Source: Platanthera guangdongensis (lineage: Eukaryota; Streptophyta; Magnoliopsida; Asparagales; Orchidaceae). From it: a DNA stretch of 64,000 bases. Below the pieces are notes generated by a model. The model searched no databases. It was not told the origin of the DNA and worked only from the letters and a program-made list of their open reading frames with translations. The position numbers were made by a program, and so were the translations under genes. The stretch covers positions 59,339,885 through 59,403,884 of the forward strand of contig CM077161.1 of assembly GCA_039583875.1 (NCBI GenBank), given 5' to 3'. Below are positions 1-64,000 of the stretch, piece by piece (positions within the stretch are counted from its first letter, which is position 1; each line of letters opens with the position of its first letter).

Positions 1-2775
1 GAGAGTGAAACCCTAATTATTCTAGTTACTCTTGAAGTTTCATTATTCCTATGAGTTGCGTTAGCCCAGGACTGCCCAAGGTATTCCCCGTGAAGGGCTC
101 TCGAAGGCACTAGGAACTACGAGGGGATTGCGCCCAAAGCTCCCTTTCGCAAGGCACTTATTATTATTGGTTACTACACAAATCTCTCAATCCCTTAGGG
201 TTATAATTGAATTCTAACCCAAGTGTATATGACTCCTTCTTTTCAACGAGGATGAGTGATCCTTTGTCGATCCCGAACCCCACACAACTCTAACCAACTT
301 CCACTACTCATCTACACTTCTGATGACAAACCTAATTCACCTACCAGACTAATGCCCCATTATTCCAACTTCCTAAACTCATTGTGCACTTTAATTTGAT
401 TTCTGCTGTTTTTACTAATTGCAGACCTCCCTAAGCTAATATGATGTACTCAATAGGTGATACTCTAAATTCTCCTCCAATAACTCTACAAATTTTACCA
501 GAGGTCTATTATGATAAATATAGTCTAAATTCAGAAAATCATATTTTTCCCAATTAATCTACTATTTATTGAATTTTCCTCAAAAACTAGGCCATAGTCA
601 ATTTGAACATGAACCATAAGATTTTCTCAGGTAATGGCCTCCTAAAATTTTTATTCAAAAATTCCTAAGTTAAAATTGTAAAACATGACTTTGTGAATAA
701 AGTACCAAAAATATTCATCCAAAATTTATTATAAAATTTCCAGAGATATATATACCCTAAACAACTACCCATTCAAAAACTCAGCCCTTTTCAGAAAGTT
801 TTGGTATTAGAGCTTATGATTTCAAAGCTAGTGCCCTAAACTAGGGTTATAGATTTAAGGGGTTTAAATTCTTCCAAATGCCCTAAAATTTTAACCACAG
901 GACCATAGTAACCCTATGGACATCATTCCCAAGTTTCAAGTCCATCCAAGGTCCTTTGACCCCAAATTCTTCAAACCCTAGAAATTTACCCTAAAGGGCC
1001 TACCCTAAAATTCTAGGGCTACCCTAGTCCAAACCACTCCAAACTTCATAAGTGAGTGTAAAAAGTCAAATTATATCAGTGGCCAAAATTTCAGCCTCTG
1101 ATGAGGGAATTTGGCCACTCAACCATCAAATAGTGGCTTTTGACCAAAATACCCTTATAAGGTCATATATAGGGTGGGTAAATTACCTATCCTAAACATC
1201 TCCAAATGAGCTAAAGTTTTACCCTATACTTATCATGACATCTAAGACCACCCACCAAAATTTGGGGGAGTTTTAAATTAATTAGGTCACATAATTAAAT
1301 TAATCATGATTTATTAAATTTTTCTAAAAACTATAGAAACATATTCTCCAAAAATTCTAAATTTTGGACAGGTTCTAGATATGACTAAGACTTTCTCACT
1401 GCCCAAATTTCAACTTGTTTGGACAAGGAATGAAGTGTGGGCACCAAAAATAATTCCTGTTTAGGCCTAGGTATAGGTCCTACCAAAAATGGTACCCTGG
1501 TCTAACCAGTGGCCCAAAAGGGTCCAAGCAATTTTTGCTACAAACTAGACACCCTAAGCTACAATTTTCATGTTGGGCAGATTTCCATTCAGGGTCCCTA
1601 AGTATTTTTAAAAATTAAATACATTAAATACATCTAATGTGACCGAAATGAAATGATATTTATTTAAATCCTAAAGTATCTGATTTGATGCCGCGCGAAT
1701 CTTGGCGCAGATCGATGGCGCTGGGTTATCGTCCCTGATGAGCCAACGGCCAGGATTGCTTCTTCCTGTGCCGACTTCAAGCGTCTGCCGCCGGCCACCC
1801 AGTCCCTTCCCCGGCCGGCCACCGCCACCATCACCTCCGTTGAGGTGGTGGCTATCGCCAGACGGCGGCACAGCCGCCGGAGGGGCGGATTCCGGCGATC
1901 CAACCAATAAAATTTTCGGCCGAAAGCCATGAATTTTGCGAATTGGATCGGGCTCAATTGTGCCCGAACCTTGGCCCTAATGAAACCTAAGATCTACCCA
2001 TGAGAAAAGAGGAGGAGGAGGACCTTGTTGGCGGCCTGGAGACGAGCGGATCTGTGGGTTGACATGGTGGTGGCGCCGCCGATCGGAATTCTGCAATCTC
2101 CCAGTAAACTCGCCGGATTTCTTCAGTTAAGGATTGGGAAATTCTTCTCCAAGCTCACTGATGATGTTTAAAACATCAGAGGGGGAGAAGAATGGAAGAA
2201 ACTGCCATGGCCATCATGGCCATTAAAGGCTTGTTTCGGCCATGATGGTGGAGGCTGTAACAGCCCCTTGACAGCCAGGAAAACGGCTGGAAACTCCTCC
2301 CCTTCACTGGAGGAGATGAATGCTGCCATCAATGGGGACCATTGGCCTTTCCTTGGCCAATCTCCTCCTTCAACTCTCTTTCCCCTTTTCTCTCTCCTCC
2401 ATTAGTATGGAATGAAGCTTTCTCTCTCTTTCCTAGTCACCAAAGCTGACCATGCTGACTCCCCAGCCTAGTGGCAGCCCTTTCCACCCATAATATTTCA
2501 TTATATTGTGGTTAACTTAAAAGGAAAAAGGGGTTGAGCTTGGGTCAGTTTCCCCCTTTGCTAGGTTAATAATGTTGTGATGGGGTCATGGAGTCATGGT
2601 GAAGCCCTAATGTCCTTCTAAATTATTATTTTGAATTTTACTATTTGCAGACCATGGTAGCTTTCATCCTCCTACCTAGGCCCACTTGGTCCCCAAGGTC
2701 TTCCTAGGGTTGGTCTTGACCTAGCCTTGCCCAAAATCACCCTTAGGGGGGTCTAGTTGAAATTGGGATGTTACA
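1..2775 (-). repeat. Element A 3' LTR (left copy, truncated)
   Basis: Nearly identical to 9180-11760 joined to 30616-30809. I count about 20 substitutions or small indels by eye over 2.8 kb. It ends at 2775 in GGGATGTTACA, the inverted partner of the TGTAAGACCCC start seen at 7799. Most of it is AT-rich without coding signal. A GC-rich island lies at about 1690-1925, and a copy of the proposed LTR exon 1 lies at 2024-2065 (minus; ATG at 2063-2065). The second LTR exon is in the part left of the window. Confidence 0.9.
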
Positions 2776-2934
2776 AATCCAACAAGTCAAAAAAAGGATT
2801 TCGTCCTCGAAATCACGATCTCGCCTACGGTAATCTTCTTACCGAAGAAAATGAACTTATAGTTGTTATTAAATAGGAAGATTAACCCCTACTCCTACTA
2901 AAGTAGTCTTACTTGTTAAAGTCAAGTAATTAAT
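2776..2934 (-). promoter_or_regulatory. Element A 3' untranslated segment with polypurine-tract stem
   Basis: Short stretch between the pol stop and the 3' LTR. On the minus strand it contains GGACGAAATCC and a run of T just before the LTR, the usual position of the plus-strand primer. Positions 2797-2814 form an 18-nt inverted repeat (GATTTCG, 4-nt loop, CGAAATC) also present at the same place in B and D. Confidence 0.65.
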
Positions 2935-5900
2935 TTAAACTTCTTGAGTGGTTGAGAGGTATACCTGACCAAACAGCTCTGGATATTTCTGTTGCATCAG
3001 ATCCTGCGGCTCCCAAGTATGCTCCTCTTGGCCGTGGTTCCTCCACAGAACCTTGACTAAGGGAATCTTTTTGCGTCGCAGGATTCGTACTCCTTTATCA
3101 TCGATCCGCACCGGCTCCAAGTGAACAGATCGGTCCGAAGCTACCGGCCCTTCGGTGGTCGTAATCCGCTTCTCCGGGCGTAGTAGAGCCCTTCTCATCG
3201 AGGATATGTGGAAAACATCATGCAGAGCTGCCAGCTCTGGTGGCAACTCCAGCCTGTAAGCCAGGACCCCTATCCGCTCCAGGATCCTGTAAGGGCCCAT
3301 ATATCTGGGGCTGAGCTTCTTCCTTCGGCCACGCATCCGAGAAACTCCATGCATAGGCCGGATCTTCAAAAACACTCGGTCCCCGACCTGAAATTCCACC
3401 TGACGATGGCGGGCGTCATAATACTTGGCCTGCCTGCTCTGTGCCTCTAACATCCTGTCCCTGATCAACCTCACCTGAGCCTCGGTGTCTTCAACAAAAT
3501 CCGATCCCAAAGCCTTCGGGTCCTCGTCCTGAATCCAAGAGAGTGGGGTTCTGCATTTCCGTCCATATAGAGCCTCGTAGGGGGCCATGCCTATGCTGGC
3601 CTGATGACTGTTGTTGTACGAGAATTCCACCATCGGTAACATCTTTTCCCAAGGCTCTCCTCGGTCTAGGATGCATAGACATAGCAGGTCTTCCAGTGTC
3701 TGATTTGTGCGCTCTGTCTGCCCGTCCGTCTGAGGGTGGAAGGCGGTGCTAAAAGTCAGTCGAGTGCCCAAGTATGCCTGAACCGACCGCCATTCCCTGG
3801 ATGTAAACCGACCGTCCCGATCTGACACGATCGTCCTGGGTACTCCATGATAGCGAATGTACTGCTCCACAAACTTCCGAACCAGAACCCCCACTGAATC
3901 GTCCTTCCTGACTGGTATAAATCTAGCCACCTTCGTCAATCGATCTACGATGACCCAAATCGAATCATTTCCGGTTCGTGATCGGGGGAGACCATGAATA
4001 AAATCCATCGCAATATCCTCAAACTTCCACTCTGGCACTGGAAGAGGTTGCAACAATCCCGCGGGGTTTCTGCATTCCGCCTTCACCAACTGGCAGGCTT
4101 CGCAATGGGTCACGAAGTGTGTTATATCTCTCTTCATTCCTGGCCAGAACATCATCCTCTTCAGATCGGCCATCATCTTGGTGATTCCCGGGTGTATCGA
4201 ATACCTACTGCAATGCGCTTCCGCCATGATATCCTCCCGGATCTGACCTCCTGCGGGTATATAAATCCTTCCTCTGAAGTACAATAGCCCATCCTTCAAG
4301 GAATAATCCCCCGTCGAACCCTCCTCCAAGGTTCGAAATATCAGTTCCGCCCGAGGGTCTGTCTTCTGCCCTTCCCTGATGCGGTCCCGGATATCATCAA
4401 TAGCGATCATCGACGCCAGATACTCCATGTATAATTCTGGATCGTCCTCGGATACTAGGGATATCTGCATGTCCCTGAAAGACCGGACCAGCTCCATAGA
4501 CATAAGCTGAGGTCCCTTCCCTGCAGCATCTCCTCTCCGGCTCAATGCATCCGCCACCACGTTCGCCTTCCCGGGGTGGTAGTGCATAGTATACTCATAA
4601 TCTGTCAGGAACTCCACCCAACGCCTTTGTCTGATGTTGAGGTCTTTTTGCGTGTCCACGTATCTCAGGTTCTGGTGGTCGGAGAAGATGTCGCAATGAA
4701 CCCCGTACAGATAGTGCCGCCAAATATTCAAGGCGAAGATTACCGCGCCCATCTCCAGATCGTGGACCGGGTAATTTTTCTCGTGAATCTTCAACTGTCG
4801 AGAGGCATAAGCTACCACATGCCCGTTCTGCATCAGAACGGCACCCATCCCTTGGTAGGAGGCGTCGGTATACACCTGGAATCCCTCCCTTCCTGACGGA
4901 ATAGCGAGGATGGGAGCCGAAGTGAGCCGACTCTTCAGCTCCACGAAGGCTGCCTCGCACTGTGGTGTCCAAATAAAAGGGGATTCCTTCTTCGTCAGAG
5001 TCGTAAGAGGGAGCGCAATCCGGGAGAATCCCTCTACAAACTTCCGGTAGTACCCGGCAAGTCCCAAGAAGCTCCGTACATCTGTCGCCGTCTTCAATGG
5101 TGGCCAATCCTGAACGGCCCGAATCTTGGTCGGGTCTACCGCCAACCCAGCCCCACTGACGATATGGCCCAAGAAGGCCACCTCCTTTAGCCAAAACTGG
5201 CATTTGCTGAATTTTGCGTACAGCTGATGCTCCCGTAACCTTTCCAATGTCAAGGCCAGGTGTCGTGCGTGCTCCCCTTCCGTCTTTGAGTAGACAAGGA
5301 TGTCGTCAATAAAGATGATGACGAATACATCCAAATATTCCTTGAACACCCTGTTCATAAGGCTCGTAAATGCTGATGGTGCATTCGTGAGCCCGAATGG
5401 CATCACTGTGAACTCGAACAGTCCGTATCGGCTACTGAAAGCGGTCTTTGGAATGTCCTCTTCTCGGATCCGCAGCTGATAATAACCTGACCTTAAGTCA
5501 AGTTTCGAGAAGAAATGTGCTCCCTCCAGCTGGTCGAACAACTCATCGATTCGTGGGAGTGGGTAGGTATTCTGAACCGTGAGTCTATTCAGCGCTCGAT
5601 AGTCTATGCACAGGCGGAGACTTTCGTCCTTCTTCTTGACAAACAGCACCGGGGCTCCCCACGGTGAAGAACTTGGCCGGACGAACCCTGCCTCTACAAG
5701 TTCCTGCAGCTGACTCCGGAACTCTGCCAACTCCTTCGGGGCCATCTGGTAAGGGGCCCTAGATGCCGGCCTGGCTCCGGGCACTAACTCTATCTGAAAA
5801 TCCTGCTCTCAACACGGAGGTAGTCCTGGCAATTTCTCTGGGAAGACGTCGACGAAGTCCCGCACCACTGGGATGTCTGTCATGGCCCCCTTGGCCTCCT

Positions 5901-6344
5901 CTATCTCAAACAGAATCTGGTAGACCTCTTCCCCCTGTAGATGGGCCTTAACAGCCTGTACTGAAGATAAAAGCACACAAGAGGCGGATCTTATACCTTC
6001 GATGACAATAAACGAGTCTCCATGCCTCACTGTGATCTTCTTCGCTCTGCAATCAATCTGGGCATGGTTCCAGTGCAACCATGTCATGCCCAGGATCAAC
6101 TCAAAGACTGGCATTCTAAGAATCGTTGCCGCCACTTCGAATGGCTTCCCGCCAATCTCCGCCTCCATGTTGCAGTGGGCAGAGGTGAATAGCTCCGATC
6201 CATCAGGTAAACGCACCCTCCTCGTCAGGCCTGTGAACCGTTCTACGCCTTCTAGCCCTTCCACGAAAGCCTCTGATACGAACGAGTGCGAAGCACCCGT
6301 GTCGAACAATGTGTAGGCGGGTTTGCCGCTGACGAAGACTATAC
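2935..6344 (-). pseudogene. pol: Element A pol: protease, RT, RNase H, integrase, chromodomain-like tail (one nonsense codon)
   Basis: Encodes the enzymes for reverse transcription and integration. In order on the minus strand: aspartic protease with DTGAS near 6310-6290; RT with the FIDDILVYS active site near 5320-5290; RNase H with YTDAS near 4870 and a DALSRR end near 4540; integrase with an HHCC zinc finger (about 4220-4080) and the catalytic D, D, E in MDFIHGLP (about 4000), SDRDGRF (about 3815) and GQTERTN (about 3715); a GPY/F-like segment; and a tail resembling Tekay chromodomains (about 3150-2950). The frame is open except for TGA at 5809-5811, which with the preceding codon looks like two CpG transitions in an Arg-Arg pair (TGT TGA from CGT CGA). 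There is no ATG before the protease motif, so the proposed exon begins at 6344 after a splice acceptor. Apart from the stop, all catalytic motifs are present. Confidence 0.88.
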
Positions 6345-6482
6345 CTGGATCGGTTAAATGTCTTAGGATTCTGTAACTAGTTTCTTCCTATTTAATCATT
6401 TTTTTTGAGAAGTTCCTAAAAAAAATTTGACAGCAGAGATAATGGAATTTTTATTTAAATAATTTAAAAACTCTTGTCATAC
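6345..6482 (-). other. Candidate intron between gag and protease, element A (138 nt)
   Basis: Minus strand: donor AACAG|GTATGA at the end of gag, AT-rich body, acceptor CGATCCAG|GTATAG before protease. Removal splits a Gly codon after its first base (phase 1) and joins gag to protease in frame. If retained, translation runs nine codons past the Gly and stops at 6451. The same intron position occurs in B, D and E. Confidence 0.72.
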
Positions 6483-7608
6483 CTGTTATGACTTGCTCCG
6501 GGTTTCGAGGCTGTGCCAGATCCAAGGCATACACCTGCTCCCTTTCCGGTCTACGATCGCCACCTGGGTATCCACGTCCTCGGCCACGACCCCGGCCTCT
6601 GAAGTATGGCGCTGGTGGGGCAGCCTGTAGTGCTGGTGGGGGTGCCCTCCCCATGGGACAGTTCCTCCTAATGTGCCCCACTTGGTGACAATCGAAGCAC
6701 ACTGGCGGTTGATACGCCATTCCCCCGGGTCTCTGTTCGTCCCGCCTCTGAACTGGTGGTGGAGCCATCAACACTGGTCTTCCTATCTCCTGTCTCGCCT
6801 CCTGATGAGGCTGGTCTTCTACCCTTCTTCCATCTGTGATGCGGCCCCGCCGCTGATCATTTCGGGCTCCCCGGCTCTGGTCTTCATTTGGCCGCTTCCG
6901 GCCCCGAGTAGTAAGCCAATCCGCCTCGATTCTTTTCGCCATCTCCAAAATCCGGGAGATGGGCCCGTCAGATACAAATAGTAAGGTCTCCCTCAGCTCC
7001 TCCCGCAGGCCCTTGTAGAACCTTTTCGTATACCCAGCTTCGTCCAACTGATATGAGTCTGCAAACCGGGCTAAATGATCAAACTCTCGGTGGTACTCCA
7101 CCACCGTCTTGCTCCCTTGCCTCAACTACAAAAACCTGTCCTCCAGCTCATCTCTGGCTGATTGCGGAACAAAGTGCTCCAATAGCGCGCCCTTGAATTC
7201 CTCCCAAGCTATCTCCGCAGCCGTCCTGTCAGCAAAAATCGTATCCAGGGAAGTCTTCCACCACCTCTTAGCATGAGATTCCAAGCAAGACACGACCAAG
7301 GGCACCCTTTCCTCCCACGGGCACTTGATCCCAGTCAACATCTCGTACATGATATCTAGCCACTCCTCTGTCCGGACGGCAGACTCAGTCCCACAGTAGG
7401 ATGGGGGAGCGAGTCCTCGAAAGATACTCAGCCAGTTGGCCCCTGGGTTTGGCTGCGGAGCCAGAACCTGTTGAGCCCTGAAAGCATCCAAAATGGTTGT
7501 CAACGTCTGTCCCACCTCCGACTGTAGGAAAGGAGTAGGGACCGGGGGAGGTGGTGCAACGTCCGGAGTCCGCTGGGCCCCGCCTTGTGGTGTGGGCTGA
7601 GCTGGAGG
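6483..7608 (-). pseudogene. gag: Element A gag, main exon (one nonsense codon)
   Basis: Structural protein of the virus-like particle. A Pro-rich N-terminal stretch is followed by the conserved GQTLTTILDAF region, the retrotransposon gag core with a W-D-x-M-Y motif, a VxEYxREFxxLARF segment, an Arg-rich linker and a CCHC zinc knuckle (CFDCHQVGHIRRNC, near 6690-6650). TAG at 7126-7128 interrupts the FLQLRQG region (CAG to TAG likely). The open frame begins four codons after an in-frame TAG and has no ATG before the conserved core. It starts instead at a good acceptor (GTTTCGCAG|CC) preceded by a CTAAT branch-like motif. I therefore place its start at 7608 as exon 3, fed in phase 0 by two LTR exons. 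Confidence 0.82.
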
Positions 7609-7784
7609 CTGCGAAACAAACTATATTAGTGGGTAATCAGCTCAAATATATGCAAAGTGGACTATTTTACAAGTGATTCCTCCTTAGGGTCTCACCACTG
7701 CTTCCGCTGCTAGTTTGTCCGCAAACTAAGCTCGCGCAGGGGTGGACCAGGGGTTGTGGACTGTTACTTTTCGATCGGGGTTTC

Positions 7785-7796
7785 CCTCTGATACCA
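7785..7796 (-). promoter_or_regulatory. Element A primer-binding site (initiator tRNA-Met type)
   Basis: On the minus strand, two bases after the 5' LTR ends, the sequence reads TGGTATCAGAGG, complementary in its first 11 bases to the usual plant initiator tRNA-Met 3' end. In the splice model this site is inside intron 2, so spliced mRNAs lose it. Confidence 0.85.
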
Positions 7797-8139
7797 TTTG
7801 TAAGACCCCATTTTTTTTTAATAAAAACACAGGGTCTTATGCCCAGAACCGCCGCTTTGCGGTGACACCTTCTCGCCCGGAAGCGTCATCACCACAAAAC
7901 GCCGTTTCTGCCGGCCAATTCGATCGCAGCATAGTAACAAAATTAGAGTAATCACATGCGAAGCAAAACTCTAAGTAAAAGTCCACAGAAATATCACATC
8001 AAGTAAAATATCTCCACGATGGGAGAGTCCACAAAACCAAGCACTGTAAAAAAAAAGGCTTATGCCCGATACAATAATTCCTCACCACAAGATCTCTCAT
8101 GTGGAAATAAAATAAACACTACTAGAGTAAGGGCCTCAC

Positions 8140-8232
8140 GGTCCCAGCTGTCTGAACTCCTGTGCTAGACTGCCCTATCTCCAAGCGTGTCGACCTCTGG
8201 GGCTGCTCCTCCAATCTGGGCTCCGCGATCCC
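8140..8232 (-). CDS. Candidate LTR exon 2 of gag, element A (93 nt)
   Basis: On the minus strand, acceptor ...CATCATTTAG|GGG opens a 31-codon stretch ending at donor ACC|GTGAGG. Compared with the same place in D (40378-40470), 21 of 31 residues are identical without indels, including EEQPQR, a following RLE and a TAGT end. After the donor the two reading frames lose similarity and stop within five or six codons. The exon is in phase 0 on both sides, matching exon 1 and the gag exon. No known domain is recognised; it would form part of the N-terminus of Gag. If the second intron were not removed, translation would end at TAG 8122-8124. Function is inferred from conservation and splice signals only. 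Confidence 0.6.
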
Positions 8233-10867
8233 CTAAATGATGTGGTTCGAAAACCGTTAGTCTAAAAGACTAAGTCCTATCATCCCCCACCCCTTCCCCC
8301 ATGGCTCCTAGGCACCGAGCGGAGAGGAAGAAATGGAGGACTTGAAAGTGGAGAGTATATCAAATGCAGGTGACGGTGGACCTAAAACTAGCTATTTATA
8401 TAGTAACTAAACATATTTGTAAACAAGTAAAGTAGAGTAACCTTAACTTATATGGGTACATATAAGCAAGGGGTCTTTTGCAAGGCTCCCATCGTATAAA
8501 GAGTCCCATACCAATTTATACGTTGGGGTGTCGGTTATTAACAGCAATATATATATGTAAGGAAAATTAACCTTAATTTATAAACTTGCCCACACAAGCT
8601 TATAGACCAAGGTGTCGTTTTGCAGGGCCTAATGTATAAGTGTCCCATACCACTTATATTTTAGGTGTCAAAGGTTAAATGAATCGCTTATGCTATGACA
8701 TGCAAGTGGGTATGATGGATCAAGCAAGTGCAACACACACACCCGACTCTGTGCACACAGACCTTTAGTTCCCCCTTTCTGGAGCCTCACCTCCCAGGAT
8801 ACCTCCGTAGTGGCAGACGGAAGCGGTGGGTTGGGCCTCGCCCACCTCTAAACCAGTATAGCACTACTGGTCAGACCTATCATACGCCTCAACGCTGGTG
8901 CACTAAGCGGACTCCTGCGTACTCTTGCCGGCTGGCGCACCGGACTTCTGTTGGCGAAGTGCTATCACAACACTTGCCGAGTCAACGTATTGGTGTCTGT
9001 GCTAAGATCCTCCAATACCGAAGACCCACCACCTTAATTTCATTCCTTTTATGCACATGCAAATTTACGTACCAACACCGAGCCGAAGCTCACCGGGCCA
9101 TCCTGCCCTCTTACCACAACGACCGAGCCTATTGCTTGATCATCTAGCCAAAACTACTTCCCGTAACCTCGGGGTGTGTGAGAGTGAAACCCTAATTATT
9201 CTAGTTACTCTTGAAGTTTCATTATTCCTATGAGTTGCGTTAGCCCAGGACTGCCCAAGGTATTCCCCGTGAAGGGCTCTCGAAGGCACTAGGAACTACG
9301 AGGGGATTACGCCCAAAGCTCCCTTTCACAAGGCACTTATTATTATTGGTTACTACACAAATCTCTCAATCCCTTAGGGTTATAATTGAATTCTAACCCA
9401 AGTGTATATGACTCCTTCTTTTCAACGAGGATGAGTGATCCTTTGTCGATCCCGAACCCCACACAACTCTAACCAACCTCCACTACTCATCTACACTTCT
9501 GATGACAAACCTAATTCACCTACCAGACTAATGCCCCATTATTCCAACTTCCTAAACTCATTGTGCACTTACTTTGATTTCTGCTGTTTTTACTAATTGC
9601 AGACCTCCCTAAGCTAATATGATGTACTCAATAGGTGATACTCTAAATTCTCCTCCAATAACTCTACAAATTTTACCAGAGGTCTATTATGATAAATATA
9701 GTCTAAATTCAGAAAATCATATTTTTCCCAATTAATCTACTATTTATTGAATTTTCCTCAAAAACTAGGCCATAGTCAATTTGAACATGAACCATAAGAT
9801 TTTCTCAGGTAATGGCCTCCTAAAATTTTTATTCAAAAATTCTTAAGTTAAAATTGTAAAACATGACTTTGTGAATAAAGTACCAAAAATATTCATCCAA
9901 AATTTATTATAAAATTTCCAGAGATATATATACCCTAAACAACTACCCATTCAAAAACTCAGCCCTTTTCAGAAAGTTTTGGTATTAGAGCTTATGATTT
10001 CAAAGCTAGTGCCCTAAACTAGGGTTATAGATTTAAGGGGTTTAAATTCTTCCAAATGCCCTAAAATTTTAACCACAGGACCATAGTAACCCTATGGACA
10101 TCATTCCCAAGTTTCAAGTCCATCCAAGGTCCTTTGACCCCAAATTCTTCAAACCCTAAAAATTTACCCTAAAGGGCCTACCCTAAAATTCTAGGGCTAC
10201 CCTAGTCCAAACCACTCCAAACTTCATAAGTGAGTGTAAAAAGTCAAATTATATCAGTGGCCAAAATTTCAGCCTCTGATGAGGGAATTTGGCCACTCAA
10301 CCATCAAATAGTGGCTTTTGACCAAAATACCCTTATAAGGTCATATATAGGGTGGGTAAATTACCAATCCTAAACATCTCCAAATGAGCTAAAGTTTTAA
10401 CCCTATACTTATCATGACATCTAAGACCACCCACCAAAATTTGGGGGAGTTTTAAATTAATTAGGTCACATAATTAAATTAATCATGATTTATTAAATTT
10501 TTCTAAAAACTATAGAAAAATATTCTCCAAAAATTCTAAATTTTGGACAGGTTCTAGATATGACTAAGACTTTCTCACTGCCCAAATTTCAACTTGTTTG
10601 GACAAGGAATGAAGTGTGGGCACCAAAACTAATTCCTGTTTAGGCCTAGGTATAGGTCCTACCAAAAAGGGTACCCTGGTCTAACCAGTGGCCCAAAAGG
10701 GTCCAAGCAATTTTTGCTACAACCTAGACACCCTAAGCTACAATTTTCATGTTGGGCAGATTTCCATTCAGGGTCCCTAAGTATTTTAAAAAATTAAATA
10801 CATTAAATACATCTAATGTGACCGAAATGAAATGATATTTATTTAAATCCTAAAGTATCTGATTTGA

Positions 10868-11110
10868 TGCCGCGCGAATCTTGGCGCAGATCGACGGCGC
10901 TGGGTTATCGTCCCCGATGAGCCAACGGCCAGGATTGCTTCTTCCTGTGCCGACTTCAAGCGTCTGCCGCCGACCACCCAGTCCCTTCCCCGGCCGGCCA
11001 CCGCCACCATCACCTCCGTTGAGGTGGTGGCTATCGCCAGACGGCGGCACAGCCGCCGGAGGGGCGGATTCCGGCGATCCAACCAATAAAATTTTCGGCC
11101 GAAAGCCATG
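10868..11110 (-). other. GC-rich island in A LTR with CACCTC/GAGGTG hairpin
   Basis: A sharp GC-rich block in an otherwise AT-rich LTR, also at 1689-1931 and, diverged, in both D LTRs (33280-33540, 43670-43935). It contains CACCTCCGTTGAGGTG. Short open frames cross it on both strands, but the frame is not kept between A and D, so I do not call it coding. It lies about 100 nt downstream of exon 1 in intron 1 and may be part of the transcribed leader or a promoter-proximal CpG-rich segment. Confidence 0.5.
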
Positions 11111-11202
11111 AATTTTGCGAATTGGATCGGGCTCAATTGTGCCCGAACCTTGGCCCTAATGAAACCTAAGATCTACCCATGAGAAAAGAGGAGGAGGAGG
11201 AC

Positions 11203-11244
11203 CTTGTTGGCGGCCTGGAGACGAGCGGATCTGTGGGTTGACAT
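11203..11244 (-). CDS. Candidate LTR exon 1 with Gag start codon, element A (42 nt)
   Basis: The minus-strand ATG at 11244 lies in a GCCACCACCATG context and starts a 14-residue peptide (MSTHRSARLQAANK) resembling the D version (MASRRSSRIQAAEK) at the same LTR position. It ends AAG|GTCCTC. GT is present, but the following bases are a poor donor match, so this splice site is the weakest part of the model. Read through, the frame stops after 11 more codons. A second copy is at 2024-2065. Basic start exons in the LTRs of B and E occupy the same place. Confidence 0.48.
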
Positions 11245-11755
11245 GGTGGTGGCGCCGCCGATCGGAATTCTGCAATCTCCCAGTAAACTCGCCGGATTTC
11301 TTCAGTTAAGGATTGGGAAATTCTTCTCCAAGCTCACTGATGATGTTTAAAACATCAGAGGGGGAGAAGAATGGAAGAAACTGCCCTGGCCATCATGGCC
11401 ATTAAAGGCTTGTTTCGGCCATGATGGTGGAGGCTGTAACAGCCCCTTGACAGCCAGGAAAACGGCTGGAAACTCCTCCCCTTCACTGGAGGAGATGAAT
11501 GCTGCCATCAATGGGGACCATTGGCCTTTCCTTGGCCAATCTCCTCCTTCAACTCTCTTTCCCCTTTTCTCTCTCCTCCATTAGTATGGAATGAAGCTTT
11601 CTCTCTCTTTCCTAGTCACCAAAGCTGACCATGCTGACTCCCCAGCCTATTGGCAGCCCTTTCCACCCATAATATTTCATTATATTGTGGTTAACTTAAA
11701 AGGAAAAAGGGGTTGAGCTTGGGTCAGTTTCCCCCTTTGCTAGGTTAATAATGTT

Positions 11756-11760
11756 GTGAT
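11756..11760. other. Target-site duplication of element B (left), GTGAT
   Basis: GTGAT precedes the TGTAACG start of B and is repeated at 30611-30615 directly after B's TCTTACA end. The uninterrupted site ...TTGTGATGGGGTC is visible in the other A LTR at 2575-2587. Confidence 0.95.
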
Positions 11761-11889
11761 TGTAACGTCCCGAATCGCTCTAGGCCCCTAGTGTGTCTGT
11801 TTTTGAGTCAGGAGGGTTGACTCAAGTCCTGAGAAGTGCAGGGAATTGGACTGCACTTGTGGAGAAGTGGAGAAATCAGTGTAAAAAGA

Positions 11890-12265
11890 CACGGGAAGTG
11901 ACACGGGTAGTGACACGGCCGTGTCCCTACCCGTGTGCGTCGAGTTGAGCTCGACGAGCCGTGGCGAGATCGTCGAGAATCGTCGAGAATCGTCGAGCGG
12001 GGAACACGGGTAGTGACACGGGCGTGTCCCTACCCGTGTGCGTCGAGTTGAGCTCGACGAGCCATGTCGAGATCGTCGAGAATCGTCAAGATGCGTCGAG
12101 CGGGGAACACGGGTAGTGACACGGGCGTGTCCCTACCCGTGTGCGTCGAGTTGAGCTCGACGAGAAGTGTCGAGATGCAACCCGAGAGTACACGGCCAAT
12201 GACACGGTCAGGCCGTTTCGCGGAAGCGGGACACGGGTACGGACACGGTCGTGTCCCTACCCGTA
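11890..12265. repeat. Palindrome array in B U3 (about 100-bp units)
   Basis: Three units of about 100 bp plus a partial one. Each has an imperfect palindrome built from ACGGGTAG, GACACG, CGTGTC and CTACCCGT, followed by a 7-bp stem CGTCGAG/CTCGACG with loop TTGAG and several GTCGAGA repeats. It ends just upstream of the TATA box. The 3' LTR copy (19934-20395) has one more palindrome, so copy number has changed since insertion or by conversion. Confidence 0.85.
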
Positions 12266-12277
12266 TCATATTTTGCT

Positions 12278-12284
12278 TATAAGG
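12278..12284 (+). promoter_or_regulatory. TATA box of element B (5' LTR)
   Basis: TATAAGG preceded by TTTTGCT and followed by an AAACCCTAG leader typical of plant transcripts. It lies 134 nt before the exon 1 ATG. The 3' LTR copy is at 20401-20407, directly upstream of the site where C inserted. Confidence 0.6.
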
Positions 12285-12411
12285 GGCAGAGGAAACCCTA
12301 GCCGTTTTCACTCTCATTTCACCCCCTATTTCCTGTGAGAGCTCCTGGTGAGAGGAAAACTGCAGGAGCAAGTTCTACCGAAGGAGATCCGCCATCGCCG
12401 TGAAAGAGAAG

Positions 12412-12471
12412 ATGCCGCCGAGGAGAACTACGCGATCCATGACAAGAAATGGTGGTACCGCTGGAGCCAAT
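12412..12471 (+). CDS. Candidate LTR exon 1 with Gag start codon, element B (60 nt)
   Basis: ATG at 12412 opens a 20-codon basic peptide beginning MPPRRTTRS and ends at AAT|GTGAGT, a near-consensus plant donor. MPPRR-type starts are familiar from Gag proteins of this lineage. The exon is in phase with exon 2 and with the gag exon at 15104. Read through, the frame continues through the donor into non-coding LTR. The 3' LTR copy (20535-20594) is intact, with one Thr-to-Ala change. Confidence 0.62.
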
Positions 12472-14493
12472 GTGAGTTTCCTACCCTCTCCCTTGGTGCT
12501 AGATCTTAGATATTTAGGAGAGACATCGGTTCAAGAGAGCTTGATGGAGAGGAGAAGATTTCTAGGTTAGGCCATGTTAGAACTTGTGTTCTAGACTTTG
12601 GATCTCTTCAACCCTTCCCCTTTTTCTTCAATATGACGATGGGTGGATGGTTTTGTGAGGAGTTTATGGCCTCTGAGGTTGAATAAGGGAGGAGAATATT
12701 TCTGGAAAATTTAGGAACGATCGCCTTGAGGAGGAAGATGAACCGATGCCGTTCATTTTCCTTTAAGATGCGCGCAGAATCTGTATTCTGCGCGCAGCAA
12801 TCTTCTAGGCCATTTTCCCGATGGATAAGTCCAGATCTGGGCTTTCGGCTAAACACGAAAGTTGAAGCCCTTGGAAATACCTTTCCAACGAGTGGTTGCA
12901 CGACTTAAGGTGATGTCTGTGGCCCCGGGAAAACCTAATCGAGTTTGCTGTCCGGCAGTTCCTGTACACAGAAACTGTGTTCTGTACGCAGCAGACTTCA
13001 AGTCCGATTTCAGATAGGATAACGTCAAATCTGGGTTGAGGTCTGAATACGAGAGTTGTAGACGTCGGAAATACCTTTCCATCGAGGGGTTACACGACGT
13101 CACCGGATTCCTGTAGCCTCGGGAATCTCCGGTTGAAGTTGCTGTCCAGTACTAATCCTGCACTTAAAAATCTGGGTTTTATAACATTTGGACTTTGAAT
13201 CGGAGAAACTAATATCACAGGTAACTCTGAGGCTTGGATAAACTTTTATGAATAATTAATTCAGTTGCATAAATGATGAAGATTATTAATCGGACTCCAT
13301 GTGATCGAATCGTAAGATAGTATACTTGAATGATTTGACTTGTTAAAAGCTAGTAGATTTTTATACATATGCATCTTGATATATTGTGTTGAAATCACCT
13401 GATATGACATATAGAAGGATAACTCATGGCCATGTGAATGTTGAATAGTGGATTTAACTTGGTAGTCCAATACTTAGAGCGTCGCCTTCCTATGGGTAGC
13501 ATTGTGTAAGTTTGTAAGAGCGGTGTTGACCGCCACCTGTTTTGGTTGTGTCGTGATAAGGTGTGGATGGATGGTTGGGCTGTGTCCTCGTGCTCACTCC
13601 GAGGCCCCTTCCGTGGTATGATGAGGTTGTGAATTGCATGTGGTGTGAGTCGACACGCGGTGTCGTAATCCTGGGTTAAGGATAGTGTGGCAGGTCTACG
13701 GGCTCGCCAGTCGTCACACCGACGGGAGTTGGCAGTTAGACTTGGTCGGTTTGGGCTGTGTCCTCGGTGTTCACGTCCTGAGGCCCCTCCGACCATGTGA
13801 ACGGTTGGGCTGTGTCCTCGTGCTTTCTTCCGAGGCCCCTTCCGGGTCACGCAAGGCCAGTTCGGGCTGTGTTCTTGGTGCACATCTACCCAAGACCCCG
13901 CTGGGCCATAGTACGCATGGGCTCCGCTGTTGTGTTCTTAGCGTTGAGGCGTACGGAGGCCTAGGTGAAGTAGTGTGATACCCGCCTAGTAGTAGAAGTG
14001 CCCGTTCTACTGTCACCGCCTGGCCACGGCGGCTGATGCCTGAGAGGTTAGCTACCTGCTCGAAAAGTGGGAACTATAGTCTGTGTCGACATAGCAAGTG
14101 CATGGGTGAGTCATTGCATAGCATTCATAGCATTTCATATCATTGCACAACAAGATCCTCATCGTATAAGTTTGTATGGGCACTCTTATACGATGAGTTA
14201 CTTTTATGTAACCCGATCCTTAACTTATAAGTTTGTATGGGCATTCTTATAAGTTAAGTTACTTTCTTGTTGTTACTTATACTTGCTGGTTTAGTGTAGC
14301 TCTTACATAAATGCTGATTATGATACTGTTACTCTTACACTACTGTCACCTGCTTGTACTTCCTTTACTTGCTTACTTGTTATATACTATACTCTTGATC
14401 CTTTTCTCCGCCCGGTGCCGAGAAGTCGCCGGGGGAGCGGATGTGAAACCACTTAGTTGTTTCGACTAACGGTTGCTACGTCTTCCTTTTTAG

Positions 14494-14565
14494 GAGGTCA
14501 CGCCGCAGGTGCAGCAGCCGCAGACTACGCAGCAGGACAGCCAGGCCAGGACGACAGGGCCTGAG
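14494..14565 (+). CDS. Candidate LTR exon 2 of gag, element B (72 nt)
   Basis: Acceptor CGTCTTCCTTTTTAG|GAGG has a strong pyrimidine tract and opens a Gln/Thr-rich frame of 24 codons to a possible donor GAG|GTGACG. Without that donor the frame runs on to TAG at 14641-14643 (49 codons in all). Position, 414 nt from the LTR end, matches exon 2 of A and D, and the upstream CCGCCCGGTGCCGAG motif is shared with A. Phase 0 on both sides. No domain recognised. Confidence 0.55.
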
Positions 14566-14910
14566 GTGACGGTGCCGTCGATACCGTCAGTTACTGATGT
14601 TAGTTTTGATTACTCTGATGTAGCCCGATTGGGCAATGTTTAGCTGTACTCTGATATTTTGTAGAAGCATGTTTAGCTTCTCATCATTTCATGTTTTGGA
14701 CATTATATATTACTTAGTGTGGATTTGACTTCTGTTTATTTATTTGGTTGGGTTGGCATGATATATTGATATTGTTGTAGCCGGCGGAATAGGCGTCTTG
14801 TGGTACAGGTTAGCCCGTGTGCTAATGCTACCGCAAGGCGGCTGTTCCGGGCATAAGACTCCCCCTTCGTGCCGTGTTTTGGGATCCGGGGAGGAGGGGG
14901 TCTTACAAAA

Positions 14911-14919
14911 TGGTATCAG
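14911..14919 (+). promoter_or_regulatory. Element B primer-binding site
   Basis: TGGTATCAG starts three bases after the LTR. The match to initiator tRNA-Met is shorter than in A, because TTTGCC follows. It lies inside proposed intron 2. Confidence 0.75.
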
Positions 14920-15103
14920 TTTGCCACGATCCTCAACTACGAAGTCATTCAACAATGGTGCCACCCCCGTTTGTGTTAGTCAGTTTGGGGACAAACTGAC
15001 TTAGCGGAAGCAGTGGTGTGCCCATATGTAATTCACATTAAGTTTGTCCAACTTAGACCTTAAGTTTAGCCAACCTGACCACAAATTTGTCGTGTACGTG
15101 TAG

Positions 15104-16229
15104 ATTCCACTGCATGTTGAGCCGATGGGGGGCACTCCTACCCCTCCCATACCCACTCAGTTCGAACAGTCTGAGTTGGGGCAGACGCTCACCGCCATTC
15201 TTGATGCTTTTAAGGCACAGCAGGCTCCGGTGCAACAACAGGCCCCGAGCTCCAACTGGCTGAGCACCTTCCGTGCTCTCTCCCCTCTCGTCTACCTTGG
15301 GACAGAGTCAGCCGTACGTACAGAGGAATGGCTAGATACGATACAGGAGTTGTTGGCTGGTATCTGTTGCCCAGCCAACATGGCAGTGACATTGGCAGTG
15401 TCCGTCTTGGACTTACATGCGAAGAGGTGGTGGAAGTCCCTCATGGGCTCTACCTTCCAAGGCCGGATCTACACTGAGATAAGTTGGAGTGAATTCTCGG
15501 GTGTTTTCTTGGAGCACTTTATCCCTACATCGGCCCAAGATGAGCTTGAGCAGAGGTTCCTTCTACTAAAGCAGGGATCAAAGTCGGTTACAGAATACCA
15601 GCGGGAATTCCAGCATCTCGCAAGGTTTGTGGACTCTTATGAGTTGGATGACAGAGGTTATGCCAAGCGCTTCTATAAAGGGCTGCGAGATCCCCTAAGG
15701 CAGTCCCTTTTGTTTATAGCGGATGGTAGCTCGGCGGAGATCATTGATATGGCGAAAAGATTGGAGGCGGACCACATGGGATGTAGTAAGAGGCCTGCGG
15801 AGGACGTGATGGAAGCCGGCCCATGGAATAGAAGGAGGCGAGACTTCAGAGGAGGAAGAGGTTATCAAAGAGGTGGCGGGCGTGTCCACCGAAACTATAG
15901 GGTGGAGCATCCAGTTCCGCAGCCGCCTGCGTTGCCTCCACCCCCACAGCCTCAGCGATTTCAACAACCTGAAGGGCGTCGTGGTCTGGTGTGCTTCGAG
16001 TGTAACCAGCCGGGCCACATCCGACATTTTTGCCCGCAGCTATATGGGAACGTCCCTCCTGCTCTCCCTCCTACTCTCCCTCCTGCTCTCCCTCCACCAG
16101 CTCCACGAGGACGGGGATATATGTGTGGTCGAGGACGAGGACCGCCAAGAGGAAACCCCGGACCTGTCCGGGATCAGGTGTACGCGCTTGACATGGCGCA
16201 GGAACGGAACCCACAAGATGTGATTGCAG
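15104..16229 (+). CDS. gag: Element B gag, main exon (intact)
   Basis: Capsid/nucleocapsid polyprotein. From the N-terminus: a Pro-rich stretch, the GQTLTAILDAFKAQQ segment, the gag core with an ESAVRTEEWLD motif, a VTEYQREFQHLARF segment, an Arg/Gly-rich linker, a CCHC knuckle (CFECNQPGHIRHFC near 15990-16031) and a Pro/Leu-rich tail ending QERNPQDVIAG. Protein closely parallels A and D gag. A conventional start would be ATG 15125. I extend to 15104 because an in-frame TAG at 15101-15103 coincides with an acceptor (CGTGTAG|ATT) that joins LTR exons 1 and 2 in phase 0. If intron 3 is kept, translation ends at TAA 16238-16240. Confidence 0.9.
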
Positions 16230-16324
16230 GTATGATTTAATTAGTTTACATATTTGCATGGTTTAACATGAATTGAATAGAACTTATTAGACACTAGCAA
16301 TAAGTTTTGGTCGTTGGCACTTAG
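16230..16324 (+). other. Candidate intron between gag and protease, element B (95 nt)
   Basis: Donor GCAG|GTATGA, AT-rich body, acceptor GGCACTTAG|GC. Splicing completes a Gly codon and continues in frame into protease, although gag and pol are in different frames in the DNA (95 is not a multiple of 3). Retention gives Gag with two extra residues. Confidence 0.75.
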
Positions 16325-19300
16325 GCACCGTGATTATTGGCGGGAAGACGGCATATGCGCTGTTCGATACCGGTGCCTCACACTCTTTTGTGTCCGAGGA
16401 TTTCATAAAAGACGTGGGGGATGTTCAGTACTTCACGGGAATAGCCCGACGTGTACGCCTTCCGGACGGCTCGGAGATGATCGCGACCGCCAAGTGCGAG
16501 TTGGAGTTATTTATTGATGGGAAGGCCTTTGATACACCGGCCACGGTTCTGAGAATGCCGGAGTTTGACATCATTTTGGGCATGGCATGGCTCGATTGGC
16601 ACTTCGCGAGGATCGACTGCGCGGAGAAGCGGATCTATTTGAGACATGGAGACTCTGACGTCATCTTCCAAGGTATTGGCTTCGCTCCTCGCATGATGTT
16701 ATCTTCCGTCCAGGTTGTAAAAGCTCATATGAAGGGGGACGAGGTCTTCATGATCTGGTTCGAGTTGAAGGAGGAAACGTTGGAATTAAAGGATGTACGG
16801 GTTGTGCGGGATTTTCCCGAGGTATTTCCTGAGAAGCTACCAGGATTACCACCGCATAGAGAGGTCGATTTCCAGATTAATTTAGTACCAGGTGCCAAGC
16901 CTGTATCTAAGGCTCCGTACAGAATGGCCCCGAAAGAACTCACGGAGTTTAGAGTTCAACTGCAAGAACTAGTAGATTCAGGGTTCGTTCACCCCAGTTC
17001 ATCACCATGGGGTGCCCCTGTGTTGTTCGTAAAGAAGAAGGATGGAACCCTGCGATTGTGCATAGATTATCGGGAACTCAATCGATTAACGGTACGGAAC
17101 ACTTATCCGCTACCTCGGATCGACGAGTTGTTCGATCAATTAGTGGGAGCACATTGGTTCTCTAAACTAGACTTGCGCTCCGGATACTATCAGTTGAGGA
17201 TACAAGAGGGGGATATTCAGAAAACAGCCTTCAGTTCGAGATATGGTTTGTATGAGTTCACAGTAATGCCGTTTGGGCTCACGAATGCACCTTCGGCATT
17301 CATGAGCCTGATGAACAAGGTGTTTGAACCATACTTGGACATCTTCGTCATCGTTTTCATCGACGACATCTTAGTCTACTCAAAGACGGAGGAGGAGTAT
17401 GTCGAGCACCTGACCTTGGTTTTGAAGAAATTGAAGGAGCACGCCTTGTATGCCAAGTTTAGCAAGTGTGAATTCTGGCTTAAGGAGGTTGCCTTCTTGG
17501 GGCATGTGATCAGTGGAGCAGGATTAGCTGTGGATCCAGCTAAGGTGCGGGCCGTGAAGGAGTGGTCGCCCTTGAAGTCGGCGGCCGATGTACGAAGCTT
17601 TCTTGCACTTGCTGGGTACTACCGCAAGTTCGTGAAAGGATTTTCCAAGATTTCCCTTCCCCTTACCTCCTTGACGAAGAAGGGTGTGCCATTCGAGTGG
17701 ACACCTCAATGTGAGGCGGCGTTTCAAGAATTGAAAGATAGGCTTACCTCCGCCCCCATCCTTGCACTACCGTCTGGGAAGGAAGGATTCCAAGTTTACA
17801 CGGACGCTTCATATCAAGGGATGGGAGCGGTATTGATGCAGCATGGGCACGTGATCGCATATGCTTCAAGGCAGTTAAAGAAACATGAAATCAATTACCC
17901 GGTTCATGATTTGGAGTTGGGAGCAGTGGTGTTCGCTTTGAAGGTCTGGAGGCATTATTTATATGGCGTGCACTGCGAGATCTTTTCCGATCACAAAAAC
18001 TTGAAGTATGTTCACACTCAAAAGGAGTTGAACCTGAGACAACGGCGGTGGTTGGAATTTCTATGCGACTATGAGTTCACCATGAACTACCACCCCGGGA
18101 AAGCGAACTCGGTAGCCGATGCCTTGAGTAGAAAAATGCCAGGCTCTAGCCCAGAGTCTCGGCTGATGAGCATGGAGTTGGCTCGGATGATCGAGGAGAT
18201 GGAAATTACTCTAATATTCAAGGATCCTTCGGCAGAGTATGCGGAGTATTTGGCCAACATGAGCATAGTTTGTGATATCCGAGACCGGATTCGGGTGGAG
18301 CAAGGAATGGATGCGGCCTTGGCCCCGGCAATCAAGGCAATTGAAGATGGGACCACCGATGAGTACACACTCAAAGACGGCCTCATTTATTTTCGTGGCC
18401 GACTCTATATTCCCAAGGGCGGCAAAATTCGGGAGGATATCTTGAGAGAGGCACATTCCTCTCAATATTCAGTGCACCCTGGTATTGCTAAGATGTACGC
18501 CGGATTGCGGAAGACCATGTGTTGGCCGGGAATGAAGAAGGATGTTCGCTACTATGTTACACATTGCAAAGCTTGCCAAAGAGTGAAGGCTGAATGCAGG
18601 AGTCCCGGTGGTTTGTTGCAGTCACTGCCAATTCCCGAATGGAAGTTTGAGGATATCTCCATGGACTTTGTCCATGGGCTACCTCGCTCACGCTCCGGGA
18701 ATGATTCGGTGTGGGTTATTGTGGATCGACTGACAAAGGTGGCCCGGTTCATTCCAATGAAGAAGGAAGCACACGTGGATGTTTTGGTACGCCTTTTTGT
18801 GGAGCAATTTGTACGGTATCATGGCGTGCCCAAGACAATTGTTTCGGATCGGGATGGTCGGTTTACATCCAATGAGTGGAAGGCGGTACAGGCGTATTTG
18901 GGCTCACGCCTAACCTTTAGTACCGCATTTCATCCTCAGACTGACGGGCAGTCAGAGCGGACCATCAGAACGCTGGAGGATTTATTGAGGTTATGTGTGC
19001 TGGACAGAGGAGAGCCATGGGAAAGGCTCTTGCCACTAGTGGAATTCTCCTATAATAATAGCCATCAGGCAAGCATCGGCATGGCGCCCCATGAAGCCCT
19101 TTACGGAAGAAGGTGCAGGACTCCCTTGTCTTGGGTGCAGGATGAAGATCCGAAGGCATTGGGAAATGAATACATAGATGATACTGATGCGGCGGTCAGA
19201 TTGATACGGGATCGCATGTTGGAGGCTCAAAGTCGACAGGCGAAATATTACAATAAAAAGCACCGGATGGTGGAATTCCAAGTGGGCGAAAAAGTGTTCC

Positions 19301-19716
19301 TTAAGATTCGGCCGATGCATGGAGTTTCGCGGGTGCGTGGAGTGAAAAAGCTCAGCCCAAGGTATGTTGGGCCTTATACTATATTGGAAAGGATTGGCCC
19401 GTTGGCCTATCGGTTGGAGTTACCACCGGAACTAGGAAATCTTCACGACGTGTTCCATGTATCGTCGCTTCGAAAAACACTACTACGGCCCGACCAATTT
19501 ATTCCCACTACTGATGGTGCGGTGGCGACGGATAGGTCCGTGCGACTAGAGCCGGTGCGGATTGTTGACAGTGAGACAAGAACATTACGCCGCAAAAGTG
19601 TCCCCTTAGTGAAGGTGCTATGGATGAATCATGGGAAGGAGGAGTACACCTGGGAGCCTATGGATTTGATGCAGCAACGCTACCCGGAGTTGTTTGCCCA
19701 AGGTAAGCTTATTTAA
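16325..19716 (+). CDS. pol: Element B pol: protease, RT, RNase H, integrase, chromodomain-like tail (intact)
   Basis: About 1130 residues without interruption. DTGAS protease motif near residue 15; RT with LCIDYRELN and FIDDILVYS (about residue 343); RNase H with YTDAS, SDHKNL and ADALSR; integrase with HHCC zinc finger (about 708-755) and catalytic D, D, E in MDFVHGLP (about 777), SDRDGRF (about 837) and GQSERT (about 873); GPY/F-like segment; C-terminal tail with SVRLEPVRI and [16 protein letters not shown] as in Tekay/Del chromodomains. In the unspliced frame an in-frame TAG lies at 16288-16290 and no ATG precedes the protease active site, so independent initiation is unlikely. Expression by splicing to gag is inferred. 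Minor alternative: initiation at GTG 16330. Confidence 0.93.
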
Positions 19717-19805
19717 AAACATATGATGAATTTCCTGTTAAGCCTTTCTCCACACAGTCTAAGCCTGATTTCGGGGACGAAATCTTTTATTTTGTTTATA
19801 GGATT
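19717..19805 (+). promoter_or_regulatory. Element B polypurine region with stem
   Basis: Between the pol stop and the 3' LTR. GATTTCGGGGACGAAATC at 19767-19784 is a perfect 7-bp stem with a GGGA loop, matching the stems near the polypurine tracts of A and D. Confidence 0.7.
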
Positions 19806-20686
19806 TGTAACGTCCCGAATCGCTCTAGGCCCCTAGTGTGTGTGTTTTTGAGTCAGGAGGGTTGACTCAAGTCCTGAGAAGTGCAGGGAATTGGACTGCA
19901 CTTGTGGAGAAGTGGAGAAATCAGTGTAAAAAGACACGGGAAGTGACACGGGTAGTGACACGGCCGTGTCCCTACCCGTGTGCGTCGAGTTGAGCTCGAC
20001 GAGCCGTGGCGAGATCGTCGAGAATCATCGAGCGGGGAACACGGGTAGTGACACGGGCGTGTCCCTACCCGTGTGCGTCGAGTTGAGCTCGACGAGCCGT
20101 GTCGAGATCGTCGAGAATCATCAAGATGCGTCGAGCGGGGAACACGGGTAGTGACATGGGTGTGTCCCTACCCGTGTGCGTCGAGTTGAGCTCGACGAGA
20201 AGTGTCGAGATGCAACCCGAGAGTACACGGCCAATGACACGGCCAGGCACACGGCCGTGTCATGTGAACACGGGTCGGGACACGGGCGTGTCCCTACCCG
20301 TGTAAAACATTGAACCGACATGGAAACCGCCACGGCCGTTTCGCGGAAGCGGGACACGGGTACGGACACGGCCGTGTCCCTACCCGTGTCATATTTTGCT
20401 TATAAGGGGCAGAGGAAACCCTAGCCGTTTTCACTCTCATTTCACCCCCTATTTCCTGTGAGAGCTCCTGGTGAGAGGAAAACTGCAGGAGCAAGTTCTA
20501 CCGAAGGAGATCCGCCATCGCCGTGAAAGAGAAGATGCCGCCGAGGAGAACTACGCGATCCATGGCAAGAAATGGTGGTACCGCTGGAGCCAATGTGAGT
20601 TTCCTACCATCTCCCTTGGTGCTAGATCTTAGATATTTAGGAGAGACATCGGTTCAAGAGAGCTTGATGGAGAGGAGAAGATTTCT
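19806..20686 (+). repeat. Element B 3' LTR, first part (before C)
   Basis: Same start as 11761. It includes the longer version of the palindrome array, the TATA box 20401 and exon 1 copy 20535-20594. Element C is inserted about 90 bp after the exon 1 donor. The LTR continues at 28267. Confidence 0.95.
20682..20686. other. Target-site duplication of element C (left), TTTCT
   Basis: TTTCT before the TGGTGG start of C and again at 28262-28266 after its CATCA end. The uninterrupted site is seen in B's 5' LTR near 12560 (AGATTTCTAGG). Confidence 0.95.
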
Positions 20687-21956
20687 TGGTGGCGACGACG
20701 GCCCCCAAGTTGACGACGGCCTCCAAATTGATGACGGCCCCCAAGTTGATGACGGCCCCCAAGTGGTTGATGACGGCACTCTAACGGAAGACCCTCCTTC
20801 GTCTCCAACAAAGGACTCGCGTCGCCGAGGTGTTCGTATGGAGCGGCGCTACAATTTCCGCCCTCGGCGCAAGACAAATATATAGTTAAATTTTTCTTTA
20901 GATTTATCTTATTTTCTTTATGCTATTTTATTTGGGATATTGTATTGTGGGCTGCATGTAGCCATTTGGTGTGTTGTTTTATTTTTATTTTGGGCTGCAT
21001 ATAGCCTAGACTTATTTTTAAGCCTATATATAGGCATGTATGTTTGGTTTAAATTAAGTTGAATGAGAAAGAAAAAACCCTAGTCTTTTCCCCTCTAAAC
21101 ATTCTCTCCCTCTCTCTCTACATATCCTAGCCGCCACCCTCACTCCCCCTCTCTCTCTCTCTAAAAGTTCGGCCAGCACTTTCCCTTCCCCTCTCTTCAA
21201 CAAGCTGCCACCCTCATCTCTCACTCTCCCTCTAAAAGTTTCGGCCAGCCCACACATCTCCATCTTCCAAGCCCCACCTCCTCTCACCACCCACAACCCG
21301 GCCTCCACCTTCTCCAAAACCGACCGGCCACCCTTCTCCTCGTGAAGCTTTGTCCGGAAAGGTCTCCTTCTACGGCGAGAAATCTGGACTTTGGTGTGAA
21401 GCGGCCAAGGCGGACGATCTATCTCTCCATCCGGCGCGACTCCGGCGGAACCGTGGAAGAGCGACCCTTCAAGGGTAGTCGGAATCATCTATTCCGACTT
21501 GGGTAACGATCCTCTCCACTCACGTGTGATTCCCTCTTGATATTCTAGTGGACGGAAAAAATTTTGCGTTAGATTTGAATCGTTAGATTCTTCGTGGGTT
21601 TTTCTTTGGATTTTTGCATAGAGCCTAACCGCGTTATTTCCGAACAAGGGTTTGGCGAACCCCGTTTTTTTTTGTTGGGAGAGATCTACCATTTTTCGAT
21701 CGCATTTTGGGTAGATCTCTTTTGGTACAAACTTCGCTCGGTCGGACCCAATATTGGTCCTTTTAGCTTGGGAGAACGTCGGCCTATCGCCGTTCACTCG
21801 ACCTTCCCGCGGAGTGGCTACCGTACGTTGGTGAACTGTGATAATACGCTTGCGAGTGCGCTGCGATTAAATCTAGTGCGTGAGAGATTGTGGGTTGAGC
21901 GTGGCGTTCGTTTCTTCCCCTTACCCGTCTAGTGTCCGCGGTAGTGGCCTACATCA
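20687..21956 (+). repeat. Element C 5' LTR (1270 bp)
   Basis: Runs from TGGTGGCGACG to GGCCTACATCA. It begins with 18-bp tandem repeats (20695-20780) that encode the pol C-terminus in the 3' copy, followed by a T-rich stretch, TATA box 21025-21034, and a pyrimidine-rich leader with CTCTCTCT runs. No gene of its own. Confidence 0.94.
21025..21034 (+). promoter_or_regulatory. TATA box of element C (5' LTR)
   Basis: TATATATAGG within the palindrome GCCTATATATAGGC; an AAACCCTAG leader starts about 50 nt downstream. The 3' LTR copy is at 27330-27339. Confidence 0.6.
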
Positions 21957-21961
21957 AATTT

Positions 21962-21973
21962 TGGTATCAAAGC
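21962..21973 (+). promoter_or_regulatory. Element C primer-binding site
   Basis: TGGTATCAAAGC five bases after the LTR, a one-base variant of the initiator tRNA-Met site and identical to that of D. Confidence 0.8.
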
Positions 21974-22270
21974 GAGGTTCTTGTCAATTTTTTAATTGGC
22001 ACCCTCCCCTCTTTTAGCACGTTAACCTGCACTTGTGTTTGCGCGTTAGTTGTCACAAAAAAAAAAAAAATCTCCAAAAAAAAATTATCTTTGGTCTGCC
22101 AATAGCGGCGTAGTTTTCTTAATTTTCAGCCAAAAAAATCAAAATAAATTTTTTAATAATCCTCTTTTTATTTCCTGTAAGAAAATCAAAAAAAAAATTA
22201 TTTTCCTATAGTCATTAAGCGGGATTAATTCCTTCTTCGTTCTGCCTGAAATCTGTTGTCCTCCATTTGC
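21974..22270 (+). other. Element C untranslated leader
   Basis: AT-rich sequence with A-runs at about 22058-22082 and 22190-22200 between the primer-binding site and the gag ATG. No coding signal seen. Confidence 0.6.
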
Positions 22271-25200
22271 ATGCGTACTAGGCTCGGTACGGAATATCCT
22301 CCATCGTCGTCTAATATGGATGATGACCGGGGTGAAGGTCGTCCCCTCACGGAGATTGAGGAGCTCCGTCAGGATTTCACGGAGCAGTTGACGGCCATTA
22401 GGGAAGCACTTCACGGATTGGGGTTACCACACGGGGCACCCCGTAATCAACCCGGTCACCCACGGGTGGGCGAGCATCACAACCCTTACCCCCACCCCCC
22501 TAATGAGAACGCCCCACGAGCACCGTACGAGTTTGACCTTACTCGGGCCGTCCGAGTCAAGCCACCATCCTACGATGATTTAGGAGATCCCCAAGTCTTC
22601 CAGGACTGGATCATGGAGATCGAATGTTATTTCGAGTGGTATACCCTGAACGACGCGGATAAGGTGCGAGTAGCGAGAATGAAGTTGCTAGGGCGCGCCA
22701 AAATATTTTGGCTGAATGAGGAGCGGCGTATGAGGGTCGAGAACGGAGCGTTGCCCATAGGATGGGATGCAATGAAGGCTAGGCTAACGGAACAGTACGT
22801 CCCTACTTACCATCGAACACAAATGTTCGATGATTTAGCCACCCTTAAGCAAGGGACTAGGTCGGTGTCTGAGTATATGAGTTTGCTGAAGGACATGATG
22901 GTTAGGTGCGACGTGAAAGAGATGCCCGAGGTCACTCTCTCCAGGTTCCGTAAGGGACTAAACCCCGATATCCAAGGAAAGCTTCTGCGTTATGGTCACA
23001 CCGATTTGCACACCACTTTCAATGCCGCATTAGATATTGAGCAGCACAACGCGATTAAGGGCAAGTCTCGCTCGTTCCAAAAGGGGAAGTCCATTTTAGG
23101 GCCGCCTCCCACCGCCACCTATAAGGCTAAAGGAAAGTATCAGTCCCCCGACTCGACCTCCATAGTCGTAACGGCTAGGAATGATAGAAACCCCTCTGGT
23201 GAGAGAGTCCCGGTGGGTCGGGTCAACAGAACGAATGTCACCTGTTACGCTTGCGGGATCCAAGGGCACTATGCTAGTGATTGTCCTACTACACCCAGAC
23301 CATTAGCCCTGTTAGATTCCGCCGGTGGGGCCGACGACATTACTTACGAGGCGGGCGAAGAGAGCGAGTCGGACGGAGTGCCTAGTGATATGGAGGATGA
23401 CCCCCGTATGATGGTTATGAGGTGTATCCTGGCGACCCCTCGAGCATTAGACGATTGGAATAGGACGAACATTTTCACGTTGAATTTTAAGAGTGGTGAA
23501 AAATGGTGTAGGTTGATCATCGATAGCGGTAGTTGCATGAACGTAATTTCTGAAGCCGCGGTGAGGCGAATGTCTCTTGTTGCCGAGCCACACCCTCACC
23601 CTTACAAAGTGGCATGGGTAGACAAGTCGTCCCACCCTGTGACGAAGCGATGCTTGGTACCCCTTACCATCAAAGCTTATTCTGAGCAGATTTGGTGTGA
23701 CGTCATCCCTATGGATGCGTGTCATGTATTGTTGGGTCGCCCTTGGTTGTACGATCATGACGTCACCCACTTTGGTCGGGCCAACACTTACGAGTTTAAA
23801 TTTAATGGCAGGACCATACTCTTAAAACCCGCCCCGCCAAAGGATCCTTCGGCCCCCTCGAAGGATACGGTCGTCCCGGTCGAGAAGAAGACGTTGAGCC
23901 TGATAGGAAGGAAAGAATTGAAGCGTACTACCTTCGTAGATGGGGTCCTCTATGCCTTAGTGTGCCTACAAGTTAAGGAAGACGCAGTCCATTTTGAGGA
24001 CTTGCCGTCGGCATTGAGAAAACTCCTAGAAGAGTTTGTGGACGTATACCCGGAAGAGCTACCGGCTGAATTACCCCCGTTGCGGGAAATCCAACATGCC
24101 ATTGATTTCATTCCGGGCTCTTCATTGCCCAACCTCCCACATTATCGGCTAAACCCCTCCGCGCACTTAGAGTTGCAAACCCAGATCTCGGATTTATTGC
24201 AAAAGGGTTTTATCCGCCACAGCAAGAGCCCGTGTGCCGTGCCCGCCTTACTTGCCCCCAAGAAGGACGGCTCTTGGAGGATGTGTGTGGATAGTAGAGC
24301 CATTAATAAAATCTCTATTAAATATCGCTTTCCCATCCCACGCTTGGATGATTTATTGGACATGTTAGCCGGTGCCACGATTTTTTCGAAATTGGATCTT
24401 AGGAGTGGCTACCATCAAATCCGAATTAGGGAAGGTGACGAGTGGAAAACCGCCTTTAAGTCTAAGGAAGGGCTCTACGAGTGGTTAGTTATGCCGTTTG
24501 GACTTTCCAATGCGCCGAGCACGTTTTCAAGGATGATGACCCACGTCTTCCAACCCTATATGGGAAGATTCATCGTGGTATATTTTGACGATATTTTGGT
24601 ATTTAGCACCTCCACGATTGATCATGAGTCACATTTACGAACCATCCTTACCACGCTGAGATCGGAAAAATTATTCGTGAACATTAAGAAGTGTACCTTC
24701 CATGTGACATCGGTTGAGTTCCTCGGTTATATTGTGAGTTCGAAGGGGATCCACGTAGACCCCAAGAAAGTGCAAGCCATTAGAGATTGGCCCGAGCCCG
24801 CCAACATTCGGGATGTTAGGAGTTTTCACGGGCTCGCTACATTTTATCGGCGATTTATTAAGGATTTTAGTAGTATTATGGCCCCTATTACCGAGTGCAT
24901 GAAAAAGGGTGAATTTACATGGTCAAACTCAGCCGCTGCGGCGTTCCAATTAATTAAATCGCGCATGTCGGAAGCCCCCCTTTTGCGGCTACCGGATTTT
25001 ACCAAGGTTTTCGAGTTGTCATGTGATGCGTCTGGAGTGGGAATTGGTGGAGTGTTGAGTCAGGAAGGCCATCCTGTGGGGTATTTCAGTGAGAAACTAG
25101 CAGGTCCAAAATTGAATTATTCCAATTATGATCGGGAGTTTTACGCGGTCATTCGATGCCTCCAACATTGGCGGCATTATTTACTTCCTAAGGAGTTTGT

Positions 25201-27190
25201 CATCTTATCCGATCATGAAGCGCTAAGGTTTCTTAACTCTCAAACTAAGGTTAGTCCTAGACATGCCAAATGGGTCTCCTATCTACAGGAGTACACTTTC
25301 ATTATCAAACACCTCAAGGGGACTCTCAACCGCGTAGCCGACGCCCTTACTCGTGTTTCGTTATTGCTCTCCACGCTAGAAGTAAAGGTGATTGGCTTCG
25401 ATAGGATTAAGGACGAGTACGTCCACTGCCCAGATTTTAAGGATATCTATTTCGCCACCCAAGATGACTCGCCGACGACCATTACTTCTTTTTACATTCG
25501 GGACGGCTACTTATTTAACCATTCGAAGCTTTGCATCCCCCGTTCCTCCCTACGCCACTTCATAGTGTGGGAATTGCATGGAGGAGGGTTAGGGGGACAC
25601 TTTGGCCGTGACAAGACGATCACGTTAGTTGAAGACAAGTTTTTTTGGCCCGGTCTTAAGTCCATGGTTAGTAAGATCGTGGGTAGTTGCCGAGCGTGCC
25701 AACTGGCTAAGGGGAACAAAACTAATGCGGGGCTTTATACCCCTCTTCTGATTCCGTCTATTCCTTGGGAAGACGTTAGCATGGACTTCATTCTCGGCCT
25801 CCCAATCACATTTAGACGTCACGACTCTATCTTAGTGGTTGTCGATCGTTTCTCTAAAATGGCTTATTTTATCGCGTGTAATAAAACCAACGACGCGTCA
25901 CACGTCGCGCAATTATATTTTAAAGAGGTGGTAGGCTATCGAGGAGTTCCGAAGTCTATTGTTACTGATAGGGATGTGAAATTTACTAGTTATTTTTGGA
26001 AGACCCTGTGGAGGATTATGGGCACCAAACTTCTATTCTCTTCCGCGTACCATCTGCAGACGGATGGGCAAACAGAAGTTGTGAACAGAAGTTTAGGTAG
26101 TTTGCTTCGATGCCTTGTGGGAGACCACAAGGGTACATGGGACCTTATCCTCCCTCATGCTCAGTTAGCATATAATAATTCCAAAAATAGGTCCACGGGT
26201 TTGTCCCCGAATGAGATCGTGCACGGTTATAAAGCTCTTGTGCCCCTTGACTTGCTTCCGTCACCGCCATCGTTTAAGTCAAGTCAATTTGCACAGGACT
26301 TTGCCTCTCACATCCATGATCTTCACAAACGCATAAATGAAACGCTTACCACTCAATACGCGTCTTATCAAGTTCATGCCAATGCCCATAAGAGAGTGTC
26401 TCCCTTGAAAGTGGGCGATTTAGTAATGGTACGTCTCATCCCTGAACGGTTGCCTACGGGCACCTTAAAAAAGTTAGCGGATCGGCGAGCTGGCCCTTTT
26501 CGGATTTTAAAACGGTTGGGAGACAATGCTTTTCTTTTGGAATTGCCCACTGATTGGGGTATTTCCCCTGTTTTTAATGTTTCGGATTTAACGCCATATA
26601 TTGCTCCGCCACTAGAACTATCTTCCTCTCCGTTTAGTTCCACTATAGATTCTCATGGGTATGGGGTTGAGGGGGGTAAGGGCTCGCTCTCTCCGTCGGT
26701 TTCCAACGGAGGTACGCTACATGTTGATGATATAGATTTTCCCCCTTTGCTGCCTAATGCTTTTCCCAGGTTTGCCAGGACCGCATTTTTGCCCGACAGG
26801 ATTCTCCAGGATGACGTGTTTCCCACTGCTGATGGTGATGTGCGCCGCTACTTGATCCGCTGGCGTGATCGCCCCGCCTCTGATGACTCTTGGCTCCCGG
26901 AGGCGGACATGGCTCTCTTGGATGGTGTTCTTCTCCGCCGGTATCTTCAAGACAACTCATCGGTGATGAGTCCTTTCAAGCGGGGGAGGATTGGTGGCGA
27001 CGACGGCCCCCAAGTTGACGACGGCCTCCAAATTGATGACGGCCCCCAAGTTGATGACGGCCCCCAAGTGGTTGATGACGGCACTCTAATGGAAGACCCT
27101 CCTTCGTCTCCAACAAAGGACTCGCGTCGCCGAGGTGTTCGTATGGAGCGGCGCTACAATTTCCGCCCTCGGCGCAAGACAAATATATAG
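22271..27190 (+). CDS. gag-pol: Element C gag-pol polyprotein (intact, about 1639 aa)
   Basis: One frame encodes the gag core (about residues 80-260), CCHC knuckle CYACGIQGHYASDC (about 324), protease with DSGS in place of the commoner DTGA (about 418), RT with VYFDDILVF (about 770), RNase H with CDASGVG (about 916) and ADALTR, integrase with HHCC finger (about 1102-1145) and D, D, E in MDFILGLP, TDRDVKF and GQTEVVN, a GPF segment (about 1407) and a chromodomain-like module (about 1510-1563) with YLIRWRDRP and SWLPEADM. The last 66 codons lie in the 3' LTR and contain repeated DDGPQV units and a basic end. I chose ATG 22271; the frame is open slightly upstream but without another ATG. No internal stop separates gag from pol, so the Gag to Gag-Pol ratio must be set by processing or another means. 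Confidence 0.94.
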   Translation: MRTRLGTEYPPSSSNMDDDRGEGRPLTEIEELRQDFTEQLTAIREALHGLGLPHGAPRNQPGHPRVGEHHNPYPHPPNENAPRAPYEFDLTRAVRVKPPSYDDLGDPQVFQDWIMEIECYFEWYTLNDADKVRVARMKLLGRAKIFWLNEERRMRVENGALPIGWDAMKARLTEQYVPTYHRTQMFDDLATLKQGTRSVSEYMSLLKDMMVRCDVKEMPEVTLSRFRKGLNPDIQGKLLRYGHTDLHTTFNAALDIEQHNAIKGKSRSFQKGKSILGPPPTATYKAKGKYQSPDSTSIVVTARNDRNPSGERVPVGRVNRTNVTCYACGIQGHYASDCPTTPRPLALLDSAGGADDITYEAGEESESDGVPSDMEDDPRMMVMRCILATPRALDDWNRTNIFTLNFKSGEKWCRLIIDSGSCMNVISEAAVRRMSLVAEPHPHPYKVAWVDKSSHPVTKRCLVPLTIKAYSEQIWCDVIPMDACHVLLGRPWLYDHDVTHFGRANTYEFKFNGRTILLKPAPPKDPSAPSKDTVVPVEKKTLSLIGRKELKRTTFVDGVLYALVCLQVKEDAVHFEDLPSALRKLLEEFVDVYPEELPAELPPLREIQHAIDFIPGSSLPNLPHYRLNPSAHLELQTQISDLLQKGFIRHSKSPCAVPALLAPKKDGSWRMCVDSRAINKISIKYRFPIPRLDDLLDMLAGATIFSKLDLRSGYHQIRIREGDEWKTAFKSKEGLYEWLVMPFGLSNAPSTFSRMMTHVFQPYMGRFIVVYFDDILVFSTSTIDHESHLRTILTTLRSEKLFVNIKKCTFHVTSVEFLGYIVSSKGIHVDPKKVQAIRDWPEPANIRDVRSFHGLATFYRRFIKDFSSIMAPITECMKKGEFTWSNSAAAAFQLIKSRMSEAPLLRLPDFTKVFELSCDASGVGIGGVLSQEGHPVGYFSEKLAGPKLNYSNYDREFYAVIRCLQHWRHYLLPKEFVILSDHEALRFLNSQTKVSPRHAKWVSYLQEYTFIIKHLKGTLNRVADALTRVSLLLSTLEVKVIGFDRIKDEYVHCPDFKDIYFATQDDSPTTITSFYIRDGYLFNHSKLCIPRSSLRHFIVWELHGGGLGGHFGRDKTITLVEDKFFWPGLKSMVSKIVGSCRACQLAKGNKTNAGLYTPLLIPSIPWEDVSMDFILGLPITFRRHDSILVVVDRFSKMAYFIACNKTNDASHVAQLYFKEVVGYRGVPKSIVTDRDVKFTSYFWKTLWRIMGTKLLFSSAYHLQTDGQTEVVNRSLGSLLRCLVGDHKGTWDLILPHAQLAYNNSKNRSTGLSPNEIVHGYKALVPLDLLPSPPSFKSSQFAQDFASHIHDLHKRINETLTTQYASYQVHANAHKRVSPLKVGDLVMVRLIPERLPTGTLKKLADRRAGPFRILKRLGDNAFLLELPTDWGISPVFNVSDLTPYIAPPLELSSSPFSSTIDSHGYGVEGGKGSLSPSVSNGGTLHVDDIDFPPLLPNAFPRFARTAFLPDRILQDDVFPTADGDVRRYLIRWRDRPASDDSWLPEADMALLDGVLLRRYLQDNSSVMSPFKRGRIGGDDGPQVDDGLQIDDGPQVDDGPQVVDDGTLMEDPPSSPTKDSRRRGVRMERRYNFRPRRKTNI
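26978..26991 (+). promoter_or_regulatory. Element C polypurine tract
   Basis: AAGCGGGGGAGGAT directly precedes the 3' LTR at 26992 while also being coding sequence of the polyprotein. Confidence 0.8.
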
Positions 27191-28261
27191 TTAAATTTTT
27201 CTTTAGATTTATCTTATTTTCTTTATGCTATTTTATTTGGGATATTGTATTGTGGGCTGCATGTAGCCATTTGGTGTGTTGTTTTATTTTTATTTTGGGC
27301 TGCATATAGCCTAGACTTATTTTTAAGCCTATATATAGGCATGTATGTTTGGTTTAAATTAAGTTGAATGAGAAAGAAAAAACCCTAGTCTTTTCCCCTC
27401 TAAACATTCTCTCCCTCTCTCTCTACATATCCTAGCCGCCACCCTCACTCCCCCTCTCTCTCTCTCTAAAAGTTCGGCCAGCACTTTCTCTTCCCCTCTC
27501 TTCAACAAGCTGCCACCCTCATCTCTCACTCTCCCTCTAAAAGTTTCGGCCAGCCCACACATCTCCATCTTCCAAGCCCCACCTCCTCTCACCACCCACA
27601 ACCCGGCCTCCACCTTCTCCAAAACCGACCGGCCACCCTTCTCCTCGTGAAGCTTTGTCCGGAAAGGTCTCCTTCTACGGCGAGAAATCTGGACTTTGGT
27701 GTGAAGCGGCCAAGGCGGACGATCTATCTCTCCATCCGGCGCGACTCCGGCGGAACCGTGGAAGAGCGACCCTTCAAGGGTAGTCGGAATCATCTATTCC
27801 GACTTGGGTAACGATCCTCTCCACTCACGTGTGATTCCCTCTTGATATTCTAGTGGACGGAAAAATTTTTGCGTTAGATTTGAATCGTTAGATTCTTCGT
27901 GGGTTTTTCTTTGGATTTTTGCATAGAGCCTAACCGCGTTATTTCCGAACAAGGGTTTGGCGAACCCCGTTTTTTTTTGTTGGGAGAGATCTACCATTTT
28001 TCGATCGCATTTTGGGTAGATCTCTTTTGGTACAACCTTCGCTCGGTCGGACCCAATATTGGTCCTTTTAGCTTGGGAGAACGTCGGCCTATCGCCGTTC
28101 GCTCGACCTTCCCGCGGAGTGGCTACCGTACGTTGGTGAACTGTGATAATACGCTTGCGAGTGCGCTGCGATTAAATCTAGTGCGTGAGAGATTGTGGGT
28201 TGAGCGTGGCGTTCGTTTCTTCCCCTTACCCGTCTAGTGTCCGCGGTAGTGGCCTACATCA
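26992..28261 (+). repeat. Element C 3' LTR (1270 bp)
   Basis: Same length as the 5' copy. I see five differences by eye (for example at 27090, 27488, 27866). Its first 199 bp are the 3' end of the gag-pol frame, with stop at 27188-27190. Confidence 0.94.
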
Positions 28262-28266
28262 TTTCT

Positions 28267-30610
28267 AGGTTAGGCCATGTTAGAACTTGTGTTCTAGACT
28301 TTAGATCTCTTCAACCCTTCCCATTTTTCTTCAATATGACGATGGGTGGATGGTTTCGTGAGGAGTTTATGGCCTCTGAGGTTGAATAAGGGAGGAGAAT
28401 ATTTCTGGAAAATTTAGGAACGATCGCCTTGAGGAGGAAGACGAACCGATGCCGTTTATTTTCCTTTAAGATGCGCGCAGAATCTGTATTCTGCGCGCAG
28501 CAATCTTCTAGGACATTTTCCCGATGGATAAGGCCAGATCTGGGCTTTCGGCTAAACACGAAAGTTGAAGCCCTTGGAAATACCTTTCCAACGAGTGGTT
28601 GCACGACTTCAGGTGATGTCTGTGGCCCCAGGAAAACCTAATCGAGTTTGCTGTCCGGCAGTTCCTGTACACAGAAACTGTGTTCTGTACGCAGCAGACT
28701 TCAAGTCCGATTTCAGATAGGATAACGTCAAATCTGGGTTGAGGTCTGAATACGAGAGTTGTAGACGTCGGAAATACCTTTCCATCGAGGGGTTACACGA
28801 CGTCACCGGATTCCTGTAGCCTCGGTAATCTCCGGTTGAAGTTGCTGTCCAGTACTAATCCTGCACTTAAAAATCTGGGTTTTATAACATTTGGACTTTG
28901 AATCGGAGAAACTAATATCACAGGTAACTCTGAGGCTTGGATAAACTTTTATGAATAATTAATTCAGTTGCATAAATGATGAAGATTATTAATCGGACTC
29001 CATGTGATCGAATCGTAAGATAGTATACTTGAATGATTTGACTTGTTAAAAGCTAGTAGATTTTTATACATATGCATCTTGATATATTGTGTTGAAATCA
29101 CCTGATATGACATATAGAAGGATAACTCATGACCATGTGAATGTTGAATAGTGGATTGAACTTGGTAGTCCAATACTTAGAGCATCGCCTTCCTATGGGT
29201 AGCATTGTGTAATTTTGTAAGAGCGGTGTTGACCGCCACCTGTTTTGGTTGTGTCGTGATAAGGTGTGGATGGATGGTTGGGCTGTGTCCTCGTGCTCAC
29301 TCCGAGGCCCCTTCCGTGGTATGACGAGGTTGTGAATTGCATGTGGTGTGAGTCGACACGCGGTGTCGTAATCCTGGGTTAAGGATAGTGTGGCAGGTCT
29401 ACGGGCTCGCCAGTCGTCACACCGACGGGAGTTGGCAGTTAGACTTGGTCGGTTTGGGCTGTGTCCTCGGTGTTCACGTCCCGAGGCCCCTCCGACCATG
29501 TGAACGGTTGGGCTGTGTCCTCGTGCTTTCTTTCGAGGCCCCTTCCGGGTCACGCAAGGCCAGTTCGGGCTGTGTTCTTGGTGCACATCTACCCAAGACC
29601 CCGCTGGGCCATAGTACGCATGGGCTCCGCTGTTGTGTTCTTAGCGTTGAGGCGTACGGAGGCCTAGGTGAAGTAGTGTGATTCCCGCCTAGTAGTAGAA
29701 GTGCCCGTTCTACTGTCACCGCCTGGCCACGGCGGCTGATGCCTGAGAGGTTAGCTACCTGCTCGAAAAGTGGGAACTATAGTCTGTGTCGACATAGCAA
29801 GTGCATGGGTGAGTCATTGCATAGCATTCATAGCATTTCATATCATTGCACAACAAGATCCTCATCGTATAAGTTTGTATGGGCACTCTTATACGATGAG
29901 TTACTTTTATGTAACTCGATCCTTAACTTATAAGTTTGTATGGGCATTCTTATAAGTTAAGTTACTTTCCTGTTGTTACTTATACTTGCTGGTTTAGTGT
30001 AGCTCTTACATAAATGCTGATTATGATACTGTTACTCTTACACTACTGTCACCTGCTTGTACTTCCTTTACTTGCTTACTTGTTATATACTATACTCTTG
30101 ATCCTTTTCTCCGCCCGGTGCCGAGAAGTCGCCGGGGGAGCGGATGTGAAACCACTTAGTCGTTTCGACTAACGGTTGCTACGTCTTCCTTTTTAGGAGG
30201 TCACGCCGCAGGTGGAGCAGCCGCAGACTACGCAGCAGGACAGCCAGGCCAGGACGACAGGGCCTGAGGTGACGGTGCCGTCGATACCGTCAGTTACTAA
30301 TGTTAGTTTTGATTACTCTGATGTAGCCCGATTGGGAAATGTTTAGCTGTACTCTGATATTTTGTAGAAGCATGTTTAGCTTCTCATCATTTCATGTTTT
30401 GGACATTATATATTACTTAGTGTGGATTTGACTTCTGTTTATTTATTTGGTTGGGTTGGCATGATATATTGATATTGTTGTAGCCGGCGGAATAGGCGTC
30501 TTGTGGTACAGGTTAGCCCGTGTGCTAATGCTACCGCAAGGCGGCTGTTCCGGGCATAAGACTCCCCCTTCGTGCCGTGTTTTGGGATCCGGGGAGGAGG
30601 GGGTCTTACA
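28267..30610 (+). repeat. Element B 3' LTR, second part (after C)
   Basis: Matches 12567-14907 with scattered substitutions. It contains the copy of exon 2 near 30197-30268 (two residue changes in the open frame) and ends GGGGTCTTACA at 30610, followed by the GTGAT duplication. Confidence 0.94.
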
Positions 30611-30615
30611 GTGAT

Positions 30616-30809
30616 GGGGTCATGGAGTCATGGTGAAGCCCTAATGTCCTTCTAAATTATTGTTTTGAATTTTACTATTTGCAGACCATGGTAGCTTTCA
30701 TCCTCCTACCTAGGCCCACTTGGTCCCCAAGGTATTCTTAGGGTTGGTCTTGACCTAGCCTTGCCCAAAATCACCCTTAGGGGGGTCTAGTTGAAATTGG
30801 GATGTTACA
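30616..30809 (-). repeat. Element A 5' LTR, last 194 bp (after B)
   Basis: Continues the LTR interrupted at 11760 and matches 2582-2775. It ends GGGATGTTACA. Confidence 0.93.
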
Positions 30810-33800
30810 CAACACTTGCCGAGTCAACGTATTGGCGTCGGTGCATCGACCCTCCAATACCGAAGAACCACCACCTTAATGTCGTTTCCTTTTATGCACA
30901 TGCAAATTAGCGTAATCAAGAACCGAGCCGAAGCTCCCCGGACCAACACGTCCGTCTCAATCAATCGAGCCGAAGCTCCCCGGACCCAAAGTCCGCCTTT
31001 TAACCATCCGATCTGAAGCTCCCAGCTAACATCCGGTGCCATCAGTGTTTGTGAAATGTGCAACCCTAATTACTAAGTTACTCTTTTCAGCTTGTTAAAA
31101 CAGTTTACGTTAACCCAGGACTGCCCCCGGTATTCCCTGTGAATGGCTCTCAAGGGGCACTAGGAACTGTGTTGGGATTACGCCCAGCGTTCCCTTTCGC
31201 AAGGTACTTATTTTGTTATTGGTTGGTTCCCTTACCCATTATTTTCTCATGTTCCGATATGCTAATCCTAGGGTGATTTGACTTCAACTCTCCTTGGGTA
31301 GGACGATCTTTCGTCGGACCCGAACGTCTCTAGACCCTAGACAAAAACCACACTCTACTCACTCATCTTCCATAGATGCCACCCATTCTACATGTCCTTC
31401 CAGCAATCCATCAAGACCCATCACACGTGCTCTAATTCATATCCAAAATGATTTCCTGCAGTTTTGTTATATGCAGACCACTTAAGCTACAAGACCCGTA
31501 AAAAGGGAAGTACATGAAATACTCATCCAGTACCCCTATGATAATTACTAGAGGGCCAAAATGATATTTTAAGCATAAATCCAGAAATCCATAATTTTCC
31601 TAATTTGTCTGATAATTTATTTATTTATTCTAATATCCAAAACGTCCAAGTTTGAACATGAAGTAGCAATTTCAGACAAGATAATGTTCCAATAAATTTT
31701 AGGTAATTACAAACTGCCTAATCAACTCTCAGGCCTAAGTCTTCAAGTTTTTCAGCAAGGTTTAGGCCCTTAAATTTAATTTCAAAGTTACCTCATAAAA
31801 AGTCAATTTAAAAGATTTTACAGTAATAATGCCACCAAAAATTCAGAGAAAATTCATGGATGATTTTAATGGCCTACAAATACCCTAGAAAAAGTTTCAT
31901 AATTTATCATTTAACATTAAGGCCATATTTGATTTTCTCATGAAATTTCAAGTTTATGGATTAATGAACAAAGTATACTAATTAACCATCAAATATTTCC
32001 ACAAAAATTCCCCCACAATAATATTGAGCTAGAAACACTATGCAGCAAGTTTCATGATTTTTCAATAAGTAATGGGCTCTTGCAAGAATTATTTAGTATG
32101 TAATCAAAATAAAGCACTTGTGAAGTAGATGCCCTAAATAGATATCCAAAAATTCTATCAAAATTCATACATGATTAGTATAGCCTAAAACTATCTCTGC
32201 CAATGTTTCATACCCTTTCAATGGGCAGTGAGACCATAATAGCCAAATTATTAATTAGGGCAATACTATTGGTTACAAATGAAGTGCTACAAATATTGAT
32301 CAAAACTCCTCAAGTAAATTATCAGAAGCTCAAAATATCCTCATTCCATCACTACCCAAATTTGGTTAAGTTTCAAGGTGTTTAGCTAACCCAAACCTAC
32401 ACTACAAGTTTTAGGTACTAAGCTAGGGTTAGGGTTTTGGGGACACTACCCTTTTCAAAATTAGTTAATATTTCTAACAGAGGGTTTTATATATCCTAGG
32501 AACCTCCTTGCAAAATTTGGAGTTCATCCATGGTGTTTAGGACTTATGCCCTTCACAAGGCAAAAAGGTCCCTCTTTAGGGGTTGGCCTAGGGACATAGG
32601 GCAAATCAACTCTACTCTACCCCACATTACATGGGGAGGTGCTAAGTGCCATAACAAGTCAGTGACCCAAATTTCAGCCTCTGTTGAGGTGATTTGGTCA
32701 CTGAAAATCAGAAATGCACTTTTGACCAAAATGCCCTTACTAAGGTATAGTTAGGGTTGGGTCAATACATACTCAAAACACATCCAAACTAGGTGAAACT
32801 TTATACAGTTACATAACCTGAGTCCAGGGACCACTCACCAAAATTGGGGAGGGTTTGGAGATCATTAGACCACCCAATTAAATTATCATAGATAAATTAA
32901 ATAATTTCCAAAACTATAGAAAGAGTGCCCCCCAAAATTCCCATTTTTTGTCTACTCCTAGATATGGTCTAGTTTGAATATCTTCCAAAATTACAGCTCA
33001 TTTGGATCAATGATAAAGTGTGGGCACTCAATTGAATTTCTGCCTAGCCCAATGTGTAGGTCCCACCAAAATGGGTGCCCTGGTCAGAACAGGCACCCAA
33101 ATTGGTCCAAACTAATTTTAAAATACACTAGACCCAAGGGGCTACAAATCCTATGTTTATCATTTCCTCATACAGAGCCTCTAACTATTTTTAAATAATT
33201 AAAACATTAAATGGCCTAAGAGTGACAGAATTCATAAAACACGCATATCATACACTATAGTTTAATTCATCCATCTGCACGAATCTTGGCGCAGGATTAA
33301 CGGAATCCGGTCATCCTCAAGCTCCAGCCGACGGCTGCGATTCGTCCCACCTGGAGCAATTTCCAAACGCCACTGCCGGCGACCCGGCCACCTCCCCGGC
33401 CGGCCACCGGCACCACCACCTCCGTTGAGGTGGTGGCCATCCCCAGGCGGCGGCTTGGCCGCCGGAAACCCCTTTTCCGGCGATCCCGAGAGGTGAAGTT
33501 TTTCAGAAAAATCCATGAAAAAGCCGAATTGGATCGGGCTCAATTGAGCCCGAACCTTGGACCTATGGATTGCTATGATCTAATCATGAGTTAAGGAGAG
33601 GGGGAGGACCTTCTTGGCGGCCTGAATGCGGGAAGAGCGGCGGGATGCCATTGACGACGGCAGCGGCGCTCGGCTTCTGCAACAGCACAGTGGGATGACT
33701 CGTCTCCTCCAGGTAAAAAATCTAAAATATTCCCCTTGGCCCCCTGATGGTGTTTAAATGGCAAATGGGGAAGAGGGGAGGCTGGTTCTTCAATGGCCAT

Positions 33801-34926
33801 CAACACCATTAATGGTGTGGCTCGGGTAGAGTGGAGGGGGGCTGAATCCACCCCTTGGTGGTCGGGAAACGGCTGGAATCAACTCCTCTCCCCTAGAGGA
33901 GTTGATTGCAGCCATAAATGGTGGCTGTTAGCCTCCCTTGGCCGGCCTTCCACTCTCCCCTTCCTCTTCCTCATTTTCTCTCTCCTCCATTATCATGGAG
34001 GGGAGCTCCTTTCTCTCTCCTAGTCACCTCTGGTTGACTGGTCAACCCCACAAGTTAAATGCAGCCCACTTGGTTATGATGGTCAAGGAAATGGGGTTAG
34101 CTTAAGGAGGAAGTGGCTTGGGCTTGGGTTAGCCCTTTTGGGCTAGGTTTGACTTGACCTAAATGAGGGTTGACCTGTGCCAATTTGACCATCTGGGTTG
34201 ACCCCATTGGGTTTTTAGTGGCCCATTGGACTCCCTTAAGGTCTAGGGTTACTTGAATAGGGTTGGTTGGGCATCTTGGTGGTCACATGCCCCTTGGCAA
34301 GGGCAATTTGACCATCTAGGGCTAGAGTTGACTTGGGTCAACATGACCAATTGGGTTGACCCCTATGGGTCCTGGGTGACCCATTGGCTTCCCCTAGGGT
34401 CTAGGTAGGGTTATGTAGGGTTACCCTACACTTTGGAGGTCACATACCCTTAGTAAGGGTACTTTGACCAGATTAGGGGCTTGAGTTGACTTGGGTCAAC
34501 CTGGCCTCTAGGGCTGACCCCAATGTGTCCTTAGTGGCCCATTGGCCTCACTTTAGGGTTAGGAGGGCATAGGTGGGGTCCTCTAGGCTAGGAGTAGGTC
34601 AATTGACCCTAAGTAGGCTAGTTTGACCCATTTAAGGCTAGGGTTGACCTTGGTCAACTGAGCCTCTTGGGTTGACCCTAATGGGTCCTTTTGGCTCTAA
34701 TGGGCCTCCCAAGGTATTAGGGGTGTTGTGGTAGGGTCTTGGGGTTAGGGTGTGGCCCATGGTCATCCTACACCATTGTTCAGAGTTCTACTATTTGCAG
34801 ACCATGATGATCTCCCACCTTTCTGTCCCCTATCTCTTGGCCCATTTCTGGCTTCCTAGGGTTTTGTCATGACCTAGTCATGGCCAAAACCACTCTTAGG
34901 GGTCTAGTTGGAAATGGGATGTTACA
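30810..34926 (-). repeat. Element D 3' LTR (left copy, first part displaced by A)
   Basis: Aligns with 41207-45317. AT-rich to about 33240, then a GC-rich island (33280-33540), exon 1 copy (33610-33651, minus), purine-rich leader, and a TTGACC-rich tract (34030-34700). Ends GGGATGTTACA at 34926. Confidence 0.92.
34030..34700. repeat. TTGAC-rich degenerate repeat (W-box-like) in D LTR, left copy
   Basis: About 21 TTGACC/TTGACT cores on either strand in some 670 bp, embedded in repeated phrases such as GGGTTGACCC and TTGACTTGGGTCAAC. The second copy is at 44413-45070. TTGAC(C/T) is the binding core of plant WRKY factors. The tract lies near the upstream end of the LTR in element sense, a plausible enhancer position. 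Confidence 0.7.
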
Positions 34927-35188
34927 AATCCCAATAAACAAAACAAAGATTTCGTCCCCGAAATCAAGGTTGAGTCTACGGGACTTACTACCGAAGAAAA
35001 GAACCTTGTAACATCCCAGCATGGCGCCTTGTTTGCTAAAATAGGTTTAAAGGGAAACCTAGATCTATGACCATTTCGCCCAATCGGCAGACCAAGATCC
35101 CAATAAACAAGGATAAGCCCCCAATAAACAAAAGATAAGCCTCTATCTGCCTAGAGCAGCCCTTAGTAAATTAAAGCAGGAGAATAAA
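34927..35188 (-). promoter_or_regulatory. Element D 3' untranslated segment with polypurine-tract stem
   Basis: 34948-34965 is GATTTCGTCCCCGAAATC, a perfect 7-bp stem as in A and B (minus strand GGGGACGAAATC just before the LTR). The rest (34966-35188) has an internal TGTAACATCCC similar to an LTR end and no coding signal. Confidence 0.65.
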
Positions 35189-38100
35189 TTAACATCTTGA
35201 GGGGTCTGAGAGGTATACCTGACTGAATAGCTCTGGGTATCTTTGTCGCATCAGGTCCTGCGACTCCCAAGTATGCTCCTCCTGGCCGTGGTTCCTCCAC
35301 AGGACCTTGACTAATGGGACCTTCTTGCGACGCAGGACTCGTACTCCTCGGTCGTCGATCCTAACCGGCTCCAAACGAACTGACCGGTCTGAAGCTACCG
35401 TCCCTTCGGTGGTCAAAATTTGCTGCTCCGGGCGTAGCAGAGCCCTCCTCAGCGAAGAAATATGGAAGACGTCGTGCAGCGCTTCCAGCTCCGGTGGTAA
35501 CTCCAGCCTGTAGGCTAGGGGTCTGATCCGCTCCAGGATCCTATAAGGGCCCATGTACCTAGGGCTGAGCTTCTTCCTCCTACCACGCACCCGCGAGACT
35601 CCATGCATGGGCCGGATCTTCAGAAACACACGGTCTCCCACCTGGAACTCCACCTGTCGATGCCGGGAGTCATAGTACTTAGCCTGTCTGCTCTGCGCCT
35701 CTAGCATCCTATATCTGATCAGCCTCACCTGAGCCTCGGTGTCTTCAACAAACTCTGATCCCAACACCTTCGGATCTTCGTCCTGAACCCAAGAAAGCGG
35801 GGTCCGGCATCTCCTCCCATACAAGGCTTCGTAAGGCGCCATCCTGATGCTGGACTGGTAGCTGTTGTTATAGGAGAACTCGACCAGGGGTAAGAGTTTC
35901 TCCCACGGTTCCCCGCAGTCCAAAATGCATAGCCTCAAAAGGTCTTCCAGCGTCCGGTTGGTGCGTTCTGTCTGCCCGTCCGTCTGGGGATGAAATGCAG
36001 TGTTGAAGGTCAATCACGTGCCTAAGTAAGCTTGCACGGATCTCCACTCCCTGGAGGTGAACCGGCCATCCAGATCTGACACTATCGTCTTGTGCACCCC
36101 GTGATATCGAATGAACTGCTCCACAAATCTCCGTACTAAAACTCCCACAGCGTCGTCCTTCCTGATCGGAATGAACCTGGCTACCTTAGTCAACCGATCG
36201 ACGATGACCCAAATCGAGTCATTCCCTGTTCTTGATCGGGGAAGTCCGTGAATAAAATCCATCGCGATGTCTTCGAACATCCACTCCGGTACCGGGAGTG
36301 GTTGCAACAACCCCGCAGGGTTTTTGCACTCTGCCTTCACCAGCTGACAAGCTTCGCAGTGGGTCACAAACCGAGTAATATCCTTCTTCATGCCAGGCCA
36401 GTACATAGTCTTCTACAAATCCGCAGTCATCTTCGTGATGCCCGGGTGCACCGAGTATCTGCTGTGGTGGGCTTCCGCCATGATATCTTCCCGGACCCGG
36501 CCTCCTTCCGGTATATAAGTCCGACCTCTGAAGCATACCACGCCATCCCTCATCGTGTAATCTCCTGCTGTACCGTTCTCCACGGACCAGAATATCGGCT
36601 CCAGATTGACATCTCGCCTCTGTCCCTCTCTGACTCTGTCCCGGATATCATCTGTAGCACTCACCGCTGCTAAATACTCCGTGTAAAGCTCGGGGTCCTC
36701 GGATGACACCAGTGTGATGTGCATATCCTCCAATCTCCTCACCAACTCCATAGACATAACCTGAGTCCCGACTGCGGAAGTGGCTGCTCTCCGACTCAAT
36801 GCGTCCGCCACCACGTTTGTCTTCCCTGGATGGTAGTGCATCTCATACTGATAATCTGCAAGGAACTCCACCCAGCGCCTCTGCCTGATGTTCAGTTCCT
36901 TCTGCGTGTCCACGCATTTCAGGTTCTTGTGGTCGGAATAGATATCGCAATGGACTCCGTAAAGATAATGGCGCCAGACCTTCAAAGCAAAAACGACCGC
37001 CCCCATCTCAAGGTCGTGCACCGGATAGTTCTGCTCGTGCTTCTTCAACTGGCGAGATGCATATGCAATCACATCGCCCTTCTGCATCAGTACAACTCCC
37101 ATACCCTGGTAGGAAGCATCGGTGTAGACCTGAAATCCCTCCCTCCCCGAGGGGAGAGTAAGAATGGGAGCCGAGGTTAGCCGATCCTTCAGCTCCTAGA
37201 AAGCTGTCTGGCACTGCGGGGTCCACACGAACGGTACCTCCTTCTTCGTCAAGGATGTGAGCGGGAGGGCGATTCGAGAGAATCCCTCCACGAACTTTCG
37301 GTAATAACCGGCAAGTCCTAGAAAACTCCGTACGTCGGTGGCTGTCTTCAGCTGCGGCCAATCCCGAATAGCCTGAATCTTTGCCGGATCCACTGCCAAT
37401 CCGGCTCCACTGATGATGTGGCCTAAGAAGCCCACCTCCTTCAGCCAGAACTGACATTTACTAAACTTCGCATATAGATGATTCTCCCGCAGTCTCTGCA
37501 GGGTCAGTGTCAGATGGCGGGTGTGCTCCTCCTCCGTCCTCGAGTAAATGAGGATGTCATCGATGAACACAATGACAAACACATCCAGATATTCCTTGAA
37601 GACTTGGTTCATGAGGGTCATGAACGCTGATGGTGCGTTGGTGAGTCCGAAGGGCATCACCGTAAACTCGTATAAACCATATCTGCTACTAAAAGCAGTC
37701 TTTTGAATGTCCTCCTCCCGAATCCGAAGCTGGTAGTATCCCGACCTCAAATCTAATTTCGAGAAGAACTGCGCTCCCTGCAGCTGGTCGAACAGCTCGT
37801 CTATCTTCGGCAGTGGATAGGTGTTCCGGACCGTCAGCCGATTTAGTGCTCGATAGTCGATGCACAATCTGAGGGTCCCGTCTTTCTTCTTGACGAACAA
37901 TACCGGGGCTCCCCAAGGTGAAGAGCTTGGCCGGACAAATCCGGCTTCCACTAACTCCTGAAGCTGGCTCCGGAACTCCGTCAACTCCTTTGGGGCCATC
38001 CGGTAGGGTGCCTTGGATGCTGGCTTGGCCCCCGACACAAGCTGTATCAGGAAGTCCTGCTCCCTGCGCGGGGGTAACCCGGGCAACTTCTCCGGGAAGA

Positions 38101-38598
38101 CGTCCTCAAACTCCCGCACCACCGGAATATTCGATATAGAACTCGTGGCCTCCGCCATCTCAAACAGCACCTCGTAGACGTCCTCCCCCTGTAAATAGGC
38201 CTTGACGGCCTGTACTGAAGATAAGGGTATACGTGAGGCAGGTCTTATACCTTCGATGATGATGGTAGAGTCCCCGTGCCTCACGGTGATCCTCTTCGCT
38301 AGGCAATCGATCTGGGCATGGTTCCACTGTAGCCAAAGCATGCCCAGGATCAGCTCGAAGACTGGCATCCTCAGGACCGTTGCCGAAACTTCGAACGACT
38401 TTCCACCAATCTCCGCCTCCATACTGCAATGGGCTGTGGTGAGTATCTCTGATCCGTCGGGTAGACGCACTCTACTAAATCGGCCTGTGAACCATTCCAC
38501 TCCTTCCAGCCCTTCCAGAAAGGCCTCCGACACAAACGAGTGCGAGGCACCCGTGTCGAATAGGGTATAGGCGGGCTTGCCGCTGATGAAGACTATAC
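35189..38598 (-). pseudogene. pol: Element D pol: protease to chromodomain-like tail (three nonsense codons)
   Basis: Continuous frame with no frameshift but stops at 37196-37198 (TAG, in RNase H entry), 36413-36415 (TAG, in integrase zinc finger) and 36014-36016 (TGA, in integrase core; CGA to TGA likely). Motifs: DTGAS near 38560, [11 protein letters not shown] near 37560, RNase H YTDAS near 37120, integrase HHCC about 36480-36330, MDFIHGLP about 36255, GQTERTN about 35965, tail with [10 protein letters not shown] near 35390. Protein closely matches A. No ATG lies before the protease motif. The proposed exon starts at 38598 after acceptor CGTCACAG. Confidence 0.88.
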
Positions 38599-38730
38599 CT
38601 GTGACGATTTAAATGTCTCAGTACTTTATAACGGGTTCTCTTTCCTATTTATTCTACTCAGGGCAGTTCTACTTGTTGAGCAAATGAGAACGGAAATTTT
38701 TGTTTAAACAATTTAAACATCTTAGCTTAC
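38599..38730 (-). other. Candidate intron between gag and protease, element D (132 nt)
   Basis: Donor CACAG|GTAAGC (near-perfect) and acceptor CGTCACAG|GT. Removal joins gag to protease in phase 1 at the Gly codon. Retention extends Gag by 19 codons after the Gly and stops at 38669-38671. Confidence 0.75.
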
Positions 38731-39856
38731 CTGTGATGACCCGCTCTGGGTTTCGAGGCTGTGCCAGGTCCAAGGCATATACCTGCTCCCTTTCCTGTCT
38801 TCGGTCTCCTCCCTGATTACCACGTCCTCGGCCGCGTCCTCGGCCTCCGAAATGCTGGGCAGGTGGGCCACCCTGTGGTGCTGGAGGTGGTGCCCCCCTC
38901 ATAGTGCAGTTTCTCCGGAGATGTCCCACATGGTGACAATGGAAGCACTCCGGCGGGGGATACGCCATACCCCCGGGTCTCGGAATCTCCTGAATCCGGA
39001 GAGGTTGAGGGGCCAAAACCACCTGCTCTCTCGGCTCCTGCCTCACCTCCTGACGAGGCTGCTCCTCTATCCTCCTCCCATCTGGTATGGTGCCTCGCCG
39101 CTGATCATTTCGGGCCCTCCGGCCCTGATCCTCCGCTTGCCGCTTCCGGCCCCGAGTGGTGTGCCAATCGGCCTCAATCCTCTTCGCCATCTCCAAAATT
39201 CGGGAGATAGGCCCATCAGATACAAACAGCAGGGCTTCCCTCAACTCCTCTTTTAGGCCCTTATAAAATCTCTTGACGTAACCTGCGTCGTCCAGCTGGT
39301 AAGAGCCCGCATACCGGGCCAAATGGTCGAACTCTCGGTGGTACTCCACCACCGTCCTGGTGCCCTGTCTCAGCTGCAAGAACCGCTCCTCCAACTCGTC
39401 CCTGGCCGACTGCGGAACAAAGTGCTCCAGCAGCGTGGCCCTGAATTCCTCCCAAGTGATTTCTGCAATCTCCCTATCAGCAAATGTCGTGTCCAACAGC
39501 GTCTTCCACCACCTCTAAGCATGGGACTCCAAGCAAGATACCACCAGGGCCACCCTCTCCTCCCAAGGGCATCGTATCCCAGTCAACATCTCGTACATAA
39601 CATCCAGCCACTCCTCTGTCCGCACTGCCGACTCTATCCCCAAGTATGATGGGGGAGAGAGTCCTCGGAAGGTGCTCATCCAGTTAGCCCCTGGGTTTGG
39701 CTGCTGGGCTGGAGCCTGCTGAGCCCGGAATGCCTCAAGGATAGCTGTAAGGGTCTGCCCCATATCTGACTGAAGGAAGGGTGTGGGGACCATGGGAGGT
39801 GGTGCAATATCTGGGGTCTGCTGAGCTCCACCTTGTGGAGTGGGCTGAGCTGGGGG
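38731..39856 (-). pseudogene. gag: Element D gag, main exon (one nonsense codon)
   Basis: Same layout as A gag: PPAQPTPQGG start, GQTLTAILEAF segment, gag core, VEYHREFDHLARY segment, basic linker, knuckle CFHCHHVGHLRRNC (about 38955-38910). TAG at 39515-39517 interrupts the KRWWK region (AAG to TAG likely). Five codons upstream of the first codon the frame has TAG. The exon opens after CTACTAAT (a branch-point-like sequence) and TTTTGCAG, a strong acceptor, in phase 0. Confidence 0.82.
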
Positions 39857-40030
39857 CTGCAAAACGAACTACATTAGTAGGTAATCGACTCAAAGCCTAA
39901 AGATAGTGGACAATTTACATGTGATCCCCCATATGGGCACACCAATGCTTCCGCTGCTTAGTTTGTCCTCAAACTAAACTCGCACGGGGGTGGACCAGGG
40001 TTGTGAACTGCTACTTTTCGATCGAGGTCT

Positions 40031-40042
40031 GCTTTGATACCA
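40031..40042 (-). promoter_or_regulatory. Element D primer-binding site
   Basis: Minus strand TGGTATCAAAGC, two bases after the LTR end at 40045; inside proposed intron 2. Confidence 0.8.
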
Positions 40043-40377
40043 CTTGTAAGACCCCCTTTTTTTTTCTCTTTCGACTCCGGGGTCTTAGGCCCAGAACCGC
40101 CGTTTTGCGGTGACTCATTCACGCCCTGAAGGGTCATCACCACAAAGCGCCGATTCTGCCGGCCGTTTTCGATCACAGAAAAAGTAGCACAATAATGTAA
40201 ATGCAAATTGCAGTCTACAGAGAATCACATGTCAAAATAAAATAACTCCACGAAGGGAGTGTCCACAGAATAATACATCAGAGTAGCAAAAACGGGCTTA
40301 TGCCCGGTACATCATATCCTCACTACAAAAAGATCACTCATGCGGATGCAGAAAAACTACTCAAGGTCGAGACTCAC

Positions 40378-40470
40378 GGTCCCGGCTGTATGAACTCCGG
40401 AGCTACACTGCCCTACCTCCAAGCGCACCGGTCTCTGGGGCTGCTCCTCCATGCTGGTCTCCACGATCCC
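40378..40470 (-). CDS. Candidate LTR exon 2 of gag, element D (93 nt)
   Basis: Acceptor CATCATTTAG|GGG and donor ACC|GTGAGT, the latter a consensus donor. It gives 31 codons in phase 0 on both sides, with no indel against A. Identical residues include EEQPQR, RLE, GQ and the TAGT end. If the donor were ignored the frame would stop at 40357-40359. Best supported of the LTR exons. Confidence 0.66.
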
Positions 40471-43400
40471 CTAAATGATGCGGTTCGAAAACCGTTAGTC
40501 TAAAAGACTAAGTCCTATCATCCCCCGCCCCTTCCCCCACGGCTCCTAGGCACCGAGCGGAGAGGAAGAAAGGGGAGGACTTGAGGGTGGAGAATATCAA
40601 AAGCAGATGGTAGCGGTCCTATTCTAGCAAATTCTATAGCATATAAAGACAATAAGCTGAAATATGAAAAGTAACCTTTACTTATGTGAAAACACATAAG
40701 CCAAGGGGTCTTCTGCAAGGCTCCCATCGTATAAAAAGTCGCATACCAATTTATACGTTGGGGTGTCGGTGATCAAACAGCAGTAACCATATATAACAAA
40801 ATTAACCTTAATTTATAAACTTGCCCACACAAGCTTATAGACTAAGGGGTCGTTTTGCAGGTCCTAAAGTATAAGCATCCCATTCCACTTATACTTTAGG
40901 TGTCAAGGTTTAAAGGTAATGATTATGCTATGACATGCAAGTGGGTATGATGGACATGCAAGTGCAACACACACACCCGACTCTGTGCACACAGACCTTT
41001 AGTTCCCCCTTTCTGGAGCCGTAACCTCCCAGGATACCTCCGTAGTGGCAGACGGAAGCGGTGGGTTGGGCCTCGCCCACCTCAAAACCAGTAAAGCACT
41101 ACCGGTCAGACCTATCGTACGCCTCAATGCTTGGTGCACGAAGCGGACTCCTGCGTACTCTTGCCGGCTGGCGCATCGGACTTCTGTTGGCGAAGTGCTA
41201 ACCACACTTGCCGAGTCAACGTATTGGCGTCGGTACATCGACCCTCCAATACCGAAGACCCACCACCTTAATGTCATTTCCTTTTATGCACATGCAAATT
41301 AGCGAAATCAAGAACCGAGCCGAAGCTCCCCGGACCAACACGTCCGTCTCAATCAATCGAGCCGAAGCTCCCCGGACCCAAAGTCCGCATTTTAACCATC
41401 CGAGCCGAAGCTCCCAGCTAACATCCGGTGCCATCAGTGTTTGTGAAATGTGCAACCCTAATTACTAAGTTACACTTTTCAGCTTGTTAAAACAGTTTAC
41501 GTTAAACCCAGGACTGCCCCTGGTATTTCCTGTGAAGGGCTCTCAAGGGGCACTAGGAACTGTGTTGGGATTACGCCCAGCGTTCCCTTTCGCAAGGTAC
41601 TTATTTTGTTATTGGTTGGTTTCCTTACCCATTATTTTCTCATGTTCCGATATGCTAATCCTAGGGTGATTTGACTCCAACTCTCCTTCGGTAGGACGAT
41701 CTTTCGTCGGACCCGAACGCCTCTAGACCCTAGACAAAAACCACACTCTACTCACTCATCTTCCATAGATGCCACCCATTCTACATGTCCTTCCAGCAAT
41801 CCATCAAGACCCATCACACGTGCTCTAATTCATATCCAAAATGATTTCCTGCAGTTTTGCTATATGCAGACCACTTAAGCTACAAGACCCGTAAAAAGGG
41901 AAGTACATGAAATACTCATCCAGTACCCCTATGATAATTACTAGAGGGCCAAAATGATATTTGAAGCATAAATCCAGAAATACATAATTTTCCTAATTTG
42001 TTTGATAATTTATTTATTTATTCTAGTATCCAAAAAGCCCAAGTTTGAACATGAAGTAGCAATTTCAGACAAGATAATGTTCCAATAAATATAAGGTAAT
42101 TACAAAATGCCTAATCAACTCTAAGTCCTAAGTCTTCAAGTTTTTCAGCAAGGTTTGGGCCCTTAAATTTAATTTCAAAGTTACCTCATAAAAAGTCAAT
42201 TTAAAAGATTTTACAGTAATAATGCCACCAAAAATTCAGAGAAAATTCATGGATGATTTTAATGGCCTACAAATACCCTAGAAAAAGTTTCATAATTTAT
42301 CATTTAAAATTAAGGCCATATTTGATTTTCTCATGAAATTTCAAGTTTATGGATTAATGAACAAAGTATACTAATTAACCATCAAATATTTCCACAAAAA
42401 TTCCCCCACGATAATATTGAGCTAGAAACACTATGCAGCAAGTTTCATGATTTTTCAATAAGTAATGGGCTCTTGCAAGAATTATTTAGTATGTAATCAA
42501 AATAAAGCACTTGTGAAGTAGATGCCCTAAATAGATATCCAAAAAGTCTATCAAAATTCATACATGATTAGTATAGCCTAAAACTACCTCTGCCAATGTT
42601 TAATACCCTTTCAATGGGCAGTGAGACCACAATAGCCAAATTATTAATTAGGGCAATACTATTGGTTACAAATGAAGTGCTACAAATATTGATCAAAACT
42701 CCTCAAGTAAATTATCAGAAGCTCAAAATATCCTCATTCCATCACTACCCAAATTTGGTTAAGTTTCAAGGTGTTTAGCTAACCCAAACCTACACTACAA
42801 GTTTTAGGTCCTAAGCTAGGGTTAGGGTTTTGGGGACCCTTCCCTTTTAAAAATTAGTTAATATTTCTAACAGAGGGTTTTATATATCCTAGGAACCTCC
42901 TTGCAAAATTTGGAGTTCATCCATGGTGTTTAGGACTTATGCCCTTCACAAGGCAAAAAGGTCCCTATTTAGGGTTTGGCCTAGGGACTTAGGGCAAATC
43001 AACTCTACTCTATACCACATTCCATGGGGAGGTGCTAAGTGCCATAACAAGTCAGTGACCCAAATATCAGCCTCTGTTGAGGTGATTTGGTCACTGAAAA
43101 TCAGAAATGCACTTTTGACCAAAATGCCCTTACTAAGGTATAGTTAGGGTTGGGTCAATACCTACTCAAAACACATCCAAACTAGGTGAAACTTTATACA
43201 GTTACATAACCTGAGTCCATGGACCACTCACCAAAATTTGGGAGGGTTTGGAGATCATTAGACCACCCAATTAAATTATCATAGATAAATTAAATAATTT
43301 CCAAAACTATAGAAAAAGTGCCCCCAAAAATTCTCATTTTTGTCTACTCCTAGATATGGTCTAGGTTGAATATCTTCCAAAATTACAGCTCATTTGGATC

Positions 43401-43669
43401 AATGATAAAGTGTGGGCACTCAATTGAATTTCTGCCTAGCCCAATGTGTAGGTCCCACCAAAATGGGTGTCCTGGTCAGACCAGGCACCCAAATTGGTCC
43501 AAACCAATTTTAAAATACACTAGACCCAAGGGGCTACAAATCCTATGTTGATCATTTCCTCATACAGAGTCTCTAACTATTTTTAAATAATTAAAACATT
43601 AAATGGCCTAAGAGTGAAAGAATTCATAAAACACACATATCATACACTATAGTTTAATCCATCCATCTG

Positions 43670-43935
43670 CACGAATCTTGGCGCAGGATTAACGGAATCC
43701 GGTCATCCTCAAGCTCCAGCCGACGGCTGCGATTCGTCCCGCCTGGAGCGATTTCCAAATGCCACTGCCGGCGACCCGGCCACCTCCCCGGCCGGCCACC
43801 GGCACCACCACCTCCGTTGAGGTGGTGGCCATCCCCAGGCGGCGGCTTGGCCGACGGAAACCCCTTTTCCGGCGATCCCGAGAGGTGAAGTTTTTCAGAA
43901 AAATCCATGAAAAAGCCGAATTGGATCGGGCTCAA
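43670..43935. other. GC-rich island in D LTR with 10-bp perfect stem
   Basis: Contains CCACCACCTC CGTT GAGGTGGTGG, a perfect 10-bp stem, also at 33411-33434. Homologous to the A island. No consistent reading frame. Confidence 0.55.
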
Positions 43936-44001
43936 TTGAGCCCGAACCTTGGACCTATGGATTGCTATGATCTAATCATGAGTTAAGGAGAGGGGGAGGA
44001 C

Positions 44002-44043
44002 CTTCTCGGCGGCCTGAATGCGGGAAGAGCGGCGGGATGCCAT
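44002..44043 (-). CDS. Candidate LTR exon 1 with Gag start codon, element D (42 nt)
   Basis: Minus strand ATG at 44043; peptide MASRRSSRIQAAEK; ends AAG|GTCCTC (GT present, otherwise weak donor, the same in both D LTRs and in A). The left LTR copy (33610-33651) differs by one codon near the end. Phase 0 with exon 2. Confidence 0.5.
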
Positions 44044-44412
44044 TGACGACAGTGGCGGCGCTCGGTTTCTGTAACAGCACAGTGGGATGGCTCGTCTCCT
44101 CCAGGTAAACGCTCTAAAATATTCCCCTTGGCCCCCTGATGGTGTTTAAATGGCAAATGGGGAAGAGGGGAGGCTGGTTCTTCAATGGCCATCAACACCA
44201 TTAATGGTGTGGCTCGGGTAGAGTGGAGGGGGGCTGAATCCACCCCTTGGTGGCCGGGAAATGGCTGGAATCAACTCCTCTCTCCTAGAGGAGTTGATTG
44301 CAGCCATAAATGGTGGCTGTTAGCCTCCCTTGGCGGCCTTCCACTCTCCCCTTCCTCTTCCTCATTTTCTCTCTCCTCCATTATCATGGAGGGGAGCTCC
44401 TTTCTCTCTCCT

Positions 44413-45070
44413 AGTCACCTTTGGTTGACTGGTCAACCCCACAAGTTAAATGCAGCCCACTTGGTTATGATGGTCAAGGAAATGGGGTTAGCCTAAGGAG
44501 GAAGTGGCTTGGGCTTGGGTTAGCCCTTTTGGGCTAGGTTTGACTTGACCTAAATGAGGGTTGACCTGGGCCAATTTGACCATCTGGGTTGACCCCATTG
44601 GGTTTTTAGTGGCCCATTGGACTCCCTTAAGGTCTAGGGTTACTTGAATAGGGTTGGTTGGGCATCTTGGTGGTCACATGCCCCTTGGCAAGGGCACTTT
44701 GACCATCTAGGGCTAGAGTTGACTTGGGTCAACATGACCAATTGGGTTGACCCCTATGGGTCCTGGGTGACCCATTGGCTTCCCCTAGGGTCTAGGTAGG
44801 GTTATGTAGGGTTACCCTACACTTTGGAGGTCACATACCCTTAGTAAGGGTACTTTGACCAGATTAGGGGCTTGAGTTGACTTGGGTCAACCTGGCCTCT
44901 AGGGCTGACCCCAATGTGTCCTTAGTGGCCCATTGACCTCACTTTAGGGTTAGGAGGGCATAGGTGGGGTCCTCTAGGCTAGGAGTAGGTCAATTGACCC
45001 TAAGTAGGCTAGTTTGACCCATTTAGGGCTAGGGTTGACCTTGATCAACTGAGCCTCTTGGGTTGACCCT
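44413..45070. repeat. TTGAC-rich degenerate repeat in D LTR, right copy
   Basis: Same tract as 34030-34700 with few changes. It sits upstream of the predicted leader of the active (5') LTR. Confidence 0.7.
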
Positions 45071-45317
45071 AATGGGTCCTTTTGGCTCTAATGGGCCTCC
45101 CAAGGTATTAGGGGTGTTGTGGTAGGGTCTTGGGGTTAGGGTGTGGCCCATGGTCATCCTACACCATTGTTCAGAGTTCTACTATTTGCAGACCATGATG
45201 ATCTCCCACCTTTCTGTCCCCTATCTCTTGGCCCATTTCTGGCTTCCTAGGGTTTTGTCATGACCTAGTCATGGCCAAAACCACTCTTAGAGGTCTAGTT
45301 GGAAATGAGATATTACA

Positions 45318-47122
45318 TACACTCAGGTTGGGAGGACAGCCCTACCTCAGATCCACACTTGGATCATACCTCAGGAAGCAACATTGTCCTACCTCAGGCA
45401 CTTAAGACCTACAGCTTAGATTCTCACTTAGATCCTACCTCAGTACCCCAACAGGGAACCTACCTTAGGCACAAAGTTCCCTACAATGAGATTTAGGAAA
45501 CCTGAATCCTGCAGGAAATAAATATAGAAGGTTGAAGAAAATAAAACAAATTTCTCAGAGGAATATCTTTGACTCAACTTTGCTGGACTGAGTAGATTTC
45601 AGTACAGCTCACTTGCTGTGGAAGAAAACAACCTTCTTCTATAGCTATCCCTTTTTACTGATGCATAGATGAGCAACTTCTAACTTGCTGAAGAGATGAA
45701 TCAGCTACACTATTCTGAAGAGAACAAACTTGCTAAACTTTGAAGTACATCAGCTATCTCTGTTTGCCTTCAGGCTAACTTCGTTGGAATTTAGCTTTTA
45801 AGCTTGAACGGAAGGAAAATGTCCAGCCGCCTCTTTTCAATTTTTATTTTTCTGTATTCGTTAACCCTAATCCCTTTTCAGTTTCCCTTTTATATGTGTT
45901 GATTTGAATCAATGGTACAATAGAATGTGGGCCCACCAAGGATTAGTGAGCGCCATCTCCATCAGAAAGGGACAAAACATCTTTCGGCATTGTAGCAGCT
46001 TTCCCACAATGGCTTTCTACAATTTTGACTTTGATGACATCAGCAGTGGTCATCAATATCTGGACTTAGAAAATTTTCCAGAATCCCATCAAGCATTGAG
46101 TGATGTTAGGACACTCAATGCCATCAGCCTTGGCTCTCAGTGCTTCTGGACTTAAAAATTTCCCTGGCTTTGTCTCAGCGGTTTTGTCTCAGCGGTCTCA
46201 GCGGTTTTTCATTATTATCTGAGAAATGCCTTTGTCTCAGTGGTCTCAGCAGTTTTTGCTTTTACCTGTCTCAGCGCTTCCTTCTTCATTAGAAGCATTG
46301 AGTGAACCTGCTTCACTCAATGCTTCAAGACTTTGAAAAAATCCAGCTAGGTTTGTCTCAGTTGTTTACCTCTTAACTATCTCAGCGCTTCCTGCTTTAT
46401 TAGAAGCGTTGAGTGAATCTGCTTCACTCAACGCTTTTGTACATAGATAAATTCGGCCAGCTTTGTCTTTGCTGTCTCAGTCATCTCAATGCTATCTTCT
46501 CAGCCGTGTCAGCTATCTCAGTGCTCTCAACGCTATCTTCTCAGCTATCTTTAGCTGTCGCTACACTATCTTCCCAGTTGTCTCAGCTATTTTAGTGGTC
46601 TCAACGCTATCTTCTCAGCTGTCTCAGCTGTCTCAACGGTCTCAATGCCTTCTTCTTAGCGGTCTCAGCACTTTTGCCTTAGAAAGATTTTATGGCTTTA
46701 GCTGCGTTCGACGTTCTGTGGGCTGAGCTTGACGAACTTTGATCTTCTCAATGGTCTCAATTCTTTTTATCTTAGTTGATTTTTCTGGCTTTAGCTTAGC
46801 AAGAGTTGAGCTGAGTTCGATGATTTGTAAGCTGAGCTCGACGAACTTCAAGATGAGCTCGACGAAAGTTGAAACCTGAACACTTGTGCTTACCCCACTG
46901 AATGTTGAGTTGCGCTCGATGATCAGCGAGCTGAGTTTGACGAACTCTGAGCTGAGTTCGACGAAATTTGAGTTTACTGCCCAACTCATTTCTCTACACT
47001 TGTCCAATCATGGACTAGCTGCATGCAAGAACTAGAGCACACATCAAATACATTATGTGTGTATGTCATTGACCCGTTTGACTTCATAAAAATCTGGGAT
47101 ATTGGGATCAATAGACCAAACA
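45318..47122 (-). repeat. G minus-arm LTR (partial)
   Basis: In element sense it starts TGTTTGGTCTATTGATCCC at 47122 after a polypurine tract, comparable to the plus-arm LTR start at 52867. It contains GAGCTCGACGA-type repeats (46690-46960), many CTCAGCGGT/CTCAGCTGT repeats (46170-46670), TTGAGTGAA/TTCACTCAA hairpins (46096, 46297, 46408) and CCTACCTCAG repeats (45345-45435). Cut on the left by D. Confidence 0.65.
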
Positions 47123-47136
47123 ATCTCCCCCTATTT
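47123..47136 (-). promoter_or_regulatory. G minus-arm polypurine tract
   Basis: Minus strand AAATAGGGGGAGAT before the LTR, identical to 52853-52866 of the other arm. Confidence 0.7.
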
Positions 47137-47493
47137 GAAGAAGTCAAAACAATACAGTTCATTGACAACACAACATTTCATCAAAACAAAATTGAACAGT
47201 AGTATAGTGTGGAAGTGTTACCCTTTCTCCAACCTGTGGAGAATAACTTAATCCCCCTGGCATGCTGCCATCCTTACTGTTCCACTTATCTGTACTTCTC
47301 AGCCCTTAACTTCTTTCCTCCCCCTTTTTGACTTCTTCAATAGGGAGCATACTGATAGGTTTTTCTCCCCTATCTATCTCACTGTGACTGAAACTAGTTC
47401 AGTTGTTGGGCTAGCTCCCCCTCAACAGTTACACACTATCTTCAGTACCTGCAAAATGAATAGTGCAACATATGGTGGAGGAGAGAATCGAAG

Positions 47494-49975
47494 CTACACA
47501 AGATTCAACATGCCCAATTCTAATTTTAAGTTGTTGAACTTGGCCTCATCTAGTGACTTAGTGAAGATATCAGCCACTTTCTTGTCTGTGGAGACAAACT
47601 CAATGGAGATATCTTCCCTTTCCACATGTTCTCTAATGAAATGATACCTAATTTCTATATACTTAGTACTACTATGGGAGACAGGATTCCTAGCTATAGA
47701 AATTACACTTGTAGAATCACAAAAGAGTGGAGTTCTACTTATCTAAACATTGTAGTCCTAAGGTTGATGCTAAATCCACAGCAACTGAGCATAGTAGCTT
47801 CCAGCTGAAATATACTCTGACTCTGTAGTTGAGATTGCAATACTTGTCTGTTTATTGCTGCTAAAAAAGGCAAGCCTTCCACCTAGAAATTTACAGGAGC
47901 CTGAAGTTCTCCTCCCGTCCTCCTTGCAGCCTGCAAAATCTGTATCTGAATAGTCTATTAATTCAAATTCCCCATTCCTGGGTACCATAGGCCAAGATCT
48001 AGGGTGCCCTTAAGATATCTCAAGATTCTTTTCACAGCAGTATAGTGAGACACTTTAGGGCAGGTCTGATACCTAACACAGACACATGTTGCATACATAA
48101 TGGCAGGCCTACTTGTAGTGAGGTAGAGAAGGGAGCCAACTATACCTCTACACAGAGTTTGATCAACAGGCTTCCCTGGATTATCTTTGCCTATAGGCAT
48201 ACTTGAGCTCATGGGAATTCTTATGGTGGAAGCATTCTCCATACCATATTTCTTGATAATCTCCCTGGTGAATTTTAACTGAGATATGGATAGACCATCA
48301 TCAGTCTGTTTTACTTGGAGTCCCAAGAAAAACTTCAATTCACCCATACTACACATCTCAAACTTCCCATGCATAAGTTTTGCAAACTTCCAGCAGAGGT
48401 TGTCATTAGTAGAGCCAAATATTATGTCATCAAAATAAATCTGGAGTAGAATGATCTTGCCCTAAGAATCCCTTAGGAATAGGGTCTTGTCTATCTTCCC
48501 CCTGGATAATTTGTTCTCAATAAGGAAGGTAGACAATGTCTCATACCATGCTCTTGGGGCTTGATTGAGCCCATAAAGAGCTTTCCTAAGTCTATATACA
48601 GCAGTAAGAGAGTTAAAATCAACAAAACCTGGACGCTGCTCTACATAAAACTCTTCCTTCAAGTCTCTATTCAAGAAGGTTGACTTGACATCCATCTGGA
48701 ATACCTTGAATCCCTGGAAGGCTGCAAATGCAATGAAGAGTCTGATTGCTTCCAACCTTGTAACTAGGGTAAAGGTTTGATCATAATCAATCCCTTATTC
48801 CTGTTTATACCCTTTGGCCACCAATATGGCTTTATTCTTGATTACAATTCCATTTTCAGCAAGTTTATTTCTGAAAATCCGCTTGACTTCAATGACATTG
48901 TGTCCATCTGGTCTGAGAACCAGCTTCCAGACCTTACACCGTTTGAACTAGTTCAGTTCTTCTTGCATTGCACCAATCCAGAAAGTGTCTTGATTTGCTT
49001 CTTCAAATTTCTTGGGCTCTTCTTGTGACAGTAAGATGGAATATAGTGTTGTATTGAGACTCCTGCTTCTAGTCTATACACCTTGGCTTTCTTGACCTTT
49101 TATCTGCTCTGGAGGATGATCTCTAAGATATCTGATAGTTGGGGGCAGTGTGACTGCTTCCTGCTGATTATCATTTTCTTCAGCAGGTTGGTCATCATTT
49201 CTAGCTTGACTGCCCTGTGCTTTCTCTAGACAGCATCCCTCTCCACAATCTTCTTGCAAAGCTGGGTCTTTATCTTTAATGGAGAACTTTTCCATCATGA
49301 CTTCTGTTCATGCAGAGCTAGGCAAAGAGCTTGACAACTCACTGTCATTCATGCATGACTCATCAAACACTATATGGATAGACTCTTATACAACCTGATT
49401 TGTCAAGTTATAGACTCTATATGCCCTACTATTACTGTTGCACTAAACAAATATCCTCTCATGGGATTTGGCAGCAAACTTGGTCACGTTTGACTTACCA
49501 TTGTCTAGGATAAAACACTTGCAACCAAAGATCCTAAATTAGGATATGTTTGGTTTTCTGCCCTTCAAGATCTCATAAGGAGTGTTCTTATGGTCTTTGG
49601 TAATAGAAGCCCTATTGAGCACATGACATGCAGTGTTAACTGCCTCAGCCCAGAAATATTCAGGGAGAGAAATGTCACTCAACAGTGTTCTCCCAGCTTC
49701 TATGAGAGTCATATTTTTCCTCCCAGCTAACTCATTTTGCTGGGGTGTTCTTGCAGAGGAGAGCTCTTGATGAATCTCTTGCTCTTCACAGAATGTAGTC
49801 ATAGCAGCAGACTAAAACTCAGTTCCATGGTCACTTCTCATTCTGACCATAGAGCATGCAAGCTCATTCTGAATTTTCTTGACAAAATTTTTGAAGATTT
49901 CAAGTGTTTCATCCTTTCTTCTGAGGAATAACAGCCAAGTAAACCTGGAATAGTCATCAACCACCACAAGGGTGT
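47494..49975 (-). pseudogene. pol: G minus-arm copia pol remnant (integrase core, RT, RNase H)
   Basis: Order on the minus strand: integrase from VVVDDYSRFTW (about 49970) through SDHGTEF and TPQQNELAGRKNM; Glu-rich linker; RT with AFQGFKVFQMDVKSTFLN, ALYGLNQAPRAWYE and YFDDIIFGSTN (about 48430); the FFLGLQVKQ segment; RNase H with YSDTDFAGCKEDGRRTSG and STTESEYIS; end VADIFTK near 47550. Stops occur at least near 49538, 48460, 47770 and beyond. Start is truncated at the junction with the plus arm. Non-functional. Confidence 0.82.
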
Positions 49976-52380
49976 ATGTCTTTAAGACATTTTTCAAACA
50001 AATACAGAATAAATTGAACAGTTCTATGGTTAGAATCAAAAGTGATCATGGAACTTACTTTCAATCTGAATGCATGACAACATTTTGTGAAGAACTTGGG
50101 ATTCATCAAGAGATTTCCTCTCCCAAAACACCCCAGCAAAATGGTATTGCTGAGAGGAAGAATATGACTCTCATAGAAGCTGCAAGGATATTACTAAATG
50201 ACACATCTCTCCTAGAATATTTTTGGGCTGAGGCAGTAAACACTGCTTGTCATGTTCTCAACAGGGCTTCTATCAACAAGAGTCATAAAAAAACTCCTTA
50301 TAAGATATTGAAGGACAGAAAACCAAACCTTGCATTTCTCAGAATGTTTGGGAGCAAATGTTATGTACTCAATAATGGGAAATCTTATATAACTAAGTTT
50401 GTTGTTAAGTCCAATGAAGGGATCTTTGTTGGGTACAACAATCATAGTAAGGCCTACAGGATCTATATCTTGACAAGTCAAGTTGTAGAGGAGTCAGTTA
50501 ATGTAGTGTTTGATTAGTCAAATATGATTAACATTGAGCTGTCAAGCTCCTCTTCTAGTCCTACAACACAAAAGTGATGATAGATAAGCTGACTATTAAG
50601 GAAGCTGAACCTATAGTTCAAGATAAACATGAAAATGTGTGCATTCCAGAGGAAGCACAAGGCACATAGGAAGTGGATGATGTTCAACAAGATGGAGACT
50701 TTGAAGCATGGAATGTTGAAGAAAGATTTCCTCCAGCAGTCAGACATTTGATGGATCATCGAGGACACCAGATTATTAGTGATGCAAGTCAAGGTATAGT
50801 TACAAGAAGAGGATGTATCAACACAGCAATGTACTCCTGTTTCTTATCACAATTAGAGCCCAAAAAGTTTGAAGAGACAAACATGGATCAGTTTTGGATT
50901 GTAGCTATGCAAGAAGAATTGAACAAGTTTAATAGGTGTAAGGTCTCGAAGCTGGTTCTCAGACCACAATGACATAATGTCATTGGAATCAAGTGGATCG
51001 ATAGGAATAAACTTGAGGAAAATGGCATTATAACCAAGAACAAAGCTAGATTGGTAGCTCAGGGGTATAGGTAGCAAGAAGACATTGACTTTGATCAATC
51101 CTTTGCCCTTGTAGCAAGACTAGAAGCCATCAGATTGTTCCTTGCATATGATGCATGCCAAGGTTTTAGAGTCTACTATATGGATGTGAAATCAGACTTC
51201 CTGGACGGAGACTTGAATGAAGAACTCTAAGTTGAACAACCTTCAGGTTTTGTTGTTCCTAACAAATCAAATTTTGTTTATAGACTTAGGAAAGCTTTAT
51301 ATGTGTTGAAATAAGATCCTAGAGCATGGTATGAGACTCTGTCTAGCTTCCTCATTGAGAACAAATTCTCAATGGGGAAGATAGACAAGACCCTATTTCT
51401 AAGGGAATCCAAGGTAAAGATCATCTTAGACCATATATATGTTGATTACATTATCTTTGCATCTACCGATGACAACCTTTGTAGAAAGTTTGCCAAACTT
51501 ATCAAGGGAAGTTTAAGATGAGCAATATGGGTGAACTTAAGTTCTTCTTGGGTCTCCAAGTAAAACATACTGATAATGGATTATCCAAATCTCAGTCTAA
51601 GTTTACCAGGGAGTTGATTAAAAAAATTGGGATGTAGAATGCCTCCACCATGAAAATTCCCTTTGGGTCAACTATGTCTTTAGACAAAGATGAGGCAGGG
51701 AAACTTGTTGATCAAACTTTTTATAGAGGGATAATTGGCTCCCTTCTATACGTAACTGCTAGTTGGCCAGACATTATGTATGCTACATGTGTCTATGCTA
51801 GATATCAGGCATTCCCTAAAGAATCTTATTACTCAGCTACTAAGAGGATTTTGAGATATCTGAAGGTCACACCACGTCTTGGCCTTTAGTACCCTAAGAA
51901 TAGGGATTTTGAACTAATAGACTTTTCAGATGCATACTTTGCAGGCTGTAGAGAAGATAGGAAAAGCACATCAGGCTCCTGTCAGGTTTTGGGAAAAAGA
52001 CTAGTTTCATGGAGCAACAAGAAGGAAACAAGTGTTTCTGTTTCTACTGCATAATTAGAATATATAACTGCAGGGAGCTGCTGTGCATAGTTGATGTGGA
52101 TACAACATCAACTTCAGGATTATGACATTTAGTTAAGTAGAAGTTATTTATTTTGTGAATATACTAGTGCAATCTCTATACTTAGGAATCCTGTCTCATA
52201 TAGCTGGACAAAAAACATAGAGATTAGATATCACTTTATAAGTGAGCATGTGGAATATGAGGATATTAGTCTTGAGTTTGTCCCAACAGACAAGCAAGTG
52301 GCTGATTTCTTCACCAAGCCACTAGATGAAACAAAGTTCAACACCTTCAAGTTTAAGTTGGGTATGTTGAACATGATGTA
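49976..52380 (+). pseudogene. pol: G plus-arm copia pol remnant (integrase, RT, RNase H)
   Basis: Begins within integrase (FKTFFKQIQNKLN), then SDHGTYF, TPQQNGIAERKNM and FWAEAVNTACHVLNR; linker; RT with MDVKSDFLDGD and a degraded active-site region near 51440; the KFFLGLQVK segment; RNase H with DAYFAGC and STA-LEY near 51930-52060; end VADFFTKPLDETKFN near 52300. Several stops and small frameshifts. Differs from the minus arm throughout, so the two arms are separate copies. Confidence 0.82.
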
Positions 52381-52866
52381 GCTTCAGTTGCTCTTCATGT
52401 TATTTTGTTGCAGGAACGACAGTATATTGCAGGTTTTGAAGACCAAAAAATGGTATCAAGGCTGGAATGTACAAAGAATTGGTATAAGATGCCCTTATTG
52501 AGGGGGAGCAAGTTCAACACCAGTTGATTATCTATAATCAAAAAAAGGAGAAGAAAATCACAGATGGACAACTTCTCCCTCTGTCTGAAGAAGTCAAAAA
52601 GCAGGAGAAGTTGACTAAGGTGAATAGGTGTCAATGCAACAAATCAAGGGGTGTAGGTGGTGTTCACATACAACGGGCAAAAGTGAACCTTGTAGCAATA
52701 CATGGGGAGTATGTGATCCTCACCATACTAGCAGAAAATCGTAAATGTGGTAACCCTTAACTATCTTGTGTCATATGTTGGTGTATATTGTTGCTTCATA
52801 TGTTAGTGTATATCATTGACAAAGGTTTTTGAAGTGGTGTTTTGAATTCTTCAAATAGGGGGAGAT
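52381..52866 (+). other. G plus-arm 3' untranslated region and polypurine tract
   Basis: No conserved coding. CAAATAGGGGGAGATT ends at 52866, directly before the LTR start TGATGGG. Confidence 0.65.
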
Positions 52867-54143
52867 TGATGGGTCATTTGATCCCAATGTACCAGAGTTG
52901 TAAGAAGCCAAACAAGTCAATGGTATACACATCGTTGTATTTGATGTATGTTTAAGTTCATGCATCTAGGTTGTTCTATGTCATATTGATAGGACAAGTG
53001 GTCCAAGTAACAATGATAGGTGGACTCAAAGAAGCTGACTGGAGAGACAGAAATTCAATCTAAGTCTATATGCATTTAGTGAAGAAAGCTCAATCAATGC
53101 CAGATTCCTTAATAAAGGAAGCTAGACAGAGAAATTCCACTAAGTCTACAGGCGTTGAGTGAACCAAGCTCACTCAATGCCAGAAGTCAAGGACAGATGA
53201 TGACAAAGGCAGAAAAGTAGCTAAATCCATAGGAGTTGAGTGAAGCCAGTTCACTCAACGCCATACAGCTAACATCACTGAGAAAGGGTAGACAGTCAAA
53301 CCTTCAAGTTTGGGCAAGGCAGAAAAGTGGCTAAGTCCACATGAGCTGAGTGAAGTCAACTCACTCAATTCCATATATCGTTGAGCGAAGCTTGATCACT
53401 CAACACCATGCTGTTTCTGTCAGAGACAAAGGAAATGGAGATAGAAAATCAACTAAGTCCAAAAGCATTGAGTGAAGCCACTTCACTCAACGCCAAGATC
53501 AAAAAAAACTTTGATTCAAGCTAATGTTGTCAACCTTAGAGGAAACACAAAAATCAGATAAGTTCAGAAGCATTGAGAAAATCCAGTTCACTCAACGCAC
53601 TTATTGCCAGATTTCAGAGGAAAAGGCAGAAAGCATTGCATGTGGTCAGCTCACTCAACTCCTTTAGACATAAGGAGATTTAGCTAAGTATAAAAGAATT
53701 GAGTGAATCTTAACCACTCAATGCTCTCAATGTATTTAGACAAAAGGTTGCAGAATGTTGGCCAAGTATAAAAGATTTGAGTGAAGCGAATTCACTCAAT
53801 GATCTCAACGCCTTCATGCAGAGCAAAATTATTCTAAGTCCAGAATCGTTTAGTGAAGTCAGTTCACTCAACGCCATAGTTGTAGAAAGAGCTGAAAATT
53901 TATTCTAAGTTCAGAATCATTGAGTGATGCCAATTCACTCAATGCTCTCAACGCCAAGGATGTAGAAAGAGTTGAAGATCAAGCTAAGGCAAAAAGCATT
54001 GAGTGAAGCTTATATGCTCCACAATCTCAACGCTTGGACAAACTAAAGAATTTAATGAGTCTAGAATCGTTGAGTGATGCCCATTCACTCAACACACTCA
54101 ACGCCTGAAGTGATTTTGTGAAATTAGCTAAGTCCATACCTGA
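52867..54143 (+). repeat. G plus-arm LTR (interrupted by E)
   Basis: TGATGGGTCATTTGATCCC start parallels the other arm. From about 53085 it consists largely of the hairpin array. E begins at 54144; the rest lies beyond the window. Confidence 0.75.
53085..54110. repeat. Hairpin array: TTGAGTGAA...TTCACTCAA, about 14 units
   Basis: Units of about 30 bp with inverted arms GCGTTGAGTGAA and TTCACTCAACGCC, loops of 4-8 nt, separated by 40-90 bp of AAG/CTAAGTCCA-rich spacers. I count 14 units, several with an additional CTCAACGCC copy. Spacers are similar, not unique, and the arms are imperfect, so this is an LTR-internal satellite-like array. Confidence 0.8.
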
Positions 54144-54204
54144 TGTAACACCCCAGATTTTCAGAAAGGGTCGATTTGTGTTTCTGGACAATTTTTGGTT
54201 TCTA

Positions 54205-54965
54205 TAAGGGGCACACGGCCCGGGACACGGGCGTGTCCCGGGCCGTGTCAGGCTGGAGTCGACGACTTGGCCGCATAGTCGACACTTTGAGCTCGACGAA
54301 GTGTCGAGTGAGGGCACACGGCCTGCGACACGGGCGTGTCACAGGGCGTATCGAGCCCGTGTCGACACTCGGCCAGGGGTGTCGACACTTTGCGCTCGAC
54401 GAAGTGTCGAGTGAGGTCACACGGCCTGCGACACGGGCATGTCGCAGGGCTTGTCGAGCCCGTATCGACACTCGGCCCGGGGTGTCGACATTTTCGCTCG
54501 ACTATGTGTCGATACAAGGCATACGGCCTAGGACACGGGCGTTTCCTAGGCCATGTGGGTCAGTTGACGGTGTTCACTCGACGAGTGTTGAGTGTCGAGT
54601 GTCGAGTGTCGAGTGTCGAGACTGGGGCACACGGCCTGTGATAGGGGCGTGTCACAGGGCGTGTCCCGCTTGGTCGACGATCTTCGCTCGATGTTTTTCC
54701 GCGGTGTCGACATAAAGGCTGTCGACGAGTGTCGAGACTTGGCACATGGCATGGGACATGGGCGTGTCCCAGGCCGTGTCACTTCTCGGGTTGTTTTCGG
54801 GGCTGTGTCGATGGAGGCACACGACCGACCACATGGTCGTGTAAGTTGGGACACGGGCCTGTCAGGTCGAACACGGGCGTGTCGGATGCCCGTGTGCTGT
54901 TCCAGGCACGTCAATTTTAGATGGCGAATGGGGGACACGCCCCTGGACACGGGCGTGTGCCAGGC
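54205..54965. repeat. Palindrome cluster in E U3
   Basis: 54213-54248 is a perfect palindrome with 17-nt arms ACACGGCCCGGGACACG and a 2-nt loop. Degenerate copies of the ACACGGCC...GACACGGGCGTGTC...GGC type recur near 54315, 54418, 54525, 54628, 54742 and 54935, alternating with CTCGACGAAGTGTCGAG stems and a GTGTCGA run (54588-54622). Confidence 0.85.
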
Positions 54966-55257
54966 CGTGTTCGGCCCAGGTAGTTTATTTTTCAGGCAGA
55001 TCGTGGCCATTCTTTCCCTGATTTTAGGATCTGATGGTTCAGGACTGTTCTTGGGGAGTTAAGTCCGAGAATAGGGTTGAAAACCCTCATTCTTCTCCAA
55101 GCTTTCTCTTACTAAAGATCTAGAGAGAAGTGAGAGCAAGGAAGAAGGAGAAGGAGGGTTTGGGCTGTAGGAGAGGTTTCGGTGCTCCAAATCGTGAGCC
55201 GAGTCCAGATCCGTGGAGGCTAGATCTTTGTGAAGGTTTTCATCTGGTTATTTTGCC

Positions 55258-55281
55258 ATGGCAAGGAAGAGTAGTCCGAAG
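55258..55281 (+). CDS. Candidate LTR exon 1 with Gag start codon, element E (24 nt)
   Basis: ATG in TTGCCATGGCA context; eight-codon basic peptide MARKSSPK; ends AAG|GTAACG, a reasonable donor. Phase 0 with the exon at 56442 and the gag exon at 56975. Corresponds in position to exon 1 of A, B and D. Confidence 0.52.
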
Positions 55282-56441
55282 GTAACGACACTTCTCCTCT
55301 CGGTCTTAGGATGCATGTCTTTAGCATCTTTTCTTTCTAATTTATGGGCACCAAACTCTCAAGTGAGAGGGGTTTTGGGTTGCCAAGGTTCAAGAGGAAC
55401 CTTCGGGTTGATTGAGTCCGTCCCCGGCATGTTTTGCATTAGAGATCCGCTTCGTTATTGGATTAGGCATTATGGGTGAAGCCGTAGTCGCGACCGTTAG
55501 TCCGGCTCGGTGATGTTGCATACGAACTTTTGGGATTCGTAGAGATTCCGTTGCGGCAAAATGTCGTTTGTGATGTGGTGGTGTTTTCCCCTTTCCTCTA
55601 ATGAGTACGTGTATTCAGAACCGTACAAGGTTAGCTCCTCGTGGCGGTAGATGGTTTCCTTGGTGGACAAGGTTAGCTCCGCATGAGTTGGAGATGGTTT
55701 CCGTGGTGCGCGGGAATGCTGCAGTACAAATGAGGGACTAGGGTGTAATTGTCTTGGTTTGTGATGTGCCAAGGCGTGGCTATGTCTCCGTGGTCGGCTG
55801 GCTATCCCGTGACGTTCATGTCATGTGTGGAGAGTGTCCCGGCGAGACTAGTCCCCTTCTATGAAACTGACGAGAATGCCAAGCATGGGGGCAAGCCCGG
55901 GCAATGAGGCCATGAGCAGGTGGCGTCCGGCAAGGCTTCTTAGAATCTGTCAGTTTGTGTTTGTTGGAACCCTGACAAGAGACGTTGGAGCTTGCAGGCA
56001 AGCCCAGGTCTAAGACCTTGAGCGGGTGGGGCCTTTGCAAGAGTTCCATGTAGCAGCCTGTGTGCCGTTGGGGGGAATGGTGTTACCCCTTTGTTTGCGG
56101 CTTTATGCCAATGGGGAATCGATGAGTACCCATATGATGTGATGTTGTGCTAGATGCATACGAGATAGGGTGCCTTGGGTGAAACCCGGGTTGTTGCATA
56201 CATGTTGCATAAGTAGGCCCTTTTTATTATATGCTCAACCCGTAGAGAACATGTATGATGTGTGTGACATCCAAGCCTGTTTCTGTAGTTGCTTTTCTTG
56301 CTTATGATTATTGCATACGAAGTGCTAACTTGCAGGTTGGAGGGGTACCTCGGGGTCCATTAGGGGCGGCCGGGAGGAGATGTGTTGTTACACAGTTTGA
56401 GGTCAGCATTTGCTGACCCACGTTACTAATAAATTTTACAG

Positions 56442-56498
56442 GGCAAGGATCGCATGCAGGAGCTAGCTCGCCGGCCAAAAAGGCCTAAGCCTCATGAA
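56442..56498 (+). CDS. Candidate LTR exon 2 of gag, element E (end uncertain)
   Basis: Opens after TTACTAAT (branch-like) and ATTTTACAG|GGC, a good acceptor. Basic frame GKDRMQELARRPKRPK. Donor unclear: GAA|GTGCTT (56498) or TTT|GTAGCT (56513), both phase 0. Otherwise the frame stops at 56529-56531. May be skipped, with exon 1 spliced directly to gag. Confidence 0.38.
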
Positions 56499-56838
56499 GT
56501 GCTTTTCTCTTTTGTAGCTCTACTTAAATGATGTTGTATGTTTGAGATTCATGTTGTCCGGCTTGCATGCCGAGGTAGACTACAGGTGCTATGCACTTTC
56601 ATGATTGGTGTATTGTTAAGTTTGGACTCATTTGTGTTGTAAGGCCATAAGGTCAATGTTATTACTCTTTTAGTGGTGGATGACTTCTAGTCTTGTTTAT
56701 GTTTCCGCTGTGTTGTACAAAGAGTTTTGAGTGTGGGTAGCTATATCAACTTATAATACTAAAGTTGTGGCGTCCATATGTTGTGGGGCCCCGGCCGGAC
56801 CCATATTATACGGTCATTACAGGGGAGGTGTTACAATT

Positions 56839-56850
56839 TGGTATTAGAGG
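56839..56850 (+). promoter_or_regulatory. Element E primer-binding site
   Basis: TGGTATTAGAGG three bases after the LTR, initiator tRNA-Met type with one C-to-T change. Confidence 0.75.
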
Positions 56851-56974
56851 GAGGTTAGATTCAAGGTCAATGTGTAGAGAAGTTATCCACATAAGAGTAA
56901 CGCGGGACCATGAGTGTCCTTATGTTTAAGTCATGAGATTAGAGACTGATTTCTTGTTTCTTATTTTCTTGAAG

Positions 56975-58136
56975 AGTGCAAGCAATGAGGTGGGTACGTC
57001 GAGAGCAAGAAAGGAACTCTCGGCGAGCAGTGCCACTGCTCTAGGTCTTTTGGGCACGGGTGTTAACCCGGCCGATTTCTACTGCATGCTTGGAGAAGCG
57101 ATGGTGGAGGCCCAAGCTACAGCAGCAGCTCAAGTAGCAACCCCTGCTACACCAGATACGGCGACGGCCATGCCAGGAGGAGAAGCCAGGCGAGTGGAGC
57201 CTTTGGCGGAAAGGGTGGTTGTCGGACATGGAGACCGACACATAAAGTATTTCCTGAGCTTCCATCCCCCGTCATTCAAGGGAGTTGGTACACCAATGGA
57301 TGCGGAGGACTGGTGGGTTCGAGTTCAAGAGCTTTTGAGGGCGGCAGAGACGGCAGAAGAAAAGAAATCTGAGTATGCGGCGTTCATGTTGGAAGGGGAC
57401 GCCAAGTTGTGGTGGGTGAGCCATAGCGGCCGCCAGTTCCCGGGATGGACCCCGTCGGTGGAGGAGTTTGGGGATGCTTTTCTTAATAAGTACATTCCCG
57501 TTTCGACACGGTTGGCCCTTCAGAGACAGTTTCTGCATTTAATGCAGTGAGAAAAGACGGTGGATGAGTATGTACAGGAGTTCACCCGCTTGGGTCGTTA
57601 TGCGGGAACGACGATGGCAGATGATGTAGAGAGGGATAACCTCTTCTACCAGGGGCTGAGGGAGAACCTGAGACAACCCCTCATTTCCATGAAGAGGGCT
57701 GGTTTTAATGAACTAGTTGATGCTGCCAGGATGTTGGAGAGCGATCTGGAGCGAACCCAGCATCGTAAGGGTTTTACTCCCAAGCAAGGGGAAGGGAAGC
57801 CTTCCCAATCCCATGGAAAGTCTGAAGGGAGTAGGTGGAGGAATAAGCCTCACACATCCAGGTCCGGTGAGAAGAGCAAGTGGACGCCTGGAGGTTCACA
57901 CTCTAGGGGACCGCCGACATGCTACAACTGCGGTAAGGTGGGCCATATAGCTCGTGTTTGTCCCCAAGGAGGAGCAGGGCAAGAGGCAAGGAAGGAGCAG
58001 ACTGTGCGCTCCGGCCCCAGTGCTACAGAGAAAGGGAAGATGGCGGAGTCGAGCGCTTCTCGGTTCCAACCGGTGCAACCAAGGGCTTACAACCTTGGAC
58101 AGCAAGAAGTGATCCGTCAAACCAATGTGGTGACAG
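56975..58136 (+). pseudogene. gag: Element E gag, main exon (one nonsense codon)
   Basis: Gag core with AEDWWVRVQELL and KLWWVSHSGR, VDEYVQEFTRLGRYAG, a basic linker, and knuckle CYNCGKVGHIARVC (about 57920-57961). TGA at 57548-57550 (GGA to TGA likely) splits it. An in-frame ATG exists upstream at 56933, but the intervening codons read like a pyrimidine tract (TTCTTGTTTCTTATTTTCTTGAAG), so I place the exon start at 56975. The alternative is ordinary initiation at 56933. Confidence 0.75.
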
Positions 58137-58207
58137 GTATGAAGAAAATTTAAGTTTAAATTTTGTGCTTCATACTTTTAGACTTTTGTGTGATGTCTCT
58201 GTTGTAG
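58137..58207 (+). other. Candidate intron between gag and protease, element E (71 nt)
   Basis: Donor GACAG|GTATGA and acceptor TCTGTTGTAG|GC. Joins gag and protease in phase 1 at Gly although they are in different frames. Retention adds four residues to Gag (stop 58151-58153). Confidence 0.72.
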
Positions 58208-60291
58208 GCTTCGTGTTAGTTTCTGGATGCCCCGCTAGGGTATTGTTTGATACGGGAGCATCGCACTCCTTTCTCGCGGAGAGCTTCATCCGGAGAATAG
58301 GAGTTGGGTATTTCTCATCGGGAGCAGAGCTGAAAGTGCGCATGCCCAATGGGTCATCCATGACCACCGGGGCAAGAGGGCGCATCTGTTGGGAGCTGAA
58401 CGGAGTGGACTTCATTTTGGTAGCAGCGATTTTACCATTGGTTGAGTTCGATGTCATTTTGGGCATGGATTGGCTTGCAGAGCAGCACGCTAGTATTGAC
58501 TGCCTATCTAAGGTAGTGAACCTCAGGAGCAAAGGGCAGGCGGAGGTCAAATTTGAGGGCCTTTGTGGAGTGGCCTGTTCACTAATTTCGGCTATGCAGT
58601 TGGTGCGGGCGGTTAACCATGGTGGTGTAGCGCTTGTAGCGTTATTGGAGGTTCGTCTCTCTCAGCTATCTTTTGAGGAAGTGCCCGTAGTGGTAGAGTT
58701 CAAGGATGTGTTTCAGGATGAACTTCTTGGAGCGCCTCCTCGGAGGGAGATCGATTTCTAGATCGAGTTAGTGCCGGAGGCTAGGCCGGTGTCACGTCCT
58801 CCGTTTAGGATGGCACCAAAGGAATTGGCTGAAATTAAAGTACAGTTACAGGAACTGTTGGAGCAAGGGTATATCAGACCCAATTCTTCACCGTGGAGCG
58901 CGCCGGTGTTGTTTGTAAAGAAGAAAGACAGTAGTATGCGGCTATGCATAGACTACGGAGAGTTGAATAAATTTACCGTCAAGAATAAGTATCTGATTCC
59001 TCGGATAGACGACTTGTTCGACCAATTGGTGGGGTTAGTGGTGTATTCAAAATTGTACTTGAAGTCAGGCTATTATCAGCTGCGAATTCGGGATGAGGAC
59101 ATACCCAAGACTGACTTTGGTACAAGGTATGGACACTTTGAGTTTACGGTGATGTCGTTCGGGCTGACGAACGCACCATCTGTGTTCATGGATCTTATGA
59201 ATCGAGTATTTCGGGAATACTTGGATTCTTTTATGGTTGTCTTCATTGATGACATCTTGGTGTATTCCAAATCGGAAGTGGAGCATGAGACCCACTTGAG
59301 AGTGGTCTTGCAAGTGTTGAGGGAGAATCAGTTGTATGCAAAGTTCTCCAAGTGTGAGTTCTGGTTAGAGAAGGTGGCATTTTTGGGCCACATGATTAGT
59401 GGGGATGGGGTGGCAGTGGATCCAACAAAAGTGGAAGCCATCAGAGATTGGCCGGTTTTGAGGACCGTAGCGGAGGTTCGAAGTTTTCTTGGACTAGTCG
59501 GGTATTACAGGAGGTTCGTGGAGAATTTTTCGCGGATAGCTCTACCCCTCACCTCACTCACTCGTAAAGATCATAAGTTTATGTGGACTCAAGAGTGCAA
59601 TCAAGCATTTTAGACACTGAAGGAGAGACTGATGATGGCTCCAATCCTAAATCTACGCAAGGGACCGAGGGATTTCAGATCTTCAGTGACGCATCGGGAT
59701 GCGGTTTGGGTTGCGTTTTGGTGCAACATGGCAAGGTGATAGCTTTTGGGTCTAGACAGCTGAAGCCTCATGAGAGGAATTACCCCGTCCATGACTTGGA
59801 GTTGGCGGCGGTAATTTTTGCGTTGAAAATATGGTAGCATTATATATATGGTGCAAAGGTAGAGATCTTCACGGATCATAAAAGCCTGAAGTATCCCTTG
59901 GATCGAAAGGACTTGGACATGCGGCAACGCAGGTGGGTTAAGTTTCTTGGAGACTACAAGGTGGCGATTCAGTATACGCCAGGTAAAGCCATTGTTGTGG
60001 CGGATGCTTTAAGTAGAAAGTACTCAGGGCAAGGGAATTGGATCGAAGCTCATGATGAGCGGTTGGTACGGGAATGGGAGTCCCTTGGTTTGGAATGTGT
60101 TGCGAGAGGCGAGTCCAGCGTGGCTCGGTTGAACTGGATTGAAGTGCAGAACTACTTGACCGATCGCATTCGAGAAGCGACTCGGTTGGATGTGGAGTTT
60201 CAACCATTTGTGTTGGAGGCTCAAATGGGCGAGAGCAGCGCCTGAGAGATGATTGATGGGATTCTGAAGAAGGACGGAAGGGTTTGTATAC
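58208..60291 (+). pseudogene. pol: Element E pol remnant: protease, RT, RNase H, start of integrase
   Basis: Protease DTGAS near 58255; [11 protein letters not shown] near 59245; RNase H FSDASG near 59690 and ADALSR near 60005; then pre-integrase sequence ending GRVCI at F's insertion. Stops at 58759-58761, 59611-59613, 59835-59837 and 60243-60245, and a one-base loss near 59666. The first two are likely CAG to TAG. The remainder should lie downstream of F. Confidence 0.85.
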
Positions 60292-61243
60292 TGTTGAAAT
60301 TTGTGAAGTGGAAGTGGTTGACAGGACAGGTCGGGTGGCCTGGGCGGACAGCTTTGGCGGACTAGGCGGACTGGGCGTACTGTGATGTGCGGCCTGGTGG
60401 AAGGTCTAGTGGAAAGCCGGCTGTCTTCTGAGCGGGTTGTTGCATGAAGTCCGCGGACTGTGCGGCCTGGTATCTGCGGATAGGACGTTGGCTTTGATTT
60501 AGCCAAGGAGCGGCCTTAGCGGATAGAGGCTTGCGGACTGGTGCATTGCTCAGTGGCCTCAGGTGCAAGCTTGTGCTGATAGGCGGTTTGGCTCATGTTC
60601 GCGGGAAGCTTGCGGACTGGCGTGTCCGCGGGTTGGGCTGTTGCGGACTGGGCTTAGAGCTTGGCTGAGGCCTTGTCGAGCTCTGGTGGTACAGCAGGTA
60701 CTTTGCTGTGAAGGTTATTGGCAGACTGGTTTTGGAGTCGGGGAGATGGTTGCTGCATTGGACAGGAGTGCGAGGAGCTTGCGGACTGCTGGCGGTCTGT
60801 GCTACGGTGTTTGGAGGACGGGAGTTTGTGTCCGCCATGCTCGCATTGGCCCTTGATGGTTTTGGACTTGGTCATACTCTGTGCCAAGACCATGGTGTCT
60901 GCAGTGTCCGCCAAGTCCACTGTTGACCGGGCGGACTGATGTTATCTGCCTTTGGTCGTGAACTTGTGCGGATTGAGGTGTGAGTCTTGCGGACTGCCTC
61001 GGGTTTGTGTGGACAGCCATTGAAGGGGGTTGCTGTCCTGCAGTGGTCGGAAGCTTTGCGGGCTGATGCCTTGTCTGCATCGCTTGGGCGGACTGGAGAG
61101 GGTTCGCCAATGTTGCCTTGCTCCTGGCAGTTTTCCTTGGTATCCGGCTAAGTCCTTGCAGACTCGGCGGACGGTGTTTTGCTATCGCGCGGGCTATGGC
61201 AGTGTCGCTATCTCTAGGGCGGTGACCACACTCCTCACCTCGC

Positions 61244-61251
61244 CTATAAAT
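61244..61251 (+). promoter_or_regulatory. TATA box of element F
   Basis: TATAAATA in CGCCTATAAATAGGACC, about 710 nt before the LTR end. Confidence 0.7.
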
Positions 61252-61806
61252 AGGACCCCCCTGGCACAACTACAGTAACTTGAGTGAACAGTAAGTTGGG
61301 TTGGGCAAGGAGCTGCGGTCTGAGTTTGTCTGTCCGCGCGGATTGTTTCAGTGCTGACGTTTGTTGTGTGCAGGTCGCGCAGATAACTTCAAGGAGCTAG
61401 GAGTTTGGCTTTGACTTCGGTCAAGTACTTGGAAGTGTGCGGTCTCTACGGATTCAGCAGGAGGTCGCTCTGTGGCTTGTCAGCTCTGTTTCATCCTTGC
61501 CAGCTTCAATAACCTGTCCGCCGGCTTCAGGCGGGTAGGGGGTGTTCCTCAGTTCAACTTCAGCAGGAGACGAATAATGGTGTGTCTGCACGGCCTCGCG
61601 GCTTCGGCGGACTCCGTGGCTATTCGGCGGATTGCAGCTTAAGTTCGGGCGATCTCAGCGGACTCGGCGACCTCGGCAACCTCGGCGGTCTCGACGGACT
61701 CCGGTGCTGTCCGCCTGGCTTGGCTTTTGGTGATTTCTATTTACAGCTGTTATACTAGCGAAATCATGTCTCGCTATGTATGCCTCTTGTTGTAAAGTAG
61801 TGAATG

Positions 61807-61812
61807 AATAAA
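61807..61812 (+). terminator. Polyadenylation-like signal of element F
   Basis: AATAAA about 150 nt before the LTR end, downstream of the TATA box, consistent with an R region between them. Confidence 0.45.
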
Positions 61813-61955
61813 AGACCTGCTTGTGCTTCCATTGTTTGTTGGGATTAAACTTTGTTCCTCATTTTTCCGCTGGTTCAACGTGAGAACTGGGTAGTTCCGA
61901 AGATATTAATTTGGCGTTTGGGCTACCTTGCTAAGCACGTTGAGAAAATTTAACA

Positions 61956-61966
61956 TGGTATCAGAG
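61956..61966 (+). promoter_or_regulatory. Element F primer-binding site
   Basis: TGGTATCAGAG immediately after the LTR, initiator tRNA-Met type. Confidence 0.85.
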
Positions 61967-62015
61967 GGAGGTTCAGTTGCGTGAGCGGAAGTCAGCCAGT
62001 GTTGTTACTCAGTGA

Positions 62016-64000
62016 TTGAGTGGTGATCCTGTGTTGTTGTTCGGAGCTTCTAAAAGGTTGCCAACAGGTGTTGCAGTGGAAGGGAGCTTTGCAAGAGGTC
62101 TGGGCATTGAACTCTTAACGCCGACTAACTTTAAGAAGTGGAAGTCGTGCATGAAGAGTTATCTTCTCGGCGAGGAGCTGTGGGAATTTGTCGGTGGTGA
62201 CGACAGGCAGGAAGTCACTGCTATTTTCGGTACTGCTGAGTAGGTAAGGCTCTGGAGAAGAACAAATGCTAAGGCGGAGTTCATTCTGAAGAGAGTTGTG
62301 TCTCCGGAACTGTTTGATCACATCGTTGGATGTGAGCCGGCTGCTGATATTTGGACAACCATTGATGAGTTGTTCAATAGGAAGAATGTGGCGCGGCTTC
62401 AGTTCCTGGAGAATGAGTTGGCCAGGGCAACTCAGGGAGACATTTCCATCTCCAAGTACTTCTTAAAGATGAAGATCTTGTGTGCTGAGCTGTCGGCACT
62501 GGATCCTGATGAGCCTATCTCTGAGGCGAAGATGAAAAGGCACATTATCCACGGCTTGCGGAAGAAATATATGTCCTTTGTAACATCTGTTCAATGGTGG
62601 GCTACTCAGCCGTCTTTGCTGGAGCTGGAGAATCTGCTTGCATCGCAGGAGAGCTTGGCAAGGCAGATGGCTGGAGTGAACCTGAATCAGGAAGGCAGTG
62701 AAGCTCTCTTCTCAGGCAAGAAGAAAGGATGGGAAGGGAAGAAGAAGAAGGTACAGGCCGCTGGTGAGAAGGAGACTTCAACTTCATATCAGCCGGAGAG
62801 GAGCAATGCTCCTAAGGACTGGAAGAAGAACTTGAAGTGCTACCGGTATCATCAGTGAGGGCACTTCAAGCGGGACTGCAAGGTCAAACTGCAGCCTGGG
62901 CATGCTGCAGGAAAGGAGGAAGCTTGCTCGAGAAGTGAAGAAGCAGAATGGGGCGGAGCTTTTATGACGGGCACTTGTGTCTGGGCCTTGTCTGCTGAGG
63001 ACTTCAACGGCGAGTGGATCGTGGACTCCGGGTGTGGTCATCACCTCACCGGAGACAAATCGAAGTTCACCTCCATGCAAGCATACTCAGGTAATGAAGC
63101 TATTATCACTGCTGATAATACTGTTTATGCAGTAGAGAAAGAGGGGGTCGTGTCTTTGGGTAGTGATCAGGGGCCACTCACGTTAAGGAGTGTGTATCAC
63201 GTGCCGGGCATGAAGAAAAACCTCTTCTCGGTGACCAATGCGGTGGACGTTGGGTATCACGTTCTGTTTGGGCCAACAGACGTGAGGTTCCTTCGCAACG
63301 TATCAGCGGTGAAGGCTGATGTTGCTCATGTAGGGAGGAGGGTGAAGAACTTGTTTGTTCTTGCCACCAATTCTTATGTTGATAGAATGAGGGCCAATGA
63401 TAGCGCTGCTATCTGGCATGAGAGACTGGGGCATGTTGGCATGGACAAGCTGAAGGCAATGGAGAGTAGAAGTCTGGTGAGGGGGTTGCCTAAGTTGTCC
63501 TCCTTTGGTGAAGGGCATGTTTGCGCGGGCTGTCAATACGGTAAGGCACATCGCCTTTCGTTTGATAAATCACAAACAAGGAGCAAGAAACCATTGGAGT
63601 GCATTCATGGCGACTTGATGGGACCGACGGTTACTGCCAGCCTTGGTGGAAGCAGATACATCCTTGTCTTGGTTGATGACTACTCAAGGTATACTTGGGT
63701 GTAGTTCTTAAAGGAGAAGTCGGAAGCCTTCCTTTTGTTTGTGGAGTTTAAGGAGTTGGTAGAAGGCCGGCTTGGCTTGCGGATCAAGAATCTTAGAACG
63801 GATAACGGGGGTGAGTTTGCCTCCTCCGAGTTTTCTAACTTCTGCAGGAAGCACGGGATCCAACGGGAGCTTACTTGTTCTCACACTCCACAACAAAATG
63901 GGGTAGCGGAGCGGAAGATCCGTCACCTGACGGAGACCTGCAAATGCTGGCTTCATGCGAAAGATATCCCAAGGTCCTTTTGGGCGGAGGGGATGTCTTG
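62016..64000 (+). pseudogene. gag-pol: Element F gag-pol, partial (gag, zinc knuckle, protease, integrase; three nonsense codons)
   Basis: Single frame with stops at 62241-62243, 62856-62858 and 63702-63704. Gag of the UBN2 type (NFKKWKSCMKSYLLGEELW). A knuckle region CYRYHQ-stop-GHFKRDC in which the second Cys is Tyr, so it would not bind zinc normally. Protease with WIVDSGCGHHLTGD (about 63015). GAG-pre-integrase WHERLGHVGMDKL with a CAGCQYGKAHRL finger; integrase core HGDLMGP, DDYSRYTW, RTDNGGEF and TPQQNGVAERK. RT and RNase H lie beyond the window. ATG 62016 is the first in frame after the primer-binding site. Non-functional as it stands. Confidence 0.85.

Follow-up and report, generated by a model that had tools for sequence, protein, structure and literature searches.

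Predicted gag exons inside the long terminal repeats of four Tekay/Del-like retrotransposons from the orchid Platanthera guangdongensis

Four gypsy retrotransposons (A, B, D and E) in a 64,000-nt stretch of the Platanthera guangdongensis genome (4.25 Gb; assembly GCA_039583875.1, contig CM077161.1, positions 59,339,885–59,403,884 of the forward strand; hereafter the window) appear to carry split gag genes, in which the start codon and the N-terminus are encoded by exons inside the LTR. From the sequence, we consider it probable that Gag is made from RNA from which two introns (introns 1 and 2) have been spliced out, and that the unspliced RNA serves as the genome. The first-pass annotation had proposed that Gag mRNA arises by splicing out most of the LTR, and this proposal is supported in part: the evidence is strong for the three-exon Gag of B, good for exons 2 and 3 of A and D (from the P. 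zijinensis gene model P0003 and two further genomic copies), and no more than moderate for exon 1 of A and D, given its poor donor. For E, a split Gag is predicted from anatomy.

The LTRs of these elements measure ~2.7–5.3 kb within the window (B ~3.15 kb; D ~5.3 kb; A ~4.2 kb, with B inserted within it; E ~2.7 kb, with borders set by sequence in a window that holds no second E copy), and the multi-kilobase LTRs of the Tekay/Del clade are thus present in all four. Profile scans matched RVT_1, RNase H and integrase in both A and B and, in B, protease as well; in E, where only RT was scanned, RT was matched; the gypsy-order polyprotein of the Tekay/Del clade is seen most fully in B and A, and in E by its RT. 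The domains are of gypsy type, with the integrase after RT–RNase H, and do not follow the Ty1/copia order. Chromo matches in the tails of B (E = 3.7e-05, 24.0 bits) and A (E = 8.1e-05, 22.9 bits) lie below the Pfam cut-off of 25.1. Behind the LTR, all four elements carry the motif TGGTAT(C/T)A, a primer-binding site that we take to be complementary to tRNA-Met. Among viral contigs, four pattern matches to B Pol were obtained and none was confirmed as a relative, and a comparison of the B leader with Rfam returned two matches, both far below the gathering scores. The predicted gag exons and introns are as follows (window positions).

12412–12471, plus strand: B gag exon 1, in the 5′ LTR; MPPRRTTRSMTRNGGTAGAN, donor GTGAGT
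14494–14598, plus strand: B gag exon 2, in the 5′ LTR; 35 codons, donor GTTAGT
14599–15103, plus strand: B intron 2, remainder of the LTR plus primer-binding site
15104–16229, plus strand: B gag exon 3, Gag core (Retrotrans_gag)
16230–16324, plus strand: B intron 3, at the gag/protease boundary; precisely missing in five genomic copies
11203–11244, minus strand: A gag exon 1; MSTHRSARLQAANK, weak donor GTCCTC
8140–8232, minus strand: A gag exon 2; 20/25 identical to P0003 residues 1–25
6483–7608, minus strand: A gag exon 3, with an in-frame stop
6345–6482, minus strand: A intron 3
44002–44043, minus strand: D gag exon 1; MASRRSSRIQAAEK, weak donor GTCCTC
40378–40470, minus strand: D gag exon 2; 22/25 identical to P0003 residues 1–25
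38731–39856, minus strand: D gag exon 3, with an in-frame stop
38599–38730, minus strand: D intron 3
55258–55281, plus strand: E gag exon 1; MARKSSPK, donor GTAACG
56442–56498, plus strand: E gag exon 2, 3′ end a candidate; GKDRMQELARRPKRPKPHE
56975–58136, plus strand: E gag exon 3, with one in-frame TGA
58137–58207, plus strand: E intron 3

The exon coordinates, frames and GT/AG borders given by the first-pass annotation were found in all four elements, with one revision: exon 2 of B, which had been ended at 14565, more likely extends to 14598 (GAT/GTTAGT), as all 35 of its codons align with residues 77–111 of the gene model P0001. Exons 1 and 2 each have a length divisible by three, and the joins fall in phase 0, as the earlier reading had it. 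Intron 1 (1.2–3.5 kb) lies inside the LTR, intron 2 spans ~0.5 kb, and a third intron separates gag from protease in A, B, D and E. The GC content of exon 2 is 58–65%, versus 40–50% for introns 1 and 2. Ahead of the gag exon, the open frame extends for 4 codons in A and in D, for 15 in E and for none in B, in agreement with the 0–5 codons after a stop that had been reported for A, B and D.

Gene models from P. zijinensis match the predicted joins; according to the available part of their description, the Platanthera models come from a pipeline combining prediction, homology and RNA-seq, so that a given model need not have RNA-seq behind it. Exon 1, exon 2 and the start of exon 3 of B align gaplessly with P0001 at residues 57–76 (11/20 identical), 77–111 (26/35 identical) and 112–141, respectively, and for each exon 0 of 1000 shuffles aligned equally well; what counts against the split reading is that the model itself starts 56 residues ahead of the exon-1 ATG. 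P0003 starts with codons 7–31 of D exon 2 (22/25 identical) and enters exon 3 at residue 26. This model was also considered as proof of intron 3 splicing, a use that was rejected: it is uninformative on intron 3 because its source copy may itself lack that intron. For E, a search of the protein collection for relatives of Gag gave three weak matches.

The positions of methionine codons bear on where translation begins. Within the gag exon, the first Met is reached at codon 8 in B, 22 in D and 38 in E, and in A not before codon 87, in line with the earlier statement that no ATG precedes the Gag core in A; E has an additional in-frame ATG 14 codons upstream of the gag exon, and exon 2 of D contains MEEQPQ, with which P0003 starts. 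The ATGs that B and E have at the gag exon or shortly ahead of it, and that in exon 2 of D, count against a split Gag. They would suit an arrangement that keeps introns 1 and 2 but places them in an untranslated leader, exon 1 being a short upstream frame and the Gag ATG residing in exon 2 or the gag exon. We judge this arrangement unlikely, since it leaves the gag exon of A without a Met for its first 86 codons and does not account for the gapless joining of exons 1 and 2 in P0001.

The same arrangement can be weighed against the conservation of the exons in other genomic copies (duplicate loci were removed from the counts for B exons 1 and 2). B exon 1 is open in all 25 copies where it was found, with the donor GTGAGT in 24 and GTGAGC in one; against the split reading, it is absent from 2 of 20 fetched B-type copies. 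Many fetched copies are 3′ LTRs. B exon 2 is open in 56 of 57 full copies, the other having an indel, and its donor at 14598 reads GTTAGT in 56 of the 57 and GTGAGT in one. In a family of ~77% identity, the 20 codons of exon 1 and the 35 of exon 2 likewise stay in frame; the donors there read GTGAGC and GTGAGT, the acceptors TTTTAG and TGTAG. This constancy of length and frame argues against an untranslated leader, as does a dS of 1.12 versus a dN of 0.27, on few sites, in B-type exon 1. Codon constraint in exon 2 is slight, as an untranslated leader would predict: A and D show no excess of silent changes (dS 0.19, dN 0.18), and the slight excess between B and the copy L032 (dS 0.36, dN 0.24) is equalled in another frame (0.38, 0.22). 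Genomic matches to the gene models begin at the gag-exon border, at residues 104–111 of P0001 in 88/88 scored matches and at residues 24–26 of P0003 in 86/87.

The split reading further draws on the signals at the predicted splice sites. A CTRAY branch motif lies 13–30 nt upstream of 8/8 predicted acceptors, compared with 488 of the 8362 AGs in the window (5.8%), which is more than chance, and at the exon-2 acceptors of all four elements it sits in a 7-bp hairpin. These hairpins, and the stem-loop arrays of A, B and D, are located as follows.

14453–14469, plus strand: B 7-bp hairpin; 3′ arm with GACTAA(C) as branch motif, 25 nt upstream of exon 2
8257–8273, minus strand: A branch-site hairpin
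40495–40511, minus strand: D branch-site hairpin
56401–56418, plus strand: E 7-bp hairpin GGTCAGC-ATTT-GCTGACC; 3′ arm with branch-like CTGAC, 26 nt before exon 2
14158–14197, plus strand: B stem-loop 1 of the intron 1 array
14219–14258, plus strand: B stem-loop 2 of the intron 1 array
8488–8665, minus strand: A stem-loop array, three members; possible weak fourth at 8442–8470
40723–40900, minus strand: D stem-loop array, three members; possible weak fourth at 40676–40705

Folding energy by itself did not single out the acceptor regions (z = −1.04 to −1.84 for exon 2 and −1.18 to +1.30 for the gag exon); longer exon-2 pieces (z = −1.81 to −2.04) were also unremarkable as energy alone, and the folds around intron 3 in B and E were not significant (z = −0.06 and −1.41). 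In the alignment of the A and D LTRs, four ATG-to-GT stretches are conserved; only exon 1 exceeds 8 codons, and it is the sole phase-0 stretch with positive donor scores in both LTRs. Slightly better donors than those of exon 1 belong to another of the four, which is 8 codons long and in phase 1. The GTCCTC donors of A and D exon 1 are indeed weak, as first described (rank 68/242 and 94/303), and the candidate donor of E exon 2, GAA/GTGCTT, is weak also (rank 59/261); these weak donors count against a split Gag. They would be expected if the open frames were due to chance and the leader stayed unspliced, with Gag reached on full-length RNA by re-initiation, shunting or internal entry. Such a route would have to contend with 51–80 ATGs between the exon-1 ATG and the gag exon, and leaves the CTRAY motifs, the gapless gene-model alignments and the frames conserved among copies as coincidences; we regard it as very unlikely.

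Intron 3, which the first-pass annotation had not listed, is the sole intron with direct genomic fossils of splicing. It is precisely missing from five B-type copies, and closely similar copies keep that GT-AG stretch, the pattern expected when spliced RNA is copied; B-family RNA can thus be spliced, which again speaks against a leader that stays unspliced. Among scored A/D-type matches, 53/87 run uninterrupted across intron 3 and 34 are interrupted, in a ranking that favours uninterrupted matches. This majority would also fit a gain of intron 3 in some copies, rather than its loss through retrotransposed spliced RNA, but gain seems very unlikely when the B copies lack exactly the stretch found in their close relatives and when A, B, D and E all carry the intron at the same place. 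Two uninterrupted A/D-type copies, read upstream, retain intron 2 and the primer-binding site, and no splice-like loss of intron 2 (with the primer-binding site) was seen among the scored copies. One candidate fossil of the exon 2–exon 3 join, L064, was rejected, as the deletion in it involves no GT and has fused the primer site to a point near the acceptor. The B exon 1–exon 2 junction pattern, with up to three mismatches, had no match in the genome, which counts against the split reading and would fit chance frames.

On the split-Gag reading, exon 1 would provide the start codon along with a short, basic N-terminus and would presumably lie just downstream of a putative promoter; exon 2, placed towards the 3′ end of the LTR, would form a short linker, and exon 3 would supply the Gag core from behind the primer-binding site. 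Spliced RNA would be translatable and yet not primable, because the primer-binding site lies inside intron 2; only unspliced RNA would be inherited, so that introns 1 and 2 would persist. Where intron 3 is retained, translation would end soon after Gag in A, B and E (no stop is met in the intron 3 stretch of D), and where it is spliced, Gag-Pol would result. We infer that splicing of introns 1 and 2 takes place in living tissue and that Gag starts in exon 1; the branch-site hairpin would slow splicing. A wider scheme is possible, if somewhat doubtful as a whole: a retrovirus-like programme inside the LTR, in which the LTR would be long to accommodate exons 1 and 2 and a big intron with covarying stem-loops, the branch-site hairpin would throttle splicing, the stem-loop array, present in unspliced RNA only, would mark genomic RNA for export or packaging, and the primer-binding site in intron 2 would lock introns 1 and 2 in, with intron 3 outside the lock and repeatedly lost.

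Each part of this arrangement can be compared with known systems. Rice tungro bacilliform virus (RTBV) is a plant pararetrovirus, and its genome has no LTR. As in the model for A, B, D and E, here predicted from anatomy and gene models, its start codon comes from a spliced leader exon; the product there is P4, and in the orchid elements it would be the capsid polyprotein. In the available passages of the RTBV study, splicing joins a short leader frame to the distant P4 frame and sets how much unspliced RNA is left for translation and reverse transcription (PMC5902531). Ogre, a Ty3/gypsy element of the Tat lineage, is described in the portions available as having a partly spliced intron in its coding region (PMC6317226; PMC12786077); that intron lies between GAG-PROT and RT, whereas orchid intron 3 precedes the protease and is joined by two introns in the LTR and leader. 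The accessible text on the Ty1/copia elements reports that BARE1 uses one RNA pool for translation and another for replication, with splicing that favours Gag (PMC3735527), and in EVADE a short-GAG RNA from which the protease part behind gag is spliced out (PMC12786077). Split RNA pools and Gag-favouring splicing would be shared with the orchid elements, yet both are copia elements, and those passages mention no start codon for Gag within the LTR (PMC3735527; PMC12786077). CRM elements, considered as an earlier case of Gag starting in the LTR, were set aside: the passages available place their integrase end in the 3′ LTR and mention no intron, splicing or start codon (PMC3059260). With the Tekay/Del chromoviruses, the orchid elements share gypsy pol and very long LTRs (2762–5139 bp in sugarcane DEL, in the part available of PMC3352295); the chromodomain of that clade is represented here by sub-cut-off matches. 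Available Tekay/Del descriptions mention neither an intron nor an LTR-encoded Gag N-terminus; across titles, abstract openings and text passages we found no description of gag exons in a Tekay/Del LTR, and the earlier remark that no such description was known is uncontradicted in that literature.

LTR/Gypsy and LTR/Copia are reported, in the part of the account available, as the most abundant retrotransposons in two Platanthera genomes. If the Gag start sits in the LTR, Gag annotated from behind the primer site would be N-terminally truncated. The long LTRs would then gain an explanation, the conflict between message and genome RNA would be solved by splicing with the primer-binding site inside an intron, and a common group of plant elements would have a retrovirus-like division of labour, in which spliced RNA leads to protein and unspliced RNA to DNA copies.

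The exons that the first-pass annotation had proposed in the Tekay-like elements A, B, D and E were all recovered, with phase-0 joins and GT/AG borders. Exons 1 and 2 would lie inside the LTR and exon 3 would encode the Gag core; intron 1 would be internal to the LTR and intron 2 would span the LTR 3' end and the primer-binding site. The predicted gag exons 1, 2 and 3 are as follows.

11203-11244, 8140-8232 and 6483-7608, minus strand: element A
12412-12471, 14494-14598 and 15104-16229, plus strand: element B
44002-44043, 40378-40470 and 38731-39856, minus strand: element D
55258-55281, 56442-56498 and 56975-58136, plus strand: element E

The stretch between the exon-1 start codon and the gag exon holds 51 ATGs in A, 52 in B, 80 in D and 57 in E, and the 150 nt 5' of the exon-1 ATG contain none in B and E, two in A and one in D. 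With many ATGs after the exon-1 start and few before it, a scanning ribosome could get to exon 1 but would be unlikely to arrive at the gag exon if the RNA were unspliced.

Self-comparison of the window shows that the 3' LTR of D holds A (minus strand), and that the 5' LTR of A in turn holds B (plus strand). LTR identities are 97.8% for D, 99.3% for the portion of A inside the window and, for B, 93.7% across the first 500 bases and 98.6-99.0% across the remainder. In-frame stops are present in gag of A, D and E; these are therefore not working copies themselves and the argument concerns their families. The same comparison revealed a further insertion.

20686-28261: gypsy element F, nested in the 3' LTR of B

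Element F has 1.27-kb LTRs (99.6% identical) and, behind the primer site, gag and pol in one 1644-aa frame, providing an unsplit gypsy contrast within the same window. A large inverted repeat occupies 47490-52385, with arms 72-81% complementary and the innermost arms ~80 bases apart. The LTR block at 8690-8900 reaches 98% identity between A and D, against 50-80% over much of the LTR. The LTRs of B and E, otherwise different, have in common the palindromic repeats ACACGGGCGTGTC (11912-12255 and 54225-54959; 20 matches allowing at most one mismatch, versus 0.03 expected) and GAGCTCGACGA, the latter present also at 46725-46964; both are possibly shared promoter motifs.

Independent gene models reproduce the proposed joins. 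With the B gag exon as query against proteins, eight were hit, six of them from two Platanthera species. In P0001, a Platanthera zijinensis model, residues 57-76 match B exon 1 (11/20 identical), residues 77-111 match exon 2 (26/35) and residues 112-141 match the initial 30 exon-3 codons (21/30), directly adjoining with zero gap; for each exon, an equal or better score was obtained in 0/1000 shuffles. The gapless match to 35 exon-2 codons places the end of B exon 2 at 14598, replacing the 14565 of the first-pass annotation. The P0001 model begins 56 residues ahead of the exon-1 ATG. B exon 2 is also matched by models P0005 (21/35) and P0002 (14/35), and the N-terminus of P0003 corresponds to the last 25 codons of A/D-type exon 2 (22/25 to D, 20/25 to A), with exon 3 taking over at residue 26. 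According to the Platanthera genome paper, MAKER called the genes by combining de novo prediction with homology and RNA-seq (PMC9023349); these proteins are predicted models. In P0012 (P. zijinensis), a FAD-oxidoreductase-like N-terminal part is fused to the gag exon (exon 3 match from residue 150), the fusion point of this gene model lying approximately at the gag-exon acceptor, as though host exons were being spliced to the element.

B-type exons and their borders are conserved among the copies read from the genome (4,245,561,818 bases, 274 contigs). Exon-2 matches were used to retrieve 20 B-type copies; exon 1 was present in 18 and exon 2 in all 20. A set of 59 loci was then considered, from which the loci of the window itself, four duplicates and two loci of A/D type had been excluded; some of the 59 are the two LTRs of one element. 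Exon 1 was found at 25 loci, open in every case, 24 with the donor GTGAGT and one with GTGAGC; for the other 34, the fetched stretch was too short in 32 and exon 1 was absent in two (L015 and L020). Exon 2 was full at 57/59 loci (56 open, one with an indel), with donors GTTAGT (56) and GTGAGT (1) and acceptors AG (54), TG (2) and gapped (1). The gag-exon start was full at 44/59 loci, 41 of them open and 43 with an AG acceptor. In a family at ~77% identity to B (L032 and L065), the 20 + 35 codons remain in frame and the donors are GTGAGC and GTGAGT.

Codon-level selection on exons 1 and 2 is only partly visible. Between B and the ~77% family, dN and dS are 0.27 and 1.12 for exon 1, and 0.24 and 0.36 for exon 2, for which a different frame is equally good (0.22, 0.38); between A and D, they are 0.31 and 0.78 for exon 1, and 0.18 and 0.19 for exon 2. 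Pooled substitutions at codon positions 1/2/3 number 26, 15 and 30, a low count at the second position (one-sided P 0.017; chi-square P 0.08), compared with 53, 44 and 142 in the gag exon of A versus D. Given this partial signal, exon 2 may be a loosely constrained linker.

Splice sites were scored with plant base frequencies. On this scale the exon-1 donors rank 7/278 in B and 4/261 in E; those of A and D, already flagged as the weak point of the proposal, rank only 68/242 and 94/303. Exon 1 is the only one of four conserved ATG-to-GT stretches in the A/D alignment that exceeds eight codons, and the sole phase-0 stretch whose donor scores positively in both elements. The donors of exon 2 are at rank 81 in A, 15 in B, 64 in D and 59 in E; among leader AGs, exon-2 acceptors rank 46, 3, 61 and 1, and exon-3 acceptors 3, 17, 4 and 4, in the same order. 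Branch sites were sought with the consensus CTRAY: with its A 13-30 nt upstream, it precedes 8/8 predicted acceptors versus 488/8362 AGs of the window (chance of occurrence at every predicted acceptor ~4e-8, A and D counted once).

At the exon-2 acceptor of all four elements, the branch motif falls within the 3' arm of a hairpin that has a 7-bp stem and a loop of 3-4 nt (TTAGTCT/AGACTAA in A and D, TTAGTTG/CGACTAA in B, GGTCAGC/GCTGACC in E). This arrangement, by a rule fixed after the hairpins had been seen, occurs at 8/8362 window AGs: the four exon-2 acceptors, the AG beside that of B, two in the 3' LTR copy of B and one at 33139. Under five settings the rule hit 5 to 14 AGs in total; four settings caught all four acceptors, and that excluding G-U pairs caught three, missing B. 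Among 57 genomic copies, 53 carry TTAGTCG/CGACTAA, one has both sides changed (TTAGTTG/CAACTAA) and the remaining three show a one-sided change, a mismatch or a gap. We infer that the hairpin would slow splicing.

Intron 1 also contains a stem-loop array with a GTATGGG-type loop, ~240-430 nt 5' of exon 2.

14158-14258, plus strand: two stem-loops, B
8488-8665, minus strand: three stem-loops, A
40723-40900, minus strand: three stem-loops, D

In the alignment of these eight members, 94.2% of 104 cells are paired and 6/13 pairs are changed on both sides. The observed pairing or covariation was reached by 0/500 shuffles, the number of two-side-changed pairs by 23/500 and the number of pair types by 319/500; alternatively, the array may consist of palindromes that act at the DNA level. 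Scanned over the window, the array model found ten members in element orientation, two of them in the 3' LTR of B and additional to the eight above, a candidate weak fourth member each in A (E 0.16) and D (E 0.05), and zero members in element E; among genomic copies, L032, L059 and L062 have two each. Possible functions of the array are export, packaging or a role as a DNA palindrome.

Intron 3, between gag and protease, is a GT-AG stretch of 71-138 nt entered in phase 1.

16230-16324, plus strand: intron 3 of B
6345-6482, minus strand: intron 3 of A
38599-38730, minus strand: intron 3 of D
58137-58207, plus strand: intron 3 of E

Read through, Gag stops 2 (B), 4 (E) or 9 (A) codons past the split codon; the part of D that was translated contains no stop. 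A genome search with P0001 scored 88 copies among 155603 candidates, and all 88 matches begin at residue 104-111, at most eight residues ahead of the gag-exon border at 112. Five of these B-type copies, with unusually long frames, lack exactly the equivalent of B 16230-16324, so that GATTGCAG directly adjoins GCACCGTG; they are among 34 places where the site was read, the other 29 having the 95-nt intron, and nine further loci retain 95 or 96 nt. This precise absence is evidence that B-family RNA can be spliced and then reverse transcribed. The P0003 search scored 87 copies among 179478 candidates, 53 uninterrupted and 34 interrupted at intron 3, called from match continuity rather than base-by-base borders and not to be read as a frequency, as the ranking favours uninterrupted matches; 86 matches start at residue 24-26 and one at 39. 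Two uninterrupted A/D-type copies read upstream retain exon 2 together with the hairpin, the primer-site-bearing intron 2, CTRAY (as TACTAAT and TACTGAT) and the acceptor. The E Gag search scored 106 copies with longest open frames of at most 488 aa (463-488 aa in 19), but its query stops where intron 3 starts and cannot decide intron-3 presence.

The intron lost is thus the one outside the primer site. Exon 2 was joined to exon 3 in 0/175 scored copies, the copy starting at residue 39 being uninformative. One B-type candidate (L064, ~4393) was rejected as a splice product: a non-GT-AG deletion, removing most of intron 2, joined the primer site to a point near the gag-exon acceptor. RNA without intron 2 would have no primer site, so the model predicts zero such fossils, as found. 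The intron-3 fossils are consistent with this prediction and do not by themselves prove splicing of introns 1 and 2.

Plant LTR elements are generally without introns according to one review, which also covers short-GAG splicing in EVADE (PMC12786077). Other arrangements described include an intron within the coding region of Ogre (PMC6317226), separate RNA pools and spliced Gag RNA in BARE1 (PMC3735527) and spliced isoforms from expressed sunflower elements, a set from which Tekay is missing (PMC7730604). Rice tungro bacilliform virus splices a leader frame onto a distant frame, as proposed here for Gag (PMC5902531). Passages of PMC9097378 and PMC3352295 name no gag exons within the LTR. B makes a strong case for a split Gag, A/D a good one with a doubtful exon-1 donor, and E a plausible one; overall, the sequence evidence renders the splicing model for Gag RNA probable. 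What is new is the predicted encoding of the Gag start and N-terminus by LTR exons, with the primer site inside an intron.
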